This document shows positions 1 through 64,000 of a stretch of DNA of 64,000 nucleotides, piece by piece (within the stretch, counting starts at the first letter, position 1; every line of letters starts with the position of its first letter). Location: contig JAGBJI010000001.1 of the NCBI GenBank assembly GCA_017934545.1, positions 62,001 through 126,000 on the forward strand, written 5' to 3'. A program made the position numbers and the translations under genes. Below the pieces are notes generated by a model that worked only from the letters and a program-made list of their open reading frames with translations, was not told the origin of the DNA and made no database searches. Source of the stretch: Bacteroidales bacterium (GTDB lineage: Bacteria; Bacteroidota; Bacteroidia; Bacteroidales; P3).

Positions 1-854
1 GATAATCCTGTCTGGTTTTTGAAAAATTTTCCGAAGAATGACAGACTCGGAAAGTTCATATCGTTGCATATTTCCTGAATGCTTTTGTCAGTATACTTCA
101 ATCTGCGGATTATTTCCTGCGTTGTGTAATGATGGATTATCTCCAAAGCTTTCTTACCGCTTGAAGATTTTATCACGGTTGAAAGATATTTTCCCGAAAC
201 ATGCAACCTTTCGGCTGCTTGAGCGACCGAACGTATCATTCCTTTCTCTTTTGCAAGCAATTCAATGAAGCGTTTGAACAACAAATCGCCCTGTTTGATT
301 TCGTTACCTGCCAAAGAATCGTTGTTAATTATGTATCTGTCGGTGATAACCAAGAATTCGTATATAAGACATGATAGAAGTGAATGGATTATTTCGCGGT
401 AATAAAGATTGTTTTTCAGACTTAATTTCGCTTCGGCGATATAATAATAGTTAATCATTATCCTCATATCGTCTTCTTTTAAGTGTATGACGGGATTTTG
501 GAAGACATAATATAAGTTGTGCCACACATTTTTGGAGATATACATAGCAGTGTCAACCGCATCTACTGAAAAGCCGATAATCTTTGCATCAAAATCTTTG
601 CTCAAAGCATACTTGTCAACCAATGTATCGGGCGAACAAATCAACACATCGTTCTTCATAATGCGGTGTATGTTGCCGTTGAGAACTACATTTGCGGAAC
701 CTTTTAAGCAGAAAATCATTGCAACCATGTTGACCGACACTTCGGCGAATTTACCTTTCTCCAACATGGAAATATCATCAATAATTATTATATCACCATC
801 ATTATATTGTACCCAATTTTCTTGTTTCAGGTTTTTTATATCCACTACTTTCAT
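1..854 (-). CDS. AraC-family transcriptional regulator (3' end cut by window edge)
   Basis: The reverse strand reads an open frame of about 284 residues from the ATG at 854 to the window edge with no stop, so the C-terminus is missing. The first part (about residues 1-170) resembles the cupin-like sensing half of AraC proteins. The last about 100 visible residues contain the double helix-turn-helix; the final stretch includes the typical PSLSFFGKFFKNQTGLS ending, which in full proteins is followed by about 10 more residues. The role is DNA-binding transcription control; the ligand and targets cannot be read. A good promoter lies just upstream. No co-transcribed partner is visible on this side. 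Confidence 0.85.
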   Translation of the reverse strand, partial: MKVVDIKNLKQENWVQYNDGDIIIIDDISMLEKGKFAEVSVNMVAMIFCLKGSANVVLNGNIHRIMKNDVLICSPDTLVDKYALSKDFDAKIIGFSVDAVDTAMYISKNVWHNLYYVFQNPVIHLKEDDMRIMINYYYIAEAKLSLKNNLYYREIIHSLLSCLIYEFLVITDRYIINNDSLAGNEIKQGDLLFKRFIELLAKEKGMIRSVAQAAERLHVSGKYLSTVIKSSSGKKALEIIHHYTTQEIIRRLKYTDKSIQEICNDMNFPSLSFFGKFFKNQTGL

Positions 855-1187
855 CAGCAAATTAAATTTTTTGCAAAAGTAGGATATATTTCATTTCTGG
901 CAAAGGATAAGAAAGAGAAAAAAGTGTATTATTTGGGTTTAAAATTCGTCGTTTTTCATTTAATTGAAATGTAAATATATAATGTTGTCCCGCAACTTTT
1001 GAAGTAATGCTTTTGCAAAAAGACCGTAAAAACATGAAAAATGCCTGTTTTTTAGCAGAAATGATTGCGTGCAAGTCTGAATTTGTCGGGGGGGGGGGTA
1101 GAGTTGATTATTTTACAGGCAGAGTGTAAGAAAATATCTTGTTGAAATAAAACGGAATTAAGACCATGTGTTTTTTGCCGTGATACA
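855..1187. other. Intergenic region with an 11-G homopolymer
   Basis: This 333-nt gap separates the AraC start from the mntP stop. Besides the AraC promoter it holds a run of eleven G at 1088-1098, very unusual in such AT-rich DNA. Short open frames here have no recognisable family and no promoter, so I do not call a gene. Confidence 0.6.
874..904 (-). promoter_or_regulatory. Bacteroidota-type promoter of the AraC gene
   Basis: On the minus strand TTTG (901-904) is followed after 19 nt by TACTTTTG (874-881), matching the phylum consensus TTTG-N19-TAnnTTTG. It lies about 20 nt before the AraC start codon. Confidence 0.7.
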
Positions 1188-1763
1188 TTATAATAAATAG
1201 TGTATCACCAAAGATTTTACTCCTAACAGAATCAAAATTACTCCTCCTAACGAAAGAGCGAAGCGGGGTTTGATAAAAGTAAACCGTTCGCCCATCTTCC
1301 AGCCTATAAGTGACATTACAAAAGTGATGACGGTGATTACAACGGAAGTGAATACTTGTTGGAAGAAAGTCTGATGCATTGCAAATCCGATACCTGCCAA
1401 GAATGCGTCAATGCTTGTAGCAATGCTTAAAAGCAAAATAACTTTAAAACTTCCCGTATCAAAAAGTTTTTCCCTTAAAGTGAATCTCCGTCCCTCCATA
1501 ATCATTTTCAATCCGAGTATGAACAGAAGTGCAAAACTTATCCAGTGAGCCGAATACTCTACGGCTTGTTTGAAAAGTCCGCCTGTTACACATCCCAAAA
1601 ACGGCATCAGACCTTGGAACAGTGCGAACATAAACGCCATAAACAAAGCCCGTCTTAAAGACAATGATTTCTGCAATCCGCATGTTATACTCACGGTAAA
1701 ACAATCCATAGACAGAGCCAAGCCGAGTAAAAAGGCTTCGGAAAGAAACGCAATGCTATTCAT
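1188..1763 (-). CDS. mntP: MntP-family manganese efflux pump
   Basis: 191 residues, close to the usual length of about 190. The start reads MNSIAFLSEAFLLGLALSMD, the conserved first membrane segment with the acidic residue of the MntP (DUF204) family, and a second similar half (IATSIDAFLAGIGFAM) repeats the S-x-D pattern. Six membrane segments are expected. Known members export Mn2+ from the cytoplasm. It is the last gene of a minus-strand operon and its first 8 bases overlap the end of rsmA, which suggests translational coupling. No manganese riboswitch (yybP-ykoY type) is visible in front, so its expression probably follows the operon. Confidence 0.85.
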   Translation of the reverse strand: MNSIAFLSEAFLLGLALSMDCFTVSITCGLQKSLSLRRALFMAFMFALFQGLMPFLGCVTGGLFKQAVEYSAHWISFALLFILGLKMIMEGRRFTLREKLFDTGSFKVILLLSIATSIDAFLAGIGFAMHQTFFQQVFTSVVITVITFVMSLIGWKMGERFTFIKPRFALSLGGVILILLGVKSLVIHYLL

Positions 1764-2523
1764 GGTAAATCATTCTTGTTAAGTTGATAAAATCTTGTGT
1801 ATCCATTTGCTCGGGACGCAAAGTCAAAAACTTTTCATCTACATCCGTTAAATCTTTTTGCAGACTTTTCAAACTCTGACGCAGCATTTTGCGTCTGTGG
1901 TTAAAAGCGGCTTTGACCACACGGACAAAGTCTTCGGTATTTACGCCCAATGTGACATCGTTTTTACGCTTCAAAGTGATGACTGCACTTTGTACGGCAG
2001 GCGGAGGGTTGAACAGAGTGTTGGAAACGGAAAACAAATAACTGCGTTCGTAAAAGGCGTCAAGCAATACTGACAATATGCCGTAGGTTTTGCTGCCTTT
2101 TTGAGCGGTTATACGCAATGCCACTTCCTTTTGGAACATTCCGACAACTTGGTCTACAATCTCACGGTTGTCAAATACTTTGAACAAAATCAGATTAGAA
2201 ATGTTGTAAGGAAAGTTGCCGATTAGGGCAAAATGTTCACCGTTGAACACTTCGGAAAGTGACAGTTTGAGAAAATCCCCTTCAATTATTTTGTCCGAAA
2301 GCGAAGGGTAGGCATTGTACAGATACTGTACGCTTTCGGTATCTATTTCCACTACTTTGAAATCATTTACCGCAGGAATTAAATACTTGGTCAAAACACC
2401 CATTCCCGCTCCTATTTCAAGCACACGGTCTTTTTTGTCCAAGGCTTCGGTAATCCGCAGTGCCGTGTTCTCATCAGTCAAAAAATGTTGGCCTAAATAT
2501 TTCTTTGCTTTTACCTCCTGCAT
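1756..2523 (-). CDS. rsmA: 16S rRNA (adenine1518-N6/adenine1519-N6)-dimethyltransferase
   Basis: 255 residues. It opens with AKKYLGQHFLTDENTALRI, the KsgA/RsmA signature, followed by the SAM-binding motif VLEIGAGMGVLTKYL (about residues 35-50) and the NFPYNIS catalytic motif (about residue 103). It dimethylates two adenines in helix 45 of 16S rRNA during small-subunit maturation in the cytoplasm. It sits between the LicD-like gene (8-nt gap) and mntP (8-nt overlap) in a minus-strand operon. The length and all main motifs are intact. The start is supported because the conserved KKYLGQHFL block begins only 6 residues in. Confidence 0.95.
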   Translation of the reverse strand: MQEVKAKKYLGQHFLTDENTALRITEALDKKDRVLEIGAGMGVLTKYLIPAVNDFKVVEIDTESVQYLYNAYPSLSDKIIEGDFLKLSLSEVFNGEHFALIGNFPYNISNLILFKVFDNREIVDQVVGMFQKEVALRITAQKGSKTYGILSVLLDAFYERSYLFSVSNTLFNPPPAVQSAVITLKRKNDVTLGVNTEDFVRVVKAAFNHRRKMLRQSLKSLQKDLTDVDEKFLTLRPEQMDTQDFINLTRMIYHE

Positions 2524-2531
2524 AGCGTGGG

Positions 2532-3392
2532 TTATGATTTTTTAAGTTCGTTTTTAACTTCCTGCATCGTCAATGCCTGTTTCAGGTTGATGTAAACGTC
2601 GTTGTGGGTAGGCAAACGCTTTTCTTCGGGCGGCAGGGTCATATAATCGTCGTACATCTCTTTGAGATACGCATCGTAACCCGACGGAATTTTGACATCA
2701 ATATCCTCAAACCTGCCTTGTAAAAAGGTTTCAAACCACGAACATCTGTACACCTGATTTTTGCTCATGGCAATAACGGTACATTTCTCCCCTTGGTAAG
2801 AAGAATGCTTGGCTTCGTATTGAAGATACAGTTGCAGGTAGCGGCGTTGTGCGGTTTTGTCAGCCAAAGACTGCAAGGCAATGAAAAAGGTTATGAATCG
2901 GAAAGAGTATAAATATTTAAAGACTGTGGTAAAAGAGTTTTTGCGTATACAAGTCTGGTAACGGCGGAAAAGTCTTCTGCCTTTGCGTTGAATGCTTCTG
3001 ATTTCGGCGTCGCTTTGGCAGAATCTGTCCAAGGGAAATATGTCCACAAAAGCCCCCAATAAGAACTCAAAACGTTCTTTCTCCCAGATAGTGGTGCCGG
3101 GGTTGATAAGTTTGGCAAACGGCAGGTAATAGCCGTCATCGTTAAGCGTCAGCAGACGGTAACCTTCGGCTTTGATTTCGTCTTTCATGTCCATAAGTCT
3201 GCGGTAATCCTCACGGTAAAGATATATGTCCACATCGTCGTCCCACGGAATGAATCCTTGGTGGCGTACCGCTCCCAAAAGAGTTCCGCCGCACAAAATA
3301 TAGTTGATGTTGTGGCGGTCTAAAAAGTCAAGAGTAAAACGCAGGGTTTGCTTCAGTATTTGTTGCAGTTGTAAGGTGCTTTCGGGTATCAT
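2532..3392 (-). CDS. LicD-family phosphotransferase-like protein
   Basis: 286 residues. Residues about 27-60 contain NINYILCGGTLLGAVRHQGF followed by IPWDDDVDIYLYREDY, the nucleotidyltransferase-fold signature of LicD proteins (GG-TLLGAVRH and DDDVD). Known LicD proteins transfer phosphocholine or similar groups from nucleotide-activated donors onto surface glycans. The acceptor here is unknown. It lies 8 nt before rsmA and 26 nt after the BASS transporter, apparently in one transcript. Its place next to an rRNA methylase gives no functional clue. No signal peptide is visible, so it acts in the cytoplasm or on the inner leaflet. Confidence 0.8.
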   Translation of the reverse strand: MIPESTLQLQQILKQTLRFTLDFLDRHNINYILCGGTLLGAVRHQGFIPWDDDVDIYLYREDYRRLMDMKDEIKAEGYRLLTLNDDGYYLPFAKLINPGTTIWEKERFEFLLGAFVDIFPLDRFCQSDAEIRSIQRKGRRLFRRYQTCIRKNSFTTVFKYLYSFRFITFFIALQSLADKTAQRRYLQLYLQYEAKHSSYQGEKCTVIAMSKNQVYRCSWFETFLQGRFEDIDVKIPSGYDAYLKEMYDDYMTLPPEEKRLPTHNDVYINLKQALTMQEVKNELKKS

Positions 3393-3418
3393 TTTAAAAA
3401 GTTTGTAATAAAAAACAA

Positions 3419-4288
3419 TCAGATTTTATCTTCTTTGCGTGCATAACGTATCACGCCTACATATGCAAGCAATATAACGTTCATCATCAATGCGTAGATT
3501 ATTGCGGGAACTGCAATGACGGAGTTGTTGAAAATAAACGGCGAACAGGCAACGGCAATGGCTTGGGCTGCGTTTTGCATTCCCACTTCTATGACTACGG
3601 TGCGTTGTTGTTTGCGGTTTAAGGCACATATCAGCGACAGAGCGTAAGCAACTCCCGCCGCCAAGAGTATCAACAAGGTTATACAGGTTTCCAAGGTGAT
3701 GAAATTGGTTTTAATGGTTTCAAAGTTCTGAACAAAAAACAATCCCGCCAAAAACATAAGCAATGCAAAGGCACATTTGCCCAATATTTTGTCGGTCTTT
3801 GCCGCCAAAGAGGGTTTGTAACGCTTCAAAAGCATACCCAAAACTATCGGCAAAAACATTAAAAGCAGGTTTTGTATAAGCAAATTGCCTACGGGCAGAT
3901 GCACTTGCTGCATTGCGTCGGCGGCAACGAGGTTTACTGTAAAATTCATTATCAAAGGCACGGTAAACAGTGTAATCACACTGCTCAATGCGGTGAGCGA
4001 AACGCTTAAAGCTACATCGCCTTTGGCCAGATAGGAAAAAACATTGCTTGAACTGCCTCCCGGGCAACAGGCAATCAACACCGTACCGATGAAAAACAGC
4101 GGCGGTAGTTTGAAAACATATGCAACGCAAAAAGCAATCAACGGCAACAATACTATCTGACCCGCCAATGCCGCAAGTACGGGCTTGGGACGGCGGAATA
4201 TAATCAGAAAATCGTCCGTCTTTAAGTTCAATCCCAACTCAAACATTAAGACAGTAAGAATGGGAAGTACGATAAAAACTCCGTTCAC
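3419..4288 (-). CDS. Bile acid:sodium symporter (BASS) family transporter
   Basis: 289 residues with about nine to ten hydrophobic segments. The segments LNLKTDDFLIIFRRPKPVLA and TVLIACCPGGSSSNVFSYLAKGDVALS match the conserved BASS motifs, including the CPGG-SSN sodium-binding stretch, and NAAQAIAVACSPF matches the second crossover region. These are inner-membrane Na+-coupled carriers of organic acids; the substrate here cannot be read. The start codon is GTG (4286-4288), because an in-frame stop lies directly upstream. The alternative is the internal ATG at residue 15, which would remove part of the first membrane segment. A strong promoter lies about 40 nt upstream, so this is probably the first gene of the operon running to mntP. 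Confidence 0.8.
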   Translation of the reverse strand: MNGVFIVLPILTVLMFELGLNLKTDDFLIIFRRPKPVLAALAGQIVLLPLIAFCVAYVFKLPPLFFIGTVLIACCPGGSSSNVFSYLAKGDVALSVSLTALSSVITLFTVPLIMNFTVNLVAADAMQQVHLPVGNLLIQNLLLMFLPIVLGMLLKRYKPSLAAKTDKILGKCAFALLMFLAGLFFVQNFETIKTNFITLETCITLLILLAAGVAYALSLICALNRKQQRTVVIEVGMQNAAQAIAVACSPFIFNNSVIAVPAIIYALMMNVILLAYVGVIRYARKEDKI

Positions 4289-4326
4289 CTATGGTTTACA
4301 GTTTATGTTTGTTAAAAATCAAGTTG

Positions 4327-4356
4327 CAAAAATACCGTAAATTTGTGTAAAATCAA
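4327..4356 (-). promoter_or_regulatory. Promoter of the BASS-LicD-rsmA-mntP operon
   Basis: Minus strand TTG (4354-4356), 19 nt, then TATTTTTG (4327-4334), an exact match to the phylum promoter pattern. Confidence 0.7.
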
Positions 4357-4410
4357 GTATTATCCTTGCAAAATCGCAAAATAATTCTGTTTATTTCAGA
4401 AAAGAAATTG

Positions 4411-4493
4411 TTTTGAACCGTCCGAAATACAATTTCAGACCGTCCGAAATACAGTTTTGGACGGTTCAAAAGTTGGTTTTGGACGGTTCAAAA
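4411..4493. repeat. 22-nt-pitch palindromic array, core GGACGGTTC (4 units)
   Basis: Four 17-nt units start at 4411, 4433, 4455 and 4477, exactly 22 nt apart. Units 3 and 4 are identical (TTTTGGACGGTTCAAAA). Unit 1 is their reverse complement with one mismatch, and unit 2 is a more diverged inverted copy. The array is flanked on both sides by the word TTCAGAAAAGAAA (4395-4407 and 4503-4515). It lies in the 349-nt gap between two divergent genes, so it is not placed as a terminator. Apart from the two promoters the rest of the gap is featureless. Confidence 0.8.
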
Positions 4494-4582
4494 CAAAACG
4501 GATTCAGAAAAGAAAAATTTAACTTCGGATTTTACCGAAATTTTTTGTGATTACAAGCAAATGCGTTGTGACAAAAAAGTAA

Positions 4583-4590
4583 TATTTTTG
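4583..4590 (+). promoter_or_regulatory. -7 element before the radical SAM gene
   Basis: TATTTTTG followed by CAC, matching TAnnTTTG, about 48 nt before the start codon. No TTG lies at the ideal 19-nt distance, so the -33 element is weak. Confidence 0.45.
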
Positions 4591-4637
4591 CACTTTGAAA
4601 GTTATTAATAATGTATAAACAATAAAATAAAGTAATC

Positions 4638-5405
4638 ATGCTTTTTGAAAACATAGTAGTGGGACCTATACATTCACGCCGTTTGGGTACGTCTTTGGGT
4701 GTAAATGTTTTACCTACTGAAAAAAAATATTGTTCGTTCAACTGCATTTACTGCGAATGCGGTTGGAACGAAGTGGACACTAAAGTCAAAGTTCCGTTCA
4801 ACAGCAGGGAGAAAATATTTTCCGCCTTGCAGCAATGGTGCAAGACTACCGATACGCAGCAACGCCGTGCGGTTGACTCCATAACCTTTTCGGGCAACGG
4901 CGAACCTACGCTCCACCCCGATATATTGCATATCGTTGAAGATGTTATCAGTTTGAGAAACGAGTATATGCCGCAGGCCAAAGTTACAATATTGACCAAC
5001 AGCACTACGTTGGACAAAGAAGATGTTTGGAAGGCATTGCACCTTATTGACAACCCGCTTTTGAAGATAGATGCAGGCACCAAGCGGATGTACAATTTGA
5101 TTTCCAAACCCGTAAGCACGGATTTTCAAACCATAAAAGACAATATAATACGGTTCGGAAGCGATTGCGTTATTCAGACAATGCTTTTGAGGGGCGAAAA
5201 CGACGGACAGATTATTGACAATACCACCGATGAGGAGTTCAATCTGTACTTGGATACGGTCAAACGCACTTCTCCGCGTGAAGTGATGTTGTATTCGCTG
5301 GACCGTATACCCCCTGCAAAAAATCTTGTCAAGGTTTCAAAACAGGAGTTGGAGCAATATGCACAAAAGATACGTGCATTGGGTATAAAGGCGACGGCAT
5401 ATTGA
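4638..5405 (+). CDS. Radical SAM protein (COG0731-like)
   Basis: 255 residues. Residues about 32-41 read CSFNCIYCEC, the CxxxCxxC cluster that binds a 4Fe-4S centre and S-adenosylmethionine, preceded by the conserved GPIHSRRLGTSLGVNVLP. SFSGNGEPTLHPD supplies the GGE-like SAM-contact motif. It is cytoplasmic. Relatives are annotated only as Fe-S oxidoreductases related to the wyosine-synthesis TYW1 fold, so the reaction is unknown. It is the first gene of a plus-strand run with the folate cyclo-ligase (28-nt gap) and lnt. Length is typical for the short family members without extra domains. Confidence 0.8.
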   Translation: MLFENIVVGPIHSRRLGTSLGVNVLPTEKKYCSFNCIYCECGWNEVDTKVKVPFNSREKIFSALQQWCKTTDTQQRRAVDSITFSGNGEPTLHPDILHIVEDVISLRNEYMPQAKVTILTNSTTLDKEDVWKALHLIDNPLLKIDAGTKRMYNLISKPVSTDFQTIKDNIIRFGSDCVIQTMLLRGENDGQIIDNTTDEEFNLYLDTVKRTSPREVMLYSLDRIPPAKNLVKVSKQELEQYAQKIRALGIKATAY

Positions 5406-5433
5406 TTTTGTAAAATCCGAAAAAACATTCCGT

Positions 5434-5991
5434 ATGGATATAAAAGAACAGAAAAAAGAGTTGCGAAGACAGATACGCAAACTCAAAAGCTTATTGACAA
5501 AAGAAGAAAAAGAGATTTTGTCTGCAAAGATTTTTGAAAAATTGGAGCAATGCAACGAGTTCGTTTCTTCGCATTGCGTGCTTATGTATTGGTCTATGGA
5601 CGACGAGGTATGCACGCACGGTTTTGTCAACAAATGGTATAAAGACAAGGTGATACTTTTGCCCTGCGTAGAGGGAGATGATTTGGTTTTGAAGCAATTC
5701 AAAGGCGAGGAAAACATGACCGAGGGCGAGCAGTTCGCAATACCCGAGCCTAAAGGCGAAGCGTTTACCCGTACGGACGAGATAGATTTGATGATAATAC
5801 CCGGTATGGCTTTTGACATGCAGAAAAACCGTATGGGAAGGGGAAGAGGCTTTTATGACAGGTTGTTGCAAACCTGCAATTGTACGAAGATAGCCGTCGG
5901 TTTTGACTGTCAAATGACGCAAAGCGTGCCTGTGGAACCCTTTGACGTGAAGATGGACAAAATAATTACGGACAAACGCACGGCAGAGTAA
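5434..5991 (+). CDS. 5-formyltetrahydrofolate cyclo-ligase family protein
   Basis: 185 residues, the normal family length. It begins with the charged helix KKELRRQIRKLKSLLTKEEK, followed by LMYWSMDDEVCTHGF (substrate region) and, near the C-terminus, DLMIIPGMAFDMQKNRMGRGRGFYDRLL, which matches the signature PGxAFD-xGxRlGyGgGyYDR with the nucleotide-binding glycines. The enzyme uses ATP to turn 5-formyl-THF into 5,10-methenyl-THF in folate one-carbon metabolism. It is followed by lnt after 2 nt, so the two are probably co-transcribed. The glycine-rich loop reads GRGRGFYDR, a slight variation of the usual GYGGGYYDR. Confidence 0.88.
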   Translation: MDIKEQKKELRRQIRKLKSLLTKEEKEILSAKIFEKLEQCNEFVSSHCVLMYWSMDDEVCTHGFVNKWYKDKVILLPCVEGDDLVLKQFKGEENMTEGEQFAIPEPKGEAFTRTDEIDLMIIPGMAFDMQKNRMGRGRGFYDRLLQTCNCTKIAVGFDCQMTQSVPVEPFDVKMDKIITDKRTAE

Positions 5992-5993
5992 AT

Positions 5994-7628
5994 ATGAAGA
6001 AAAAACATTTGTTGTATCTGTCCTTGGTTTCGGGGTTTATCATGTGTTTGGCATGGTATAACACCATGTATTTGGGCTTTTGGATGCTTGCGGCATTGGT
6101 TCCGCTTTTGAAAATGGAAGACCTTATTGCTGCAAACAGGGAAAAACTCAAATTGTCTTCATGTGCTGCGTTTGTATATTCTTATCCTGCGTTTTTTCTT
6201 TATGCGTTTTTCAACACATGGTGGATAAGCAATGCTTCGTTTATAGGATATGTGGTTCCGATAGCCGAAGCTGCGTTTATGAGTGTTGTGTTCCAACTGT
6301 ATTCTTACACCAAAAAAGCGGCGTCAAACAAGACTGCGGCATATTTCTTTCTGTGTTTGTATTGGATAGCGTATGAATATATACAATACACATGGGATAT
6401 GAATTTCCCGTGGCTTAATTTAGGCAATTCTTTTGCACATTGGCCTGTTTTGATACAGTGGTACTCTTTGACGGGAACGGAAGGCGGTTCGCTTTGGATG
6501 CTTTTGAGCAATATATCTATATATATAATGATAAAGCATTGGCCGTTGAAAACCCATGAAAGCAAAAGAAAAAGAATTGTTTTGTACACTTGTTTGCCGT
6601 TGGTAGTGGTTTTGCCCGTGATGTGTTCGCTTATAATGTGGGCAAATTATGAAGACGACAGCACGGAATCTGTAAACGTTGTCTGCGTTCAGCCCAATTT
6701 AGACCCGTACAACGAACAGTATTACATTTCTTCGCAGCAATTGGTCAGACGGATAGTGAATCTGGCGGAAGAAAGCATGGATAAAAATGTTTCTTTCTTG
6801 GTTCTGCCCGAGAGTTGTCTGCAGGAATATGCGTGGGAAGACAGTTTGGAGTTTGCGTATTCAGTCCGTGCCATGAAACAATATGTAAAGAACTACGGCT
6901 CATGCGGACTTATAGCAGGTATGTCCACACGCAGCCTTTTGCCTTACGGAGTTAAAACCCCTGCGGCAAGACCTGTAATGTTTCAAACTGACAGATATTA
7001 TGAGTCATACAACACTGCGTTGTTCGTACCTGACAATGAAGCACAAAATCCTATGCAGTTGCGGCACAAAAGCGTGCTGGTTGTCGGCGTAGAGAAACTT
7101 CCTTTCAAAAAATATCTTCCTTTTGTGGAAAAACTTGCACTTGATATGGGCGGCACGGTAGGAAGTTTGGGTACGGATACGGCTGCAAAGGTTTTTGTTT
7201 CGCAATCGGGCAAAGTTAAAGTGGGTGTTCCTATCTGTTGGGAAAGCATTGACGGCAACTATTCGCGGCAGTTTGTCAACAACGGTGCGGATTTCTTGCA
7301 GATAATCACCAACGTAGGCTGGTGGGGCGACACTCCGGGCTACAAACAATACTTTTACATAAGTGCATTGCGTGCTTTGGAAAACCGCAGATATGTATCC
7401 GTTTGTGCAAATACGGGCTTTACGGGTTTGGTAAATGCACGCGGACAGATAATAAGCAAAAGCGGTTATTGGCAACAGGAGGTTTACAAGTTTAAAGTTC
7501 CGTTGCTAAAGCACAAAACGCTCTTTACCCTTAAAGGAGATATGATAATGAAACCCTTTGCGTTCTTTTCACTGTTGTTAATTGTGTATTCGGTGATAAA
7601 AAATAAGACGCAAAAGCAGAAAAAATGA
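5994..7628 (+). CDS. lnt: Apolipoprotein N-acyltransferase
   Basis: 544 residues. The N-terminal about 210 residues hold six or so membrane segments, and the rest is a periplasmic nitrilase-type domain. Catalytic residues are visible in order: Glu in FLVLPESCLQEYAW (about 270), Lys in LPFKKYLPFVE (about 370) and Cys in VGVPICWESI (about 418). The enzyme adds the third acyl chain to the N-terminal cysteine of lipoproteins in the inner membrane. MNFPWLNLGNSFA in the membrane part is also typical. Third gene of the radical SAM - cyclo-ligase - lnt run; no functional link between the three is evident. Confidence 0.92.
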   Translation: MKKKHLLYLSLVSGFIMCLAWYNTMYLGFWMLAALVPLLKMEDLIAANREKLKLSSCAAFVYSYPAFFLYAFFNTWWISNASFIGYVVPIAEAAFMSVVFQLYSYTKKAASNKTAAYFFLCLYWIAYEYIQYTWDMNFPWLNLGNSFAHWPVLIQWYSLTGTEGGSLWMLLSNISIYIMIKHWPLKTHESKRKRIVLYTCLPLVVVLPVMCSLIMWANYEDDSTESVNVVCVQPNLDPYNEQYYISSQQLVRRIVNLAEESMDKNVSFLVLPESCLQEYAWEDSLEFAYSVRAMKQYVKNYGSCGLIAGMSTRSLLPYGVKTPAARPVMFQTDRYYESYNTALFVPDNEAQNPMQLRHKSVLVVGVEKLPFKKYLPFVEKLALDMGGTVGSLGTDTAAKVFVSQSGKVKVGVPICWESIDGNYSRQFVNNGADFLQIITNVGWWGDTPGYKQYFYISALRALENRRYVSVCANTGFTGLVNARGQIISKSGYWQQEVYKFKVPLLKHKTLFTLKGDMIMKPFAFFSLLLIVYSVIKNKTQKQKK

Positions 7629-7668
7629 AATTATTTTGCTTTTTTATTATCAATTAAATAAAAATTCG

Positions 7669-7676
7669 TATATTTG
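7669..7676 (+). promoter_or_regulatory. -7 element before the fibronectin-type T9SS gene
   Basis: TATATTTG matches TAnnTTTG and lies 27 nt before the ATG at 7704. A TTG at the ideal distance is absent. Confidence 0.45.
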
Positions 7677-7703
7677 CACAGTTTAATATATAATGTAGTT
7701 GTC

Positions 7704-9269
7704 ATGAATAAGAATATATTTGTATTGTTGGCTGTTTTGCTTGCAGCAACGGCGACAATAACGGCACAAAAGCCGACGGTTACAATGACAAGTGTTGACA
7801 GTATCTCTTCACATAAAGCACGTTTTACGGGATATATAGATGATATAACCACAACTTGGAAACCCAAAAAAGTAGGATTTGTTTTAGCACCTAAAAGCAA
7901 TGCCAATGAAGGCGATACAATCAATTATGCGGCAAGTTTTTCGGGAACCAAAGCCAAAGAATTCAGTTATTACACCAAAGCAATTGCCTATTACTTAAAA
8001 CCAAGTACGGAATATTGGATAGTATCTTTTACTACCGATGCGGCAAAAAACAACCCTGATACCGTATTTTCGTCAGACACCTTGACTTTTACTACATTAG
8101 CCGGTGAATGTTTTTATTCCCAACCGGCAGATGCCGAAGATATTTCATTGACAACTGCAAAAGTTTTCGGTCAGGTGACGGGTTCGGGCGATGCAGAAGA
8201 GTTGTCGGGCTACGGATTTGTATATTCAACAACGCCGAACCCTACAGTAAGCACTCCCGGAGCGGGTATCGTTCAGATAAGCGGCAAAGTCAGCAAACCG
8301 CAATACCCTATTACTTTTGACAAAGAGTTGGAAGAATTGAAGTCGGGGGCAACGTATTATTTCAGAGTGTGGGTTGCAGGCAGATATACCAATGTTTATT
8401 ACGATACATGCTACTCCGACCAGAAAATGTTTGTCACTCCGCATGCGTGCGGCAGCACTCCGTTCGGATTGGATACGCTTTCGGTGGGAATAAACGAAGT
8501 GGAACTGACGTGGACTCCTAACATCGGTCAGGTGAAATTTGAAGTTGATTACGGACTTGCAGGACATACTGCCGGCGACGGCACAATCGTTGCCTCGGAT
8601 ACTACATATTTGAAACTGACTAATCTTATGAGCAACCGTTCTTATACGGCTTTTGTCCGTGCGGTGTGCGAAGATTCTTACAGTGAGTGGAGTGAATTGA
8701 AATCATTCCGTACAAGAGAAGCACCGTGTGAGAATATAAGCGGATTGCATGTGAGCGAAGTGACGTATATGACGGCAAAAATAGAGTGGACACCGGGAAC
8801 GTCAAAACAAAACATGTGGGAGGTTATGTGTTTAAAGGCAACACAGGCTTATCCTATCATAGAACAAGGCTATGTTGTCACAGGCGACCCTATGTATTTC
8901 CCTGTCGGCTTGACTCCGAAGACGGAATACAAACTTAAAGTGCGTGCAAAATGTCAGTCGGTGGGACTTTTGAGCAGCGATTGGAGCGAAGAATTGCGTT
9001 TTACTACGAATGCAAACGGTTTGATAGACGCTCAAACGGTAACTGATGCAGTTAAAATTTATCCTAATCCGTCAAACGATGTGATAAACTTTGAAGGCAA
9101 CGCAGCGGAAGTCAGCAAAGTTGAGGTGTATTCATCATTGGGAACATTGATTTATGCTTCGGAATTTTTGCCTGAACAAATAAATCTTTCAAAATACGGA
9201 ACGGGAACATATATTATCCATGTTTATACCGATTACGGCGTGCAAACGGAAAAAGTAATTGTGAAATAA
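7704..9269 (+). CDS. Secreted multi-domain protein with fibronectin-like repeats and T9SS sorting domain
   Basis: 521 residues from the ATG at 7704, chosen because the signal peptide MNKNIFVLLAVLLAATATIT starts there. Several fibronectin type III-like modules follow, each with the typical ...ATVxWT...Y.v.VRA.C... pattern (for example about residues 250-340 and 345-435). The last about 75 residues begin VKIYPNPSNDVINFEG and end YIIHVYTDYGVQTEKVIVK, a classic type-A CTD that directs export by T9SS and cell-surface attachment. No catalytic domain is recognised, so it may be an adhesin or scaffold. It precedes exbB by 47 nt, but with no clear sign of one operon. Confidence 0.82.
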   Translation: MNKNIFVLLAVLLAATATITAQKPTVTMTSVDSISSHKARFTGYIDDITTTWKPKKVGFVLAPKSNANEGDTINYAASFSGTKAKEFSYYTKAIAYYLKPSTEYWIVSFTTDAAKNNPDTVFSSDTLTFTTLAGECFYSQPADAEDISLTTAKVFGQVTGSGDAEELSGYGFVYSTTPNPTVSTPGAGIVQISGKVSKPQYPITFDKELEELKSGATYYFRVWVAGRYTNVYYDTCYSDQKMFVTPHACGSTPFGLDTLSVGINEVELTWTPNIGQVKFEVDYGLAGHTAGDGTIVASDTTYLKLTNLMSNRSYTAFVRAVCEDSYSEWSELKSFRTREAPCENISGLHVSEVTYMTAKIEWTPGTSKQNMWEVMCLKATQAYPIIEQGYVVTGDPMYFPVGLTPKTEYKLKVRAKCQSVGLLSSDWSEELRFTTNANGLIDAQTVTDAVKIYPNPSNDVINFEGNAAEVSKVEVYSSLGTLIYASEFLPEQINLSKYGTGTYIIHVYTDYGVQTEKVIVK

Positions 9270-9316
9270 TAATTCAAAAAATAATCAATAACTAATCAAA
9301 AACAAAGTAACAAAAA

Positions 9317-10003
9317 ATGTTAACCTCAATTTTATTACAGGCAAATGCACTTGCCGAGCAAACAGTGCAGGCTACAACCAAGCATTTGGACATTTTCTCC
9401 CTTGCAGTTAAGGGCGGATGGATTATGGCAGTGCTTGCAATCCTTTCTTTAGGCGTTATATACATATTCGTTGAAAGATATTTGGCATTGAACAAAGCTT
9501 TGAAAGAAGATACTTCGTTTATGAACAATGTCAAAAACTGCATTCACAACAACGATTTGCAAGGTGCAAAAAATCTATGTGCGGCTAACGATTCTCCTAT
9601 CGGACGTATGATTGGCAAAGGTTTGTCGCGTTTGGGACGTCCGTTGAACGACATCAACCAAGCGGTGGAAAATGTGGGCAAGATGGAAGTTGCAAAATTG
9701 GAAAGCGGCGTAAGCATGGTGGCAACAATCTCAAATCTGGCTCCGTCAATAGGTTTCTTGGGAACGGTTACGGGAATGGTTAAAGCGTTTTTTGACATGG
9801 CAAACGCAGGAAACAACATAGACATACAATTACTGTCAAGCGGTATATACGAAGCAATGGTTACAACTGTCGGAGGATTGATTGTCGGACTTATAGCTTC
9901 GTTTTTGTACAGCATATTGGTAGGACGGATAAACAAAGTGGTGTTTATACTTGAAAGCCGTACGATGGAATTTATGGATTTGCTGCATGAACCGGCTGCA
10001 TAA
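9317..10003 (+). CDS. exbB: MotA/TolQ/ExbB proton channel family protein
   Basis: 228 residues. The first membrane segment lies about residues 33-52 (GGWIMAVLAILSLGVIYIFVE), and two more follow around APSIGFLGTVTGMVKAFFDM and YEAMVTTVGGLIVGLIASFLYS, the most conserved ExbB/TolQ signature with the pore-lining threonine and glycines. It forms the proton channel with ExbD in the inner membrane and powers a TonB-type protein. The gene is followed by exbD (14-nt gap) and a TonB-like gene (3-nt gap), so all three form a complete energy-transducing set. A Tol-type role cannot be excluded because no Pal or TolB lies nearby. Confidence 0.88.
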   Translation: MLTSILLQANALAEQTVQATTKHLDIFSLAVKGGWIMAVLAILSLGVIYIFVERYLALNKALKEDTSFMNNVKNCIHNNDLQGAKNLCAANDSPIGRMIGKGLSRLGRPLNDINQAVENVGKMEVAKLESGVSMVATISNLAPSIGFLGTVTGMVKAFFDMANAGNNIDIQLLSSGIYEAMVTTVGGLIVGLIASFLYSILVGRINKVVFILESRTMEFMDLLHEPAA

Positions 10004-10017
10004 TAGGAAAAACCGCC

Positions 10018-10452
10018 ATGATTCAGAGTAATAATAAAATCAGTCCGCAGTTTAATTCGTCGTCAATGTCGGATTTGGTGTTCTTGTTGCTGATATTTTT
10101 CATGTTGACAAGTACATTGATTTCGCCAAATGCCATAAAAATGCTTTTACCACAGTCAACTTCGGGTCAGACTATGGCAAAACAAAACGTCACGGTGTCC
10201 ATTGACGACTCTCTTACTTATTATGTGGAAAACCAAGCCCAACCTTTGGAAAACATAGAGCCGCTTTTGGAGGCACTGTTGACCGATACACAGGAGGGAA
10301 CCGTTAAACTGCATGCCGACAAAGCCGTTCCGGTTCAATATATTGTCAACATAATAGACGTAGTCAACCACATAAACCAGCGGAACAATACCAAACACAA
10401 AGTAATTCTTGCAACCGAAGCACCGTCAGGGGCAAAAAGTACTTCAAAATAA
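10018..10452 (+). CDS. exbD: ExbD/TolR biopolymer transport protein
   Basis: 144 residues. One N-terminal membrane segment (about residues 18-38) follows FNSSSMSDLVFLLLIFFMLT, which contains the essential Asp of ExbD (MSDLVF). A periplasmic domain follows with YYVENQAQPLENIEPLLEAL and KLHADKAVPVQYIVNIIDVV, typical of ExbD/TolR. It pairs with the ExbB channel to use the proton gradient. Translationally close to both neighbours. Length is normal. Confidence 0.88.
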   Translation: MIQSNNKISPQFNSSSMSDLVFLLLIFFMLTSTLISPNAIKMLLPQSTSGQTMAKQNVTVSIDDSLTYYVENQAQPLENIEPLLEALLTDTQEGTVKLHADKAVPVQYIVNIIDVVNHINQRNNTKHKVILATEAPSGAKSTSK

Positions 10453-10455
10453 GCG

Positions 10456-11199
10456 ATGAATATATCAAAAGATAATAAGCGTAAGATAATCGGGGCAGGT
10501 GCGGCGTTGTTGTTTCATTTGCTTATCGTCATAGTGCTTTTGGCGTTCGGGCTTCCTTACCAAGACCCGCCGCCTAAAGAAATCGGAGTGGAGATGAGTG
10601 CAGACGATTTGACCGAAGCCGAAGATGACGGTATGGCAGGACAAACGGGCGGAGGCGAAACCACTGACGACCCTGCTGTTTCATCAAACAACGACGACAG
10701 TCCGTCAATAACGCAGAATTCGGAACAGGTGCCGTTGGCAGCAAAACCTGCAAAGGAAAAACCGAAAGTACAACCCAAAGAAGCCAAACCCGAAGTGGAT
10801 GAAACCGCATTGTTTTCCAAAGGCAAAGTAAAGAAGACAGGCAGCGGACAAGGTACGGGTACGGGTAACGGAATGTCGGAAGGACAGGGCAGCGGTCAAG
10901 GACAAAAAGGCGAAGGTGCAGGTGAGTCGGGTATATCTTATTCATTGAGCGGCCGAGGGTCAAAAAGCCTTTCCGCACCGAAGACCAACACCACCAAAAC
11001 GGGAAAAGTAGTTATTGAAATCAAGGTTGACCAACAGGGCAATGTCATTGAAGCCCATGCGGACCCACTACATTCTTCTATATTTGATACAAATATTTGG
11101 CGTACATGCGAACAGGCTGCCAAACGTTCCAAGTTTACCGCCAAAGAAAACGCACCCGAGATACAAAGAGGTACCATTACTTATAAGCTACAGCATTGA
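10456..11199 (+). CDS. TonB-like energy transducer
   Basis: 247 residues. A single membrane anchor (about residues 13-33) is followed by a long low-complexity spacer rich in acidic, Pro/Lys (about residues 80-120) and Gly/Ser/Gln residues (about 125-160). The last about 65 residues, TGKVVIEIKVDQQGNVIEAH through RGTITYKLQH, resemble the C-terminal domain of TonB or TolA that contacts outer-membrane partners. The gene ends an exbB-exbD set. It probably carries proton-motive force to outer-membrane receptors, perhaps including the large receptor at 27.7 kb, though that link is inference. The Gly-rich spacer replaces the more usual Pro-Lys repeats. Confidence 0.78.
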   Translation: MNISKDNKRKIIGAGAALLFHLLIVIVLLAFGLPYQDPPPKEIGVEMSADDLTEAEDDGMAGQTGGGETTDDPAVSSNNDDSPSITQNSEQVPLAAKPAKEKPKVQPKEAKPEVDETALFSKGKVKKTGSGQGTGTGNGMSEGQGSGQGQKGEGAGESGISYSLSGRGSKSLSAPKTNTTKTGKVVIEIKVDQQGNVIEAHADPLHSSIFDTNIWRTCEQAAKRSKFTAKENAPEIQRGTITYKLQH

Positions 11200-11216
11200 T
11201 TACAAGCAAAAAATCA

Positions 11217-11256
11217 AAACGGAAAAATCTTTTTCATACAAAGGATTTTTCCGTTT
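11217..11256 (+). terminator. Terminator after the exbB-exbD-tonB genes
   Basis: Perfect 13-bp stem AAACGGAAAAATC (11217-11229) with GATTTTTCCGTTT (11244-11256) and a 14-nt loop, 17 nt after the stop codon. Confidence 0.75.
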
Positions 11257-11349
11257 ACGGTTTTGATACAGCAACATTTTTATAATAATGTTTCCAATAC
11301 GGCATTTACTTTAGTAAAATCTTAAAACGTACTATATCGTTATAAAATT

Positions 11350-11799
11350 ATGTTTAATCAGGCGATAGAATTTTTGCGTAAAAACAACGAAGTCAGTTTT
11401 GCAACCTGCGAAGACGGCAAACCAAGGATAAGAGTGTTTCAGATTATGAAGATTGAGAGCAAAGATTTGTTCTTTGCCACCTCGGCGAAAAAGGCCGTAT
11501 ACAGACAGTTGCAGCAAAACCCGTTTATAGAAATCATGGCGTTTGCAGGAAAAATATCCGTAAAATGTTCGGGCAGGGCAGTGTTTGACGTAGATGAGCG
11601 GACAAAACAATGGATATATGACAACAATGACGTTTTGCCGAGATTGTACAATGATTACAAGGGCTTGGATTATTTCAGAATGCAAATTGATTTTATTGAT
11701 TATTACGATTTGCAGCCCACGCCTCCCGTTTTGAAACATATAGATATGTCAACAATGGAGGAAACGGACGGATTTGTCGGCGATAAATATTCCAAATAG
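11350..11799 (+). CDS. Pyridoxamine 5'-phosphate oxidase-fold (flavin/heme-binding) protein
   Basis: 149 residues. The pattern FLRKNNEVSFATCEDGKPRIRVFQIMKIE followed by LFFATSAKKAVYRQLQQNPFIEIMAF is that of the split-barrel PNPOx-like family, which binds FMN, F420 or heme. Such proteins are often small reductases; true pyridoxine oxidase activity is not implied. It has its own strand and a terminator in front. Together with a second family member at 14090-14488 it brackets the redox island. The upstream 90 nt lacks a clear promoter motif. Confidence 0.75.
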   Translation: MFNQAIEFLRKNNEVSFATCEDGKPRIRVFQIMKIESKDLFFATSAKKAVYRQLQQNPFIEIMAFAGKISVKCSGRAVFDVDERTKQWIYDNNDVLPRLYNDYKGLDYFRMQIDFIDYYDLQPTPPVLKHIDMSTMEETDGFVGDKYSK

Positions 11800-11807
11800 C
11801 CGCTGTT

Positions 11808-11842
11808 TTCAGACAGAAAATTTCCGTTGTTTACGGTCTGAA
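11808..11842. terminator. Possible bidirectional terminator between convergent genes
   Basis: TTCAGAC (11808-11814) pairs with GTCTGAA (11836-11842), and CCGT/ACGG pair inside. It sits between the convergent PNPOx-like gene and ohrR. The stem is imperfect. Confidence 0.4.
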
Positions 11843-11845
11843 TTG

Positions 11846-12295
11846 TTATTGGTGATGTTGTTTTAGATTTTGAATCATGTTGTCCAACACGGGAACCATA
11901 CTTAAAAGTTCTTCCTGTGAGATATTGTTGTCGTAAAGAAACTGTTCCATACACAGCGGCACATCTTTGGCCTGCACTTCCAATGCTTTGCCTTTTGCAG
12001 TCAAAGAAACAATCCTTTGACGTGTGTCTTGCTTGGATTTTTTCCTTGTTATAAGACCTTCTTTTTCCATTCTCTGCAACAAAGGTGTGACGGTGTTGGT
12101 GTCAAGCATCAATCTTTTGGTTATATCTCCCACCGGGATGTTGTCTTTTTCCCAAAGAACCATCATAGTCATATATTGCAGATAAGTCAATCCGACTTTG
12201 TCCAAAAAAGGTTTATAACACTGCACCACAAAACGCGATGCAGTGTAAAGCCTGAAGCATAATTGCAAATCCAAATTCAACTGCGGATAAGCCAT
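11846..12295 (-). CDS. OhrR-like MarR-family redox regulator
   Basis: 149 residues, MarR winged-helix fold. The N-terminus reads LNLDLQLCFRLYTASR with Cys13 at the position of the peroxide-sensing cysteine of OhrR, followed by YKPFLDKVGLTYLQYMTMMVLWE and the DNA-recognition part LDTNTVTPLLQRMEKEGLITRKKS with RQRIVSLT in the wing. Known OhrR proteins release DNA when this cysteine is oxidised by organic peroxides. It is the last gene of a minus-strand cluster and is only 5 nt from glutathione peroxidase, a plausible target. Palindromic sites before the cluster could be its operators (inference). Confidence 0.85.
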   Translation of the reverse strand: MAYPQLNLDLQLCFRLYTASRFVVQCYKPFLDKVGLTYLQYMTMMVLWEKDNIPVGDITKRLMLDTNTVTPLLQRMEKEGLITRKKSKQDTRQRIVSLTAKGKALEVQAKDVPLCMEQFLYDNNISQEELLSMVPVLDNMIQNLKQHHQ

Positions 12296-12300
12296 AGTCC

Positions 12301-12783
12301 TTATTGGTTGAGCATTTGTTGTATATCCTTTTCAACTTTTGCAGGAACGGTTGTCGGAGCATAACGTTTTACGGTCTTGCCGTCACGGGAAATCAAAAAC
12401 TTTGTAAAATTCCACTTAATCTTACTGCCCAGCAATCCCTTTGTTTCGCTTTTCAGATATTTAAAAATCTCATGTGCGTTTTCTCCGTTCACATCTATTT
12501 TCTTCATTATCTGAAATGTAACTCCGAAATTCAGTTGACAGGTACTTGCAACTTGTTCATCATTGCCGGGTTCTTGGTTTGCAAACTGATTGCAAGGGAA
12601 TCCGATAACCACAAGTCCCTCATCCTTGTATTTTTTGTGCAACTCTTCCAAACCGTTGAACTGTCCTGACAATCCGCATTTAGTTGCGGTATTGACAATG
12701 AGCAGAACTTTTCCCTTAAATTGGGAAAAATCCAACTCTTTGTTTGCACTTGTCAGCGCTTTATAATCATATATTGTAGCCAT
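12301..12783 (-). CDS. Glutathione peroxidase-family (thioredoxin-type) peroxidase
   Basis: 160 residues. The peroxidatic residue is Cys36 in VNTATKCGLSGQFNGLEELH, where animal enzymes have selenocysteine. FPCNQFANQEPG and IKWNFTKFLISRDG supply the Gln and Trp/Asn of the catalytic tetrad. A second cysteine in QVASTCQLNFGVTF is at the position used as the resolving cysteine by 2-Cys, thioredoxin-dependent members. It reduces organic and hydrogen peroxides in the cytoplasm. It lies directly before the OhrR-like regulator (5 nt) and after the MBL-fold gene (23 nt). Confidence 0.92.
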   Translation of the reverse strand: MATIYDYKALTSANKELDFSQFKGKVLLIVNTATKCGLSGQFNGLEELHKKYKDEGLVVIGFPCNQFANQEPGNDEQVASTCQLNFGVTFQIMKKIDVNGENAHEIFKYLKSETKGLLGSKIKWNFTKFLISRDGKTVKRYAPTTVPAKVEKDIQQMLNQ

Positions 12784-12806
12784 GTCAAGTTTATATACTC
12801 TAAAAC

Positions 12807-13559
12807 TTAATCTAATTTCATTATTCTTTGTATCTCCAGATTTTCTATACCCTCAGGGCAATGTGTAGAAAGATATACAGTCGGATTTTCCTTAACAAAC
12901 TGCCGTACTTGGTCTAATGTCTGCCTTGCAAGGTTAATATCTTCAAATACAATTGAAAGTTTATTGGCTTTTAGGGCAGCATCACAATATGTAACGTCGC
13001 CGTGGAACATATAAAACTTATCACCGTCTTCTGCAATCACAATACTGTTTCCTAAAGTATGACCTTTGGCTTCTATAAAGTAGATTCCGTCTGCTATTTT
13101 CTGACTTTTTGGGAAATTGTGATACGCCCCGTCAGAATAATCTGCGATAATAATATTATCACCTTCTAATTTCATCGCCTGCGCATCCTCTTTTGAAACA
13201 TAGATTTTTGCATTCGGGAAATGTTTTATTGCACCTGTATGGTCGGGATGCTTATGTGTGATAAGTATTTTGCTGACTTGTTCAGGTTTGTAGCCTGTCT
13301 GCAGAAACGAATCCATATAATCCGCTACTTTTTCGCCCATATACAACGGCGAACCTAATTTTTTCGGCGGCACAGGGGCATTGTAGTCAAATCCTGTATC
13401 AACTAAAATAACTTCTTTGCCTGTATCTATCAAAAAATTCTGTAAAGACGAACGGTAAATGATTTGTTCGTCAAATTTTTCCTTACCTTCTTCTCCTCCG
13501 AATGCGAATGCCTGGTTCATAAAACCGTTTTCAAACATTCTTATTGCAAGTATTTTCAT
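12807..13559 (-). CDS. Metallo-beta-lactamase-fold hydrolase (N-acyl homoserine lactonase-like)
   Basis: 250 residues. The metal-binding motif reads ILITHKHPDHTGAIKHF (HxHxDH with Lys in the middle), preceded by VDTGFDYN and followed by GHTLGNSIV, FHGDVTYCD and STHCPEG, giving the remaining His/Asp ligands. The arrangement is that of the AHL-lactonase-like subgroup, but the substrate cannot be read. In a redox island it could equally be a glyoxalase II-like thioesterase or a detoxification enzyme. It is separated by 23 nt from the peroxidase gene and may be the first gene of a sub-transcript. Confidence 0.82.
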   Translation of the reverse strand: MKILAIRMFENGFMNQAFAFGGEEGKEKFDEQIIYRSSLQNFLIDTGKEVILVDTGFDYNAPVPPKKLGSPLYMGEKVADYMDSFLQTGYKPEQVSKILITHKHPDHTGAIKHFPNAKIYVSKEDAQAMKLEGDNIIIADYSDGAYHNFPKSQKIADGIYFIEAKGHTLGNSIVIAEDGDKFYMFHGDVTYCDAALKANKLSIVFEDINLARQTLDQVRQFVKENPTVYLSTHCPEGIENLEIQRIMKLD

Positions 13560-13602
13560 TGTAATATAGTATTAATTATGTAATTTATGTACTACGCTTT
13601 TG

Positions 13603-13625
13603 TAAAGATACTTAGTTATGAACTA
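13603..13625 (-). promoter_or_regulatory. Possible promoter with palindrome before the MBL gene
   Basis: On the minus strand TATCTTTA (13603-13610) is one base from TAnnTTTG. Directly upstream lies TAGTTATGAACTA (13613-13625, plus-strand reading), a palindrome with 5-bp arms where a repressor could block the promoter. Confidence 0.4.
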
Positions 13626-13633
13626 TTTTTGCT

Positions 13634-13795
13634 TTACTCCTCTTCGGGTATGAATTTCTCTTTCTTACGCTTACATCTGGGACAACGCCATGTGTCAGGC
13701 AAGTCTTCAAATTTTGTTCCCGGAGGTATTCCTTGCTTAGGGTCTCCGACTTTTGGGTCATAAACGTACTTACAAGGACATTTCATCTTATCCAT
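13634..13795 (-). CDS. Rubredoxin with an unusual first metal-binding pair
   Basis: 53 residues. It reads [20 protein letters not shown], then [21 protein letters not shown] and a Lys-rich tail. The middle (YDPxxGDPxxGIxPGTxFEDLPxxWxCPxC) is unmistakably rubredoxin, a one-iron electron carrier of the cytoplasm, often serving peroxide- or NO-reducing enzymes. The second metal pair is the usual CPRC. The first pair is C6-P-C8, one residue shorter than CxxC, and Lys replaces the usual Gly after it. The gene lies between the small winged-helix gene and the MBL gene in the minus-strand redox island. Confidence 0.88.
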
Positions 13796-13820
13796 TTTTT
13801 ATATTCAATATCTTAATTTC

Positions 13821-13879
13821 AAGTCCGGACTTCTTACTAAGGGAGTAACATGCATTATGCAGATACTCCCCAATAAGAA
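13821..13879. other. Palindrome and long hairpin between small redox genes
   Basis: AAGTCCGGACTT (13821-13832) is a perfect 12-nt palindrome. Overlapping its end, 13831-13847 pairs almost fully with 13864-13879 (arms containing GGGAGTA and TACTCCC), enclosing a 16-nt loop with ATGCAT. No U-run follows on the minus strand, so it is not a standard terminator for the upstream gene; it may be an RNA structure or processing site. Confidence 0.5.
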
Positions 13880-13903
13880 GATTTTATTTATACTATCCTG
13901 CTG

Positions 13904-14077
13904 CTATTCTGCAGGAGCCCATTTGCAGCGGACAGGAGAAATAATTGCATTTTCTTTCTTTAACTCAGCAAATGCTTTATCCACTTCTTTTCTGTCTGCA
14001 TTCAACATCTTGGTAACTTCACCTGCCGAAACAGGTTTGCCTGCCTCATGCATGGCTTGTAATACTTTTTCTTTCAT
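13904..14077 (-). CDS. Small winged-helix protein
   Basis: 57 residues: MKEKVLQAMHEAGKPVSAGE, then VTKMLNADRKEVDKAFAELK, ending CKWAPAE. The pattern of one helix, a short turn, a recognition-type helix and a final KKENAIISPVR wing resembles a minimal winged-helix DNA-binding domain seen as stand-alone small proteins in anaerobes. It lies 12 nt after the PNPOx-like gene, so the two are probably co-transcribed. Whether it binds DNA is inference. A single Cys near the end (Cys51) could be redox-active, but there is no direct evidence. Confidence 0.75.
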   Translation of the reverse strand: MKEKVLQAMHEAGKPVSAGEVTKMLNADRKEVDKAFAELKKENAIISPVRCKWAPAE

Positions 14078-14089
14078 TTTTGCTTACAA

Positions 14090-14488
14090 TTAAAAGTTTA
14101 TTGTTTCCACAGGTTCCATAAGTTTAAAGAATGTTGCAGTTGCATCACTCAAATAATACATTACTGCATTCTCTCCGTTCTCTCCTGTAATAGGTTTCAA
14201 AACAGGCATCTTTGCCATCATAGCATCTTTAACAACCTGACGGTCGTCTTTTATCAATTTACAACTTATTCTAAGCGTCTGACCTTTGAATGTGCAAATT
14301 TCTGCTTTAGGATTAACAGCTATTTGTTTTGTTGCATTGGTTTGATTGAAAGCCATAATGTAAATACGGTCTTCAAAATACAACATTGCACCATAAACTC
14401 TTACTCTCGGCTGGTCGCCCTCTGTGGTTGCCAAATAGAAATTTCCTGCATTTTCAAGGAAATCATAAACTTTTTTTACTGAATCCAT
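14090..14488 (-). CDS. Pyridoxamine 5'-phosphate oxidase-fold protein
   Basis: 132 residues. VYDFLENAGNFYLATTEGDQPRVRVYGAMLYFEDRIYIMAFNQTNATKQIAVNPKAEICTF carries the hallmark of small FMN- or heme-binding split-barrel proteins. It is a paralogue-like relative of the plus-strand gene at 11350. It follows the ferritin-like gene by 16 nt and precedes the winged-helix gene by 12 nt, probably in one transcript. Its place in a cluster with rubredoxin and peroxidase suggests a flavin-linked reductase role in stress defence. Confidence 0.8.
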   Translation of the reverse strand: MDSVKKVYDFLENAGNFYLATTEGDQPRVRVYGAMLYFEDRIYIMAFNQTNATKQIAVNPKAEICTFKGQTLRISCKLIKDDRQVVKDAMMAKMPVLKPITGENGENAVMYYLSDATATFFKLMEPVETINF

Positions 14489-14504
14489 GATTACAAATAA
14501 TGTT

Positions 14505-14960
14505 TTAAAGTTGTTTAATTAACCAGTTCTGATAGCCGATTTTCTCTATAAGGGACAATTGTTCCTCACTCCAATACATATCTTCCTCTTCGTCTTTAAG
14601 ATATTCTTTCATAATGTCGTAGGTTGTGACATCGTCGCAAACCTCTGCCATACATTTTCTCAAAAGTGCGATACCGTCAACGGAAATCTGCAATTCGCTT
14701 TTAATGTATTCGCACGGCTCGTTTTCAAGTTTAACTTCCGCTCTTGCTTCTTGTTTAATATCTCCGCCAAGGTCAAGAATACGGTCAATGAATTTGTCAA
14801 CCCAGCTCATTTCTTCGTCATAATGTCCCGTGTATTTCTCACCTAATTTTTTAAATCCCTGCGAAGAAAACATTTTTCCCTGCAATTTGTGGGCGAATGC
14901 TTGATTTGATAAGTTTGTTACAAAGAATTGTAACGTCTGAATCGTTTTTTGTTTGTCCAT
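14505..14960 (-). CDS. Ferritin-like (bacterioferritin-type) protein
   Basis: 151 residues. A four-helix pattern is visible: KIQTLQFFVTNLSNQAFAHK at the start, HYDEEMSWVDKFIDRILDLGG (E-x-x-W/H-type ligand helix), and a last helix EYLKDEEEDMYWSEEQLSLI ending GYQNWLIKQL, close to the bacterioferritin motif DEEEH..WLE.QL.LI..IG..NYL. The His usually following the DEEE block appears replaced (DEEEDMYW), so the iron site may be altered. Expected role: iron storage or peroxide detoxification. First gene of the minus-strand redox cluster with a well-formed promoter and paired operators. Confidence 0.8.
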   Translation of the reverse strand: MDKQKTIQTLQFFVTNLSNQAFAHKLQGKMFSSQGFKKLGEKYTGHYDEEMSWVDKFIDRILDLGGDIKQEARAEVKLENEPCEYIKSELQISVDGIALLRKCMAEVCDDVTTYDIMKEYLKDEEEDMYWSEEQLSLIEKIGYQNWLIKQL

Positions 14961-15018
14961 TGTTTTGTTATGTTTTAATGTTATTTAATAATTTCTCTTT
15001 CAAACGGTAATAGAGTTA

Positions 15019-15069
15019 TATCGTTTGCGATACAAAATTACGCAAATTATTTTATATCGCAAGCGATAT
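15019..15069 (-). promoter_or_regulatory. Redox-island promoter with two palindromic operators
   Basis: On the minus strand TTG (15060-15062), 19 nt, then TAATTTTG (15033-15040), an exact phylum promoter. One operator, TATCGCAAGCGATA (15055-15068), covers the -33 element and a second, TATCGTTTGCGATA (15019-15032), sits at the transcription start. Their centres are 36 nt apart. This is the layout of a repressor that blocks RNA polymerase. The OhrR-like protein of the same cluster is the natural candidate regulator (inference). Confidence 0.8.
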
Positions 15070-15225
15070 TTGTAAAAATTTTTTGAATATACTTTAACCG
15101 GACAGTCGTTTTACTATACACGAAGCCCTATTATCGCTTGATTCTTGCCGCGTGTATTAATAACCTGTCAAAACATTAAAACATTGCAGCCCTTTGTGAA
15201 AAATTGGATGCCCTGCGGCATTTGG

Positions 15226-15340
15226 TTTTTGCCCTTTGTGAAAGTAAGTCGGAAAAAATCACATTTTTTGCCTCAAAAAAATAGTTTTTTTGATGTAAAA
15301 AAACACATTTTTTCCGCATTAAAGTGCGAAGGGGCAAAAA
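15226..15340. repeat. 22-nt-pitch A/T array with outer inverted repeat, copy A
   Basis: Three 17-nt units (A-tract, short core, T-tract) are centred at 15261, 15283 and 15305. They lie inside an imperfect outer inverted repeat, TTTTTGCCC (15226-15234) with GGGGCAAAAA (15331-15340), whose centre is 15283, the middle unit. Sequence similarity to copies B and C extends further out to about 15188 and 15380. The array lies in the 653-nt gap between divergent genes (ferritin-like and ppiD). Confidence 0.8.
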
Positions 15341-15417
15341 TGAAAAGGCGTTGGGCGGGAGTTTAATGCGAAAGGGCAGAGGAAAAAGACAAAAAGACAA
15401 CGGTAAACACATATTTA

Positions 15418-15480
15418 TATATAGGTAAGGCGTTTTTGTATATAAGTAAGGCGTTGCAATTCAGGGATAAGGACGCCTTA
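15418..15480. repeat. Short direct and inverted repeats before ppiD
   Basis: TATATAGGTAAGGCGTT (15418-15434) and TATATAAGTAAGGCGTT (15439-15455) are near-identical direct repeats 21 nt apart. ACGCCTTA (15473-15480) is the inverse of TAAGGCGT in the second copy and can form a hairpin with it. Confidence 0.6.
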
Positions 15481-15571
15481 TGATTGCACGCATTGCGTTG
15501 CGGCGGGGTAGGAGAGCGAATATTTTTTTAAATTTTTCGGAAAAAAACTTAATAATCAGAGAATTTATTCA

Positions 15572-15579
15572 TAACTTTG
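15572..15579 (+). promoter_or_regulatory. -7 element of ppiD
   Basis: TAACTTTG followed by CA, 34 nt before the ATG at 15614. No TTG at the ideal distance. Confidence 0.5.
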
Positions 15580-15613
15580 CAAACTTAAAAATAACAATAA
15601 ATTATTAACACAT

Positions 15614-17794
15614 ATGGCTATAATAGGTAGAATAAGAAAAAGAGGAGGATTGGCAGTGACGATAGTTGCAATAGCAATCCTTGCATTTATCTTCAGCGAT
15701 TTATTAACACGGAACAGAGGCGAGGGAATGCCTACAAAAGTTGCTTCTATTGACAATATGGACGTCAATATCAACGAGTTCAACTTACGCAGCGAGAGTG
15801 CGGAAAGACAGATGCGCAGTCAATTGCCTGACGGTAAGATGTCGCAGGAACAATCTTTCCAAACCAAACTGATGGCTTATCAACAGTTGGTAAGCGAAAA
15901 ACTATTGGACCGTGAATGTTCATTGTTAGGAATTACGGTAGGTGAAGACGAGTTGAACGACATGTTTATGGGAACGTTTATTTCCAACATAGCACGCCAG
16001 CAGTTCACCGACCCGAAAACAGGACAGTACAATTCGCAGGCGGTAAGACAGATTATGGCTCAATACGACAAACTTCAGCCCGAACAGCAGCAGGCTTGGC
16101 AGGATATGAAAAACAATGCCGTAAACGAACGTTTGCAACAAAAATACGGAATGCTTATTGCAAAAAGTTTTTATATGCCTAAAGCGATGGCAAAACATTT
16201 AAGCGATTGTTACGACCAATCGGCCGATACACGTTATGCAGTTTTGCCTTACAGTTCGGTGGACGACGCTCAAATAAAACTTACCGACAAAGATTACGAA
16301 AAATATTACAACGAACACAAAAACCAATTCTTCAGCGGTGAAGAAAGCCGTGAGATAGAGTTCGTTAAGTTTGAAGTGCAGCCGTCGCCTGCAGACATAA
16401 AGCAAATCAATGATTCGGTTTTGCGTTTGTATGACGAGTTGATGTCAACGGCCGACGCAGATATGGAATCGTTCGTTTCTTCGTCTTCGGACATGCGTTA
16501 TGACAGCAATTTTTACAAACGTTCTGACAGAACCATCGCATTTTATTTCCCTGACAGTTTGATTGCAGGCAAAGGAGCAGGTGCTTTCTTGGCTCCAAGA
16601 CAGGTTGGCAACAATTGGGTTATGGGCAAAGTGATGGCAGAGCAGATGCGTCCGGATTCGGTTAAGTTTGCCGTAATCGCAATATTCAACAACAAAGTCG
16701 GAGCGGAACAGATAAAACGTACGCCTGAACAGGAAAAAGCCGTTGTGGATTCATTGTTTGCAGTGATAAGCAAAGACACTAAATTGTTTGAAGAAAACGT
16801 GGCTAAATTTTCCGATGACCCTAACACCAAGGACAATTTCGGTGACCAAGGTTGGGTATTGGACGGTCAGTTGTCTGAAGACATGTTTTTACCTATGATA
16901 AATTGCCCTGTTGACGGAGTGTTTATATATCACCGTCCCGATGACGCAGGCGATTATATTATAAAGGTGACGGGCAAAACCCAGTTGCAACCTAAAATAA
17001 AACTTGCACAGGTAGTTATGGGTATCCGTCCGAGCGAAAAAACAGTTAACGACGTTAAGGACAAAGCCGACATCTTTTTGTCTAAAGCCAAAGATTTGAA
17101 AGCCATGAAGGCACAGGCACAAAAAGAAAACTTCAATGTAAACACTTCGGTTATAAGCCAGATGTCATACCAATTGGACGGAACTCCTTATGCACGCGAG
17201 GTAGTTTGCTGGGCATTCGGAAAGAAAGTTAAACCGGGTGATGTGTCGTTGGAAGTGTATGAGTTGCAGAACATAGACAACTTCCAGGATATGTTTTTGG
17301 TAGTAGGACTTAAAGACATTCAGCCAAAAGGCATCATACCTTTGGAAACATTGAAAGAAAACCCTGAATTTGAACGTTTGGTTAAGATAGAAAAGAAAGC
17401 CGAGCAGTTGACTGCAAAGGCAGAGAATATACTTAAGACAGACAAAACCATAGAAGCGTTTGCTGCAAAGGCAGGCGTTCAGATTGATACGGTTGAAGGC
17501 GTTGATTTGTCCGTTCCTTATTACGGAAAAGCAGGCGGAGAAATGCGTGTTATAGGCACTGTAACGGGTCAGAAAAACACAGGATTGATAGCAAAACCTA
17601 TAAAAGGATACAACGGAGTGTATGTTGTCAACATAGACAAGATATCAAAACGTGCGGTAAAAGAAGACGTGAACATGATTCGTCAGCAATATCAGATGAG
17701 AATGAACCAAAGAATGAATCAAATGTCACCAATCGGAGTTTTGTATGAGAAAGCAAATATCAAAAACAACTTCGTTCAATACATAAACAAGTAA
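15614..17794 (+). CDS. PpiD/SurA-like periplasmic peptidyl-prolyl isomerase
   Basis: 726 residues. A short basic N-terminus (MAIIGRIRKRGG) and one membrane anchor (about residues 13-31) are followed by a SurA_N-like helical domain with VASIDNMDVNINEFNLRSES and long helices. A parvulin rotamase-like domain lies about residues 345-450 (KAVVDSLFAVISKDTKLFEE, FSDDPNTKDNFGDQGWV). The C-terminal part repeats parvulin-like features. The family (PpiD-like) is anchored in the inner membrane and assists folding of exported and outer-membrane proteins. Some isomerase residues may be degenerate, so chaperone activity is the safer inference. It stands alone and ends at a strong bidirectional terminator. 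Confidence 0.85.
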   Translation: MAIIGRIRKRGGLAVTIVAIAILAFIFSDLLTRNRGEGMPTKVASIDNMDVNINEFNLRSESAERQMRSQLPDGKMSQEQSFQTKLMAYQQLVSEKLLDRECSLLGITVGEDELNDMFMGTFISNIARQQFTDPKTGQYNSQAVRQIMAQYDKLQPEQQQAWQDMKNNAVNERLQQKYGMLIAKSFYMPKAMAKHLSDCYDQSADTRYAVLPYSSVDDAQIKLTDKDYEKYYNEHKNQFFSGEESREIEFVKFEVQPSPADIKQINDSVLRLYDELMSTADADMESFVSSSSDMRYDSNFYKRSDRTIAFYFPDSLIAGKGAGAFLAPRQVGNNWVMGKVMAEQMRPDSVKFAVIAIFNNKVGAEQIKRTPEQEKAVVDSLFAVISKDTKLFEENVAKFSDDPNTKDNFGDQGWVLDGQLSEDMFLPMINCPVDGVFIYHRPDDAGDYIIKVTGKTQLQPKIKLAQVVMGIRPSEKTVNDVKDKADIFLSKAKDLKAMKAQAQKENFNVNTSVISQMSYQLDGTPYAREVVCWAFGKKVKPGDVSLEVYELQNIDNFQDMFLVVGLKDIQPKGIIPLETLKENPEFERLVKIEKKAEQLTAKAENILKTDKTIEAFAAKAGVQIDTVEGVDLSVPYYGKAGGEMRVIGTVTGQKNTGLIAKPIKGYNGVYVVNIDKISKRAVKEDVNMIRQQYQMRMNQRMNQMSPIGVLYEKANIKNNFVQYINK

Positions 17795-17819
17795 TCATAT
17801 TTTGAGTATTCCGAAAATG

Positions 17820-17853
17820 AAAAGCGGAGAGCAAATATTTGCTCTCCGCTTTT
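17820..17853. terminator. Perfectly palindromic bidirectional terminator
   Basis: A perfect 34-nt palindrome; each arm reads AAAAGCGGAGAGCAAAT. It lies between the convergent ppiD and pyrC genes and ends in U-runs in both directions, so it can stop transcription both ways. Confidence 0.85.
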
Positions 17854-17880
17854 GCTGTATTAATAAATTTAAACGTCAAA

Positions 17881-19176
17881 CTATTCTTTGTCAAGCAGAA
17901 GTTTGCCGTTGTTATAGACTATCTTACCGTTCAAAACAGTCATCTCAACAGCGTAATCAAAGGTTTTGCCCTCCAACGGCGACCATTTGCATTTGGAAAC
18001 AATGTTTTCTTTCTTTACAACGGTCTTTTTGTTCGGATTGATTACCACAAGGTCGGCAAAATAACCTTTTTCTATAAATCCGCGTTGCTTTACAGCGAAT
18101 CTTTTTGCAGGATTGTGGCACATCTTTTCCGCAATCAGCGACAAATTCCAATGTTCTTCCTTGGCAATTTGCAACATCATAAGCAATGAAAATTGAATTG
18201 ACGGTATTCCGCTCGGGGAATGGAAATAATCTTTTTGCTTTTCGTTTAAAAGATGCGGAGCATGGTCGGTTGCAACAATATCAATAAATCCTTCTTTCAA
18301 CGCCAGACGCAAGGCTTTTCGGTCGTATGCGGACTTTATTGACGGATTGCATTTGATTAAATTCTTATATGTTTTGTAATCTTCGTCGCAATAGTACAGA
18401 TGATTCGGGCTTACTTCTGCAGTGATTTTCTTGTTTGCCAATTTGTTATCTGACAGCAACTCTATTTCTTTTGCCGTTGTGATGTGTGCAATGTGGAAAT
18501 CAGTGCCGTATTTCTTCGCTTTCTCCACGGCATATTTGCTGCTATTGAAACATACCTGCGTATCTCTTATCATAGCGTGTATATTGTACGGCAGAGGCGA
18601 CAAATGCTCAAAACGTTCCTTATTGTTGCGGATAAGATTCTCGTCTTCGCAGTGTGCAACAATTATTTTGTCCGATTTTTTGAACAGTTCATCTATCGCA
18701 TTTTGATTGTCTACAAGCATGTTTCCCGTTGACGAACCCAAAAACAGTTTCAATCCTGCAAGATATTCGCTTTGCATGCTCACGGCTTGCGGAATATTGT
18801 TGTTAGTCAAGCCGAAGAACAACTTGAAATTGCAGTTCATCTTTTGCTTTGCTAACTCTGTTTTTTTGAAAAATGATTCTTCTGTGGTTATTGCAGGATT
18901 GTTGTTAGGCATATCAAACACTGTTGTCACACCTCCCGCAAGTGCAGCCTTTGATTCGCTGTCCATGTCGGCCTTTTCTTCGTTGCCGGGTTCCCTGAAG
19001 TGAACGTGCGTATCTATTATGCCCGGCAGAATTATCATTCCGCTGCAATCAATTACCCGGGTGTTATCCGGTAAAACAGGAATATCCTCACAAGAAACTT
19101 CAGTGATAACTCCGTTCTTTATGAGGATATTTTGCGGACGGTTAATCACCGTACCGCCTTTAAAATAAATGTACAT
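17881..19176 (-). CDS. pyrC: Dihydroorotase
   Basis: 431 residues, class I dihydroorotase length. The metal motif GIIDTHVHFREPG is at about residues 55-67, further ligand regions follow (DMPNNNPA, HCEDENL, IAHITTA), and ATDHAPH (about residue 305) is the conserved late Asp motif. The enzyme closes carbamoyl-aspartate to dihydroorotate in pyrimidine synthesis in the cytoplasm. An allantoinase-like relative is the alternative, but FREPG and TDHAPH together favour dihydroorotase. The start codon overlaps the stop of the upstream zinc-ribbon gene by one base, so the genes are coupled in a mnmA-nif3-zinc ribbon-pyrC operon. Confidence 0.92.
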   Translation of the reverse strand: MYIYFKGGTVINRPQNILIKNGVITEVSCEDIPVLPDNTRVIDCSGMIILPGIIDTHVHFREPGNEEKADMDSESKAALAGGVTTVFDMPNNNPAITTEESFFKKTELAKQKMNCNFKLFFGLTNNNIPQAVSMQSEYLAGLKLFLGSSTGNMLVDNQNAIDELFKKSDKIIVAHCEDENLIRNNKERFEHLSPLPYNIHAMIRDTQVCFNSSKYAVEKAKKYGTDFHIAHITTAKEIELLSDNKLANKKITAEVSPNHLYYCDEDYKTYKNLIKCNPSIKSAYDRKALRLALKEGFIDIVATDHAPHLLNEKQKDYFHSPSGIPSIQFSLLMMLQIAKEEHWNLSLIAEKMCHNPAKRFAVKQRGFIEKGYFADLVVINPNKKTVVKKENIVSKCKWSPLEGKTFDYAVEMTVLNGKIVYNNGKLLLDKE

Positions 19177-20000
19177 TAACCTAATAAATCTTCTTTGTCA
19201 ATTTCTTCGCTGATGGAATCGTCCACTAAAATGCGTCCGCAATATTCGCAAACCAAAATCTTTTTATGCATTTTTATGTCCATCTGTCTTTGATGTGTTA
19301 CTTTGTTGAAGCAACCTCCGCATGCATCTCTGTCAACGGTTACTATTGCAAGACCGTTACGTGCATTGCCGCGTATTCTTTTAAAGGCTTGTAAATATCT
19401 TTCGCCTTTTGCGTCTTGCATAAGCAGGTCTTCTTCTTTCAATTGCTTGTTCAACAGTTTTGTTTCCTGTTCCGAAGTTTCTTTGATTATGGTTTCAAGC
19501 TCGCTTTGTTTGTGTTGCAAATCGCTTTGTTTGTTTTCCAATTGTTGTTTTGCGTCTTCAATTGTTTTAGTCAACGCTTCCGATTCGTGAGTTGCTTCAC
19601 GTATTCTTTTTTCACAAAGTTCTATCTCTAAATTTTGGAACTCTATTTCTTTTGCAATGGAGTCGTGTTCCCGTATGTTCTTAACTTTGTTAAGTTGGGC
19701 TTCGTATTTTTGGATTGCAGTACGGTGTTCGTCTATTGCTTGGTTATATTCCGAGATTCTGTCAGCACAATCCTGTTGTTGTTCTTGCTGACGGTTGATT
19801 CTGGTGTTCAATCCCTCTATTGCATCTTCCAAAAGTTTGACTTCTTCGGGCAATTCGCCGCGTACTTTACGTATTTTATCAATTTCAGATTCTATTTTCT
19901 GCAATCTGTACAATGATATAAGAAGTTTTTCTATTGCTTTGTCTGCGTCGGCAGCATGAAAAATAACTTTCGGCTCTTCTTTCTTTGTCTTTTTTGCCAT
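19176..20000 (-). CDS. Coiled-coil protein with C4 zinc ribbon (CdsZ/CT398-like)
   Basis: 274 residues. Residues about 20-200 form a long coiled coil (LLEDAIEGLNTRINRQQEQQ, EKRIREATHESEALTKTIED). The end contains CGGCFNKVTHQRQMDIKMHK followed by CEYCG, a C4 zinc ribbon (CxxC...CxxC). Such proteins are widespread; relatives are reported as zinc-ribbon regulators, with some linked to secretion or flagella, but their role is not settled. Its position one base from pyrC and 3 nt from nif3 suggests a housekeeping operon. No signal peptide or membrane segment. Confidence 0.78.
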   Translation of the reverse strand: MAKKTKKEEPKVIFHAADADKAIEKLLISLYRLQKIESEIDKIRKVRGELPEEVKLLEDAIEGLNTRINRQQEQQQDCADRISEYNQAIDEHRTAIQKYEAQLNKVKNIREHDSIAKEIEFQNLEIELCEKRIREATHESEALTKTIEDAKQQLENKQSDLQHKQSELETIIKETSEQETKLLNKQLKEEDLLMQDAKGERYLQAFKRIRGNARNGLAIVTVDRDACGGCFNKVTHQRQMDIKMHKKILVCEYCGRILVDDSISEEIDKEDLLG

Positions 20001-20003
20001 TTC

Positions 20004-20819
20004 TTATAAGAATTTTACTCTGTTTTGTTCTTTGGATATATATAAAGGTGCAAAGTTACGAAATTTTTTTGAAATTATATTCACAATTTGCTCTTTTATG
20101 AATTGTTCGCTCTCAAAATGACCGATGTCTGCAAGGATTATATCTTCCTCTGACTCCAAGAAATCGTGGTATTTAATGTCGGCTGTCAGCATTATATTGC
20201 AGTCGTTCTCAATTGCTTTGTTTACAAGAAAGCTTCCGCTGCCTCCGCAAATACATACTTTGTGAACGTTTTGTGAAATATCGCCGCTGTATTTAATAAA
20301 AGGAAGGTTAAGAACGGATTTTACTTTTATTAAAAACTCTTCAGCCGGGATTTCATTGTCAGTATAACCCATCGCACCTTCGCCTAAATAGTTCTCTTCG
20401 GCTGCATATTTGCCGTTATCAATGGGTTGCAATGATTTAAGTCCTAACTTTTCCGCCAACATATAATTAACTCCTATTGACGAAGAGTCCATATTGGTGT
20501 GTGAAGCGTAGATTGAAATATCGTTTTTTATGGCTGACGATAATATTTTCTCTGTCGGAGAATTGTGAACAATCTTTTTGACGGGGCGGAATATGAACGG
20601 ATGATGCGATACTATCAAATTGCAGTTTAAAGATATGGCTTCACTTAATGTTGACGGACAAACGTCCAAACACACCAGCACTCCCGTGCAGATGTTTTTA
20701 CGGTTGCCTACAATCAAGCCTGCATTGTCGTAATCTTCCTGCCAATGTAGCGGTGCTGCCTGCTCAATACAATTAATTATATCGCCTGTTGTTATCTGCG
20801 GCTGCATAAATAAATCCAT
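20004..20819 (-). CDS. Nif3/YbgI-like dinuclear metal-centre protein
   Basis: 271 residues. QAAPLHWQEDYDNAGLIVGN (N-terminal signature), LIVSHHPFIFRPVK (metal-binding HH) and near the end DIGHFESEQFIKEQI (GH-ES ligands) match Nif3-family proteins, which form hexameric rings with two metal ions. They have been annotated as GTP cyclohydrolase I type 2 homologues, but the function is unclear. At 271 residues this is the compact form without the PII-like insertion of the about 370-residue forms. The start MDLFMQPQ is 6 nt from the mnmA stop, so the genes are co-transcribed. Confidence 0.85.
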   Translation of the reverse strand: MDLFMQPQITTGDIINCIEQAAPLHWQEDYDNAGLIVGNRKNICTGVLVCLDVCPSTLSEAISLNCNLIVSHHPFIFRPVKKIVHNSPTEKILSSAIKNDISIYASHTNMDSSSIGVNYMLAEKLGLKSLQPIDNGKYAAEENYLGEGAMGYTDNEIPAEEFLIKVKSVLNLPFIKYSGDISQNVHKVCICGGSGSFLVNKAIENDCNIMLTADIKYHDFLESEEDIILADIGHFESEQFIKEQIVNIISKKFRNFAPLYISKEQNRVKFL

Positions 20820-20825
20820 TCTTTT

Positions 20826-21878
20826 TTACATTATCACTCCGCTTCCGTAGCATAATTTGCTGTCAATGTCGTAAATTACGCCGTATTGACCTTGTGCTAC
20901 GCCCTGCAATTTGTCTTCAAACCTGACGTGATACACATCATTGTGTTTGCTTATCCACCCTTTTGTGAATTCGGGTGTGTGTCTGATTTTGAACGTTATG
21001 CTTTTCTCGCCCGAAAAATCCCCGAAGACGTCTTCGGTTATGAAATGGAAATCCTGCAAATCCATTTCCGTGCCGTATTGTGTTATCGGGTCATAACCCT
21101 GCGACACATACAACACATTGTTTGGTATATCTTTTTTGACTACAAACCAAGGACCGCCGCTTAAACCCAAACCTTTTCTCTGTCCTATTGTGTGAAACCA
21201 AAATCCTTTGTGCTTTCCGAGCCTTTTACCCGTTTCCAACTCAATTATATCGCCCTCTTTTTCGCCGAGATAATTGCGGATGAAATCATTGTAATTTATT
21301 TTGCCCAAGAAGCATATGCCCTGTGAGTCTTTTCTTTTTGCACTCGGCAGATTTTCCTGTAAAGCTATCTGTCTGACTTCGCTTTTGGGCATATGACCTA
21401 TGGGAAAAATTGTCTTTTTAAGTTGGTCGTAAGTTATCCGTGCAAGAAAATCCGTTTGGTCTTTCACTTTGTCGGCGGCTGTAGAGAGGAATTTTTTGCC
21501 GTTTATTTCCGTTGCGGTGCAGTAATGTCCCGTTGCAATCAAATCAAAATCTTTTCCCCATTTGTCGTTGAACGCTCCGAACTTAATCATTCTGTTGCAC
21601 ATTATGTCAGGGTTGGGAGTCAGTCCTTTTTCCACTGTTTGTATGGTGTATTTAACCACAGTGTCAAAATATTCTTTCTGCAAATTGACAACTTCCATCT
21701 TACATCCGTACTTGCGGGCTATGTATGATGTTATCTCAATGTCTTCTTCTTTCGGACATTGGCTGTCGTCCATGCCTATCATTATGTAAAATATTGTCGG
21801 GGTGATGCCTTGTTGTTTTAGGTTGTAAACTACAACTGACGAATCAACGCCCCCTGAAACTAAAGCCGCTACATTCAT
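20826..21878 (-). CDS. mnmA: tRNA-specific 2-thiouridylase
   Basis: 350 residues from the ATG at 21878. This start is chosen because the conserved MNVAALVSGGVDSSVVVYNL begins there and a promoter sits directly upstream, so a longer frame would run into promoter DNA. SGGVDSS is the PP-loop that activates U34. DIMCNRMIKFG contains the catalytic Cys (CNRxIKF), and GICFLGKINY holds the second catalytic Cys. The enzyme puts sulfur on wobble uridine in tRNA-Lys/Glu/Gln. The promoter suggests a nearly leaderless message. It heads the operon with nif3, the zinc-ribbon gene and pyrC. Confidence 0.93.
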   Translation of the reverse strand: MNVAALVSGGVDSSVVVYNLKQQGITPTIFYIMIGMDDSQCPKEEDIEITSYIARKYGCKMEVVNLQKEYFDTVVKYTIQTVEKGLTPNPDIMCNRMIKFGAFNDKWGKDFDLIATGHYCTATEINGKKFLSTAADKVKDQTDFLARITYDQLKKTIFPIGHMPKSEVRQIALQENLPSAKRKDSQGICFLGKINYNDFIRNYLGEKEGDIIELETGKRLGKHKGFWFHTIGQRKGLGLSGGPWFVVKKDIPNNVLYVSQGYDPITQYGTEMDLQDFHFITEDVFGDFSGEKSITFKIRHTPEFTKGWISKHNDVYHVRFEDKLQGVAQGQYGVIYDIDSKLCYGSGVIM

Positions 21879-21884
21879 ATTTTG

Positions 21885-21892
21885 CAAAGATA
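21885..21892 (-). promoter_or_regulatory. -7 element of the mnmA operon
   Basis: Minus strand TATCTTTG followed by CA, matching TAnnTTTG. Its end lies only 6 nt from the mnmA start codon, so the transcript would have almost no leader. Confidence 0.6.
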
Positions 21893-22202
21893 CAAATATT
21901 TTTCGGAATGATAAAATTCCGTGCTGTTTTTGCAATTCATTGCTAACAAAATGAATAATAAGGCACTGCGGTCGCAAGTTAGTGGATTTTTATCTTAAAC
22001 TGCACCATTATTATGCCATATTTTTTATCTTTTTAATCAATTTATAAGTAATGAAATAACATTAAATTTTTACCGATTAACATAGTTTTAAATCAAACGG
22101 ATTTTTCTTTACGGTAAAAGTATTGAATCGTTGCAAAAATAGGGGTATTTAAACTGATTGATTGTAAGGAAAGAAACTTTTATGCGGTAAAAGGCAAGAA
22201 AA

Positions 22203-22240
22203 AAATGCGGAGATTTTTATGTTAAAAAATCTCCGCATTT
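22203..22240 (-). terminator. Terminator of the MFS gene
   Basis: AAATGCGGAGATTTTT (22203-22218) pairs with AAAAATCTCCGCATTT (22225-22240) around a 6-nt loop, downstream of the minus-strand MFS gene. Confidence 0.75.
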
Positions 22241-22270
22241 GATTGTAAATAACAATCTTATTATGTAAGA

Positions 22271-23710
22271 TTATTTCTTGATGTTAGGTTCTTCCAATCC
22301 CAAATGTTTTTTTGAGTCCATAACCTTTAAATATACGGCGATGATGGCTGCCAACACACCGAAACTTGCAAAGATTATCAACGGGGTGGTATAGTTGTAA
22401 GGAATGAATTCGTCGCCTGCTGCTTTAGCTGCGATAACTGCAGGATTGTCAGCGTTTGAACTCTCCAACACCGAGCCTATCAACATAGGAACGAAGCAAA
22501 GACCTACGTTTTGTACCCAGAAAATCAATGAATAAGCACTTCCTAAATATCTTGGGTCCATTATTTTCGGAACGCTCGGCCACAAAGCTGCAGGTACCAA
22601 AGCGAAAGATACGCCCAAGATTACTATTGTGCAGTAAGCCAATATTTTGCTGTGAGTTGCAGGCAATAAGAATGCAAATACCAAGTGGCAGATAATCAAC
22701 AGTAAAGCACCGAATATCAACATGGTAGCACCTTTTCCCTTTCTGTCCAAGAAATTACCCAAGAAAGGCGTGATGACCGCTGCACCTATCGGGAACCAAC
22801 GGAAAATGTTTGAAGCCTCTTGTGCAGACATGTTTCCTATATTGCATTGCAACATGTTCGCACCGTATCTTTGGAACGGGAATATTGCCGAGTAGTAAAG
22901 TACGCAAAGCAATGCCACAACCCAGAACGTTTGTGAAGAAAGTATTTTGCCTATGTCGCTCACTTTAAATTCTTCTTCGCTTGAGCCTTCGGCAGCGGCT
23001 TTTTCTCCTAATTGTTTGTCAAATTTTCTGTCTAATACGCAGAAAACCAAGAAGAAGATTAAGCCTATAAGCAACAAACAAGTACAGAATGCAACCGAAG
23101 CCACAACTGTAGGTTTGCCGAACATGGATTGTCCTAAATGAGTTGCAATCCAGGGAGATATGGAGAAAATAGCGAAAACTCCGACGCGGGCTATAGCCAT
23201 TTCCAATCCCATTGCCAATGCCATTTCTTTGCCTTCGAACCATTTGGCTATTGCTCTTGAAACGGTGATACCCGCCATTTCGCAACCGCATCCGAAAATC
23301 ATAAATCCCAATGCTGCCATTTTTGCACTTCCCGGCATGGCAACCCACCAAGAATTCAACCATTCGTTCATGCCTGTGGTTTGAAACCAATCGCTTACGG
23401 CCATGAATTTGATACATGCACCGATGAACATCAATGATGCGGACAATGTACCCGTAAAGCGTATTCCGCACTTATCCAAGATGATACCTGCTATGATAAG
23501 GAATCCGCATACGTTAAGGATATATTCTCCTGCAGCATAAGTTCCGAATGCCGACGGGGTCCATCCTCTTTCCGCTTCAATCATTTGTTGTAAAGGGGAC
23601 ATTAAGTCCACGAACATGTAGCCGAAAAACATCATCAAAGCGATGAGTATCAGCGCTGTCCAGCGGGCGGCCGGACTGTCATTAATCAGTTTTTGAATTT
23701 TTTCTGTCAT
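22271..23710 (-). CDS. MFS transporter (MFSD1/oxalate-formate-antiporter-like)
   Basis: 479 residues with 12 hydrophobic segments and a short charged C-terminus. TALILIALMMFFGYMFVDLM is the first segment, and GRP-like loops follow between segments 2-3 and 8-9 (GIILDKCGIRFTGTLSASLM; GNFLDRKGKGATMLIFGALL), the MFS signature with Asp/Arg. The overall pattern (ISRWFEGKEMALAMGLE-type loops, VGLPN) resembles MFSD1 and oxalate/formate-type carriers. The substrate is unknown. It has its own promoter and terminator, hence a single-gene transcript. Confidence 0.78.
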   Translation of the reverse strand: MTEKIQKLINDSPAARWTALILIALMMFFGYMFVDLMSPLQQMIEAERGWTPSAFGTYAAGEYILNVCGFLIIAGIILDKCGIRFTGTLSASLMFIGACIKFMAVSDWFQTTGMNEWLNSWWVAMPGSAKMAALGFMIFGCGCEMAGITVSRAIAKWFEGKEMALAMGLEMAIARVGVFAIFSISPWIATHLGQSMFGKPTVVASVAFCTCLLLIGLIFFLVFCVLDRKFDKQLGEKAAAEGSSEEEFKVSDIGKILSSQTFWVVALLCVLYYSAIFPFQRYGANMLQCNIGNMSAQEASNIFRWFPIGAAVITPFLGNFLDRKGKGATMLIFGALLLIICHLVFAFLLPATHSKILAYCTIVILGVSFALVPAALWPSVPKIMDPRYLGSAYSLIFWVQNVGLCFVPMLIGSVLESSNADNPAVIAAKAAGDEFIPYNYTTPLIIFASFGVLAAIIAVYLKVMDSKKHLGLEEPNIKK

Positions 23711-23744
23711 ATACCTATATTATTTAAATGTTATTTTCAGTTTG

Positions 23745-23752
23745 CAAAGATA
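23745..23752 (-). promoter_or_regulatory. -7 element of the MFS gene
   Basis: Minus strand TATCTTTG followed by CA, 34 nt before the start codon. Confidence 0.5.
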
Positions 23753-23880
23753 TTATTTCTTTGTCAGAATTGTAAATATTTTGTTTGAAATTTTGCCCTG
23801 CACAGCAAAATAAATTTCTTTTCCGCAAAAAATCATTTTTTATCTTATATAAATGAATCCTTTTTACTGTTTAATTTTCT

Positions 23881-23961
23881 GCAAGACGGTTTTGTAATGC
23901 TTGCAAAACCGTCTTGCAAGAGTTGCAAAACCGTTTTGCAGATATTACAAAACGGTTTTGC
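23881..23961. repeat. 22-nt-pitch palindromic array, core CAAAACCGTTTTG (4 units)
   Basis: Four near-palindromic 15-nt units, such as GCAAAACCGTTTTGC (23925-23939), are centred at 23888, 23910, 23932 and 23954, exactly 22 nt apart. It lies in the 593-nt gap between the divergent MFS and secDF genes, which is otherwise AT-rich with only the two promoters recognised. Confidence 0.8.
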
Positions 23962-24250
23962 AGACTTGCGGTTTTTGAAAACAAAAAATTTAAGTGCAAT
24001 AATGCTGATTTTAAATGTAGAAACAACGGCGGAAATTTGAACACTGCAAAGGGAAAAAGCAAAAAATGTTTTTCTCTTTTTAACACATGTTTTTGCGGGT
24101 TCAGAACACAAAGATGTGAATTGATATACCAATTTATAAATTTCATGTTTGCAGGTGATTATTTCAAAATTTTAATTATTGAAAAATGCGTTGAAATCAT
24201 TTTTTTTGAAAAAAAACCGATTTAAATTATGCAGTTAGCAAATAAACTCC

Positions 24251-24258
24251 TAACTTTG
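24251..24258 (+). promoter_or_regulatory. -7 element of secDF
   Basis: TAACTTTG followed by CA, 45 nt before the ATG at 24304. Confidence 0.5.
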
Positions 24259-24303
24259 CAACTTTAAAAAAACTGTGCAAACTTTAAAATTTAATAAAAA
24301 TTT

Positions 24304-27300
24304 ATGCAGAACAAAGGAGCTATAAAAGTCATTGCCGTCATATTTGCATTGATTTGCTTGTATCAGTTGTCGTTTACATACTTTACCAAAAGGGTAGAGT
24401 CAAATGCACGTGAATTTGCAACAAATCAAACTGCAGTTAATGAGGCGAAAAAGTTATCTGACGGTGACCAGTTGCGTTATCAGGAGATATTTGATTCAAT
24501 TTCAAGTACAAGGGAGAATGCGTACTTGGATTCCGTTTCGGAACAGCCGGTTTACAATTTCTTATTTATGCGTAAGTTTACTTACAGGGAATGTAAGGCA
24601 AGGGAAATCAACCTTGGTTTGGACTTGAAAGGCGGTATGAACGTTATGATGGAAGTTTCCACCGTTGACGTAATCAAAAACCTTGCTTCCAATCCGTCCG
24701 ACCCGGTTTTGGTATCGTTGATAGACCAGGCAACCAAAATCCACCGCGAACAAGGAGGCAAATATATAGATTGTTTTGAAAAAGCCGTTAACGCAGCGGA
24801 TGCAAAACAAAGAGTTTCGCTTTCTTCGTTTTTCAGAGTTAAGTTGCAGGAAAAAGGTATTACGGCCAACTCAACCAACCAGCAGGTGTTGAGTGCTATC
24901 CGCAATGAATGTTCGGATTCGTACGAAAGAACTTTCCAGGTTTTGTCAAAACGTATTGACAAATTCGGAGTTGCCCAGCCTACAATACAAAAACTTCAGG
25001 CAACGGAAAGAATTGCAATAGAACTTCCGGGAATAAAAGACCCGCAGCGTGTTGCCAACCTTTTGGAAGGAAGCGCCCAGTTGCAGTTTTGGTTAGTTGA
25101 AAAAGATTTGAACAAAGCATATAAAGCATTGCAGGATGCAGACTCTTGGTTGGCATCGGTCAACAGCGGAAGAGCCGAAGTTTCGGGCATGGAGAGTTCA
25201 ACCGAATCATTGAGCGAAACAGCATCTGAAAATATTGCCAAAAACGATACGTTATCCGCTGAACAAAAGTCACATCCGTTGTTGTCTTTGTTCTCTTCCA
25301 TGGGAAATCCGCAAATAACTTTGGCAGTAGGTACGGCTTCTTCGGCAAACAAAGCCGAAATAACCCGTTTATTGAAAGACTGCAAAGTTTTGCCTAAAGA
25401 TTTGTTGTTCTTATGGTCGGCAAAACCTTTGAACAAAACCAACCAATACGAACTTTATGCAATACATTTGGATAAAAACAAAACTCCTTTGTTGGACGGA
25501 GATGTTATCTCGGACGCAAAAGATGACTTTGACCAGCAGGGAAGACCTGTTGTGTCAATGGTTATGAAGAGCGAAGCCGCAAGCAAGTGGGCAAAAATCA
25601 CTGCAAACCACAAAGGCGAATGTATAGCCATAGTATTGGACAGTGCAGTTTATTCTGCACCGAGAGTCAACAGCGAGATTACGGGCGGACGTTCCGAGAT
25701 TTCGGGTTCGTTTACCGTTGACGAAACCAAGGATTTGTCCAATATATTAAAGTCAGGCAAGTTGACAGCCCCTGCAATCATAGTTCAGGAGTCTGTTGTC
25801 GGACCTTCTTTGGGTGAAGAATCCATTAAAGCGGGAATGATTTCGTTCTTGTTTGCATTCTTGTTGGTACTTGTTTATATGATATTCTTCTACAGCACTG
25901 CGGGTATCGCAGCGTGCGTAGCGTTGATATGCAATTTATTCTTCTTGTTCGGAGTTTTGGCATCTTTGGGTGCGGTTTTGACTTTGCCGGGTATAGCCGG
26001 TATAGTTTTGACCATGGGTATGGCAGTTGACGCCAACGTTATTATTAATGAACGTGTGAAAGAAGAATTGCTTAAAGGCAAAAACATAGCAAGTGCAATA
26101 GCCGACGGATACAAGGTAGCGTACTCGGCAATCATAGACGGTAACGTTACCACATTGTTGACGGGTATTGTGTTGGCATATTTCGGTAGCGGTCCTGTTC
26201 AGGGATTTGCAATCACATTGTGTATAGGTATTTTGACTTCGCTGTTCTGCGGAATATTTATCTCAAGATTGGTATTTGAAGCATTGCTTAACCGCAAGGG
26301 CGAAAAGAAAGCAAACATTGCTTTTTATAACAAGATGACCCAACATTTCTTGGAGAATCCTAAAGTTAACTTTGTCGGAACTCACAAAAAACAATTGATA
26401 GTTGTTGCTTTGTTGGGCGTGATAGCAATAGGTTCGCTTGCAATCAAAGGATTGGATTTCGGCGTTGACTTCGCAGGAGGTAGAACATATGTAATCCGTT
26501 TTGACCAAGACGTTACCCCTGAAGCAGTAAAAACTTCTTTAACCAAAGAATTCGGTTCCGCACCTGAAGTAAAGACTTACGGTCCTGCATATCAGGTTAA
26601 AGTTACAACTGATTACAAAGTTAAAGAAGACAACGAACAGGTTAAGCGTGAGGTTATATCCAAATTGTTTAACGGAACTAAGTCTTTGTTTAAAGACAAC
26701 ACCATAACCGAGAAGAAGTTCCAATCAACCGAAACTTCACCTTTGGGAATTATCAGTTCCGAAATAGTAGGTCCTACAATGGCAGAAGACATACAACGTT
26801 CGGCAATCATCGCCGTTATAATATCACTTGTATTGATATTTATCTACATTGCCATACGGTTTAACAAGTGGCAATACGGTTTGGCGGGCTTGGCATCGTT
26901 GTCGTTCGACGCTTTGATAACCATAGGTGCGTTCTCGTTGTTCAACAAGATACTTCCGTTCACATTGGAAGTAGACCAGCAGTTCGTGGCAGTGGTGTTG
27001 ACCGTTATCGGATATTCAATCAACGATACCGTGATTGTATTTGACCGTGTCAGGGAGAACGTTAAGTTGTTCCCTAAAGAAGATTACGGAAAATTGATGA
27101 ACGATGCAATGAACCAAACCTTGAGCCGTACGTTCAATACATTGGGAACAACATTGTTGACTTTGTTGATAATCTTCATCTTCGGCGGAGAAGGCTTGAG
27201 AGGATTTTCTTTCTCAATGTTAATAGGTATAGCAACGGGATGTTTTGCTTCACTTTGTGTTGCATGTCCTACTGCATATTATTTAATAACACGCAAACAA

Positions 27301-27327
27301 GCAAAAGCAACCGAAGCAAAGAAGTAG
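24304..27327 (+). CDS. secDF: SecD-SecF fusion, protein translocase subunit
   Basis: 1007 residues, the fused form usual in this phylum. The SecD part has one N-terminal membrane segment, INLGLDLKGGMNVMMEVST (about residue 100), a large periplasmic domain, and a membrane block with IVLTMGMAVDANVIINERVKEE. The SecF part starts near residue 690 with LDFGVDFAGGRTYVIRF, and GYSINDTVIVFDRVRENVK repeats the Asp-containing motif. It uses the proton gradient to pull preproteins out of the Sec channel on the periplasmic side. It stands alone between its promoter and a terminator directly after it. Confidence 0.96.
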   Translation: MQNKGAIKVIAVIFALICLYQLSFTYFTKRVESNAREFATNQTAVNEAKKLSDGDQLRYQEIFDSISSTRENAYLDSVSEQPVYNFLFMRKFTYRECKAREINLGLDLKGGMNVMMEVSTVDVIKNLASNPSDPVLVSLIDQATKIHREQGGKYIDCFEKAVNAADAKQRVSLSSFFRVKLQEKGITANSTNQQVLSAIRNECSDSYERTFQVLSKRIDKFGVAQPTIQKLQATERIAIELPGIKDPQRVANLLEGSAQLQFWLVEKDLNKAYKALQDADSWLASVNSGRAEVSGMESSTESLSETASENIAKNDTLSAEQKSHPLLSLFSSMGNPQITLAVGTASSANKAEITRLLKDCKVLPKDLLFLWSAKPLNKTNQYELYAIHLDKNKTPLLDGDVISDAKDDFDQQGRPVVSMVMKSEAASKWAKITANHKGECIAIVLDSAVYSAPRVNSEITGGRSEISGSFTVDETKDLSNILKSGKLTAPAIIVQESVVGPSLGEESIKAGMISFLFAFLLVLVYMIFFYSTAGIAACVALICNLFFLFGVLASLGAVLTLPGIAGIVLTMGMAVDANVIINERVKEELLKGKNIASAIADGYKVAYSAIIDGNVTTLLTGIVLAYFGSGPVQGFAITLCIGILTSLFCGIFISRLVFEALLNRKGEKKANIAFYNKMTQHFLENPKVNFVGTHKKQLIVVALLGVIAIGSLAIKGLDFGVDFAGGRTYVIRFDQDVTPEAVKTSLTKEFGSAPEVKTYGPAYQVKVTTDYKVKEDNEQVKREVISKLFNGTKSLFKDNTITEKKFQSTETSPLGIISSEIVGPTMAEDIQRSAIIAVIISLVLIFIYIAIRFNKWQYGLAGLASLSFDALITIGAFSLFNKILPFTLEVDQQFVAVVLTVIGYSINDTVIVFDRVRENVKLFPKEDYGKLMNDAMNQTLSRTFNTLGTTLLTLLIIFIFGGEGLRGFSFSMLIGIATGCFASLCVACPTAYYLITRKQAKATEAKK

Positions 27328-27335
27328 CAATATAT

Positions 27336-27378
27336 AAAAGGGATACCCTTTATAAGAGCATCCCTTTTACATTTTTTT
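27336..27378 (+). terminator. Terminator of secDF
   Basis: AAAAGGGAT (27336-27344) pairs with ATCCCTTTT (27360-27368), followed by a T-run. It lies directly before the next start codon. Confidence 0.7.
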
Positions 27379-27381
27379 GAT

Positions 27382-27678
27382 ATGACAAGTGTAGTAGTAA
27401 TATTGGTGTTGAGTATTCTTTTCTCTGTTTTGTTCAAAGATAAAAAACAGGGAAATCAACCGTTTGAAACACATGAAGAATTTGACCAAATGCCAATTCC
27501 GCAAGTGCAAACCGCAGCTGCATCTTCGGATGATAACGGTTACCAAACGGAAAATCGCTCTGATATCAATACAAACAAAAACACTGTTGACAATAAGGTT
27601 AATCAAAACAATGTATCAGGGTTTAATTTAAAAAAGGCCGTGATATATTCTTCCGTATTGGAAAGACCTTATAAATGA
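27382..27678 (+). CDS. Small membrane-anchored protein of unknown function
   Basis: 98 residues. One hydrophobic segment at the N-terminus (residues about 3-18, VVVILVLSILFSVLF) is followed by a polar, Gln/Asn-rich stretch and a conserved-looking end, FNLKKAVIYSSVLERPY. That ending resembles a tail seen in small uncharacterised Bacteroidota proteins. No function can be assigned. It lies between the secDF terminator and the TonB receptor (25-nt gap), so it may be co-transcribed with the receptor. It is probably a real gene because the frame is intact and the end looks conserved. Confidence 0.6.
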   Translation: MTSVVVILVLSILFSVLFKDKKQGNQPFETHEEFDQMPIPQVQTAAASSDDNGYQTENRSDINTNKNTVDNKVNQNNVSGFNLKKAVIYSSVLERPYK

Positions 27679-27703
27679 AGAAATAAATAAAACAATACAT
27701 TAT

Positions 27704-30700
27704 ATGAGTATGCTTAAGAGAATATTAATTACACTCGGGCTGTTATTTACGGCCAATTTGGTAATGTACGCACAGGGCGTTTTGACCGGTACAATTACCG
27801 ATGCAAGCACAGGTGAACCTATGCCGTTTGTAAATGTAATAGCGGAACAAGACGGACAGATGATAGAAGGTGCCCAGACAGGAATGGACGGTACTTTCCA
27901 AATCAAACCGTTGCGTCCCGGCACCTATGACATTAAAGCATCGTTCGTAGGATACAAACCTGTCTTAAAAAGAGGTGTTAAAGTAGCTGCATCAGGCTTC
28001 TCTACGGGAGGTTCAATTGCAATGGAGCCTACCGCAGAAACACTTACGGATGTTGAAATCATCGATTATCAGGTTCCTTTGATTGAATCGGGTTCTGCGG
28101 AATCGGGAAAGCGTCTTACCGCAGAAGATATTGAGAAGGTTTCGGCAAACACCGTTGACGGTATTATCGCACAAGTCGGAGGTATACAGGACAACGACGG
28201 TGCATCAGGTTCCGCCAGAGGTGAGGGTAATATGCAGAACTATGTAAACGGAGCTAAAAAACAAGGTTCCGTAAACACACCTAAAAGTTCCGTACAGGAA
28301 ATGCACGTTATTCTTGGAGGTACTCCAGCCCATTACGGTGAGGCTATAGGAGGTGCATTGGAAGTTACGTTGAAACCGCCTTCGCACAAATTGGAAGGAG
28401 CAGTTTCTTACGAAACATCCGAACCTATGGATACGCGTGGTTATCACAGAGGTGATATTTATTTGACAGGACCGGTTATCGTACGTACCGATAAAAATAC
28501 CGGAGCGCGTAACACTATTGCCGGATTCCGTTTGGCAGCATATGATTTATATTATCACGATTCATATTTACGTCCTAAAGACAGACGTTTTTACATGGTT
28601 AAAGACGATGTACGCAAGATGATTGAACAATCACCGTTGGTTTTGGACGCTGCAAGCGGTGCTATTAACCATTCGGCATCATATTTGACTCAAAATGATT
28701 TTGAAAGAGTAGGTCGTAAGCCTAATTTGTGGAACAATCAAATATATGTAGAAGGCGGATTGGAGTTCCGTCCGACCAAAACAACTACATTTAAGGTAAG
28801 TGCCGAATATAATTATAGTATAGGAATGAACGGAAGTATTGCTTCAATGTTATTGGACAATGTAAATAACGGAGAAAGCAAAGCGAGCAGTTTACAACTT
28901 ACGGCGGACTTTCAACAAAAATTGTCTTCGGACGATAATAACTCAACATCTAAAATAAAGAACGTCATATTTAAAATCTTGGGTTCATACCAAAGACAAT
29001 ACTCTGAAAGTTACAATCAGGATTTTAAAGACGATTATTTCAAATACGGTCATATAGGAACGTTCACCACTTACAAACGTCCTACATATGCAAGAACCAC
29101 AATGGACATAGACGGTGACGGAACTATGGAAACCGTTTATGAACACAACGGTTGGTTGGATTATCAGGTAGATTTCACTCCGTCAAAATACAATCCGGGA
29201 TTGGCAGCTTATACCAATCAGTTGTACAACGACGAAGCATTTGCTGATTACAGGTCTGCATTGATAAACTATGTAAACATACGTCAGTTGAACGGTTTGG
29301 TTAACGGTGATTTACCGAGCAGTATTTACAGCATGTTTACAAATGTCGGTGTTCCTCAGACTTCTTATTCAAAATCTGAGCAACAATCTATATATGTAGC
29401 GGCAAAGATTAACGCCGACATCGGCAAACATCAGTTGGAGTTAGGATTCCAATACGACCAACAGATATACCGTTCTTACAGTTTGTCGGCTGCAAGTTTG
29501 TGGACATTGATGAAACAGGAAGCAAACCAACATATATTATACAGAGATTTGGAAAATCCTATAATAGATGATTCCGGTGTTATTCCTTATGTTACATACA
29601 ACAGAAACTATGACGCAGGTTCGCAGACATATTTTGATATTGCATTGAGAGAAGCATTGGGTCTTCAAAAAGACGGAACTGAATATTTGGATATAGACAG
29701 TTACGACCCTTCAACATTCTCATTGAATATGTTCTCTGCAGACGAATTGTATAACACGGGAGGTTCTTCTTCATTGGTATCTTATTTAGGTTATGACCAT
29801 ACAGGAAAGAAACTTTCTGGCAAAACAGCATTGCAGGATTATTTCCTTGGTGTTGACGGCCGCAGAGATTTGGGTGCATGGCAGCCTATATATACTGCAG
29901 TTTATTTGGAAGACCAGTTCTATTTCCGTGACTTGATATTTAATATAGGTGTACGTGTTGACCGTTTTGACGGAAACCAACAAGGTTTGAAAGACCCTTA
30001 CTTGTTGTATTCGGCATACACTGCAGGCGATTTGCGAAGCAACGGAAGAGCATCGGAAGTTCCGAGCAGTGTTGTTGACGATGCAGTTTTGTATGTAAAT
30101 ACATTGTCAAGTTCTTCTAATATAAATAATGTACAAGTTATGGGATTCCGTTCGGGCGAAGGTTCGGCTTCCACGTGGTATAATGCAAACGGAGAGATAA
30201 TTTCAGACCCGAGTGCAATATCCGGAGCATCGGGACAACCGCTTCCGTTTAGAAAGGGTGAATTGGCAGAAACAGGATTACCGAAATACATATCAACGGA
30301 TGCATTTAAAGATTATGAACCGCAGGTTGTTGCAATGCCTCGTGTTGCATTTTCATTCCCTGTATCAGATAAATCAGAGTTTAAAGCCTCTTACGACGTA
30401 ATTGCCCGCCGTCCAAGTTCAGGATATTGGTTGGCTAATTATGCAAGTTATTTGTATATGGAAAAGATGAGCGGATATATTTTGACTAACCCTAACTTGA
30501 AACCTGAAAAGATTACTAACTACGAAATTGCATTCCAACAGGTTTTGTCTTCAAGTTCGGCATTGTCAGTATCGGCTTACTACAAACAAACTCGTGACCT
30601 TATCAACTTGGTTCAGTATGTAGGAGCAGACCCTACCTATATGTATTATTCATATGACAACCAAGACTTCAGAACTACCAAAGGTTTGACTGTTGCATAT

Positions 30701-31402
30701 GATTTAAGACGTTTGAAAAACGTAAGAATTAATGCAAACTATACTTTGCAATATGCAGAAGGAACAACTGGTTTACCTTCTTCAACAATGGCATCTTTGA
30801 TTAAAGCAGGTTATCCGAATGTAAGAATAATGTTCCCTATATCAGATGACAGAAGACATGCATTTAAATTGAATGTAGACTTCCGTTACGGAAACGGTGA
30901 CAAGTACAACGGACCTGTAACACAAAGAATCGTTACGGGAAAAGACGGTGAACCGCGTGTTAAGAACATTAAATGGTTGCAAAACTTTGGTGTTAACTTG
31001 ACTGCAAGCGCTCAATCAGGAGCTCCTTACACTAAATATTTCAGTAATACACAAAGTACAATTGTCGGAAGTTACCGCGGCGCACGTTTACCATGGATAT
31101 TCCGTTTGGATATGAGAGTGGATAAAGCATTCTTCTTTAAAGTTGGTAAACGCAGCACGTCTTTGGATGTTTACTGTAATATCAGAAACTTGCTTAACAC
31201 CAAAAATATCCTTAGCGTATACGGTGTAACAGGTGACCCTGATGATAACGGATACCTTACCGACCCGCAGACACAGGCTGAAATTGCAGAGAAGTTAAAC
31301 GAGCAATCATATAGATGGATGTACTATATGTATTTAAATAATGCTAACTACTATTATTCAACTCCGAGAAGAGTGGAAATAGGACTTATGTATACATTCT
31401 AA
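27704..31402 (+). CDS. TonB-dependent receptor with carboxypeptidase-like regulatory domain
   Basis: 1232 residues. A signal peptide (about residues 1-23, ending MYAQG) is followed by a CarboxypepD_reg-like beta domain (about 24-105: TGTITDASTGEPMPFVNVIA, RPGTYDIKASFVGYKP), a plug domain (about 120-230, with MQNYVNGAKKQGS and MHVILGGTPAHYGEAIGGAL) and a long beta-barrel ending YSTPRRVEIGLMYTF. The terminal Phe is the usual barrel-assembly signal. It imports or senses a substrate at the outer membrane using TonB energy. The substrate is unknown. The next gene starts 43 nt later and the PorV-like gene follows, suggesting a joint envelope function. Confidence 0.9.
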   Translation: MSMLKRILITLGLLFTANLVMYAQGVLTGTITDASTGEPMPFVNVIAEQDGQMIEGAQTGMDGTFQIKPLRPGTYDIKASFVGYKPVLKRGVKVAASGFSTGGSIAMEPTAETLTDVEIIDYQVPLIESGSAESGKRLTAEDIEKVSANTVDGIIAQVGGIQDNDGASGSARGEGNMQNYVNGAKKQGSVNTPKSSVQEMHVILGGTPAHYGEAIGGALEVTLKPPSHKLEGAVSYETSEPMDTRGYHRGDIYLTGPVIVRTDKNTGARNTIAGFRLAAYDLYYHDSYLRPKDRRFYMVKDDVRKMIEQSPLVLDAASGAINHSASYLTQNDFERVGRKPNLWNNQIYVEGGLEFRPTKTTTFKVSAEYNYSIGMNGSIASMLLDNVNNGESKASSLQLTADFQQKLSSDDNNSTSKIKNVIFKILGSYQRQYSESYNQDFKDDYFKYGHIGTFTTYKRPTYARTTMDIDGDGTMETVYEHNGWLDYQVDFTPSKYNPGLAAYTNQLYNDEAFADYRSALINYVNIRQLNGLVNGDLPSSIYSMFTNVGVPQTSYSKSEQQSIYVAAKINADIGKHQLELGFQYDQQIYRSYSLSAASLWTLMKQEANQHILYRDLENPIIDDSGVIPYVTYNRNYDAGSQTYFDIALREALGLQKDGTEYLDIDSYDPSTFSLNMFSADELYNTGGSSSLVSYLGYDHTGKKLSGKTALQDYFLGVDGRRDLGAWQPIYTAVYLEDQFYFRDLIFNIGVRVDRFDGNQQGLKDPYLLYSAYTAGDLRSNGRASEVPSSVVDDAVLYVNTLSSSSNINNVQVMGFRSGEGSASTWYNANGEIISDPSAISGASGQPLPFRKGELAETGLPKYISTDAFKDYEPQVVAMPRVAFSFPVSDKSEFKASYDVIARRPSSGYWLANYASYLYMEKMSGYILTNPNLKPEKITNYEIAFQQVLSSSSALSVSAYYKQTRDLINLVQYVGADPTYMYYSYDNQDFRTTKGLTVAYDLRRLKNVRINANYTLQYAEGTTGLPSSTMASLIKAGYPNVRIMFPISDDRRHAFKLNVDFRYGNGDKYNGPVTQRIVTGKDGEPRVKNIKWLQNFGVNLTASAQSGAPYTKYFSNTQSTIVGSYRGARLPWIFRLDMRVDKAFFFKVGKRSTSLDVYCNIRNLLNTKNILSVYGVTGDPDDNGYLTDPQTQAEIAEKLNEQSYRWMYYMYLNNANYYYSTPRRVEIGLMYTF

Positions 31403-31444
31403 AGTTTAATGCGTGATAATTAAAGAAGAAATATTTTTAAAGTT

Positions 31445-34400
31445 ATGAAACATATAGGTTGTAAATTATCGTTATTAATGCTTTGTTTATGCTTTGCCGG
31501 CATGTCAGCATATGCACTTCCTTATAATGGGAAGATTACGAAGAAAGTTGCCGTTAAAGCAGACCTTGAGCGATGCAGAAGAGCTCAAGGAGCTGCAGAG
31601 TTAAGTTTAAACAATGTCCGTGCGCGTATTAACCAAGGAGGTAATATGTGGTACGATGGTTCGGCTGCACACTATTATGTTCCTAAAGACGGTAACAGTA
31701 CGGCTATGTATTGTGCTGCTTTGTGGATTGGTGGACAGGACGAAAACCTTCAGTTACGTGTTGCAGCAATGAAGTTCGGTCAGTCAGGTAATGACTTCTG
31801 GCCAGGTCCGTTGACCGTAGACGGAAATGCTTCGGTTAACAGATCTATTTGTGATGAGTGGGATAAAATATATCGTATAACTAAGGCGGAAGTTCAGGCT
31901 TTTGTAAATTCGTTTGAAAAAGATGCTGAAAACAAGCCTATAGCTGGCACTTATGACCCTGAATTGTTGACAGATGTTATTAAAAACTGGCCATGGCAAG
32001 GCACGGCAGACAATCAGTCTAAGTTTTTAGCTCCGTTCTGCGACGTTGACAATAACGGAAAATACGAACCTGAAAAAGGAGATTATCCTTATTATGATTT
32101 TTCAGGTAAATTATGTCCTGCAACAATCAAATCAAATCTTCCTCCGGGAAGTGCATATACTCCGACTCCGACTATGGAATCCGATACTTTGAATCCTAAT
32201 TACGGAACGGGTGGAAAGATTGGTGCTTACGGCGGATTGTTGGTAGACCAAGTTTTGAAAGGTGACGAAACTTTGTGGTGGGTATTCAATGATAAAGGAA
32301 ATGCTCATACAGAATCCGGTTCAGAAAACCCTATCGGTTTGGAAATCCGCGCCCAAGCTTTTGCTTTCACTATGAATAATGAAATAAATAATATGACATT
32401 CTATTCATATGAAATCATAAACAGATCTACATTTACATTAACTAATACATACTTTAGTCAATGGGTTGACCCGGATTTAGGATATGCTCGTGATGACTAT
32501 GTCGGATGTGACGTTGAAAGAGGTTTGGGATATTGTTATAACGGAAAAGCTACTGACGGACCAGGAACAGGTGCATATATGGATAACCCTCCTGCAGTCG
32601 GTATAGACTTTTTCCAAGGACCTTATATGGACCCAGACGGATTGGATAATCCGAAAGTAGACGTTGATGCTTTTATGGATTATTATCCTGGAGAAATTGA
32701 TAAATTTAAAGATTCTAACGGTGTCATTAATCCGATTTTGATGACAGATGCTGCGCAAAATTATAAAAAAGCGTGGTATCCTAAAGTCGGAGCTGACAAA
32801 GATCCTAACGGAGCATGTGCTATTAACGGAGTAAACTTCGGAAACGGTATTGTTGACGATGAACGTTTCGGTATGAGAAGATTCGTTTATTACAACAATG
32901 ACGGTTCCAACAACGGAGAACCTGATAAAGCTTCGGACTATTACAACTACTTGAGAGGTATTTGGAAAGATAATACCAAGATGCGTTTCGGCGGAAACGG
33001 GTATAATTCAGGTAACGGATTAAGAACTGATATTGCTGCAGATTTCATGTTCCCTGGCACATCTGATATTTGGGGATGGGGAACAAGTTCAGGCGGAAAT
33101 GAAGAAGTTGGTAAGAGTACAGAATGGTCTGAAACTACTGCAGGAAACAATCCGAGCGACAGACGTTTCATGCAATCCGCAGGACCTTTCACTTTGAAGC
33201 CCGGTGCAGTTAATTATATTACGGTAGGTATTCCTTTTGCACAAGCTGCATCTGGCGGACCTTTAGCATCGGTAGAATTGCTGAGAAAAGTTGATGATAA
33301 ATGTCAGGCTTTGTTTGACAATTGCTTTAATATACTTGAAGGACCTGATGCTCCGGATGTAGTTGTACAGGAATTGGACAGAGAGATAATACTTTATCTT
33401 ACGAATGAATCCGGAAATAACGTAAATGAAACATACGAAGCAACTGATGAAAGTATACCGAGATTTAACGACGAGCAAGTAATGAAAGATACGGTTATAG
33501 ACGGCGTTACTTGGTCAACGGTAGATTCTGTTATAACTACGGAAAATGACAGAAAATACAGATTTGAAGGTTATCAAATATTCCAGTTGGCTAATGCTAC
33601 GGTATCTGTTGCTGATATATATGATGAAGCTAAAGCACGTTTGGTTGCACAGTGTGATATAGAAAACTATGATTCTACACAAGGAAATAAAGCTATTGCA
33701 ACATTGATTAACTATACAAGTGACGAAAGCGGCTCATTTACATCCCAAACTATGGTACAGGGTGAAAATGCAGGAATCAGACACACATTCCGCATCACGG
33801 AAGACAAGTTTGCGACATCAAATGACAAGCGTATAGTAAATAATAAGAAGTATTATTATATCGCTGTTGCGTATGCTTACAATAACTTTAAACCTTTCTC
33901 ACCGTTGGATGCAACTAAAGTTGACGGACAGTTGACACAATACCTTGCATCAAGAAAGAAAGGTGACGGAAGCAATATAGACCCTGTAGTTGCAATTCCT
34001 CACAAGACAGAATCAGAACAAAACGGAACGTTGATACAATCTTCTTACGGCATGTCACCTGAAATAATGAGAATAGAAGGTTCGGGTAACGGCGGAATGG
34101 TGCTTAACTTTAACACGGAAACCGTTGAAAGTTTGATGGGTAAAGCCGGTGAAGCCGTACCTGAAGAAAACGGAGTTCCGAAAAACTTCCTAAAGAATCC
34201 TGTATACCAAACTAACTACGGACCTTTGAATGTAAAAATTGTAGACCCGTTGAAAGTTAAAGCAGGTAATTATATTATTAAGATTCTTCCTGGAGCAGGC
34301 GGAAGTACAAATCTGAATGATTGCTATTGGGTATTGAAAAATGCCGATGAAACTCAAAAACTTTATGATGACGTTGACAGCGTTATGTCACGCCGTCCTA

Positions 34401-36061
34401 TCGGAGAGATAGATGAGCAAATCATATTTGAATTGGGTATATCCGTATCTGTTGCCAATGTAAAGAATATTGCAAATACTATTGATTATTTGTTAGACGT
34501 AAACAACATAAACAATCAGGTGATATCTGGTGCATATATAACGTCTGATATTGAGTATGCAGACCCTAATCAGCAGTGGTTGTTAGGTTTTGCCGATAAC
34601 GACGCATCGTCCATGACCAACTGGATACGAAGCGGTAGTTCGTTACCTTCAGGCAGTGACGACGCAGGTACGGATACCAATGCAGACTACTACTTCGTAG
34701 ATTTGTCAACGACCAATAAATTGGCGGTAGACCCAAGCAGTGAGTTTGAAAAAGTGGTATATGCAACTTGGGCTCCGTACAGATTGACTTCCGTATTGGA
34801 ACAACATCCAGGATTTGCACCGAGATGGTTGCGTACAGACAGTGACCCGTTCTCTGCAGACCAATTGAATGCTTCAAAAATCCGTTCATTAGTTTACAAT
34901 GATTTGAATAATTTGGCATCTGTTGACATCGTCTTTACAAACGATACTACCAAGTGGACAAGATGTCCTGTTATAGAAATGGGTTCTGATGAAGAGTTGA
35001 CGGAAGGACATGTTAAGAAATTCATGTTGAGAAGCCATGCATCAGTATACAGAAACGGACAACCAGGCGATAACACCGTAAGTGCAACGGGAATGGGATG
35101 GTTCCCTGGTTATGCAGTTAACCTTGAAACAGGAGAAAGATTGAACATAATCTTCGGTGAAAATTCTGCTTACGGACAGTATAACGGACGTGACATGATG
35201 TGGAATCCTACTTCTTATATGTATGGAAACGGTTCTCACTACGGCGGAATGCACTATGTTTATATATTGGGAACATCGCAGGTAAGGATGAGAGAGGCAT
35301 ACCAATCGTGGATAAATGTAAATCCTCCTCGTTACGACCAAGGTCAGTGGGCTTACGATTTGTTGAAAAAACTTTCTTCTTCAACAAGTGTTAACGATAA
35401 CGAATTGATAGACGCTGGTGAACAATTGTTTGCTTCGGTTATGTGGGTCGGAATGCCTGCACCTATATCTTCATTGTTCCAGTCAGGCAATGTACATGTA
35501 CCTATTTCGGAAAAAACTCCTGAATTGATTCCTACGGATGCTACCGTTAAGATAAGAGTAAGGAAACCTTATTCAATTAATTGGTCGCCTTGCCGTGCAA
35601 GCGGAACGGTTTACGCAAACGATGCACCTCTTAATGACAACTATCCTATGTATCAATTCTCAATAGAGAACAGTATTGCTACTATAATCGGCGATAAAGA
35701 CGTTGCTAAATCGGCTTTGGATAATATTACGGTAGTTCCGAATCCATATTTTGCAAGTTCGTTGTATGAAGGTGACCAGATAGAAAATCTTGTTAAGATA
35801 ACAAATCTGCCTCCTGACAGTTACATAACGATTTATTCAGTAGACGGAACAGTGATACGTAAGTTGAGAGGACCTTCTGCATCATTGGTTTCAGGCGGAG
35901 GTACGGCTTTGACAAGCGTTGATTGGGATTTGAAGAATGAACGCGGATTGCAAATATCCGGAGGTGTGTACTTGGTACACGTAAAAGCTGACGGAGTAGG
36001 CGAAAAATTGGTTAAATGGTTCGGTGCTTTGCGTCCGATAGATTTGAACTCATTCCAGTAA
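31445..36061 (+). CDS. 1538-residue exported protein of a T9SS-associated family
   Basis: A signal peptide (residues about 1-25, ending MSAYALP) opens a large protein. An early block reads LNNVRARINQGGNMWYDGSA, then a calcium-loop-like APFCDVDNNGKYEPEKGDYP. The middle carries the family hallmark FSQWVDPDLGYARDDYVGCD followed by GLGYCYNG and NPPAVGIDFFQG. A late part (YAYNNFKPFSP) resembles fibronectin-like modules, and the end (DWDLKNERGLQISGGVYLVH) resembles FlgD-type Ig domains. No standard type-A CTD is present. The function is unknown; it is probably on the cell surface. It sits between a TonB receptor and a PorV-like barrel. Confidence 0.78.
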   Translation: MKHIGCKLSLLMLCLCFAGMSAYALPYNGKITKKVAVKADLERCRRAQGAAELSLNNVRARINQGGNMWYDGSAAHYYVPKDGNSTAMYCAALWIGGQDENLQLRVAAMKFGQSGNDFWPGPLTVDGNASVNRSICDEWDKIYRITKAEVQAFVNSFEKDAENKPIAGTYDPELLTDVIKNWPWQGTADNQSKFLAPFCDVDNNGKYEPEKGDYPYYDFSGKLCPATIKSNLPPGSAYTPTPTMESDTLNPNYGTGGKIGAYGGLLVDQVLKGDETLWWVFNDKGNAHTESGSENPIGLEIRAQAFAFTMNNEINNMTFYSYEIINRSTFTLTNTYFSQWVDPDLGYARDDYVGCDVERGLGYCYNGKATDGPGTGAYMDNPPAVGIDFFQGPYMDPDGLDNPKVDVDAFMDYYPGEIDKFKDSNGVINPILMTDAAQNYKKAWYPKVGADKDPNGACAINGVNFGNGIVDDERFGMRRFVYYNNDGSNNGEPDKASDYYNYLRGIWKDNTKMRFGGNGYNSGNGLRTDIAADFMFPGTSDIWGWGTSSGGNEEVGKSTEWSETTAGNNPSDRRFMQSAGPFTLKPGAVNYITVGIPFAQAASGGPLASVELLRKVDDKCQALFDNCFNILEGPDAPDVVVQELDREIILYLTNESGNNVNETYEATDESIPRFNDEQVMKDTVIDGVTWSTVDSVITTENDRKYRFEGYQIFQLANATVSVADIYDEAKARLVAQCDIENYDSTQGNKAIATLINYTSDESGSFTSQTMVQGENAGIRHTFRITEDKFATSNDKRIVNNKKYYYIAVAYAYNNFKPFSPLDATKVDGQLTQYLASRKKGDGSNIDPVVAIPHKTESEQNGTLIQSSYGMSPEIMRIEGSGNGGMVLNFNTETVESLMGKAGEAVPEENGVPKNFLKNPVYQTNYGPLNVKIVDPLKVKAGNYIIKILPGAGGSTNLNDCYWVLKNADETQKLYDDVDSVMSRRPIGEIDEQIIFELGISVSVANVKNIANTIDYLLDVNNINNQVISGAYITSDIEYADPNQQWLLGFADNDASSMTNWIRSGSSLPSGSDDAGTDTNADYYFVDLSTTNKLAVDPSSEFEKVVYATWAPYRLTSVLEQHPGFAPRWLRTDSDPFSADQLNASKIRSLVYNDLNNLASVDIVFTNDTTKWTRCPVIEMGSDEELTEGHVKKFMLRSHASVYRNGQPGDNTVSATGMGWFPGYAVNLETGERLNIIFGENSAYGQYNGRDMMWNPTSYMYGNGSHYGGMHYVYILGTSQVRMREAYQSWINVNPPRYDQGQWAYDLLKKLSSSTSVNDNELIDAGEQLFASVMWVGMPAPISSLFQSGNVHVPISEKTPELIPTDATVKIRVRKPYSINWSPCRASGTVYANDAPLNDNYPMYQFSIENSIATIIGDKDVAKSALDNITVVPNPYFASSLYEGDQIENLVKITNLPPDSYITIYSVDGTVIRKLRGPSASLVSGGGTALTSVDWDLKNERGLQISGGVYLVHVKADGVGEKLVKWFGALRPIDLNSFQ

Positions 36062-36107
36062 TAGTTAAAAACAAAGCGTTTATTCACATTAATAATTGAA
36101 AGTAGTT

Positions 36108-37196
36108 ATGAATAAGTTACATAAAATAGTTAGTTTAGTCATGTTGGCAGCAGTATTGTTGCCTAACATGACAGTTAAAGCAGGTAATGATGACAGACGC
36201 GGTACTGCGGGAGCGGGTGAACTTTTGATTAACCCGTGGGCAAGAAGTGCAGGATGGTCTGGTGTTAATACTGCATGCGGTACAGGTTTGGATGCTTTGT
36301 TTACCAATGTCGCAGGTTTGGGACATACGGCCGGAACGGAATTTTATCTGAATTATTCACATTGGTTAAATAATTCCGATATAGCTTTGATGACAGCTGG
36401 TTTAGCTCAAAACTTAGGTGATTACGGTGTATTGGGATTATCGGTTAATTCTATGAGTTTCGGTACAATTGAAAGAACAACGTATCTTTCGCCTGAGATA
36501 GGTAACAACGGTACATACAAACCTACGTTGATGAATATAGGCGTTTCTTATGCCAAAGCGTTTTCTTCATCTATATATGCGGGTGTTACTTTGAAAGTAG
36601 TGTCCGAAGGTATAGACAACGTTACGGCAACGGGTGTCGGTTTTGACGCAGGTATTCAATATGTGACGGGACAGGATTACGAGATAAAGTTCGGTATAGC
36701 ATTGAAGAACTGGGGTCCGTCAATGAGTTTCTCGGGCGACGGTTTGTCAACCATGGTTACCGTACAGGACCAAGACTTCAGACAAACGCTTGAACAGCGT
36801 TCGTTGTCATGGGAATTGCCTTCAAGTTTGAATATCGGTGCTTCGTACGACTTTTTGTTCGCCGAAAAGGAACACCGCTTGACCGTAGCAGGAAACTATG
36901 AGTCTATGGCATTTACGAAAGACCTTTACACAGTCGGCCTTGAGTACGGATTCAAAAATTATTTCATGGTACGTTGCGGTTATACATACCAAGACGGAGT
37001 GGCAAAGGATATTTACGATGCAACACAGAGCAAAACCAACTTTTCTAACGGGTTTACTGCCGGAGCAAGCGTGAATGCACCTTTGGTAAAAGCAAAAGGA
37101 AATAAGAAAGCCGTAGATTTGGCAGTTGACTACGCATACAGGTCAACGGCAATATTGAAAGGTATTCATTCAATAGGTATAAGATTAACTTTATAG
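36108..37196 (+). CDS. PorV/PorQ-family outer-membrane barrel protein
   Basis: 362 residues from the ATG at 36108; this start is chosen because it gives a good signal peptide (MNKLHKIVSLVMLAAVLLPN). The mature start GTAGAGELLINPWARSAGWS, followed by GLDALFTNVAGLG, is the PorV/PorQ hallmark (AGA-x-ELL-x-P-x-AR...NPAGLA-like), and the rest alternates as an outer-membrane barrel. PorV carries T9SS cargo from the translocon to surface attachment. This copy is probably a dedicated partner of the preceding 1538-residue protein, because gene order links them (inference). A terminator follows. Confidence 0.82.
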   Translation: MNKLHKIVSLVMLAAVLLPNMTVKAGNDDRRGTAGAGELLINPWARSAGWSGVNTACGTGLDALFTNVAGLGHTAGTEFYLNYSHWLNNSDIALMTAGLAQNLGDYGVLGLSVNSMSFGTIERTTYLSPEIGNNGTYKPTLMNIGVSYAKAFSSSIYAGVTLKVVSEGIDNVTATGVGFDAGIQYVTGQDYEIKFGIALKNWGPSMSFSGDGLSTMVTVQDQDFRQTLEQRSLSWELPSSLNIGASYDFLFAEKEHRLTVAGNYESMAFTKDLYTVGLEYGFKNYFMVRCGYTYQDGVAKDIYDATQSKTNFSNGFTAGASVNAPLVKAKGNKKAVDLAVDYAYRSTAILKGIHSIGIRLTL

Positions 37197-37234
37197 CAGT
37201 TATATATAACAACAAGTTAGATATAATTCTTCTG

Positions 37235-37277
37235 AATAAACGGAAGACTTTACTTAAAATAAAGTCTTCTGTTTATT
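37235..37277 (+). terminator. Terminator of the receptor-cargo-PorV operon
   Basis: An 18-bp stem with one mismatch (37235-37252 with 37260-37277) containing GGAAGACTTTA and TAAAGTCTTCT, 38 nt after the PorV-like stop. Confidence 0.75.
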
Positions 37278-37304
37278 TAAGTTCTAATACAAAAAAAGAT
37301 AATC

Positions 37305-37778
37305 ATGTCAGAAATAAAATATTATTCGGCTGAAGGCTTGAAAAAGTTGAAAGACGAGTTGCACCATATGATTGCCGTTGAGCGTCCTGCCGTTTCGGCT
37401 GCAATAGCAGAGGCAAGGGAAAAAGGCGATTTGAGCGAAAATGCGGAATACGACGCTGCAAAGGAAGCACAATCGCATTTGGAGGCAAAGATATTGCAGA
37501 TGCAGGAAATGGTTGCAAATGCACGTCTGTTGGACGAGAGCAAAATAGACACTTCAAAGGTGTTGCTTCTTTCCAAAGTGGAGTTTGAGAACATGGCTTT
37601 GAAGAAAAAAATGACTTATGAGATAGTCCCTGAAAGCGAAGCCGATTTAAAGCAAGGAAAAATATCCGTCACATCGCCTATTGCAGCGGGATTGTTGGGC
37701 AAACAAGTAGGAGATGTTGCGGAGGTTAAAGTTCCTGCGGGCGTAATGAAACTGAAAATAACCAAAATAACCCGATAA
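37305..37778 (+). CDS. greA: Transcription elongation factor GreA
   Basis: 157 residues, the usual length. The N-terminal coiled coil contains AIAEAREKGDLSENAEYDAAKEAQ with the acidic DLSENAEYD tip that reaches into the RNA polymerase active site. The C-terminal globular part has ISVTSPIAAGLLGKQVGDVAEVKVP. It rescues backtracked RNA polymerase by stimulating RNA cleavage. It is followed by the HIT gene after 4 nt. Confidence 0.96.
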   Translation: MSEIKYYSAEGLKKLKDELHHMIAVERPAVSAAIAEAREKGDLSENAEYDAAKEAQSHLEAKILQMQEMVANARLLDESKIDTSKVLLLSKVEFENMALKKKMTYEIVPESEADLKQGKISVTSPIAAGLLGKQVGDVAEVKVPAGVMKLKITKITR

Positions 37779-37782
37779 CATT

Positions 37783-38175
37783 ATGGCATCATTGTTTTCT
37801 AAAATCATTGCAGGTGAAATACCGTCATACAAAGTGGCGGAAGATGATAAATTTTATGCCTTTTTGGATATATCACCGTTGCAAAAAGGACACACCCTTG
37901 TGGTTCCTAAAAAAGAAGAGGACTATATATTTGACATAAGCGACGGGGATTTGAAAGACTATATATGCTTTGCCAAACGTGTAGCCCGTGCCGTAAAAGC
38001 GGCTTATCCTTGCGTCAAAGTGGGTATGGCTGTTATCGGATTGGAAGTGCGTCACGCCCATATACATTTGGTTCCTATGCAAAAAGAAGGCGATTTGAAT
38101 TTTGCAAACCCTAAACTTTCCTTTACCGAAAGTGAGTTCAAAGAAATCGCTTCCAACATAGCATCGCATTTTTAA
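37783..38175 (+). CDS. HIT-family hydrolase
   Basis: 130 residues, the usual size. SLFSKIIAGEIPSYKVAEDD is the standard start, and RHAHIHLVPM carries the HxHxH histidine triad. HIT proteins hydrolyse nucleoside phosphoramidates or dinucleotides in the cytoplasm; the exact substrate is unknown. It is probably co-transcribed with greA (4-nt gap) and followed by a hairpin terminator. Confidence 0.93.
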   Translation: MASLFSKIIAGEIPSYKVAEDDKFYAFLDISPLQKGHTLVVPKKEEDYIFDISDGDLKDYICFAKRVARAVKAAYPCVKVGMAVIGLEVRHAHIHLVPMQKEGDLNFANPKLSFTESEFKEIASNIASHF

Positions 38176-38215
38176 CTTATTGCAATCAATTTTATTGAAT
38201 GTTTAAAATGTAAAT

Positions 38216-38250
38216 ACCTGTGTCTTGTAACAAGGGCATAGGTTTTTGTT
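38216..38250 (+). terminator. Possible terminator of greA-HIT
   Basis: A hairpin from ACCTGTG to CATAGGT (38216-38243) with inner CTTG/CAAG pairing, followed by a T-run. Confidence 0.5.
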
Positions 38251-38281
38251 TTTTCAGTATGCCGCAAACCGTTTTGGTTTT

Positions 38282-38905
38282 ATGAAAAAAGAGTTTTTAT
38301 CCGAGCGTTCCTTTGTGTTTGACTGCATTTTATTTGCGGTTATATGCCTTGCTGCAATAGCCTTGCAGTCGTGCAGCAAACATAAACCCTCAATGCAGGA
38401 CTTGGTTAAGGAGAGAACGCAGCAAATATCCGAAGTTTCGCAGTTTAGTACTGTTGAATATACGGTAAAGAAAGTCATCAAGGCCGAAGACAATGCTTGG
38501 TACAAGATAGGAGAGCGGAAGATTTTGTTCACCTGTACGGCATATTTAAAGGCAGGAGTTGACTTGAACAATTTTTCAATACAAAACGTTGAAATCAACG
38601 AAAGTTCCAAATCCGCCGTTATCACCCTTCCCCATGCCGAACTGATGTCTGTCAACATTCCGCCCGACGAAATACACTTGGTTTATCAAAAGGTGGGATT
38701 GTTAAGGAGCAATTTTTCCGCAGCACAACGCAATGCCTTGATAAAACAAGGCGAACAGGATATAATCAACGATATTGATAACATCGGTATATTGCAACAA
38801 GCCGAGGATAATGCAACGCAGTGGATGAAGACATACTTCAAACAGTTGGGTTTTGATAATGTTACGGTTAAATTTTATATCAAAGATGAAAAAACAAAAC
38901 TATAA
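38282..38905 (+). CDS. DUF4230-family protein (first of a pair)
   Basis: 207 residues from the ATG at 38282, which gives an N-terminal membrane anchor (about residues 13-34: LFAVICLAAIALQSCS). The rest contains SQFSTVEYTVKKVIKAEDNA and YLKAGVDLNNFSIQNVEINE, a fold typical of DUF4230, a Bacteroidota family of unknown function with repeated beta structure. The Cys in LQSCSKH could be a lipidation site, but the box is weak. Its end overlaps the next gene by 20 nt, so both are translated together. Confidence 0.75.
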   Translation: MKKEFLSERSFVFDCILFAVICLAAIALQSCSKHKPSMQDLVKERTQQISEVSQFSTVEYTVKKVIKAEDNAWYKIGERKILFTCTAYLKAGVDLNNFSIQNVEINESSKSAVITLPHAELMSVNIPPDEIHLVYQKVGLLRSNFSAAQRNALIKQGEQDIINDIDNIGILQQAEDNATQWMKTYFKQLGFDNVTVKFYIKDEKTKL

Positions 38906-39470
38906 ACCGTTTTTCTTGTTGTTGCTTATAGTTGCGGCGGCATTGATATTTATCGTCGTTAAATGCAACCGCAGAAGCGGTGCAACTAAAGACAGGGGAC
39001 TAAAAATAGACGAAACGGAAAACGTTGTTACAGCCGTTAAAAATATTTCTGAATTGGTCACGGTAACCTACTACGAAGAGTTGGTTCTGCACTACTCCAA
39101 ACCGAGTACCAAGTTGATTGACAAAAGCAAGGACGAGATTGTTATCTTGGCAAAGGGCAAGGTAAGGGCAGGCTTTGACTTGTCGCCTTTGGCCACAGAG
39201 GATATATCCGTCAGCGGCGACACCGTGCAGATAAAACTTCCCAAAGCAAAGATAACGGATGTTATAATCAACCCGTCGGATTTTGAAGTATACCACGAAG
39301 ACGGCAAATGGTCGCAAGACCTTATATCTTCCATAGAAAACGAAGCCTGTGCCAAATTGAAAGCCAACGCACTGAAAACCGATATAATCACCAAAGCAGA
39401 CAAATCGGGCAAGGACAGAATACAACAAGTGTTAAAAGGTTTGGGATTTAATATGGTTATATTTATTTAA
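38886..39470 (+). CDS. DUF4230-family protein (second of a pair)
   Basis: 194 residues from the ATG at 38886. Membrane anchor about residues 8-25 (FFLLLLIVAAALIFIVV), then ISELVTVTYYEELVLHYSKP and AGFDLSPLATEDISVSGDTV in the same layout as its upstream neighbour, so it is a tandem duplicate that has diverged. Function unknown; the paired arrangement suggests that the two act together. The overlap with the preceding gene implies coupling. Confidence 0.75.
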   Translation: MKKQNYKPFFLLLLIVAAALIFIVVKCNRRSGATKDRGLKIDETENVVTAVKNISELVTVTYYEELVLHYSKPSTKLIDKSKDEIVILAKGKVRAGFDLSPLATEDISVSGDTVQIKLPKAKITDVIINPSDFEVYHEDGKWSQDLISSIENEACAKLKANALKTDIITKADKSGKDRIQQVLKGLGFNMVIFI

Positions 39471-39593
39471 ATTCTGACTCCGCCCTTTTTATACAGCAAT
39501 ATTTTTACACTTTTTTTAGCAATAAATAAGTGTTTTCTATTAAAGAATAGCGTTTATTGTTGGATAAAAAATCTATATTCAGAAAACGTTTCA

Positions 39594-39677
39594 AAAAAAC
39601 ATATGTATTTGCGAAAAAAAACATATGAATTTTAAACAAAAAACATATGTTTTTTTCTTCAAAAACATATGTTTTTT
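39594..39677. repeat. 22-nt-pitch palindromic array, core CATATG, copy 1 (4 units)
   Basis: CATATG occurs at 39600, 39622, 39644 and 39666, exactly 22 nt apart, each inside A-tract and T-tract flanks. Downstream lies TTCAGAAAAGAA (39687-39698), the word that also flanks the GGACGGTTC array. The location is between convergent genes (DUF4230 and the LuxR-type regulator). Confidence 0.85.
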
Positions 39678-39728
39678 TATTTTCTTTTCAGAAAAGAATT
39701 TTGTTAGGTAAGTTTGCGGGCTGACAGG

Positions 39729-40676
39729 TTATAATTTTATTTCTTTGATATCCACGAAATTGTTCATTATGGCGTAGATTGTCAAACCTGCGGGGGAATG
39801 TATGTTGAGTTTACGGGCAATATTGCGGCGGTGGGTTGTCACGGTGTTGACCGAGATAAACAATTTGTCCGCAATTTCTTTGTTTGTCAATCCCTTGACT
39901 ACGCCTGTTATAATCTCTTTTTCCCTTTCGGTCAACTCACCGTTGTTGTCCGTATTTTCATCTTCGGCATTTGAAGAAGCGGAGTTGCGTTCGTTTTGTT
40001 GTTCAAGTTTTTTTATCTCCGGTATAAGCAAAAGATTTTCTATCCTGTCGTGGATGTAAAGGTCGTATTCGCATATGAACAAGTGCTGAAGAATGTTGTA
40101 AATCATATTGTTGTCGCTTTCGGAAGTGTAGTATTTGATAATTATGTTCTTCAGTTCCGAAAGTTTTTGCTCTATAGGGGCGGTGTGTATGCGTGAAATC
40201 TCCGACGAAAGTTTTTTAATCTTCTTGCCTTTTTGCAATTCGTCCAACCGCATGAATATCTCCTTATCCTCAACGTTCATATGGTTTTCCAATTCTTTGT
40301 AATACTCATCAAAGAATTTTATAATCAAGAACGTTATATCGTTGTTCAACGACGAACCCAATGCGTCAATAAGATGGCGGCGTATGTGGGGAAGAAGGAA
40401 TTTGAGCAAGTAGATATGCGTGTTTTGAAGATATTTTTTAAGGGTTTGCAAATCTATTTTGGTGTCGTGCGGATAAGAATAATCGCCGCCCGAATGGGTG
40501 AAATTGACTATGACAAGAAATGTTGCCGTATCAATATGGTTTTCCCTGCACACTTGTTCAATGGTTTTGTCCCCTACACCCAAGGGTATGGAAAACCTGC
40601 TCACTACCTGCAACAACCGTTCGCTGTCGGCAAGTAATTCGTGCATTTTGTCTTCGGAATAGTATCTGTCTTTCAT
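39729..40676 (-). CDS. RIC/YtfE-type di-iron domain fused to LuxR helix-turn-helix regulator
   Basis: 315 residues. About residues 17-58 resemble ScdA_N, but the CCGG motif is lost. About residues 75-225 follow the hemerythrin-like RIC pattern. His87, His132, Glu136, His164, His209 and Glu213 are spaced like the six iron ligands of E. coli YtfE (His84, His129, Glu133, His160, His204, Glu208). The C-terminus is a LuxR HTH (LTEREKEIITGVVKGLTNKE, TVTTHRRNIARKL). This suggests an iron-, NO- or oxygen-responsive transcription factor. It is divergent from feoAB, a plausible target (inference). The DNA-binding end is complete. Confidence 0.85.
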   Translation of the reverse strand: MKDRYYSEDKMHELLADSERLLQVVSRFSIPLGVGDKTIEQVCRENHIDTATFLVIVNFTHSGGDYSYPHDTKIDLQTLKKYLQNTHIYLLKFLLPHIRRHLIDALGSSLNNDITFLIIKFFDEYYKELENHMNVEDKEIFMRLDELQKGKKIKKLSSEISRIHTAPIEQKLSELKNIIIKYYTSESDNNMIYNILQHLFICEYDLYIHDRIENLLLIPEIKKLEQQNERNSASSNAEDENTDNNGELTEREKEIITGVVKGLTNKEIADKLFISVNTVTTHRRNIARKLNIHSPAGLTIYAIMNNFVDIKEIKL

Positions 40677-40786
40677 GGTTTTAATTTATTTTTGATTATT
40701 TGATAAACGTTATTTTTCTTGTTTTAGTTTCCCTGAAGGGTGAAAAATACCCACAAAAGAGTATTGCAGGGGCGGTATTTATGGAT

Positions 40787-40794
40787 TAATTTTG
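40787..40794 (+). promoter_or_regulatory. -7 element of feoB
   Basis: TAATTTTG followed by CA, 27 nt before the feoB ATG, in the 145-nt gap shared with the divergent regulator. Confidence 0.5.
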
Positions 40795-40821
40795 CAAATT
40801 GTAAAAAAATAGGTATACAAA

Positions 40822-43197
40822 ATGTTGCTTTCGGAACTTAAAACAGGCGAAAAAGCGGTAATAGTAAAAGTGTTCGGTCACGGAGCGTTCAGAAAAAGAA
40901 TCCTTGAGATGGGGTTCATTTCGGGCAATGTGGTTGAATCCGTGCTGAATGCACCGTTGAACGACCCTATTAAGTACAAGGTTTTAAATTCCGAAGTTTC
41001 CCTTCGCCGCAAAGATGCGGGCAATATAGAGATTGTTTCCTTTGAAGAGGCACAGTCAATTGCCTCGGGCGATACTCCGTCGGTGCAGGCTCTTACCGAA
41101 CCTTCGGCTGTAAAGGATATAGCCCAAAAGAAAGCCAAAGTGATAAACGTAGCCTTGGTAGGGAATCCAAATTGCGGCAAAACCTCTATATTCAATGTGG
41201 CTGCACATGCCCACGAACATGTAGGCAATTACAGCGGAGTGACCGTTGACGAAAAGATAGGCACTTTTGTATACAACGGATATACGTTCAACCTTACCGA
41301 TTTGCCCGGTACTTATTCTTTGAGTGCATATTCACCCGAAGAACTGTATGTCCGCAGGCATATAACACAGAAAAAACCCGACATAATACTCAACGTAGTT
41401 GATTCTTCCAACTTGGAACGCAATCTTTATCTGACCATGCAGGTAATAGATATGGATTTGCGTGTGGTTATGGCACTGAATATGTACGACGAGTTGCAGT
41501 CCACGGGCGACAAACTTGATTTCGTCCAGTTAGGGCAACTGTTGGGTATACCCATTGTGCCGACTACGGGCAGAACGGGGCAGGGCGTGAATGAATTGTT
41601 TGATAAAATCATTGACGTTTACGAAGACAGGGACAAGCAATCGCACCATATACACGTCAATCACGGCGAAGAAATAGAGAAATGTATAAAACAACTGCGT
41701 ACGGCATTGTATCAGCACGGTTTTTCGGACGAGATGTCCACGCGTTTTCTGTCTATCAAACTTTTGGAAAATGATTCCGAGATGGAAAAATTCGTGCATG
41801 ACAACGATAAAGACGGCGATGTGATTGCCTTGCGTGACAGAATAGAGAAAGATTTTGAGAAAACGAACAAAACGGATACCGAAAACGCTATCACGGATGC
41901 TAAATACGGATTCATACGCGGTGCATTGAAAGAAGTATACCGCAAAAACGAACAAACGGACCGTAACAAAGTGACCGAGAAAATAGATTCCGTGGTTACG
42001 GATAAGTATTTGGGTTATCCTATATTCCTTTTGTTTATGTTCATAACCTTTTTCTGTACTTTCTTTATCGGACAATATCCTATGGATTGGATAGACAATT
42101 TGTTCGGATGGTTGGGCAGTGTTGTGGCAAACAATATGGCAGACGGGGCATTGAAGGATTTAATCGTTGACGGAGTGATTGGAGGAGTGGGAAGCGTTAT
42201 AGTGTTTTTGCCTAATATATTAATACTTTATTTATTTATCTCTTTTATGGAGGACAGCGGCTATATGGCACGTGCAGCATTCATTATGGACCGTCTGATG
42301 CACAAGATGGGCTTGCACGGCAAGAGTTTCATACCGATGATTATGGGCTTTGGCTGCAATGTTCCTGCAATGATGGCAACAAGAACTATAGAGGATAGAA
42401 AATCCCGCTTGATTACTTTGCTGATAATTCCTTTGATGTCCTGTTCGGCGAGAATTCCCGTTTATTTAATATTAATCGGGGCGTTTTTTCCGTCGCATGC
42501 AGCACTTATATTGTTGTTTTTGTATGTGTTGGGCATGGCTTTGGCGGTTGTAATGGCGAAGATATTCAGCAAATTTGTGGTCAAAGGCGAAAGTTCTCCG
42601 TTTGTAATGGAGTTGCCTCCTTACCGTATGCCGACAAACAAAGCGGTTTTGCGTCATACATGGGAAAAAGGCAAGGAGTATTTGAAGAAAATGGGAACGA
42701 TAATTCTGTTTGCATCCATTTTGGTGTGGGCTTTGGGATATTATCCTAACCATAACGTGTACGACAATCCTAAACAGCAGGTGGAGAATTCATATTTGGG
42801 CAAAATAGGCAAAGGTATTGAACCGGTGATGGCTCCTTGCGGCTTTGATTGGAAACAAAGTGTTTCGTTGTTAAGCGGAGCTTTTGCCAAGGAAATAGTG
42901 GCTTCAACGATGGGAGTGCTGTATTCTTCGTCCGAAGACAGTGTTCAAATCAATGAAAGTACGGATGCGGACAGCGAACTGCGTATCTCACGCCTTATAC
43001 ATAACAATATGACTCCTTTATCGGCATTTGCCATGCTTATATTCGTACTTCTGTACATGCCGTGTCTGTCTTCCGTCACTGCAATCAAGAGTGAAACGGG
43101 CAAATGGCGGTGGGCATTGTTCGTAGTGTGTTATACAATCGCTCTTGCGTGGATTTGTTCGTTTGTAGTTTACCAAACAGGAAGTTTATTGCTATGA
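40822..43197 (+). CDS. feoB: FeoA-FeoB fusion, ferrous iron transporter
   Basis: 791 residues. Residues 1-75 form a FeoA (SH3-like) domain (LLSELKTGEKAVIVKVFGHG, RRKDAGNIEIV). The G-protein domain starts near residue 110 with VALVGNPNCGKTSIFNV (P-loop), then GNYSGVTVDE, LTDLPGTYSL and ALNMYDE (NxxD-like). The membrane part has DSGYMARAAFIMDRLMHKMG and GFGCNVPAMM as conserved FeoB motifs, and a second Cys motif in PLMSCSARIPVY. It imports Fe2+ across the inner membrane. The fusion of FeoA to FeoB is known in this phylum. A small Cys-rich gene overlaps its end. Confidence 0.95.
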   Translation: MLLSELKTGEKAVIVKVFGHGAFRKRILEMGFISGNVVESVLNAPLNDPIKYKVLNSEVSLRRKDAGNIEIVSFEEAQSIASGDTPSVQALTEPSAVKDIAQKKAKVINVALVGNPNCGKTSIFNVAAHAHEHVGNYSGVTVDEKIGTFVYNGYTFNLTDLPGTYSLSAYSPEELYVRRHITQKKPDIILNVVDSSNLERNLYLTMQVIDMDLRVVMALNMYDELQSTGDKLDFVQLGQLLGIPIVPTTGRTGQGVNELFDKIIDVYEDRDKQSHHIHVNHGEEIEKCIKQLRTALYQHGFSDEMSTRFLSIKLLENDSEMEKFVHDNDKDGDVIALRDRIEKDFEKTNKTDTENAITDAKYGFIRGALKEVYRKNEQTDRNKVTEKIDSVVTDKYLGYPIFLLFMFITFFCTFFIGQYPMDWIDNLFGWLGSVVANNMADGALKDLIVDGVIGGVGSVIVFLPNILILYLFISFMEDSGYMARAAFIMDRLMHKMGLHGKSFIPMIMGFGCNVPAMMATRTIEDRKSRLITLLIIPLMSCSARIPVYLILIGAFFPSHAALILLFLYVLGMALAVVMAKIFSKFVVKGESSPFVMELPPYRMPTNKAVLRHTWEKGKEYLKKMGTIILFASILVWALGYYPNHNVYDNPKQQVENSYLGKIGKGIEPVMAPCGFDWKQSVSLLSGAFAKEIVASTMGVLYSSSEDSVQINESTDADSELRISRLIHNNMTPLSAFAMLIFVLLYMPCLSSVTAIKSETGKWRWALFVVCYTIALAWICSFVVYQTGSLLL

Positions 43198-43337
43198 TAC
43201 AGACAGTGGTTGTAATATTAATAGTATTGATTGCAGCATTCTTTGCCTTAAGAAAGCTCTTCCGTACGGTCAGCGGCAAAGATAAAGGCTGCAATTGCGG
43301 ATGTAACGGAAGTTGTACTTGTTGTAAAGAAAAATAA
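43194..43337 (+). CDS. FeoB-associated Cys-rich membrane protein
   Basis: 47 residues. MIQTVVVILIVLIAAFFALR is one membrane segment, and the tail carries GCNCGCNGSCTCC. The start codon overlaps the feoB stop (ATGA), so the two are translationally coupled. This matches the small Feo partner family reported next to FeoB; it probably helps assemble or tune the transporter. A metal-binding role for the Cys cluster is inference. Confidence 0.85.
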   Translation: MIQTVVVILIVLIAAFFALRKLFRTVSGKDKGCNCGCNGSCTCCKEK

Positions 43338-43384
43338 ATATATTTTAAGCCATATAAATATTATAATTGTTCCTTAAATACGTG

Positions 43385-43423
43385 AAAGCAGGCTTGTTGG
43401 GAAAACAATCACCTGCTTTTTTT
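43385..43423 (+). terminator. Terminator of the feo operon
   Basis: AAAGCAGG (43385-43392) pairs with CCTGCTTT (43412-43419), followed by a T-run. Confidence 0.7.
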
Positions 43424-43430
43424 ATTGATT

Positions 43431-43462
43431 TTGCGGTAAAAGAAAAAATATTTGTAACTTTG
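43431..43462 (+). promoter_or_regulatory. Promoter of the B12-riboswitch transcript
   Basis: TTG (43431-43433), 21 nt, then TAACTTTG (43455-43462). The predicted start lies about 5 nt before the first riboswitch helix. Confidence 0.65.
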
Positions 43463-43472
43463 CAATCTCAAA

Positions 43473-43640
43473 TACAGGTTTTTGCAAGGCAAAATTAATA
43501 GGGAATCCGGTGAAAATCCGGAACTATACCCGTAGCTGTGAGTTTCAAAAAAAGAATACAACATTCCAAAGCCATTGCTTGACAAAGTGAGAAGGCCGTT
43601 GTATTTGGAAACAAGTCAGAAGACCTGCCTGTTGTTTGAC
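43473..43640 (+). ncRNA. Adenosylcobalamin (B12) riboswitch
   Basis: The core reads GGGAATCCGGTGAAAATCCG, then ACTATACCCGTAGCTGTGAG, and ends with AAGTCAGAAGACCTGCC, all matching the B12 box pattern. ACAGG (43474-43478) pairs with CCTGT to close the first helix. Downstream, GTAAAGAATCGTAA (43641-43654) can pair with TTCTTTAC (43702-43709) or TTACGAT (43722-43728), giving competing hairpins that could act as the expression switch. The controlled gene starts at 43766. The gap of 428 nt holds only this, the promoter and the feo terminator. Confidence 0.9.
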
Positions 43641-43765
43641 GTAAAGAATCGTAACTTTCGGGTATTGAAGATGCGGTTGCACAATTTTATTGCCATAGCA
43701 TTTCTTTACAAAAGAAAAAGATTACGATATGTTTTTATTTATTAACACTTAAAAAAGTTACAAAC

Positions 43766-45844
43766 ATGGGAAAAAAAACATTCGTGAGTGTATTGCTGAC
43801 TCTGACAGCATTTTCGGGATTGTATGCCCAGAAATTAAAATCATCGACTGACATTTCAAGCACGGACAACAGCATTGTGGCGTGGGCAAACGGTGCAGAA
43901 GTCTACGGTACACAGTCCGTTACGGCGGGTTATTACTACAATGCGGTGGGCCAAGCGACAAGCAGCAAACATGTAACCCTTGCTGCATCGTCCCAAGTGA
44001 CCGTTACCTTTGACCGTCCTATAAAAGACGGACAGGGAAACGATTTTGCCGTTTTTGCAAACAATTCTTCTTCCATTACGGCAAAGGTTGAAGTAAGTTC
44101 GGACGGAAAAAACTTCTTTGAATTCTCCTCTTTAACGGGAACGCAAAGTGCAGGCTACGGAACGTTGTACGACATTGACGATTTGGACGATGACTCTGCG
44201 TTGGACAAAAACAATATAAGATTTGTAAGAATAAAAACCACGGCGGCAGGATTCAATTTCGCAGGCGTGGGAGTTATGAATGCAGGCGGTAAATATACCG
44301 TTGCCGATATGGAAGGATTGCTTTCTGCGGCCAACAGTTATGAGATAGTTGGCAGCAGCGTGAGCGGAGCGTCGTTAAGTAACCAGACGGACGATTACGG
44401 TATGAGTATGTATGTAAAGAATTATGTTTCGGGCGGATTGATATTCCAAGGTTTAGCCGTATACGGCGGTTCTATGGCAATAGGATTCGGTCCGTCAAAC
44501 ATAACCAATACTTCTTCGGCAACGGGTAACGGTTACGGTGCAAGTTATTATGCTTCTTCCGCATTGGCAGGGGCAGAAGGACAGGGCAAAGGTTATTTGC
44601 AGGCATACTATTCCGAGTGGAATACCGCTGCATCTACACAACACAGCTTGGTAATGCGTAGCGACACTTCCGCATTCTATCCTATGGGCGTTTATGTGTG
44701 CAACAGTATGTCTTCTTACGGCTATTCAGGCTCAACCAACGACGGTCAACCGGGCTATCATCAGGTTTTGGCAATAGGCTACGACGCTTCGGGCAATGTA
44801 ACCGACACTGCAAAAGCATATCTTATCAACAACTCAACTTTCGGCAACGCAAAAGATTGGCGTTATATGGATTTAACCCCGTTGAAACAAGTAACTAAAA
44901 TAAAATTCATACTTAAGACCAATTATTCAAGTCAATTCGGAATGGATATTCCTGCATATTTCTGCGTGGATAATCTGACATACCTTGACCAATTGCCTGT
45001 TGAGTGCGATGCTCCCGCAAATTTGGCATGTACGGATACAACTTCTAACAGTGCAACAATCAAGTGGACGGGCGAAGCGGAAAAATACAACGTTAAATTG
45101 GGTCTTGACGGCACTGTAAACGAAGTTGAAGACACTGTCTATACATTTTCGGAACTTCAACAAGACTCTTTGTATACGGTATATGTTCAATCCGTCTGCG
45201 AAGATGACAATTCGCAATGGGTAAGCCTGCAATTCAAAACCCTTCAAGCAGAAGACCCTTGCAGCGAAACTTTGCAAAGCGAACTTTACGACACTATTTG
45301 CCAAGGCACGCAGTGGGAATACAACGGCGAAGTCTACACTCACGGCGGTGAATACACTGTTGTTTTGCAAACGGAGGCAGGTTGCGACAGCACGGTGACA
45401 ATATATTTGCATGAAAATCCTACCGTGCAAACCGATGTATATGATACGATAGCCGAAGGCGACAGTTATACTTTCGGAGAGTTGACTTTAAGCGAAGCGG
45501 GTGTGTACACACAGACATTGGAAAGTACTTTGACGGGTTGCGACAGCACTGTAACGCTTTATTTGGCGGTAAAAACCAATGCCTTGAGCGATGCTGAAGC
45601 GTTGTTAAGTGCAAATATTTATCCTAATCCTGCAAAAGATTATGTTCAAATAAGAATCAACGGCGTTAGAGGCATGTTGCAAATAACCGTAACCGACCTT
45701 AACGCAAGGGAAGTATTGAAACAAAACATCAGCAACGCCGAACAAGAAATTGTATTTGATGTAAAACATCTTGCTGCGGGCGTTTACTATCTGCGTATAG
45801 AGGGAGAAAACATATTGAAAACCGAAAAACTTGTTATCAAATAA
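43766..45844 (+). CDS. B12-regulated DUF4465 surface protein with T9SS sorting domain
   Basis: 692 residues. Signal peptide about 1-21 (ending LYAQK). About residues 30-410 form a DUF4465-like region (AVGQATSSKHVTLAASSQVT, WRYMDLTPLKQVTKIKFILK, IPAYFCVDNLTYLD). A fibronectin-like domain (about 415-500) and two GCDSTVT(I/L)YL repeats follow, then a type-A CTD (IYPNPAKDYVQIRI to TEKLVIK). I recall DUF4465 proteins in Bacteroides B12 loci being reported as surface cobalamin binders (BtuH-like); this was not checked. A B12 riboswitch lies in front, so a B12-capture role is plausible. T9SS would place it on the surface. Confidence 0.8.
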   Translation: MGKKTFVSVLLTLTAFSGLYAQKLKSSTDISSTDNSIVAWANGAEVYGTQSVTAGYYYNAVGQATSSKHVTLAASSQVTVTFDRPIKDGQGNDFAVFANNSSSITAKVEVSSDGKNFFEFSSLTGTQSAGYGTLYDIDDLDDDSALDKNNIRFVRIKTTAAGFNFAGVGVMNAGGKYTVADMEGLLSAANSYEIVGSSVSGASLSNQTDDYGMSMYVKNYVSGGLIFQGLAVYGGSMAIGFGPSNITNTSSATGNGYGASYYASSALAGAEGQGKGYLQAYYSEWNTAASTQHSLVMRSDTSAFYPMGVYVCNSMSSYGYSGSTNDGQPGYHQVLAIGYDASGNVTDTAKAYLINNSTFGNAKDWRYMDLTPLKQVTKIKFILKTNYSSQFGMDIPAYFCVDNLTYLDQLPVECDAPANLACTDTTSNSATIKWTGEAEKYNVKLGLDGTVNEVEDTVYTFSELQQDSLYTVYVQSVCEDDNSQWVSLQFKTLQAEDPCSETLQSELYDTICQGTQWEYNGEVYTHGGEYTVVLQTEAGCDSTVTIYLHENPTVQTDVYDTIAEGDSYTFGELTLSEAGVYTQTLESTLTGCDSTVTLYLAVKTNALSDAEALLSANIYPNPAKDYVQIRINGVRGMLQITVTDLNAREVLKQNISNAEQEIVFDVKHLAAGVYYLRIEGENILKTEKLVIK

Positions 45845-45865
45845 CGTTTAAATCAACATGAAAAG

Positions 45866-45900
45866 AAAAGATACGGAAAAAGTTTTCCGTATCTTTTTGT
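45866..45900. terminator. Bidirectional terminator after the DUF4465 gene
   Basis: AAAAGATACGGAAAA (45866-45880) pairs perfectly with its complement at 45883-45897. It lies between convergent genes. Confidence 0.75.
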
Positions 45901-45927
45901 TTTATGGGGTAAAACAATGTTTTGCAA

Positions 45928-46968
45928 TTAAATTCTGCCGCCGCAGATAAAGGAAAGAAAAGCAGGACATTTCTTTTTCATCAAAGTAAACAGACCTGTC
46001 AAAAAAGCGGTACACGCAACAACGGGAAAGACATACATAATCAAAAATCCCAAACTGTTGTCTGGTACAAATTTTATCAAAGGCCGTGTGAATGCGTATA
46101 CAATTACTGGCGGGTGTGCGGCAAAAAGAAAGAACAAAGATGATTTCAGCACGGGGTTGGCGGCAATGCGCCGGCGTTCAATCATAAGTGACGTCAGGTA
46201 AAGTACGGAAACAACGCCTGCAAATATACATAAACAGTGCAGATAGGTGTTGTTTGACGCCGTGTGTACACTTTTGTAAGGTGCGATATTGACTGCGGTG
46301 TCGGCAATAAGCAGCAAAGCAAAAGCAATCACAGGCCAAAATTTCAACTTCCTTACTTGCTCAACCATGTTTTTGTTTGTAACGGAGAAATACGCCCCCA
46401 AACAGAAAAAGAACAGCGAGTTGTCAGCCCAAAAACCCGAATCCGACAGCCACAAAAGCCCGAGAAGGAAGACAAAATAAGATTTAAACTTTCGTATCAG
46501 CACATACAACACGGGCGAAACCAATGCAAATATCATCAAATCGCATATGTACCAAAACTGAATGGCGGGTGGAAACGGAAATCCTTTTATCTGCGAAAGT
46601 ATTTCTCCGTTTACGCCTTTTGCAGCAGCGATTTTCAAAACCAACATCAGCAGATTCCAAAACAAATAGGGGATAAGCAGGGTTTTTATGCGGGAGCGAA
46701 GTTTTTGTTTGTAAACTGCGGGCGTAAAACCGTCGGCGGAATTTTTTACAAAGAAGAAAAAATAGCCTGAAAACAGGAAAAACGTCGGTACGGCTATGCG
46801 TGACAGTATTTGTGAGAAGAAAAAGTAAATACCGTAGGCTGCATGGGAAGCGTTTAATGACATCAAAGAGTAGTGGTCAACGTGAATAAGCATGACCAGC
46901 ACTATAAGCGGAAAACGTAACCAATCTACAGTTTGGGATTGCAACCGATAGTAAAACTCTTTTTCCAT
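45928..46968 (-). CDS. Acyltransferase-3 family membrane protein
   Basis: 346 residues from the ATG at 46968; the ATG at 46986 inside a CATATG repeat is an alternative. About ten hydrophobic segments. VDWLRFPLIVLVMLIHVDHY (first segment with the His of the family) and FFFSQILSRIAVPTFFLFSG are the usual starts of acyltransferase-3 proteins, which O-acylate glycans or lipids in the inner membrane. The acceptor is unknown. It lies downstream of pdxJ, but the repeat array separates the two, so co-transcription is uncertain. It faces the DUF4465 gene. Confidence 0.8.
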   Translation of the reverse strand: MEKEFYYRLQSQTVDWLRFPLIVLVMLIHVDHYSLMSLNASHAAYGIYFFFSQILSRIAVPTFFLFSGYFFFFVKNSADGFTPAVYKQKLRSRIKTLLIPYLFWNLLMLVLKIAAAKGVNGEILSQIKGFPFPPAIQFWYICDLMIFALVSPVLYVLIRKFKSYFVFLLGLLWLSDSGFWADNSLFFFCLGAYFSVTNKNMVEQVRKLKFWPVIAFALLLIADTAVNIAPYKSVHTASNNTYLHCLCIFAGVVSVLYLTSLMIERRRIAANPVLKSSLFFLFAAHPPVIVYAFTRPLIKFVPDNSLGFLIMYVFPVVACTAFLTGLFTLMKKKCPAFLSFICGGRI

Positions 46969-46977
46969 TGCATTTTC

Positions 46978-47061
46978 AAAATACATATGTTTTTCAATCA
47001 AAAAACATATGTATTTTTGTTCAAAAACATATGTTTTTTATAAAAAATACATATGTATTTT
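46978..47061. repeat. 22-nt-pitch palindromic array, core CATATG, copy 2 (4 units)
   Basis: CATATG occurs at 46984, 47006, 47028 and 47050, exactly 22 nt apart, with A- and T-tract flanks as in the copy at 39.6 kb. It lies between two minus-strand genes and overlaps an alternative start codon of the acyltransferase gene. Confidence 0.85.
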
Positions 47062-47083
47062 AATTTTACTTTCAGATTTTGTT

Positions 47084-47794
47084 TCAGTGCAAGCACCGAA
47101 GATACATTTCCACCGTGTTTTTCAAACCCAAATACAGAGCGTCGCATATAAGGGCATGACCTATTGACACCTCACTGGTGTAAGGTATGGTTTTAACGAA
47201 GTATTCCAAGTTGTCCAAACTTAAATCGTGGCCTGCATTAAGCCCCAATCCCAAATCTTCTGCACACCGTGCTGCACGGACAAAGGGTTCTATGGCTTTT
47301 TCCCTGTTTTTGAAGTAATTCTCTGCATAACTCTGGGTGTAGAGTTCCACTCTGTCCGCTCCGCATTGTGCAGCACCTTCAACCATGCGGCAATCTGCGT
47401 CAACGAACACGCTTACGCGGCAGATGGGTTTAAGCCTTGCTATAATATCTTTCAGTTGGGCTGCATCGTTTACGGTATCCCATCCGTGATTTGACGTAAG
47501 TTGGTCGGGTTTGTCGGGAACCAATGTAGCCTGTGCGGGTTTGATGTCTTTGATTATAGAAATGTATCTTTCGTCGGGGTATCCTTCTATGTTGAACTCC
47601 GTTTTTACCGTGTCCTTAAGGACATATACGTCGTTTTTCGTTATATGCCGTTCATCAGGACGGGGATGCACGGTTATGCCTTCCGCTCCGAAAGATTCTA
47701 TTTGTTTTGCCGCATAAATAATATCGGGGTTGTTGCCCCCGCGGGCGTTTCTTAATGTTGCTATTTTGTTGATGTTTACACTTAAACGGGTCAT
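47084..47794 (-). CDS. pdxJ: Pyridoxine 5'-phosphate synthase
   Basis: 236 residues, the usual length. LSVNINKIATLRNARGGNNP is the start motif (N-x-D-like with H or K). The active-site residues GITVHPRPDERHI (His, Arg) and FNIEGYPDERYI follow, and GLGLNAGHDLSLDNL is the conserved glycine-rich GHD motif. It condenses 3-amino-acetone-phosphate with 1-deoxyxylulose-5-phosphate to make pyridoxine 5'-phosphate, the vitamin B6 precursor. No other B6 gene lies nearby. Confidence 0.95.
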   Translation of the reverse strand: MTRLSVNINKIATLRNARGGNNPDIIYAAKQIESFGAEGITVHPRPDERHITKNDVYVLKDTVKTEFNIEGYPDERYISIIKDIKPAQATLVPDKPDQLTSNHGWDTVNDAAQLKDIIARLKPICRVSVFVDADCRMVEGAAQCGADRVELYTQSYAENYFKNREKAIEPFVRAARCAEDLGLGLNAGHDLSLDNLEYFVKTIPYTSEVSIGHALICDALYLGLKNTVEMYLRCLH

Positions 47795-47881
47795 TGTCGT
47801 TGATGTTTTTATGTTTTGTTTGTTTTTAAATCATAAAATTGTTACGATTCTGCGTTGTTTTGAGGCAGTGTTATGCGTAGT

Positions 47882-49051
47882 TTACCACAAAAAATTGTTG
47901 TACGGATAAATCTTGGCGTGGATTGTTTTTATTTTGTCGTACATCACTTGTTTTAATTCTTCAATGTTTTGTTTTTCTTTTGCTGAAATGAAGACCACTT
48001 CGCACTTTGCGTTGTTCAGATACGTACGTTTCCAATCCTCAAGCGAAAAGTTGTACTTTTCAACGGGGGTTAAATCGTCCTCGTCTTTCTTTATATAAGA
48101 ATAGGCGTCGGTTTTGTTGAACACCATTATCATTTCCTTGTCGCCCGCACCTATTTCGTTGAGCGTTTTCGTCACTTCGTTGATTTGGTTCTCAAAGTCA
48201 GGGTGGGAGATGTCGGCAACGTGAATCAACAAATCAGATTCTTTGACTTCGTCAAGCGTGCTTTTGAAACTTTCCAGCAGAGTTGCGGGCAGTTTGCGTA
48301 TAAAGCCGACCGTATCCGTAAGCAAGAACGGCAGATTGTCTATTACCACTTTGCGTATTGTAGTATCCAGCGTGGCAAAGAGTTTGTTTTCCGACAGTAC
48401 TTCTGATTTTGCCAGCATGTTAAGTATTGTGGATTTGCCCACATTGGTATATCCGACAAGGGATACACGTACCAATTGTTTACGGTTCTTACGCTGCAGA
48501 GTCTTTTGCCTGTCTATTTCCGCAAGTTTTTGTTTTAAAAGCGATATTTTGGACAGTACTATTCTGCGGTCTGTTTCTATCTGTGTTTCTCCCGGTCCTC
48601 TCATGTTCAGACCTCCTTTCTGTCTGTCCAAGTGCGTCCACATACGCTTCAAACGCGGAAGCAAATATTTGTATTGTGCAAGTTCTACCTGTATTTTGCT
48701 GTGTGCGGTGCTTGCATGCAGGGCAAAAATGTTTAAGATGACCTGTGTGCGGTCCAAAACATTGCATTGCAAAATGTTTTCAATGTTTCTAAGTTGTGCA
48801 GGCGTGAGTTCGTCGTCAAAGACTGCGTATTCCAATTGGTTTTCTTCTATATACGATTTTATTTCCTGCAATTTTCCGCTGCCCACATATGTACGTGAGT
48901 CGGCTTGTTGCATGCGTTGCGAAAACGATTTGATTGCTACGGCTCCCAAAGTCGTAATCAAAAAGTTCAGCTCGTTGATATAGTCCGTCAGAGTGTTGTC
49001 ACTGACGTACGGAGTTTGCACAAAAACCGTCACGCATCTGTCTTGAGTCAT
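47882..49051 (-). CDS. hflX: HflX GTPase
   Basis: 389 residues from the ATG at 49051, chosen because it overlaps the cstA stop (ATGA) and fits the normal HflX start. The N-terminal domain contains YVGSGKLQEIKSYIEENQLE and LDRTQVILNIFALHASTAHS, and GGLNMRGPGETQIETDRR is the HflX hallmark. The GTPase domain has SLVGYTNVGKSTILNM (P-loop), DTVGFIRKLP and VFNKTDA. HflX splits stalled ribosomes, especially under heat stress. Translationally coupled to cstA. Confidence 0.94.
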   Translation of the reverse strand: MTQDRCVTVFVQTPYVSDNTLTDYINELNFLITTLGAVAIKSFSQRMQQADSRTYVGSGKLQEIKSYIEENQLEYAVFDDELTPAQLRNIENILQCNVLDRTQVILNIFALHASTAHSKIQVELAQYKYLLPRLKRMWTHLDRQKGGLNMRGPGETQIETDRRIVLSKISLLKQKLAEIDRQKTLQRKNRKQLVRVSLVGYTNVGKSTILNMLAKSEVLSENKLFATLDTTIRKVVIDNLPFLLTDTVGFIRKLPATLLESFKSTLDEVKESDLLIHVADISHPDFENQINEVTKTLNEIGAGDKEMIMVFNKTDAYSYIKKDEDDLTPVEKYNFSLEDWKRTYLNNAKCEVVFISAKEKQNIEELKQVMYDKIKTIHAKIYPYNNFLW

Positions 49052-50499
49052 AGCAATTCTTTGTGTTGTTTTCTGTAACCCGTAGCCCAATACGAGAAAA
49101 TGCCCAAAAAGACCGCTGCCACCGCAATTCCGCACGCCACGCCTATATTGTACGGAATGTGAAAGCCTTCGGGGGCTACCAAAATATAGGTAAAGCAAAC
49201 CGCAGTCATAAACATGGCGGGTATGATTGTGATTATAAACTGACGTTTTTCCTTAAACAAATACACAGTGCAAGCCCAAAGCGTGAATATTGACAGGGTT
49301 TGGTTGCTCCAAGCGAAATAACGCCACAGCACATCGGCTTGTAAATTCATTATAAGGAATACCAAGGCAAACATCGGCAATGCTATTACCAACCGTTTGG
49401 CAATTGATTTTTGTTCAAAGTGAAGAAAATCGGCTATAATCAGTCTTCCGCTTCTCAAGGCGGTGTCTCCCGAGGTTATAGGGGCTACAACCACGCCTAT
49501 AATCGCCAATATTCCGCCTACGGTGCCGAGCCATCCTTTGCAAATGGCGGATACTATTTCTGCGGTTTCGTGTCCTTGGGCTGAATACTGTTGCAAGGCC
49601 AATATACCGTTAGGACACTCGGGGAACATAGAGGCAAAAAACGACGAAGCACTTGCCGCCCAAATCAAAGCCACAATTCCTTCGGTCACCATTGCTCCGT
49701 AAAACACTCTGCGGCCGTAGCGTTCGTTAGTAATACACCTTGCCATCAATGGCGACTGCGTTGCATGGAAACCGCTTATCGCTCCGCAGGCAATGGATAC
49801 GAACATCATAGGAAAGATTGGCAAGTGTTTAGGGTGCATGTTATGAAAATTCTCCCAAAGTTCGGGTACGGGGGCGTGGGTTCTGAATATGGAAACCAGA
49901 AGTCCCAATGCCATAAAGATGAATATAAATCCGAAAACGGGATATATCTTACCTATTATTTTGTCTACGGGAAGCAGCGTGGCAAGTATATAATACGCAA
50001 AAACTATTATCGCAAATACGGTAACGCTTACATTAGGCAGCAATCCGTGAAGCAACGCTGCGGGCTGCGATACGAATACCGCTCCGACCATTACCAACAA
50101 TACTATGGTGAAAAGCAGCATAACGGTTTTAACTCCTTTTCCCAATTGCGAGCCTACTATCTCGGTTAAACTCGCACCGTTTTGCCGTATGCTAATCATA
50201 GCGGATATGAAATCGTGTACAGCACCTCCGAAGATGGTTCCGAACACTATCCAAAGAAAAGCAGCGGGTCCGAACATAATACCCATAACTGCTCCGAAGA
50301 TAGGTCCCGTGCCTGCGATGTTAAGAAATTGTATCAAAAACAATTTCCACCACGGCATGGCTATGTAGTCCACTCCGTCGGGGTTTTCCACTGCTGGCGT
50401 TTTTCTTTTCGGATTTACCTTAAACACTTTCTCGGCTACCGCTCCGTAAAGCAGATAACCCAAAACCAATAAGCATAATGCTGTTACGAATGTTATCAT
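49048..50499 (-). CDS. cstA: Carbon starvation protein CstA
   Basis: 483 residues with many membrane segments, the short form. YIAMPWWKLFLIQFLNIAGTGPIFGAVMG is the family hallmark, and GGAVHDFISAMISIRQNGAS and SGFHATQSPLMARCI are further conserved motifs. CstA proteins import peptides or pyruvate across the inner membrane during starvation. A good Shine-Dalgarno-like AAAGGAG lies before the start. It overlaps hflX by 4 nt, so the two are probably co-transcribed. Confidence 0.92.
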   Translation of the reverse strand: MITFVTALCLLVLGYLLYGAVAEKVFKVNPKRKTPAVENPDGVDYIAMPWWKLFLIQFLNIAGTGPIFGAVMGIMFGPAAFLWIVFGTIFGGAVHDFISAMISIRQNGASLTEIVGSQLGKGVKTVMLLFTIVLLVMVGAVFVSQPAALLHGLLPNVSVTVFAIIVFAYYILATLLPVDKIIGKIYPVFGFIFIFMALGLLVSIFRTHAPVPELWENFHNMHPKHLPIFPMMFVSIACGAISGFHATQSPLMARCITNERYGRRVFYGAMVTEGIVALIWAASASSFFASMFPECPNGILALQQYSAQGHETAEIVSAICKGWLGTVGGILAIIGVVVAPITSGDTALRSGRLIIADFLHFEQKSIAKRLVIALPMFALVFLIMNLQADVLWRYFAWSNQTLSIFTLWACTVYLFKEKRQFIITIIPAMFMTAVCFTYILVAPEGFHIPYNIGVACGIAVAAVFLGIFSYWATGYRKQHKELL

Positions 50500-50539
50500 T
50501 TTTCAACTCCTTTGTGTTTATATTATATGTATGAAAATG

Positions 50540-50547
50540 CAAATTTA
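50540..50547 (-). promoter_or_regulatory. -7 element of cstA-hflX
   Basis: Minus strand TAAATTTG followed by CA, 40 nt before the cstA start codon. Confidence 0.5.
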
Positions 50548-50694
50548 CGACATTTTCCCGCTCTGTGATAACAAAATACATAAAAACACGAAAATACATT
50601 GTCTTTATGCCCCCGTTTTTCTCAATCCTTACCGTATTAAAAAGCTGCATTGATACTGCCTTTTGTGAAAAAATCCACGCCCTTTGCGTTTTTG

Positions 50695-50809
50695 TTTTCG
50701 CCCCTTGCGAAAGTAATCTCAAAAAAAACACATTTTTTGCATTAAAAAATGTGGTTTTTTGCCACAAAAAATCTATTTTTTTTGAAACTCTTTTCTGAAA
50801 GGGCAAAAA
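50695..50809. repeat. 22-nt-pitch A/T array with outer inverted repeat, copy B
   Basis: Three 17-nt units are centred at 50730, 50752 and 50774. The outer repeat TTTTCGCCC (50695-50703) with GGGCAAAAA (50801-50809) is centred at 50752, the middle unit. It lies in the 516-nt gap between the divergent cstA and glmS genes, which holds nothing else besides the promoters. Confidence 0.8.
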
Positions 50810-50918
50810 TCAAAACGCAAAGGGCGGCGGCAAAAGGCGTAAGGGCGTGAATTTTCGGCAAAAACCATGCGGCAAAGGGAATTTTGACCACTGATGAAGC
50901 AATTTGTTGATGAAATTC

Positions 50919-50948
50919 TTTGTATCTCAATAAATTTTATTACCTTTG
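50919..50948 (+). promoter_or_regulatory. Promoter of glmS
   Basis: TTTG (50919-50922), 18 nt, then TACCTTTG (50941-50948) followed by CA. The start codon lies 67 nt further. No glmS ribozyme core was recognised. Confidence 0.6.
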
Positions 50949-51015
50949 CAATTTACCGATAAACACTAATTGAATATTAACCATTGATAAAATAATTACG
51001 AAAAAATAAGATATT

Positions 51016-52860
51016 ATGTGCGGAATAGTTGGATATTTGGGTGATAAACAGGCTTTTGATATTTTGATAAAAGGTCTTCACCGTTTGGAATACAGAGGCT
51101 ACGATTCGGCAGGAGTGGCTCTTGTGGATTCGCAGGGCAATCTGAACGTGTACAAAACGAAAGGAAAAGTGTCTTCTTTGGAAGATTATTGCAAAGACAA
51201 GGATACAACGGGTACGGTCGGCATTGCACACACCAGATGGGCTACACACGGCGAACCTAACGACAAAAACGCCCATCCGCACTACTCCCAAAGCAAAAAT
51301 TTAGCCATTATACACAACGGAATCATAGAAAACTATCTTTCGTTGAAGACTTTTCTGCAAAAAGAGGGCTATCAATTCCAAAGCGATACTGATACCGAAG
51401 TGTTGGTACAACTGATAGACTATATAAAAACGCAACACAACCTCAGTCTTTACGACGCCGTACATCAGGCATTGTCACAGGTGATAGGTGCATACGCAAT
51501 AGGCGTGTTGGAAAAGAACAACCCGAATGTTTTGGTTGCCGCCCGCAAGTCGTCGCCTTTGATTATAGGAATAGGGGAGGGCGAATATTTTCTCGGTTCG
51601 GACGCTTCGCCGATAATAGAATATACAAACAAAGTCGTTTATATCAACGACGAAGAAGTGGTAAAGATAGAACGCGGAGCCAATATGGAAATCCGCAACT
51701 TGAAAAATGTTGTCTTGCAGCCAAAGGTTCACGAATTGTCCTTGAATTTGGACGATATAGAGAAAGGCGGATTTGAACATTTTATGCTCAAGGAAATATT
51801 TGAACAGCCAAAGAGTCTTTCCCTTTGCATGAACGGAAGATTGCACAGGGATTTGGGCGAAATACGTTTGAGCGGAATATTGGATTACGGCGACAAATTT
51901 GAAAGAGCGTCGCGGATAATCATAACCGCCTGCGGTACGTCGTGGCATGCAGGGCTTATAGGTAAATATCTCTTTGAAACTTTCTGCCGCATTCCCGTTG
52001 AAGTGGAGGTTGCAAGCGAGTTCCGCTACAGAAATCCCGTCATACAGCGGGGTGACGTGCTTATAGCCATATCGCAGTCGGGTGAAACGGCCGATACGTT
52101 GGCTGCAATGGAGTTGGCCAAAAAGCAAGGGGCATTCGTTTACGGTATATGCAACGTTGTCGGCTCGTCGGTTGCCCGTTTGACAGACAGCGGTACCTAT
52201 ACACACGCAGGACCGGAGATTGGAGTGGCGTCAACCAAAGCTTTTACAACGCAGGTTGCCGTTCTGACCATGACGGCGTTGGCTTTGGCAAAACGGATGA
52301 ACAAGATAACGGATGAGGATTACAAACGTATCATTGACGAATTTGCAACCATCGGCGACAAAATACAAACCATATTAAACAACAGGGATTATATCAAAGA
52401 AATTTCCAAGATATTCACCTATGCAAAGAACTTTATTTACTTGGGAAGGGGATTCAATTACCCTGTAGCTATGGAAGGAGCGTTGAAACTCAAGGAAATC
52501 TCTTACATACACGCCGAAGGTTATCCTGCAGCCGAGATGAAACACGGACCGATTGCTTTGATAGACGAAGAAATGCCGATAGTAGTCGTTGCACCTCACT
52601 ATGCGATGTACAGCAAAATACTTTCCAACGTTCAGGAAGTAAAAGCCAGAAAAGGAAAAGTTATAGCCGTAGTGACGGAAGGTGACGTGGATATAAAGAA
52701 ATTGGCGGATTACACCATTGAAGTACCGCAAACCGAAGAGTGTTTGTCGCCTTTGTTGACTGTAATTCCGTTGCAGTTGTTGTCATACTACATTGCAGTT
52801 GCAAAAGGCCGAGATGTAGACCAGCCGCGTAACTTGGCAAAGAGCGTAACTGTGGAATAA
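51016..52860 (+). CDS. glmS: Glutamine-fructose-6-phosphate aminotransferase
   Basis: 614 residues, the usual length. MCGIVGYLG gives the nucleophile Cys2 of the glutaminase domain, GYDSAGVAL and HTRWATHGEPN follow. Two sugar-isomerase domains carry ACGTSWHAGL, ISQSGETADTL and the end NLAKSVTVE. It makes glucosamine-6-phosphate for peptidoglycan and LPS. It is followed by the DUF4301 gene after 19 nt, probably in one transcript. Confidence 0.97.
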   Translation: MCGIVGYLGDKQAFDILIKGLHRLEYRGYDSAGVALVDSQGNLNVYKTKGKVSSLEDYCKDKDTTGTVGIAHTRWATHGEPNDKNAHPHYSQSKNLAIIHNGIIENYLSLKTFLQKEGYQFQSDTDTEVLVQLIDYIKTQHNLSLYDAVHQALSQVIGAYAIGVLEKNNPNVLVAARKSSPLIIGIGEGEYFLGSDASPIIEYTNKVVYINDEEVVKIERGANMEIRNLKNVVLQPKVHELSLNLDDIEKGGFEHFMLKEIFEQPKSLSLCMNGRLHRDLGEIRLSGILDYGDKFERASRIIITACGTSWHAGLIGKYLFETFCRIPVEVEVASEFRYRNPVIQRGDVLIAISQSGETADTLAAMELAKKQGAFVYGICNVVGSSVARLTDSGTYTHAGPEIGVASTKAFTTQVAVLTMTALALAKRMNKITDEDYKRIIDEFATIGDKIQTILNNRDYIKEISKIFTYAKNFIYLGRGFNYPVAMEGALKLKEISYIHAEGYPAAEMKHGPIALIDEEMPIVVVAPHYAMYSKILSNVQEVKARKGKVIAVVTEGDVDIKKLADYTIEVPQTEECLSPLLTVIPLQLLSYYIAVAKGRDVDQPRNLAKSVTVE

Positions 52861-52879
52861 ACCGGATTGTTTGCTGAAT

Positions 52880-54412
52880 ATGGAGTTTACAGACAGCGAT
52901 GCACTGCAGATAATTGACCACGGACTGTTGCTTGATGAAGTAAAGCGGCAATTGGATTACTTTTCCGTGGGATTTCCTTATGTTTGTATTGACCGTGCAG
53001 CCACCGTCGGCGACGGTATAAGGAGTTTTGATGACAGTCAAATACGGGAATACATTGCTTTGTACGAAAACAATATTGATAAATATTCGGTTATGAAGTT
53101 TGTTCCCGCATCCGGAGCGGCTACAAGAATGATGAAAGATTTGTACGAATTCGTAAGCCTGTATCAAAACGAACAAACAACGCCACTGAATTCATTTTTG
53201 AGTGTAAAGCAAACGATGGAAAATATAGACAAGTTTGCGTTTTACAATCATTTAAACATGAAAATGCAGGCGGATAATGTGTCTTTGCAGCAGTGCATAC
53301 GCAACCGAGATTACAAAACCGTAGCCGAATATATTTTGTTTGACAAAGGACTCGGTTACGGCAAGTATCCGAAGGCATGGATTGAGTTTCACAAATTGCA
53401 GGGCAAGGTTGTAACGGCGTTGGAACAGCATCTGACAGAAGGTTATCAGTACGCACTCAATGCAGACGGCCGTGTAAGGATTGAGTTTACGGTTTTGAAA
53501 GCACACGCTTCGGGTTTCAGAAAAATGATTAAAGAATTGGTGCCTGTATATGAACAGAAGTACGGCGTGAAATACGACATAACTTTGTCATATCAGCAAA
53601 GCAATACCGACACCGTAGCAACGGATATGTCAGGGCGTCTTTTCCATGACAAAAACGGTGACTTGGTTTTCCGACCTTCAGGACACGGGGCATTGATTTC
53701 CAACCTTGACAAAGTAAAAGCAGACATTATATTTATAAAAAATATTGACAATATATCGTCTTGTTATCTGGAACAGACGGTTATGTACAAAAAACTGTTG
53801 GCAGGGGTGCTTATTGCCACAAAACAAAAGATAGAGCAACTGTGGACTAAACTTAAGCAACGCTCTTTAGACAAACAGGACGTGGTAAGCATAGCCCGTA
53901 CCATGGGTAAGCAATTGCAGATATCGGGTATACAAGACCACACGAAATTTCCTACCCTTACCATGTACCGCCGTTATTTGCGGGAATTGTTGGAACGCCC
54001 TGTCAGAGTGTGCGGCATGGTTCAAAACACGGGAGAGCCGGGCGGCGGACCGTTTTATGTAAAAAAAGATGCCAAGACTACTCTTCAGATAGTGGAAAAA
54101 GCACAGGTCAACATGAACAACGGATTGCAGAGAGATTTGTTTATGAATGCAACCCATTTCAACCCCGTTGACTTGGTTGTTTCTGCGGTTTCGCCCGACG
54201 GAAAGAAATTTAAACTTGACAGGTACATAGATTACCAGACGGGATTCATAAGCGAAAAATCTTACGAGGGACAGCGTATCAAGGCAATGGAGAAACCGGG
54301 ACTGTGGAACGGTGCAATGTCGGATTGGATTACCGTTTTTGTCCAAGTACCTATTGAAACCTTCAATCCCGTAAAGACGTTGAACGATTTATTAAAGCCG
54401 CCGCATCAATAA
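52880..54412 (+). CDS. DUF4301-family protein
   Basis: 510 residues from the ATG at 52880 (the TTG at 52871 is a weaker alternative). MKFVPASGAATRMMKDLYEF is the most telling motif; GHGALISNLDKVKADIIFIKNIDNIS and GMVQNTGEPGGGPFY follow. DUF4301 is a conserved Bacteroidota family of unknown function. The PASGAATRM and GHGAL stretches look like parts of a nucleotidyltransferase-type fold, which would suit its place directly after glmS in amino-sugar metabolism, but this is speculation. The frame is intact and the length is normal. Confidence 0.8.
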   Translation: MEFTDSDALQIIDHGLLLDEVKRQLDYFSVGFPYVCIDRAATVGDGIRSFDDSQIREYIALYENNIDKYSVMKFVPASGAATRMMKDLYEFVSLYQNEQTTPLNSFLSVKQTMENIDKFAFYNHLNMKMQADNVSLQQCIRNRDYKTVAEYILFDKGLGYGKYPKAWIEFHKLQGKVVTALEQHLTEGYQYALNADGRVRIEFTVLKAHASGFRKMIKELVPVYEQKYGVKYDITLSYQQSNTDTVATDMSGRLFHDKNGDLVFRPSGHGALISNLDKVKADIIFIKNIDNISSCYLEQTVMYKKLLAGVLIATKQKIEQLWTKLKQRSLDKQDVVSIARTMGKQLQISGIQDHTKFPTLTMYRRYLRELLERPVRVCGMVQNTGEPGGGPFYVKKDAKTTLQIVEKAQVNMNNGLQRDLFMNATHFNPVDLVVSAVSPDGKKFKLDRYIDYQTGFISEKSYEGQRIKAMEKPGLWNGAMSDWITVFVQVPIETFNPVKTLNDLLKPPHQ

Positions 54413-54428
54413 TAAATGCAGAAAGGTT

Positions 54429-55025
54429 TTATCTGATTATGCGGTTTTGATGTTCCGCAACATAAGCTGACCAAGAGGAAGTCTTTTTGGCCGGTTTTTT
54501 TTTCGCCACCTGTGCGTTTACGCCCGTATCCAATTTTTGGCTTTGCATGCAATAGCACACCGCAACTGCCAACGAGTCGGAAGCATCCAAGTATTTGGGC
54601 GTGTCGTCTATGAGTTTCATCATCTGTAACATTCTTGCCACCTGTTCTTTGCTTGCATTGCCGTTGGAGGTTATGGACTGTTTTACGCGTTTGGGCGGAA
54701 ATTCCACAAAAGGAATGCTGCGGCTCAAACCCGCTGCTATACATATTCCCTGCACACGCCCCAATTTTAACATACTCTGCACGTTCTTGCCGAAAAACGG
54801 TGCCTCCAAGGCAATGATGTCAGGTTTGTATTCTTCTATTTTGGTGATGATGAAATCAAAGATATACTTCATTCTTAATGAAAGTTCGGTTTTGGTACTC
54901 AACTTCAAAACGTCCGATTCCAAAACGTCAATGTGCTTGCCTTTTTTGCTTACAAACGAATATCCCATTATGTTAGTACCGGGGTCAATGCCGAGTACAA
55001 TCTCTTCTTTTGCGGTGTTCTCCAT
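54429..55025 (-). CDS. ruvC: Holliday junction resolvase RuvC
   Basis: 198 residues. The catalytic acids are visible: Asp in VLGIDPGTNIMGY, Glu in IIALEAPFFGKNVQS, and Asp pair in YLDASDSLAVAVCYC. It cuts Holliday junctions in homologous recombination, working with RuvAB, which are not in this window. A basic C-terminal tail (KKKPAKKTSSW) extends past the usual end. Convergent with the DUF4301 gene, it has its own exact promoter. Confidence 0.95.
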   Translation of the reverse strand: MENTAKEEIVLGIDPGTNIMGYSFVSKKGKHIDVLESDVLKLSTKTELSLRMKYIFDFIITKIEEYKPDIIALEAPFFGKNVQSMLKLGRVQGICIAAGLSRSIPFVEFPPKRVKQSITSNGNASKEQVARMLQMMKLIDDTPKYLDASDSLAVAVCYCMQSQKLDTGVNAQVAKKKPAKKTSSWSAYVAEHQNRIIR

Positions 55026-55042
55026 ACAGATGAAAGTTTTTG

Positions 55043-55072
55043 CAAAAATACATCATTTTTTCCTACCGTCAA
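55043..55072 (-). promoter_or_regulatory. Promoter of ruvC
   Basis: Minus strand TTG (55070-55072), 19 nt, then TATTTTTG (55043-55050), an exact match. Confidence 0.7.
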
Positions 55073-55126
55073 CCGCATAAGTGAAAACCGCCTTTTGAAG
55101 AAAGAATTTTGCCCTGCGGCGTTCGG

Positions 55127-55236
55127 TTTTTGCCCTTTCTGAATCTAATCTCAAAAAAAATAGGTTTTTTCACTGAAAAAATGTGGTTTTTTAGGGCGAA
55201 AAATCAGATTTTTTCCGAATTAAAATGCGAAGGGGC
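55127..55236. repeat. 22-nt-pitch A/T array with outer inverted repeat, copy C
   Basis: Three units are centred at 55162, 55184 and 55206. The outer GCCC (55132-55135) and GGGC (55233-55236) are centred at 55184, the middle unit. The left flank resembles copy A closely for more than 30 nt (both contain TGCCCTGCGGC). It lies between two minus-strand genes. Confidence 0.75.
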
Positions 55237-55294
55237 GGCGGCTGAAAGCCGTTAAGCAAAAATATAATGTGAAAAGGCGGCGGAAAACTGTGGG

Positions 55295-55885
55295 TTACTG
55301 TTGGCCGTTCTGCTCCAAATCGTTGATTTTATCCCTTAAAAGCGAAGCGGTTATATAATCTTCTTTGTCCAAAGCGTCTTTGAGCAAATCCTGGAGCATG
55401 TTCACCCCGAATATAGACAGATTGTCAATGTTTTCAATGTCGCTTTGCATTTGTTTTCCTATGTTTTCGTTGTAATAAGCCGTGTAGTCAAAGCCCGTTT
55501 GTTGCATTACGTTTTCGGAAACATACAAAGGAGAGTTGCTTCTTAAGGCAAGGTTGACCGCATCAGAGGGACGTATGTCTACGGTTTGTGTTTGCGTTCC
55601 GTTTGAAAATACAGCCGACGCCGTGTAAGTGCCGTCGTAAAAGTCCGTAATCATGACTTCTTTGAGCGAAAGGCCGAACAATTGCAGGGTATTGCAGAAC
55701 ACGTCGTAGATTAACGGGCGTACGGTTTGCAAACGGTCAATATATACGGCTATGTTGTCAGCTTCGTTTTCCCCGATTGATATATTGACCGCCCTGTTGC
55801 CCTGTTCTTCCTGCAACACAAGGTCGTAAAACATCTTTATTCTTGATGCCCTCAATGATTTTACGCATACTTTTATCTTTTCCAT
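55295..55885 (-). CDS. Bifunctional nuclease (BFN/DUF151) family protein with UVR motif
   Basis: 196 residues from the ATG at 55885, the first start before the conserved IKVCVKSLRASRIKMFYDLV. The BFN domain includes VNISIGENEADNIAVYIDR, RPLIYDVFCNTLQLFGLSLK and DIRPSDAVNLALRSNSPLYV. The C-terminal LLKDALDKEDYITASLLRDK is a UVR (UvrB/C-type) motif. Plant members have nuclease activity; the bacterial role is unknown. It may assist in DNA or RNA handling. It is separate from ruvC because a repeat array lies between. Confidence 0.88.
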   Translation of the reverse strand: MEKIKVCVKSLRASRIKMFYDLVLQEEQGNRAVNISIGENEADNIAVYIDRLQTVRPLIYDVFCNTLQLFGLSLKEVMITDFYDGTYTASAVFSNGTQTQTVDIRPSDAVNLALRSNSPLYVSENVMQQTGFDYTAYYNENIGKQMQSDIENIDNLSIFGVNMLQDLLKDALDKEDYITASLLRDKINDLEQNGQQ

Positions 55886-55961
55886 CGTCCCTGCAATAAT
55901 TCTATACCGATTATAACGTAATTGCATTGTAAAAGGTTTCATTATTTTTGTGCTTTTTACT

Positions 55962-55991
55962 TTGCGTTTTATGAAAAAATATATAATTTTG
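55962..55991 (+). promoter_or_regulatory. Promoter of hppA
   Basis: TTG (55962-55964), 19 nt, then TAATTTTG (55984-55991), an exact match, 58 nt before the start codon. Confidence 0.7.
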
Positions 55992-56049
55992 CAAAACAAT
56001 TGTTTGATTTTTTGCGGAAAGAAAAATAAAGAAAATAAATATAATCACT

Positions 56050-58473
56050 ATGAAAAAAGTAATCAGTATGGTATCTGCACTCGCCACGGCAACGACACTG
56101 TTTGCCAGTGAGGCGGATTTGGTTATCCCTGATGCTATCCATGAATTCGGATTTTTGCATTGGGGATTTTTAGTCACGGTACTCGGATTCGTTTTCGGTA
56201 TGTACCATTTTATCAAAACCAAAAAACTTCCCGTACACAAAAAAATGTTGGAAATAGGGGAAGTAATCTACAAAACATGTTCAACATATCTTAAACAACA
56301 AGGCAAGTTTCTTGCCACACTGTTCATATTTATAGGTGTAATAGTGGCGGTTTACTTCGGAGTGTTGGCAGAGAACGCTGCAGGAGTGTCGGGCGTGATT
56401 TTGATTTTGTTTTGGACGGTTGTAGGAATTTTGGGTTCGTATTCAGTGGCGTATTACGGAATACGGATGAACACCTTTGCCAATGCACGTATGGCGTTTG
56501 CCTCTTTGAGAAGACAACCTTTGAAACTGCTGAACATTCCTCTGAATGCAGGAATGTCAATCGGGGTTATGCTTGTGTGCGTTGAGTTGTTTTTGATGTT
56601 GGTTATACTTTTGTGTATGCCGTCCCATCTTGCAGGAAGTTGTTTTATAGGTTTTGCAATCGGAGAATCATTAGGTGCAAGTGCATTGCGTATTGCGGGC
56701 GGAATATTCACTAAAATTGCCGACATAGGTTCCGACCTTATGAAAGTAGTGTTTAAAATCGGCGAAGACGACCCGCGTAATCCGGGGGTTATTGCCGATT
56801 GTACGGGCGACAATGCAGGGGATTCCATCGGTCCGACGGCTGACGGATTTGAAACATACGGCGTAACGGGAGTGGCTCTTGTGTCTTTCATCCTGTTAGC
56901 GGTAGGAAGCCCGGATTTACAAAAGGATTTGTTGGTTTGGATATTCTCCATGCGAATACTGATGGTGATAACGTCGGTGGTAGCATTTTGGATTAACAAC
57001 GCAATATCAAAAGCCCGTTACAGCAAAGCTGAAGATTTGGATTTTGAAAAGCCGTTGACCAACCTTATATGGATAGCTTCCGTTTTGAGTATCGCAGTTA
57101 CGTTTGTCGTTTCTTACTTCCAATTGGGACATTTGGGCAACGGATTGTGGTGTTTGTTGGCTTCAATCATTTCATTGGGAACTATAGGAGCTGCAGTTAT
57201 ACCCGAGATAACAAAAGTCTTCACTTCGCCGCATTCAGGCCATGTTCAGGAGGTCGTAAAGGCATCACACCACGGCGGAGCATCGCTTAACATATTGTCA
57301 GGCTTCGTTACGGGAAATTTCTCGGGCTTTTGGACGGGATTGATATTCGTCATACTTATGTTTTTGGCCTATGCGTTGAGTGTGGATATTGATTCGGCGA
57401 TGATGGCTTATCCTGCTATTTTTGCATTCGGCTTGGTTGCCTTCGGAATGTTAGGAATGGGACCTGTCACAATAGCCGTTGATTCTTACGGACCTGTAAC
57501 CGACAACGCCCAAAGCGTATATGAGTTGTCTTTGATAGAAGACGAACCCAACAAGGATGAAGAGATAAAACAACAGTTCGGCTTTACACCGGATTGGGAG
57601 AAGAGTAAATACTATTTGGAACAGAACGACGGAGCGGGCAATACGTTCAAAGCAACGGCAAAACCCGTTTTGATAGGAACGGCGGTAGTCGGAGCGACGA
57701 CGATGATATTTTCAATAATATTGGTTATAAAGAACGTACTCGGAGTTGACCCTTCGGAGATATTGAATCTTCTTAACCCTTACACAATATTAGGATTTAT
57801 TTTGGGAGGATGCGTCATTTATTGGTTCACCGGTGCAAGTACACAAGCCGTAACCGTAGGAGCATACCGTGCAGTTGCGTTTATCAAAGAGCATATCAAA
57901 CTTGACCCTAACGCACCTAAAAAAGCCGACGAAAACTCCAGCGTTGAAGTTGTTAAAATATGTACCCAATACGCCCAAAAGGGAATGTGGAATATCTTTT
58001 TGGCAATCTTCTTCTTTGCCTTGGGATTTGCCTGCTTGGCATCGCCTGCAGGTATCGGCGGAAGCAACGCCGTGAGCCTGTTTGTGTCGTATTTGATTTC
58101 CATAGCCATGTTCGGCTTGTTCCAAGCCGTGTTTATGGCTAACGCAGGAGGAAGTTGGGACAACAGCAAGAAAGTCGTTGAGGTTGATTTGGCATTGAAA
58201 GGCACACCGTTGCACGATGCGTCGGTTGTAGGCGACACCGTAGGCGACCCGTTCAAAGATACATCGTCGGTTTCTCTTAACCCTATCATCAAGTTCACTA
58301 CATTGTTCGGATTGTTAGCAATGGAGATGGCTATAAGCGAGAGCTTCAGACACTATGCTCCGTATTTCGGCGGCGTGTTTGTGTTGATTGCCGTTGTTTT
58401 TGTGTGGCGTTCGTTCTACAAGATGAGAATCAACGACACGGTGGACAACATCGCAAAAAGTTATAAGAAGTAA
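56050..58473 (+). CDS. hppA: Membrane-bound ion-pumping pyrophosphatase
   Basis: 807 residues, about 15 membrane segments. The catalytic part reads GEDDPRNPGVIADCTGDNAGD (DDPRNP at 240-245), with a second acidic cluster near the C-terminus (GGSWDNSKKVVEV, GDTVGDPFKDTSSVSLNP). It splits pyrophosphate to pump H+ or Na+ across the inner membrane. GNTFKA at residues 530-535 puts Lys534 at the position that is Ala in potassium-dependent forms and Lys in potassium-independent ones, so independence is predicted. The catalytic block is divergent (KIGEDDPRNP instead of AGIPEDDPRNP). Whether it moves H+ or Na+ is not read. Confidence 0.92.
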   Translation: MKKVISMVSALATATTLFASEADLVIPDAIHEFGFLHWGFLVTVLGFVFGMYHFIKTKKLPVHKKMLEIGEVIYKTCSTYLKQQGKFLATLFIFIGVIVAVYFGVLAENAAGVSGVILILFWTVVGILGSYSVAYYGIRMNTFANARMAFASLRRQPLKLLNIPLNAGMSIGVMLVCVELFLMLVILLCMPSHLAGSCFIGFAIGESLGASALRIAGGIFTKIADIGSDLMKVVFKIGEDDPRNPGVIADCTGDNAGDSIGPTADGFETYGVTGVALVSFILLAVGSPDLQKDLLVWIFSMRILMVITSVVAFWINNAISKARYSKAEDLDFEKPLTNLIWIASVLSIAVTFVVSYFQLGHLGNGLWCLLASIISLGTIGAAVIPEITKVFTSPHSGHVQEVVKASHHGGASLNILSGFVTGNFSGFWTGLIFVILMFLAYALSVDIDSAMMAYPAIFAFGLVAFGMLGMGPVTIAVDSYGPVTDNAQSVYELSLIEDEPNKDEEIKQQFGFTPDWEKSKYYLEQNDGAGNTFKATAKPVLIGTAVVGATTMIFSIILVIKNVLGVDPSEILNLLNPYTILGFILGGCVIYWFTGASTQAVTVGAYRAVAFIKEHIKLDPNAPKKADENSSVEVVKICTQYAQKGMWNIFLAIFFFALGFACLASPAGIGGSNAVSLFVSYLISIAMFGLFQAVFMANAGGSWDNSKKVVEVDLALKGTPLHDASVVGDTVGDPFKDTSSVSLNPIIKFTTLFGLLAMEMAISESFRHYAPYFGGVFVLIAVVFVWRSFYKMRINDTVDNIAKSYKK

Positions 58474-58504
58474 ATATTTTTGTTATACGTAATATTTTAT
58501 TCGT

Positions 58505-58540
58505 AAGAGCGGACTTCAGTCCGCTCTTTTTTTATTTTTG
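58505..58540 (+). terminator. Terminator of hppA
   Basis: AAGAGCGGACT (58505-58515) pairs with AGTCCGCTCTT (58518-58528) around a 2-nt loop, followed by a long T-run. Confidence 0.85.
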
Positions 58541-58624
58541 CGGTTTTATTTATACATTATTATAAATATAAATTGAAATAAAATTTCCGCCTTTTGACGT
58601 TTTGTTTTTGCCGAGTGTGAATTG

Positions 58625-58741
58625 ATTTTTGCCGAACGCCGCTTTAGTTCGGAAAAAAGCAGGTTTTTTGTATCAAAAAAAGTGGTTTTTTACCTCAAAA
58701 AACCACTTTTTTTTCACATTAAAGCGGCGTTCGGCAAAAAT
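58625..58741. repeat. 22-nt-pitch A/T array with perfect outer inverted repeat, copy D
   Basis: Three units are centred at 58661, 58683 and 58705. The outer repeat is a perfect 22-bp inverted repeat (58625-58646 with 58720-58741), including TTTTTGCCGAACGCCGC, centred at 58683, the middle unit. The word TTTTTGCCGA also occurs 21 nt earlier (58605). It lies between two plus-strand genes in a 420-nt gap whose first 65 nt hold the hppA terminator; the remainder has no recognised gene or promoter. Confidence 0.85.
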
Positions 58742-58893
58742 CAAATGCGAAACGGCGTTGTTAAATGCAAAAACGGCATTGAAGAAAAAGATGTTTATTT
58801 GCCGCATTTAGTTGTTTATAGGGCATAGGCGGATAATAAAAACGGATAAATTCAGTTTATTTATTATTATAAGCAGATAACACGGAATTTTTT

Positions 58894-61140
58894 ATGAGAT
58901 TATATAAAAGTTTTTTGCTTGCCTTGTGTATTGCCGCAGTGTTTAACGGCCATACGCAGACGTCTTCGGAGTCATCTTCCGTACAAAGAAAAAAGGTGGC
59001 TGTGGTTTTGTCGGGCGGCGGAGCCAAAGGAACGGCACATATAGGTGCGTTGAAAGTCTTGGAGCAGGCGGGCATTCCCATAGACATGATAGTGGGAACG
59101 AGTATGGGTGCGTTGATGGGCGGATTGTACTGCATTGGTTACGATTCGCATATGTTGGATTCGTTGGTTCGTATACAAGATTGGCCTTTTTTGTTGTCCG
59201 ACCGTATTGACCCGATGGACCAAGACATTGTAAACCGCAACAAACAAAACACATATATGCTTTCCCTGTCCGTTAACGACGGTAAGGGAAGAATATCCAT
59301 GGCTCAACCGGGATTTATCAAAGGAAAAAATCTTGCCAACCTGTTTTCGCGTTTGACATTGGGTTACCATGACAGCATAGATTTTAATTTGCTTCCCATA
59401 CCTTTTGCATGCGTTGCCACGGATATGGTCAAATTCAACGAAATAGTGTTCCACAGCGGCAATCTTGCCACTGCCATGCGGGCTTCGATGAGTATTCCCG
59501 CAGTTTTCTCGCCCGTACAGCTTGACACTATGGTACTTGTGGACGGAGGGTTGAGAAACAATTTTCCCGTTGACGTGGCCAAAGCCATGGGAGCGGATAT
59601 TGTCATCGGCGTGACGGTGCAGAACATCAAGGAAAAGACCCCTGATTATTTTAATTCCACTGGTGCGGTCATCAATCAGTTGATGGACGTCAATACGGAG
59701 AATAAACTGTTGGACAATTTGCTGATGACCGATATTTTTATCCGCGTCAACGTTGACGGATATTCGGCTGCAAGTTTCAATTCGGACGCCATAGACACGT
59801 TAATCAACAGAGGAGAAAGAGCGGCAATGCAACAATGGGATGCACTTATGGATTTAAAAAAGGAATTGTCGCTTTCGGACAGCGGCAATGCAGACGGGCA
59901 AAGAGTTGTGCGTAAATACCGGATGATACATCCGCAGACCAAACTGAAGGTAAGCCAAACGGAGTTTAAAAACATAGCATCGGCCGACAAAAAATATTTA
60001 CAGGAAAAGTTCAATCTGCACAAAGGCGGTGTTACAACCGTAGAAGGAGTGGAAAAAGCCGTAACAGCTTTACGCAGCAATTTGTTCTATCAGGATGCAT
60101 CCTACCAGATACATTATCAAAAAGACGGTTACAAGATTTCGCTTGAGAGCGAAGGAAAGAAAGCCGCCCAATTGTTTATGGGCGTACGCTTTGATAACGA
60201 AGAAAAAGTGTCGTTGCAGTTTTGCGGACTTATGCCTTTGCGTATCGTAGTGCCTACCGTGTTGCAGGGAACGGTGCGTTTGGGCAAGCGGAGTATGGGT
60301 AAATTGGAGGCAACTCTCAATCCCTCGTCGTTTGTTCCCGTTTCGCTTGCATATACTTACAGACATCAGGACATAAACGTGTATTATCACGCCAGCAAAG
60401 ACTTCAATCCCGATTACAATCAGCATCAGGTGGAGTTGGGAATATTGAATTACGGTTACAAAAACTTACTTGTGGATTTTTTTGCGAGATGGGACTATTA
60501 TGATTACAAGCAAATACTTATGGGACAGCGGTCGCGTAGTCCCGTAAAGAACGTTTCGCACTTGTTTTCTTACAATGCACGGGTGCATTTTGACAACAGA
60601 AGCAATCCTTATTTCGCCGTACAGGGAGATAAGTATGAAATAAAGTACGGAATGTATACCGACAATCTGTACCAATACAAAAACTCGTCGCCCGTTCATG
60701 TTCTGTCGTTCAATTCCATGAAAATAATTCCGCTTAACCGCAGTTTGGTTTTTGAGCCTATGCTTTACGGAAGAAACGTTTTTAAAAGTAACGCACCCAC
60801 AATACTTCAAAACTGTATCGGAGGTAATTATTTCGCCCACTATATAGAACAGCAGATGCCGTTTGCAGGCATTGACAACGTGGAAGCGGCGGGTAACAGT
60901 TTTTTAGCAGCCGAATTGAACTTCAGACAGCGTATTTTGACCCACAACTATGTGTCTTTGACGGCGGCGGTTGCCCAATCGGCAGATGAAATCAAAGCTT
61001 TGTTTGACGACAGTCCGCTTATCGGCGTAAGATTGTCCTATGCGTACAGTTCGGTTATAGGTCCGGTGGGAGCAAGCATAGGTTTTAGCAACCGTACGCA
61101 CGAACCTTATCTGTTTGTAAACATAGGTTATGAATTTTAA
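58894..61140 (+). CDS. Patatin-like phospholipase with outer-membrane barrel
   Basis: 748 residues. Signal peptide about 1-23. The patatin domain (about 30-330) has the oxyanion motif VVLSGGGAKGTAHIGALK, the nucleophile motif GTSMGALMGG (GxSxG, Ser about residue 70) and the partner Asp in LVDGGLRNNFPVD. A POTRA-like linker and a C-terminal BamA-type barrel (about 400-748, ending LFVNIGYEF with terminal Phe) follow. Such proteins hydrolyse phospholipids and anchor in the outer membrane (type Vd-like). Export of the patatin domain through the barrel is inference. Confidence 0.88.
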   Translation: MRLYKSFLLALCIAAVFNGHTQTSSESSSVQRKKVAVVLSGGGAKGTAHIGALKVLEQAGIPIDMIVGTSMGALMGGLYCIGYDSHMLDSLVRIQDWPFLLSDRIDPMDQDIVNRNKQNTYMLSLSVNDGKGRISMAQPGFIKGKNLANLFSRLTLGYHDSIDFNLLPIPFACVATDMVKFNEIVFHSGNLATAMRASMSIPAVFSPVQLDTMVLVDGGLRNNFPVDVAKAMGADIVIGVTVQNIKEKTPDYFNSTGAVINQLMDVNTENKLLDNLLMTDIFIRVNVDGYSAASFNSDAIDTLINRGERAAMQQWDALMDLKKELSLSDSGNADGQRVVRKYRMIHPQTKLKVSQTEFKNIASADKKYLQEKFNLHKGGVTTVEGVEKAVTALRSNLFYQDASYQIHYQKDGYKISLESEGKKAAQLFMGVRFDNEEKVSLQFCGLMPLRIVVPTVLQGTVRLGKRSMGKLEATLNPSSFVPVSLAYTYRHQDINVYYHASKDFNPDYNQHQVELGILNYGYKNLLVDFFARWDYYDYKQILMGQRSRSPVKNVSHLFSYNARVHFDNRSNPYFAVQGDKYEIKYGMYTDNLYQYKNSSPVHVLSFNSMKIIPLNRSLVFEPMLYGRNVFKSNAPTILQNCIGGNYFAHYIEQQMPFAGIDNVEAAGNSFLAAELNFRQRILTHNYVSLTAAVAQSADEIKALFDDSPLIGVRLSYAYSSVIGPVGASIGFSNRTHEPYLFVNIGYEF

Positions 61141-61172
61141 CGGCGAAAACACTGCAGATAAAAGCCCTTTGA

Positions 61173-61188
61173 GGCAAAACATTTTGCC
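61173..61188. promoter_or_regulatory. Palindrome overlapping the sufC -33 element
   Basis: GGCAAAACATTTTGCC is a palindrome with a 2-nt centre. It overlaps the TTG at 61184-61186 and lies 33 nt after the patatin stop, so it may be an operator, a weak terminator or both. Confidence 0.4.
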
Positions 61189-61213
61189 GTGAGGATTTTT
61201 TGTTATAACTTTG
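61184..61213 (+). promoter_or_regulatory. Promoter of sufC
   Basis: TTG (61184-61186), 19 nt, then TAACTTTG (61206-61213), an exact match, 39 nt before the start codon. Confidence 0.7.
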
Positions 61214-61252
61214 CAAAAGTTTTTTAAGTGATAATTAATAAATTAAAATCAT

Positions 61253-62011
61253 ATGGCTTTACTGGAAATAAATAATCTGCATGTTTCTATCGGCGGCAAA
61301 GAGATATTGAAAGGGCTGAACCTTACTGTAAACAAAGGTGAAATTCACGCTATAATGGGTCCTAACGGCAACGGAAAGAGTACTTTGGCTGCCGTTATCG
61401 CAGGCAACGACAAGTTTACCGTAACCCAAGGCAGTATAACATACAAAGGCATGGATTTGTTGTCAATGAGCGTTGAGCAACGGGCATGCGAAGGAGTTTT
61501 TCTCGGATTTCAATATCCTGTAGAGATACCCGGCGTAAGTATAACCAACTTTATGAAAACCGCAATCAACGAACAACGCAAATACAGAGGCGAAGACCCG
61601 ATAAGTGCGCGCGATTTCTTGGCGTTGATGAAGGAAAAAGAGCAGTATGTTGAACTTTCGTCCACCCTTGCGGGCAGAAGCGTAAACGAGGGCTTCTCCG
61701 GGGGAGAAAAGAAACGCAACGAGATATTTCAGATGGCTATGTTGCAGCCTACGTTGAGTATTTTGGACGAAACGGATTCGGGTTTGGACATAGACGCATT
61801 GCGTATTGTTGCAGGCGGAGTGAACAAAGTGCATACGCAGGACGACGCCGTGATAGTCATAACCCACTATCAAAGACTGTTGGACTACATCGTACCGGAC
61901 ATCGTTGATATTTTGTACGAAGGAAAGATAGTTAAAAGCGGCGGCAAAGAGCTTGCAAAAGTATTGGAAGAAAAAGGATACGATTGGATTCGCAAAGAAT
62001 TGAATCAATAA
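61253..62011 (+). CDS. sufC: Fe-S cluster assembly ATPase SufC
   Basis: 252 residues. Walker A GPNGNGKSTLAAVIAG (about 36-51), the SufC-type signature FSGGEKKRNEIFQMA and Walker B LSILDETDSGLDIDAL are complete, followed by VIVITHYQRLLDY. It is the ATPase of the SufBCD scaffold for building Fe-S clusters in the cytoplasm. The partners sufB and sufD are not adjacent here; the neighbours are the patatin gene and an HU-like gene. It has its own promoter. Confidence 0.95.
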   Translation: MALLEINNLHVSIGGKEILKGLNLTVNKGEIHAIMGPNGNGKSTLAAVIAGNDKFTVTQGSITYKGMDLLSMSVEQRACEGVFLGFQYPVEIPGVSITNFMKTAINEQRKYRGEDPISARDFLALMKEKEQYVELSSTLAGRSVNEGFSGGEKKRNEIFQMAMLQPTLSILDETDSGLDIDALRIVAGGVNKVHTQDDAVIVITHYQRLLDYIVPDIVDILYEGKIVKSGGKELAKVLEEKGYDWIRKELNQ

Positions 62012-62040
62012 CTCACAACAATCAAACGAAATTTCATTTA

Positions 62041-62179
62041 AATTTTGCCGAATGCGGAATCATCCGTTAAAAAACCACTTTTTTTAACCGAAAAAAAGTG
62101 GTTTTTTAAGTAAAAAAAGCAGGTTTTTTGTAATAAAAAAAGTGGTTTTTCCGTTGTTAAAGTGTGAATCGGCAAAAAT
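62041..62179. repeat. 22-nt-pitch A/T array with outer inverted repeat, copy E (4 units)
   Basis: Four units are centred at 62077, 62099, 62121 and 62143. The outer ATTTTGCC (62042-62049) with GGCAAAAAT (62171-62179) is centred at about 62110, the midpoint of the four units. The cores include GTGG, CCAC and GCAGG, as in copy D. It lies between two plus-strand genes (sufC and the HU-like gene). Confidence 0.85.
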
Positions 62180-62256
62180 GAAGTGCGGAAGCAAAAAAAT
62201 ATTTTCACAAAACTATATACATAGAAATTATAAACAATTAAAAACAAAGCAAAGCG

Positions 62257-62700
62257 ATGGCAATAAAATTCAGAAAAATGGTACGCAACGTGTACCGCAA
62301 CGGCAAGACAACCAAGATGTATAACGCAAAAATAGTTCATTCGGGCGTTGTAACCGAAAAAGACATAGCCAAACGTATGGTTCAGTATTCTACGATAGGC
62401 GAAGCCGACGTGGCATTGGCGATAGTGGCTTTTAAAGAACAGTTTATACATTATCTTACGCAGGGTATGATAATAGAATTGGGCGAGTTGGGCAGATTTA
62501 AAGCAAGTTTTAAAACCAATGCCTGCGAAGACTTGGACAGCGTAAACGCAAAAACGGTCAAAAACATCACCTGTATATACAAACCGGGTAAGGAAATAAA
62601 ACAGGCATTGGAAGAAACACCGTTGATAATGGAGAGGGATTTGGACGAGAACGGGCAATTGGTTTTGAATTCACATTCAAAAAAATCGGACAAAGAGTAG
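62257..62700 (+). CDS. HU-related DNA-binding protein
   Basis: 147 residues, longer than the usual 90 of HU. KIVHSGVVTEKDIAKRMVQYSTIGEADVAL is an HU-type helical start, and IIELGELGRFKASFKTNACE is the beta core leading into the DNA-binding arm. It belongs to the HU-related family of Bacteroidota with an acidic tail (RDLDENGQLVLNSHSKKSDKE). These proteins probably bend or coat DNA; DNA binding has not been shown for most. No promoter motif was recognised directly before it; a repeat array lies about 80 nt upstream. Confidence 0.85.
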   Translation: MAIKFRKMVRNVYRNGKTTKMYNAKIVHSGVVTEKDIAKRMVQYSTIGEADVALAIVAFKEQFIHYLTQGMIIELGELGRFKASFKTNACEDLDSVNAKTVKNITCIYKPGKEIKQALEETPLIMERDLDENGQLVLNSHSKKSDKE

Positions 62701-62725
62701 TTTTGCCCTAATTCATGCGCGGACT

Positions 62726-62755
62726 TTGTCAATACAAATAATTGTATTAATTTTG
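62726..62755 (+). promoter_or_regulatory. Promoter of the YitT-family gene
   Basis: TTG (62726-62728), 19 nt, then TAATTTTG (62748-62755), an exact match, 37 nt before the start codon. Confidence 0.7.
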
Positions 62756-62792
62756 CAAAAAATTTGTACAATATTGTAAGACTTTAATTTTT

Positions 62793-63830
62793 ATGGAAAA
62801 CAAAGGCAAGTTAAAGGCGTGGATAGACCGTTTCACCAAAGAAAGCGAAAAACCGTTCACCAAACAATGGTATTCGGCTTACGGTAAGATAGTGTTGGGT
62901 TGTTTTTTGTTTGCATTGGCGGACTTTTTGTTCGTAGTTCCTTACGGTATGGCACCCGGAGGAGTGTACGGATTGATGTCCGTGTTTAACAACCTGTGGT
63001 CTTGGCCGATGGATTTGGTTATTTTGATGGATTTGCCTCTGTTTATAATCGGATTGATTGTACTCGGGGCTAACTTCGGAGTGAAAACATTGCTTTCGGT
63101 TATACTTACATGGGTTTTTACTTGGTTTGCGGAAAACGTATTCTATATTCCCCAATTCGGATATATACCTTTGATACATTCGGGTGACTTTATATCGGCC
63201 GAAACCTTCTCTGCGTTGGGACAGCAATTGCAGGAATTGTATTTACCCGTAAGAGGATTGGGGGAAAGTAACATTGTAAGTTATTTCCGTCCGGATTACC
63301 TGTTGAATTCCATAGTCGGAGGATTGGCTTACGGCGTTTCAATAGCCATGATATTCTCTTCAGGGGCTACATCGGGCGGAACGGACGTGGTATCCATGAT
63401 TCTGCACAAGTATACCCATCTTCCGTTGGGAACGCTTGTGATGATAGTGGATTCAATCATCGCTTTGACCTCGTTTGCAATAGGAGGCGACATCCGTTTG
63501 CCTATATTCTCTGTGATACTTATATTTGTTGAAAGCAAAGTTATAGACATTGTTATTGACAACAAGGTAAACAAAACCATGCTGATTATAAGTAACAACA
63601 CCGAAGGCATGAAAAAACTCATCTTGGATGATTTGCAACGCAGCGGAACGGTGTTTAACGGCAGGGGTTTGTATATGGATTCGGAGCGTAATATGATTTA
63701 TACCACCGTAAGTAGAAAAGAATACAACAAAATAAAATATTCGGCCAAGAATATAGACCCTCATTGTTTTATAACCATAATCAATAACACTGAAACGTTG
63801 GGCGAGGGTTTTGACGAGTTGCCCGATTGA
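62793..63830 (+). CDS. YitT-family membrane protein
   Basis: 345 residues with five or six membrane segments. ALADFLFVVPYGMAPGGVYG and IFSSGATSGGTDVVSMILHK are the YitT (DUF161) hallmarks, and the C-terminal part (TMLIISNNTEGMKKLILDDL, YTTVSRKEYNKIKYSAKNID) is a DUF2179 domain on the cytoplasmic side. Function unknown; transport is assumed. The insertion around LYLPVRGLGESNIVSYFRPD makes it longer than the usual 280-290. It has its own exact promoter. Confidence 0.88.
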   Translation: MENKGKLKAWIDRFTKESEKPFTKQWYSAYGKIVLGCFLFALADFLFVVPYGMAPGGVYGLMSVFNNLWSWPMDLVILMDLPLFIIGLIVLGANFGVKTLLSVILTWVFTWFAENVFYIPQFGYIPLIHSGDFISAETFSALGQQLQELYLPVRGLGESNIVSYFRPDYLLNSIVGGLAYGVSIAMIFSSGATSGGTDVVSMILHKYTHLPLGTLVMIVDSIIALTSFAIGGDIRLPIFSVILIFVESKVIDIVIDNKVNKTMLIISNNTEGMKKLILDDLQRSGTVFNGRGLYMDSERNMIYTTVSRKEYNKIKYSAKNIDPHCFITIINNTETLGEGFDELPD

Positions 63831-63899
63831 TAATAAAACATTGTTTTGGGATTTGTCAAGTAAAGATTGTTCGGATTAAATTAACATCATATTTTCGTA

Positions 63900-64000
63900 A
63901 TGGGACAACAGGATAATATTTGCGAGTGCTTTGCGTGTGATATACCGTCGTTGGATACAATCAAAATCAAACGCCGCAACGGTGAATTTATAAAAGAAAA
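63900..64000 (+). CDS. Start of an unidentified gene (cut by window edge)
   Basis: An open frame of 33 full codons from the ATG at 63900 to the window end. It begins MGQQDNICECFACDIPSLDT, with a CxCxxC cluster near the N-terminus that might bind metal. Too short to identify. Confidence 0.4.
   Translation, partial: MGQQDNICECFACDIPSLDTIKIKRRNGEFIKE

What the first reader, a model, noticed from the sequence alone, without database searches (positions are those of the whole stretch)
4411..62179. Nine intergenic arrays of near-palindromic units at an exact 22-nt pitch
Seen: at nine loci (4.4, 15.3, 23.9, 39.6, 47.0, 50.7, 55.2, 58.7 and 62.1 kb) three or four units of 15-17 nt repeat with centres exactly 22 nt apart. 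Cores differ between loci, but the pitch never does. Most units are A-tract, core, T-tract. They occur between divergent (4), convergent (1) and co-directional (4) genes, so terminator function does not fit all of them. Inference: 22 bp is about two helical turns, so a dimeric DNA-binding protein could line up on one face, or the transcripts could form chains of small hairpins. I know of no described element with this layout.
Basis: partly seen in the sequence, partly recalled or inferred. Interest (0 to 1): 0.85.

Follow-up and report, generated by a model that had tools for sequence, protein, structure and literature searches.

The report
Chromosome-wide 21-base DNA lattice with arrays
The nine small repeat clusters are real, and they sit in step with a faint 21-base pattern running through this bacterium's genes as well as the gaps between them, which suggests a protein coat or scaffold on the chromosome that leaves its mark in the DNA sequence.

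Summary
All nine arrays exist, and pitch 22 far exceeds every other pitch. In 664 kb of the same Bacteroidales genome I count 111 arrays from at least six unrelated palindrome families, all at 21-22 bp. They are evenly spaced (CV 0.52 against 0.77-1.30 in random placements, 0 of 4,000 as even; a held-out contig agrees), and none of 106 occupied intergenes was called twice.

The arrays are the visible peaks of a wider pattern. Third codon positions repeat at 21, 42, 63, 84 bp (identity 0.290-0.275 against 0.248); shuffling synonymous codons removes this, and 74 outgroup loci average zero. Its phase is locked to array centres, within about one base for different families, and mirrored on both sides. 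The period is about 21.2 bp here, 21.0 in two congeners.

Best explanation: a dyad-symmetric protein binds every two helical turns along the chromosome; arrays are its strongest sites. The protein is unidentified. No terminator bias; two transposase families searched are absent. Seven full-text searches (open-licence papers only) found no such system.

The parts
4408..4497 (.). F4 array, 4 units TTTTGGACGGTTCAAAA-type, flanked by TTTCAGAAAA units; divergent intergene
15250..15317 (.). F2 array, 3 units A6-N5-T6 at pitch 22; F2 copies aligned on their centre form a symmetric ~190-bp element (GCC/GGC motifs at +-52, +-73, +-94); divergent
23877..23966 (.). F3 array, 4 units GCAAAACCGTTTTGC-type; divergent, upstream of secDF; the same intergene holds an array of another family in relative G001 (score 5.7, threshold 5.5)
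39591..39680 (.). F1 array, 4 units A5-6 CATATG T5-6 at pitch 22; convergent
46975..47064 (.). F1 array, 4 units; co-directional (pdxJ and acyltransferase)
50719..50786 (.). F2 array, 3 units; divergent (glmS on one side)
55151..55218 (.). F2 array, 3 units; co-directional
58650..58717 (.). F2 array, 3 units with outer arms TTTTTGCCGAACGCCGCTTTA / TAAAGCGGCGTTCGGCAAAAA; co-directional
62069..62150 (.). F2 array, 4 units counted by eye (detector called 3, TRF 2.8 copies); co-directional, about 105 bp upstream of an HU-related gene
1..64000 (.). faint 21-bp periodicity at third codon positions: identity 0.292, 0.279, 0.281, 0.280 at lags 21, 42, 63, 84 against 0.243-0.264 at the other multiples of 3 from 9 to 90 (40 genes of the window)

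Best explanation
The chromosome carries a sequence-encoded lattice with a period of two helical turns (about 21.2 bp here, 21.0 bp in two congeners). SHOWN: the period in intergenes and at synonymous sites of genes, its absence on average in outgroup genes, the fixed phase between arrays and the genes beside them, the near-common phase of different array families, the dyad symmetry, and the even spacing of arrays in this genome. INFERRED: an abundant dyad-symmetric DNA-binding protein (or complex) sits every two turns on one face of the DNA and forms stretches of ordered nucleoprotein some hundreds of bp long; its weak preference (A-run, G/C-containing core, T-run) is written in wobble positions, and where coding does not interfere, in intergenes, its sites rise to near-perfect palindromes in tandem. 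The arrays, about one per 5-6 kb, would be its strongest, nucleating or pinning sites. The preferred core drifts between species, so arrays are rewritten while some places are kept.
For: Pitch 22 stands out. 111 arrays in 664 kb, CV of gaps 0.52, null 0.77-1.30, 0 of 4,000; held-out C7 alone (29 arrays) CV 0.51, null 0.86, p 0.001; 106 of 214 intergenes of at least 100 bp occupied, none called twice. Intergenic identity peaks at 21 and multiples up to 105 in G001, G009, the pooled other congeners and other genera of the family; in G000 at 21, 22, 42-44 and 63. Third-position identity at 21k in G000 0.290-0.270 against 0.248; pos1 and pos2 excess under 0.01. Excess 0.053 (G009), 0.034 (G001), 0.033 (G016, another genus), 0.030 (G000); 74 outgroup loci mean 0.0003, sd 0.0036. 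Synonymous shuffle (5 each) drops 0.0299 to 0.0009, 0.0342 to 0.0016, 0.0527 to 0.0016. Phase lock: chi-square 324 against 142+-17 (100-350 bp) and 243 against 158+-20 (350-700 bp) in G000; 304 against 171+-17 and 590 against 217+-26 in G001+G009; lock strength peaks at 21.2 (G000) and 21.0 (G001). F1 and F2 patterns correlate 0.75 at offset 0; left against right 0.78 (G000) and 0.80 (G001) at offset 0.
Against: No protein identified; histone fold not found, and HU-HIG gene number does not follow the lattice (G001 4 copies with a strong lattice; G014 39 copies, lattice excess under 0.003). F1/F2 arrays have pitch 22 while the lattice is 21.0-21.2, which I cannot explain. The lattice is at least as strong far from arrays (over 1.5 kb, 0.0366, 882 windows) as near (under 0.7 kb, 0.0287, 312 windows), so arrays are not its only phase-setters; coherence ends by about 0.7 kb (G001) or 0.7-1 kb (G009), shorter than the array spacing. 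Of 21 genomes or loci in or near the family 9 show no lattice and 2 a weak one. Outgroup intergenes also have 21 as top lag, though weakly (+0.011), and 2 outgroup loci reach z 4 in genes. In G001 arrays are sparser and their gaps more variable (CV 0.84, 33 gaps, no null run; G009 CV 0.67, 12 gaps). F3+F4+F0 arrays fit best one base off (r 0.71; 0.42 at offset 0). The comb scan gave 20.9-21.1 for G000, in conflict with 21.2, but that scan favours lags on the codon grid.
Confidence: 0.55

Rival explanations
1. Intrinsic DNA curvature alone: A-runs and T-runs alternate every 10.5-11 bp, so the DNA is bent; selection is on bending (nucleoid compaction, supercoiling), with no protein specific for the sequence.
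For: A6-N5-T6-N5 places A/T runs every 11 bp; 10-11 bp A-tract periodicity, largely at third codon positions, is a known 'structural code' (PMC4132750, PMC3431218, PMC3940949, passages seen).
Against: Fundamental is 21; lags 10 and 11 are not among the 14 largest excesses in any of the six pools. C and G show relative excesses comparable to A and T and are patterned by phase. F3 and F4 do not phase their A/T runs at 11 bp yet keep the pitch (by eye). F2 cores come mostly from a small set.
Confidence: 0.2
2. Mobile elements of MITE/REP type that avoid each other through target immunity; the 21-22 bp repeats are transposase-binding sites.
For: Near-identical F1 copies at distant places; strict F2 pattern hits 304 in G000, 63 in G001, 15 in G009, 6 in G002, 1 in G013, 0 in the other nine congeners (the reversed control gave 155, 27, 5, 4, 0, as expected from its fitting once inside each three-unit array; G000 counts include a duplicated contig); symmetric F2 architecture with GCC motifs in inverted tandem; even spacing could be immunity.
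Against: No Y1/RAYT match in 14 genus genomes and no rve match in G000 (other transposase families were not searched); no gene family of more than two members among 497 predicted genes; in the eight closest F2 pairs similarity fades outwards (0.97, 0.85, 0.53, 0.31) with no sharp end; 5 of 60 neighbour pairs of different families lie under 3 kb, against 28-51% of all pairs in random placements; a coding lattice in phase with arrays is not expected.
Confidence: 0.12
3. A mutational imprint without selection: bound protein shields DNA at 21-bp intervals from a biased mutation process, and palindromes arise by hairpin or template-switch correction.
For: Spacers occur in both orientations inside the same element context (GAAACG/CGTTTC, GAAGAA/TTCTTC among 19 F1 rows), as hairpin-loop inversions would give; in genes the signal sits mainly at third positions.
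Against: Needs the protein lattice anyway; does not by itself give even spacing or strict 22-nt arrays of several families.
Confidence: 0.1
4. Bidirectional terminators or RNA hairpin chains.
For: A-core-T palindromes resemble weak hairpins.
Against: Arrays lie in divergent (33 of 56), convergent (16 of 35) and co-directional (57 of 123) intergenes of at least 100 bp, without 3'-end bias; neither the exact pitch nor the lattice in genes is needed.
Confidence: 0.03

Closest known systems
10-11 bp A-tract periodicity ('structural code') of prokaryotic chromosomes
   Same: helix-linked, can be chromosome-wide, found mainly at third codon positions, thought to shape the nucleoid (passages of PMC4132750, PMC3431218, PMC3940949; PMC516772 as search listing)
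   Different: period here is two turns (21.0-21.2 bp), all four bases take part, dyad-symmetric, coherent for some hundreds of bp rather than the ~100 bp quoted in PMC4132750, and in register with palindrome arrays
REP/BIME elements and RAYTs (recalled; PMC3733652 as search listing)
   Same: short dispersed intergenic palindromes in high copy
   Different: fixed 21-22 bp tandem pitch, many unrelated families with one layout, no Y1 transposase match in the genus
Plasmid iterons and centromere arrays (recalled)
   Same: tandem sites about 22 bp apart on one face of DNA for a Rep or ParR-type protein
   Different: many chromosomal arrays, palindromic units, several sequence families at once
MITEs (recalled)
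   Same: small dispersed symmetric elements
   Different: no sharp ends seen in F2, two searched transposase families absent, even spacing, coding lattice

Membership tests
REP/RAYT system | Y1 (PF01797) transposase in the genome or genus | tested here: not met
   0 of 14 genomes at E 0.001; 5 of 14 control genomes positive
MITE | sharp element ends shared by copies | tested here: not met
   F2: identity fades from core to beyond, no boundary; F1 not tested quantitatively
MITE | target-site duplication and empty sites | tested here: inconclusive
   only one locus compared across several relatives: intergene 593 bp here against 235-456 bp in five relatives, one of which has its own array
MITE with Mu/Tn7-type immunity | rve-type transposase (PF00665) | tested here: not met
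   no match in G000; three matches below cut-off in G004 only
Intrinsic terminator | enrichment at 3' ends of genes | tested here: not met
10-11 bp A-tract structural code | fundamental period 10-11 bp | tested here: not met
   peaks at 21 and multiples; 10 and 11 not among the top 14 lags
10-11 bp A-tract structural code | signal carried mainly by third codon positions, lost on synonymous shuffling | tested here: met
Histone-based chromatin | histone-fold protein (PF00808) | tested here: not met
   0 of 14 genus genomes at E 0.001
HU-type nucleoid protein as lattice former | HU-HIG gene number tracks the lattice across species | tested here: not met
   16 genomes: copy numbers do not follow lattice strength; a single member could still be the one, and the model also matches ordinary HU
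Iteron array | cognate Rep protein and origin function | not testable with these tools
   -

The most novel reading that the evidence does not exclude
A bacterial chromatin: a chromosome-wide, two-turn nucleoprotein lattice whose species-specific dyad code is written through the synonymous sites of its genes and condensed into evenly spaced palindrome arrays, with the code replaced between species while some array sites are kept.
Probability: 0.45. Interest if true: 0.96.

Novelty: categorically new. Interest (0 to 1): 0.88.

Why it matters
How bacterial nucleoids are ordered at the scale of tens to thousands of bp is an open question, and no bacterium is known to me in which a nucleoid protein's register can be read from the sequence. 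If the lattice is a protein coat, its footprint, phase, period and domain length can be predicted base by base from sequence, synonymous codon choice in these species is partly a packaging code, and a fast-evolving DNA-binding specificity with thousands of sites becomes testable. Even if the cause is only curvature or mutation, a 21-bp pattern phase-locked between intergenes and wobble positions is not explained by the described 10-11 bp periodicity.

Tried and rejected
RAYT/Y1 transposase (no match). Mu/Tn7/IS3-type rve transposase (no match in G000); other transposase families were not searched. Multicopy gene family in the sampled genes (only three pairs among 497 genes). Histone fold (no match). 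HU-HIG expansion as the cause (no correlation). Terminators (no orientation bias). Amphipathic-helix or heptad protein signal as cause of the coding periodicity (third positions carry it, synonymous shuffle abolishes it). Known RNA family: one Rfam hit in the window, a cobalamin riboswitch, not the arrays. Lattice set only by arrays: rejected in simple form, since it is at least as strong far from arrays. Even spacing as a consequence of intergene layout: rejected with several placement nulls. Contigs C4 and C7 looked like two strains but are 99.998% identical over 189 kb, an assembly redundancy; C4 was left out of counts, and the genome-wide hit counts include it.

Limits of my own counts. 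The outgroup background of the chain detector (0.7 per Mb at score 6, 6.9 per Mb at score 5, 73 loci) was measured before I softened its penalty for pitch 21; it was not measured again, so a few of the 111 arrays may be chance hits (for example C1:89966). The 111 leave out predicted in-gene hits by construction, except one END-only array (C1:116200) flagged inside a predicted gene; of 123 hits at score 5 on C1, C5 and C7, 4 were in genes. Hits within 150 bp of a better one were merged, so 'none twice' means none more than 150 bp apart. One search counts some F2 elements twice (two registers one base apart). In one search six relatives (G009, G002, G006, G011, G013, G004) matched on the minus strand, so the stretch shown is not their secDF upstream region; they were not assessed. 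Arrays that I see there by eye in G008, G010 and G005 score below the threshold (1.7, 2.4, 2.7). In one search periods 20.5 and 21.5 fill twice as many bins (chi-square 232-401) and are not comparable with whole numbers. One search's period scan for G000 is unreliable (codon grid). Literature searches found no description of 21/22-bp arrays or periodicity; only open-licence PMC papers are covered.
Full report
WHAT WAS CHECKED. The window is G000:C5:62001-126000 of a 2.38-Mb Bacteroidales genome in 14 contigs. Named neighbours by SecDF are MAGs: RGIG9295 (91% identity, water deer rumen; the same contig coordinates identify it as G001), RUG093 (87%), S8M_St_20 (76%, G003) and Candidatus Onthomorpha (71%). 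The nine arrays are in the sequence at the stated places. In 464 kb pitch 22 gives 64 runs of three or more palindromic units; pitches 21, 12, 33 and 23 give 18, 15, 10 and 8, and all others from 13 to 60 give 0-5.

FAMILIES. In this genome the arrays fall into several unrelated families with one layout: F1 A5-6 CATATG T5-6, usually four units; F2 A6-N5-T6, usually three units, cores mostly ATAGG, TCACA, TCAGA, CCACT, GCAGG, CCACA and their reverse complements; F3 GCAAAACCGTTTTGC; F4 TTTTGGACGGTTCAAAA; F0 made only of TTTTC(A/T)GAAAA at pitch 21; and rarer ones such as TGGTAAACGATTTACCA and TACCCGGTA with CCCCC. TTTTC(A/T)GAAAA-like units flank many F1-F4 arrays about 21-22 bp beyond the last core unit (read by eye; not in every copy). 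Aligned on their centre, 32 F2 copies show units at 0, +-22 and +-44, then a GCC/GGC motif at +-52, +-73 and +-94, with little conservation between. Relatives have the same layout with other cores: CATAGG and AGAGT in G009, ACTGT, ACTAT and AGGG in G001, GCCCC in G002.

PLACEMENT. On 664 kb (C1, C5, C7) 111 arrays were counted at score 5.5 or more, in-gene hits left out (limits in Tried and rejected). In the earlier set of 64 runs, one lay inside a predicted gene and looks like a chance hit, nine were at stretch edges. The arrays occupy 106 of 214 intergenes of at least 100 bp (57 of 123 co-directional, 33 of 56 divergent, 16 of 35 convergent), none called twice. Gaps between neighbours average 6.0 kb, median 5.2 kb, CV 0.52; 9% are under 3 kb, against 28-51% in random placements; no random placement of 4,000 was as even; the contig not used for discovery gives CV 0.51 (p 0.001 against one-per-intergene placement). 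Drawing the same number from intergenes of at least 100 bp gives CV 0.83 against 0.51, 0 of 4,000. Of 60 neighbour pairs of different families 5 lie under 3 kb, of 48 of the same family 5. G001 arrays are sparser (one per 14.5 kb) with CV 0.84 over 33 gaps, and G009 has CV 0.67 over 12 gaps; no null was run for these.

CONSERVATION OF PLACE. Where both flanking genes are kept, G001 has an array at 3 of 3 intergenes that carry one here (F3 against an AAACGCCGTTT family, score 5.7 at threshold 5.5; F0 against the same family; F2 against F2 with other cores) and at 1 of 16 intergenes of at least 60 bp that are called empty here (there G000 scores 5.1, just below threshold); one further G001 array lies at an intergene of only 42 bp here, outside that count. 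G009: 1 of 3 and 0 of 8; RUG093 0 of 1 and 0 of 3; G003 0 of 1 and 0 of 3; G004 0 of 2 empty. By my own arithmetic 3/3 against 1/16 has a chance of 4/969, but occupied intergenes are longer, so this is suggestive only.

THE LATTICE. Identity of intergenic DNA with itself peaks at lag 21 and its multiples to 105 in G001, G009, the pooled other congeners (+0.039 at 21) and other genera of the family (+0.040); in G000 at 21, 22, 42-44 and 63; in outgroups 21 is also the top lag but weak (+0.011). Of intergenes of at least 150 bp, 30% (G000), 37% (G001), 35% (G009), 26% (other congeners), 16% (family, 19 intergenes) and 1.4% (outgroup) exceed z 3 at lag 21; of nine other lags tried, lag 22 gives 20% in G000 and 1.8-5.3% in G001, G009 and the family pool, the rest 0-1.4%. 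The same period is in genes. At third codon positions of 391 G000 genes identity is 0.290, 0.286, 0.282, 0.275, 0.270 at 21-105 against 0.248+-0.004; first and second positions gain less than 0.01. No gene of 391 has an excess below -0.03, 6% exceed 0.03, median 0.014. Of 21 genomes or loci in or near the family, 10 have z of 5 or more (G009, G001, G016, G000, G010, L062, G008, G004, G002, G006), two are weak (G013 z 3.4, G011 z 2.7), four have z of 1.5 or less (G003, G012, G018, L064) and five fell outside the printed rows, with excess under 0.003 (RUG093, G005, G014, G023, L061); most of these samples are small. Of 74 outgroup loci the mean is 0.0003 (sd 0.0036), the largest 0.0098 and 0.0077 (z 4). 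Shuffling synonymous codons within genes, which keeps protein and codon usage, removes it in all six genomes tried (five shuffles each).

PERIOD AND COHERENCE. In G001 and G009 peaks stay at 21n to n = 13 and 14; in G000 they stand at 21n to n = 6 and at 21n+3 for n = 11, 12, 13, 14 and 16, which means about 21.2 bp. An independent measure, the strength of locking to arrays as a function of assumed period, peaks at 21.2 in G000, 21.0 in G001 and 20.9-21.0 in G009. A non-integer, species-specific value close to two turns of B-DNA is not expected from codons or tandem duplication. One search found 21.02 for G001 and G009 and coherence to about 0.7-1 kb; its value for G000 (20.9-21.1) conflicts, but that scan favours lags on the codon grid.

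LOCKING. Base composition at third codon positions of the genes beside an array depends on distance from the array centre modulo 21, far above the same arrays jittered by up to 10 bp (25 jitters; four comparisons, observed 324, 243, 304, 590 against maxima 179, 202, 205, 278; periods 20, 22 and 23 give 92-151) (111 arrays of G000, 46 of G001+G009 with score 7 or more). F2 and F1 arrays give the same phase (r 0.75 at offset 0, best 0.77 at half a base), F3+F4+F0 best at one base (r 0.71; 0.42 at offset 0); left and right sides mirror each other (r 0.78 and 0.80 at offset 0). The pattern in G001 genes (30 arrays), read outwards from a unit centre, is G/C at 0-3, T at 4-7, A at 8-9, weak G/C around 11-13 and A with some T at 17-20, that is, roughly the T-run, spacer and A-run of an array unit in faint form (the comparison with the unit is mine).

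MECHANISM. Shown: one register, two turns long, dyad-symmetric, shared by arrays and genes. Inferred: a protein that binds every two turns on one face. A-run, core and T-run are its preferred site; intergenic arrays are where it is free to be near-perfect. Even spacing and one array per intergene suggest that one strong site per 5 kb suffices, as for nucleation or pinning. Rival readings are given separately. Weak points: protein unknown, pitch 22 of F1/F2 against a lattice of 21.0-21.2, lattice no stronger near arrays (0.0287 within 0.7 kb, 0.0366 beyond 1.5 kb), and patchy distribution among congeners.

KNOWN KINDS. Chromosome-wide 10-11 bp A/T periodicity found mainly at third codon positions is known and interpreted as a packaging code; I saw passages of PMC4132750, PMC3940949 and PMC3431218 (abstract passages included), and search listings of PMC516772, PMC3733652 and PMC5771137. 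The terms '21 bp' and '22 bp' do not occur in the main texts of the first three. The present case is their nearest relative in what it may do, but differs in period, symmetry, use of all bases and the array layer. I rate it categorically new; a strict reader could call it a new variant of helix-linked periodicity.

Noticed in passing
window 43460-43646 (+): Cobalamin riboswitch (Rfam RF00174, 108 bits), the only Rfam match at the gathering score.
   Followed up: no
G000 contigs C4 and C7 (L191-L210): C4:7442-196855 duplicates C7:1-189415 at 99.998%; assembly redundancy that may explain the reported 8.1% contamination.
   Followed up: yes
F1 arrays on G000 C1, C5 and C7: In otherwise matching F1 copies (19 rows) the first spacer is hypervariable and appears in both orientations (GAAACG/CGTTTC, GAAGAA/TTCTTC), like hairpin-loop inversions.
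   Followed up: partly
genomes G014, G002, G006, G000, G009; window 62257-62700: HU-HIG matches vary widely in number: 39, 30, 16, 14 (one of them counted twice through the duplicated contig) and 13, against 2-9 in the other eleven genomes searched. One such gene lies about 105 bp downstream of the 62.1-kb array.
   Followed up: partly
G000 sample, 497 predicted genes: No gene family with more than two members at over 40% identity, so the sampled part seems poor in insertion sequences.
   Followed up: partly
L053:6532-6600 (G014, another genus): Three CCTCGTGAGG palindromes at 22-bp pitch, although the coding lattice in the 20 kb sampled is under 0.003.
   Followed up: no
L265:14142 and 16015 (G001:C17): Two nearly identical F2 arrays 1.9 kb apart with like flanks, probably part of a local duplication.
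   Followed up: no
L062 (JAISTG010000076.1, Md513_bin13) and L054 (G016): Third-position 21-bp periodicity outside the genus (excess 0.022, z 5.6, and 0.033, z 8), on small samples.
   Followed up: partly
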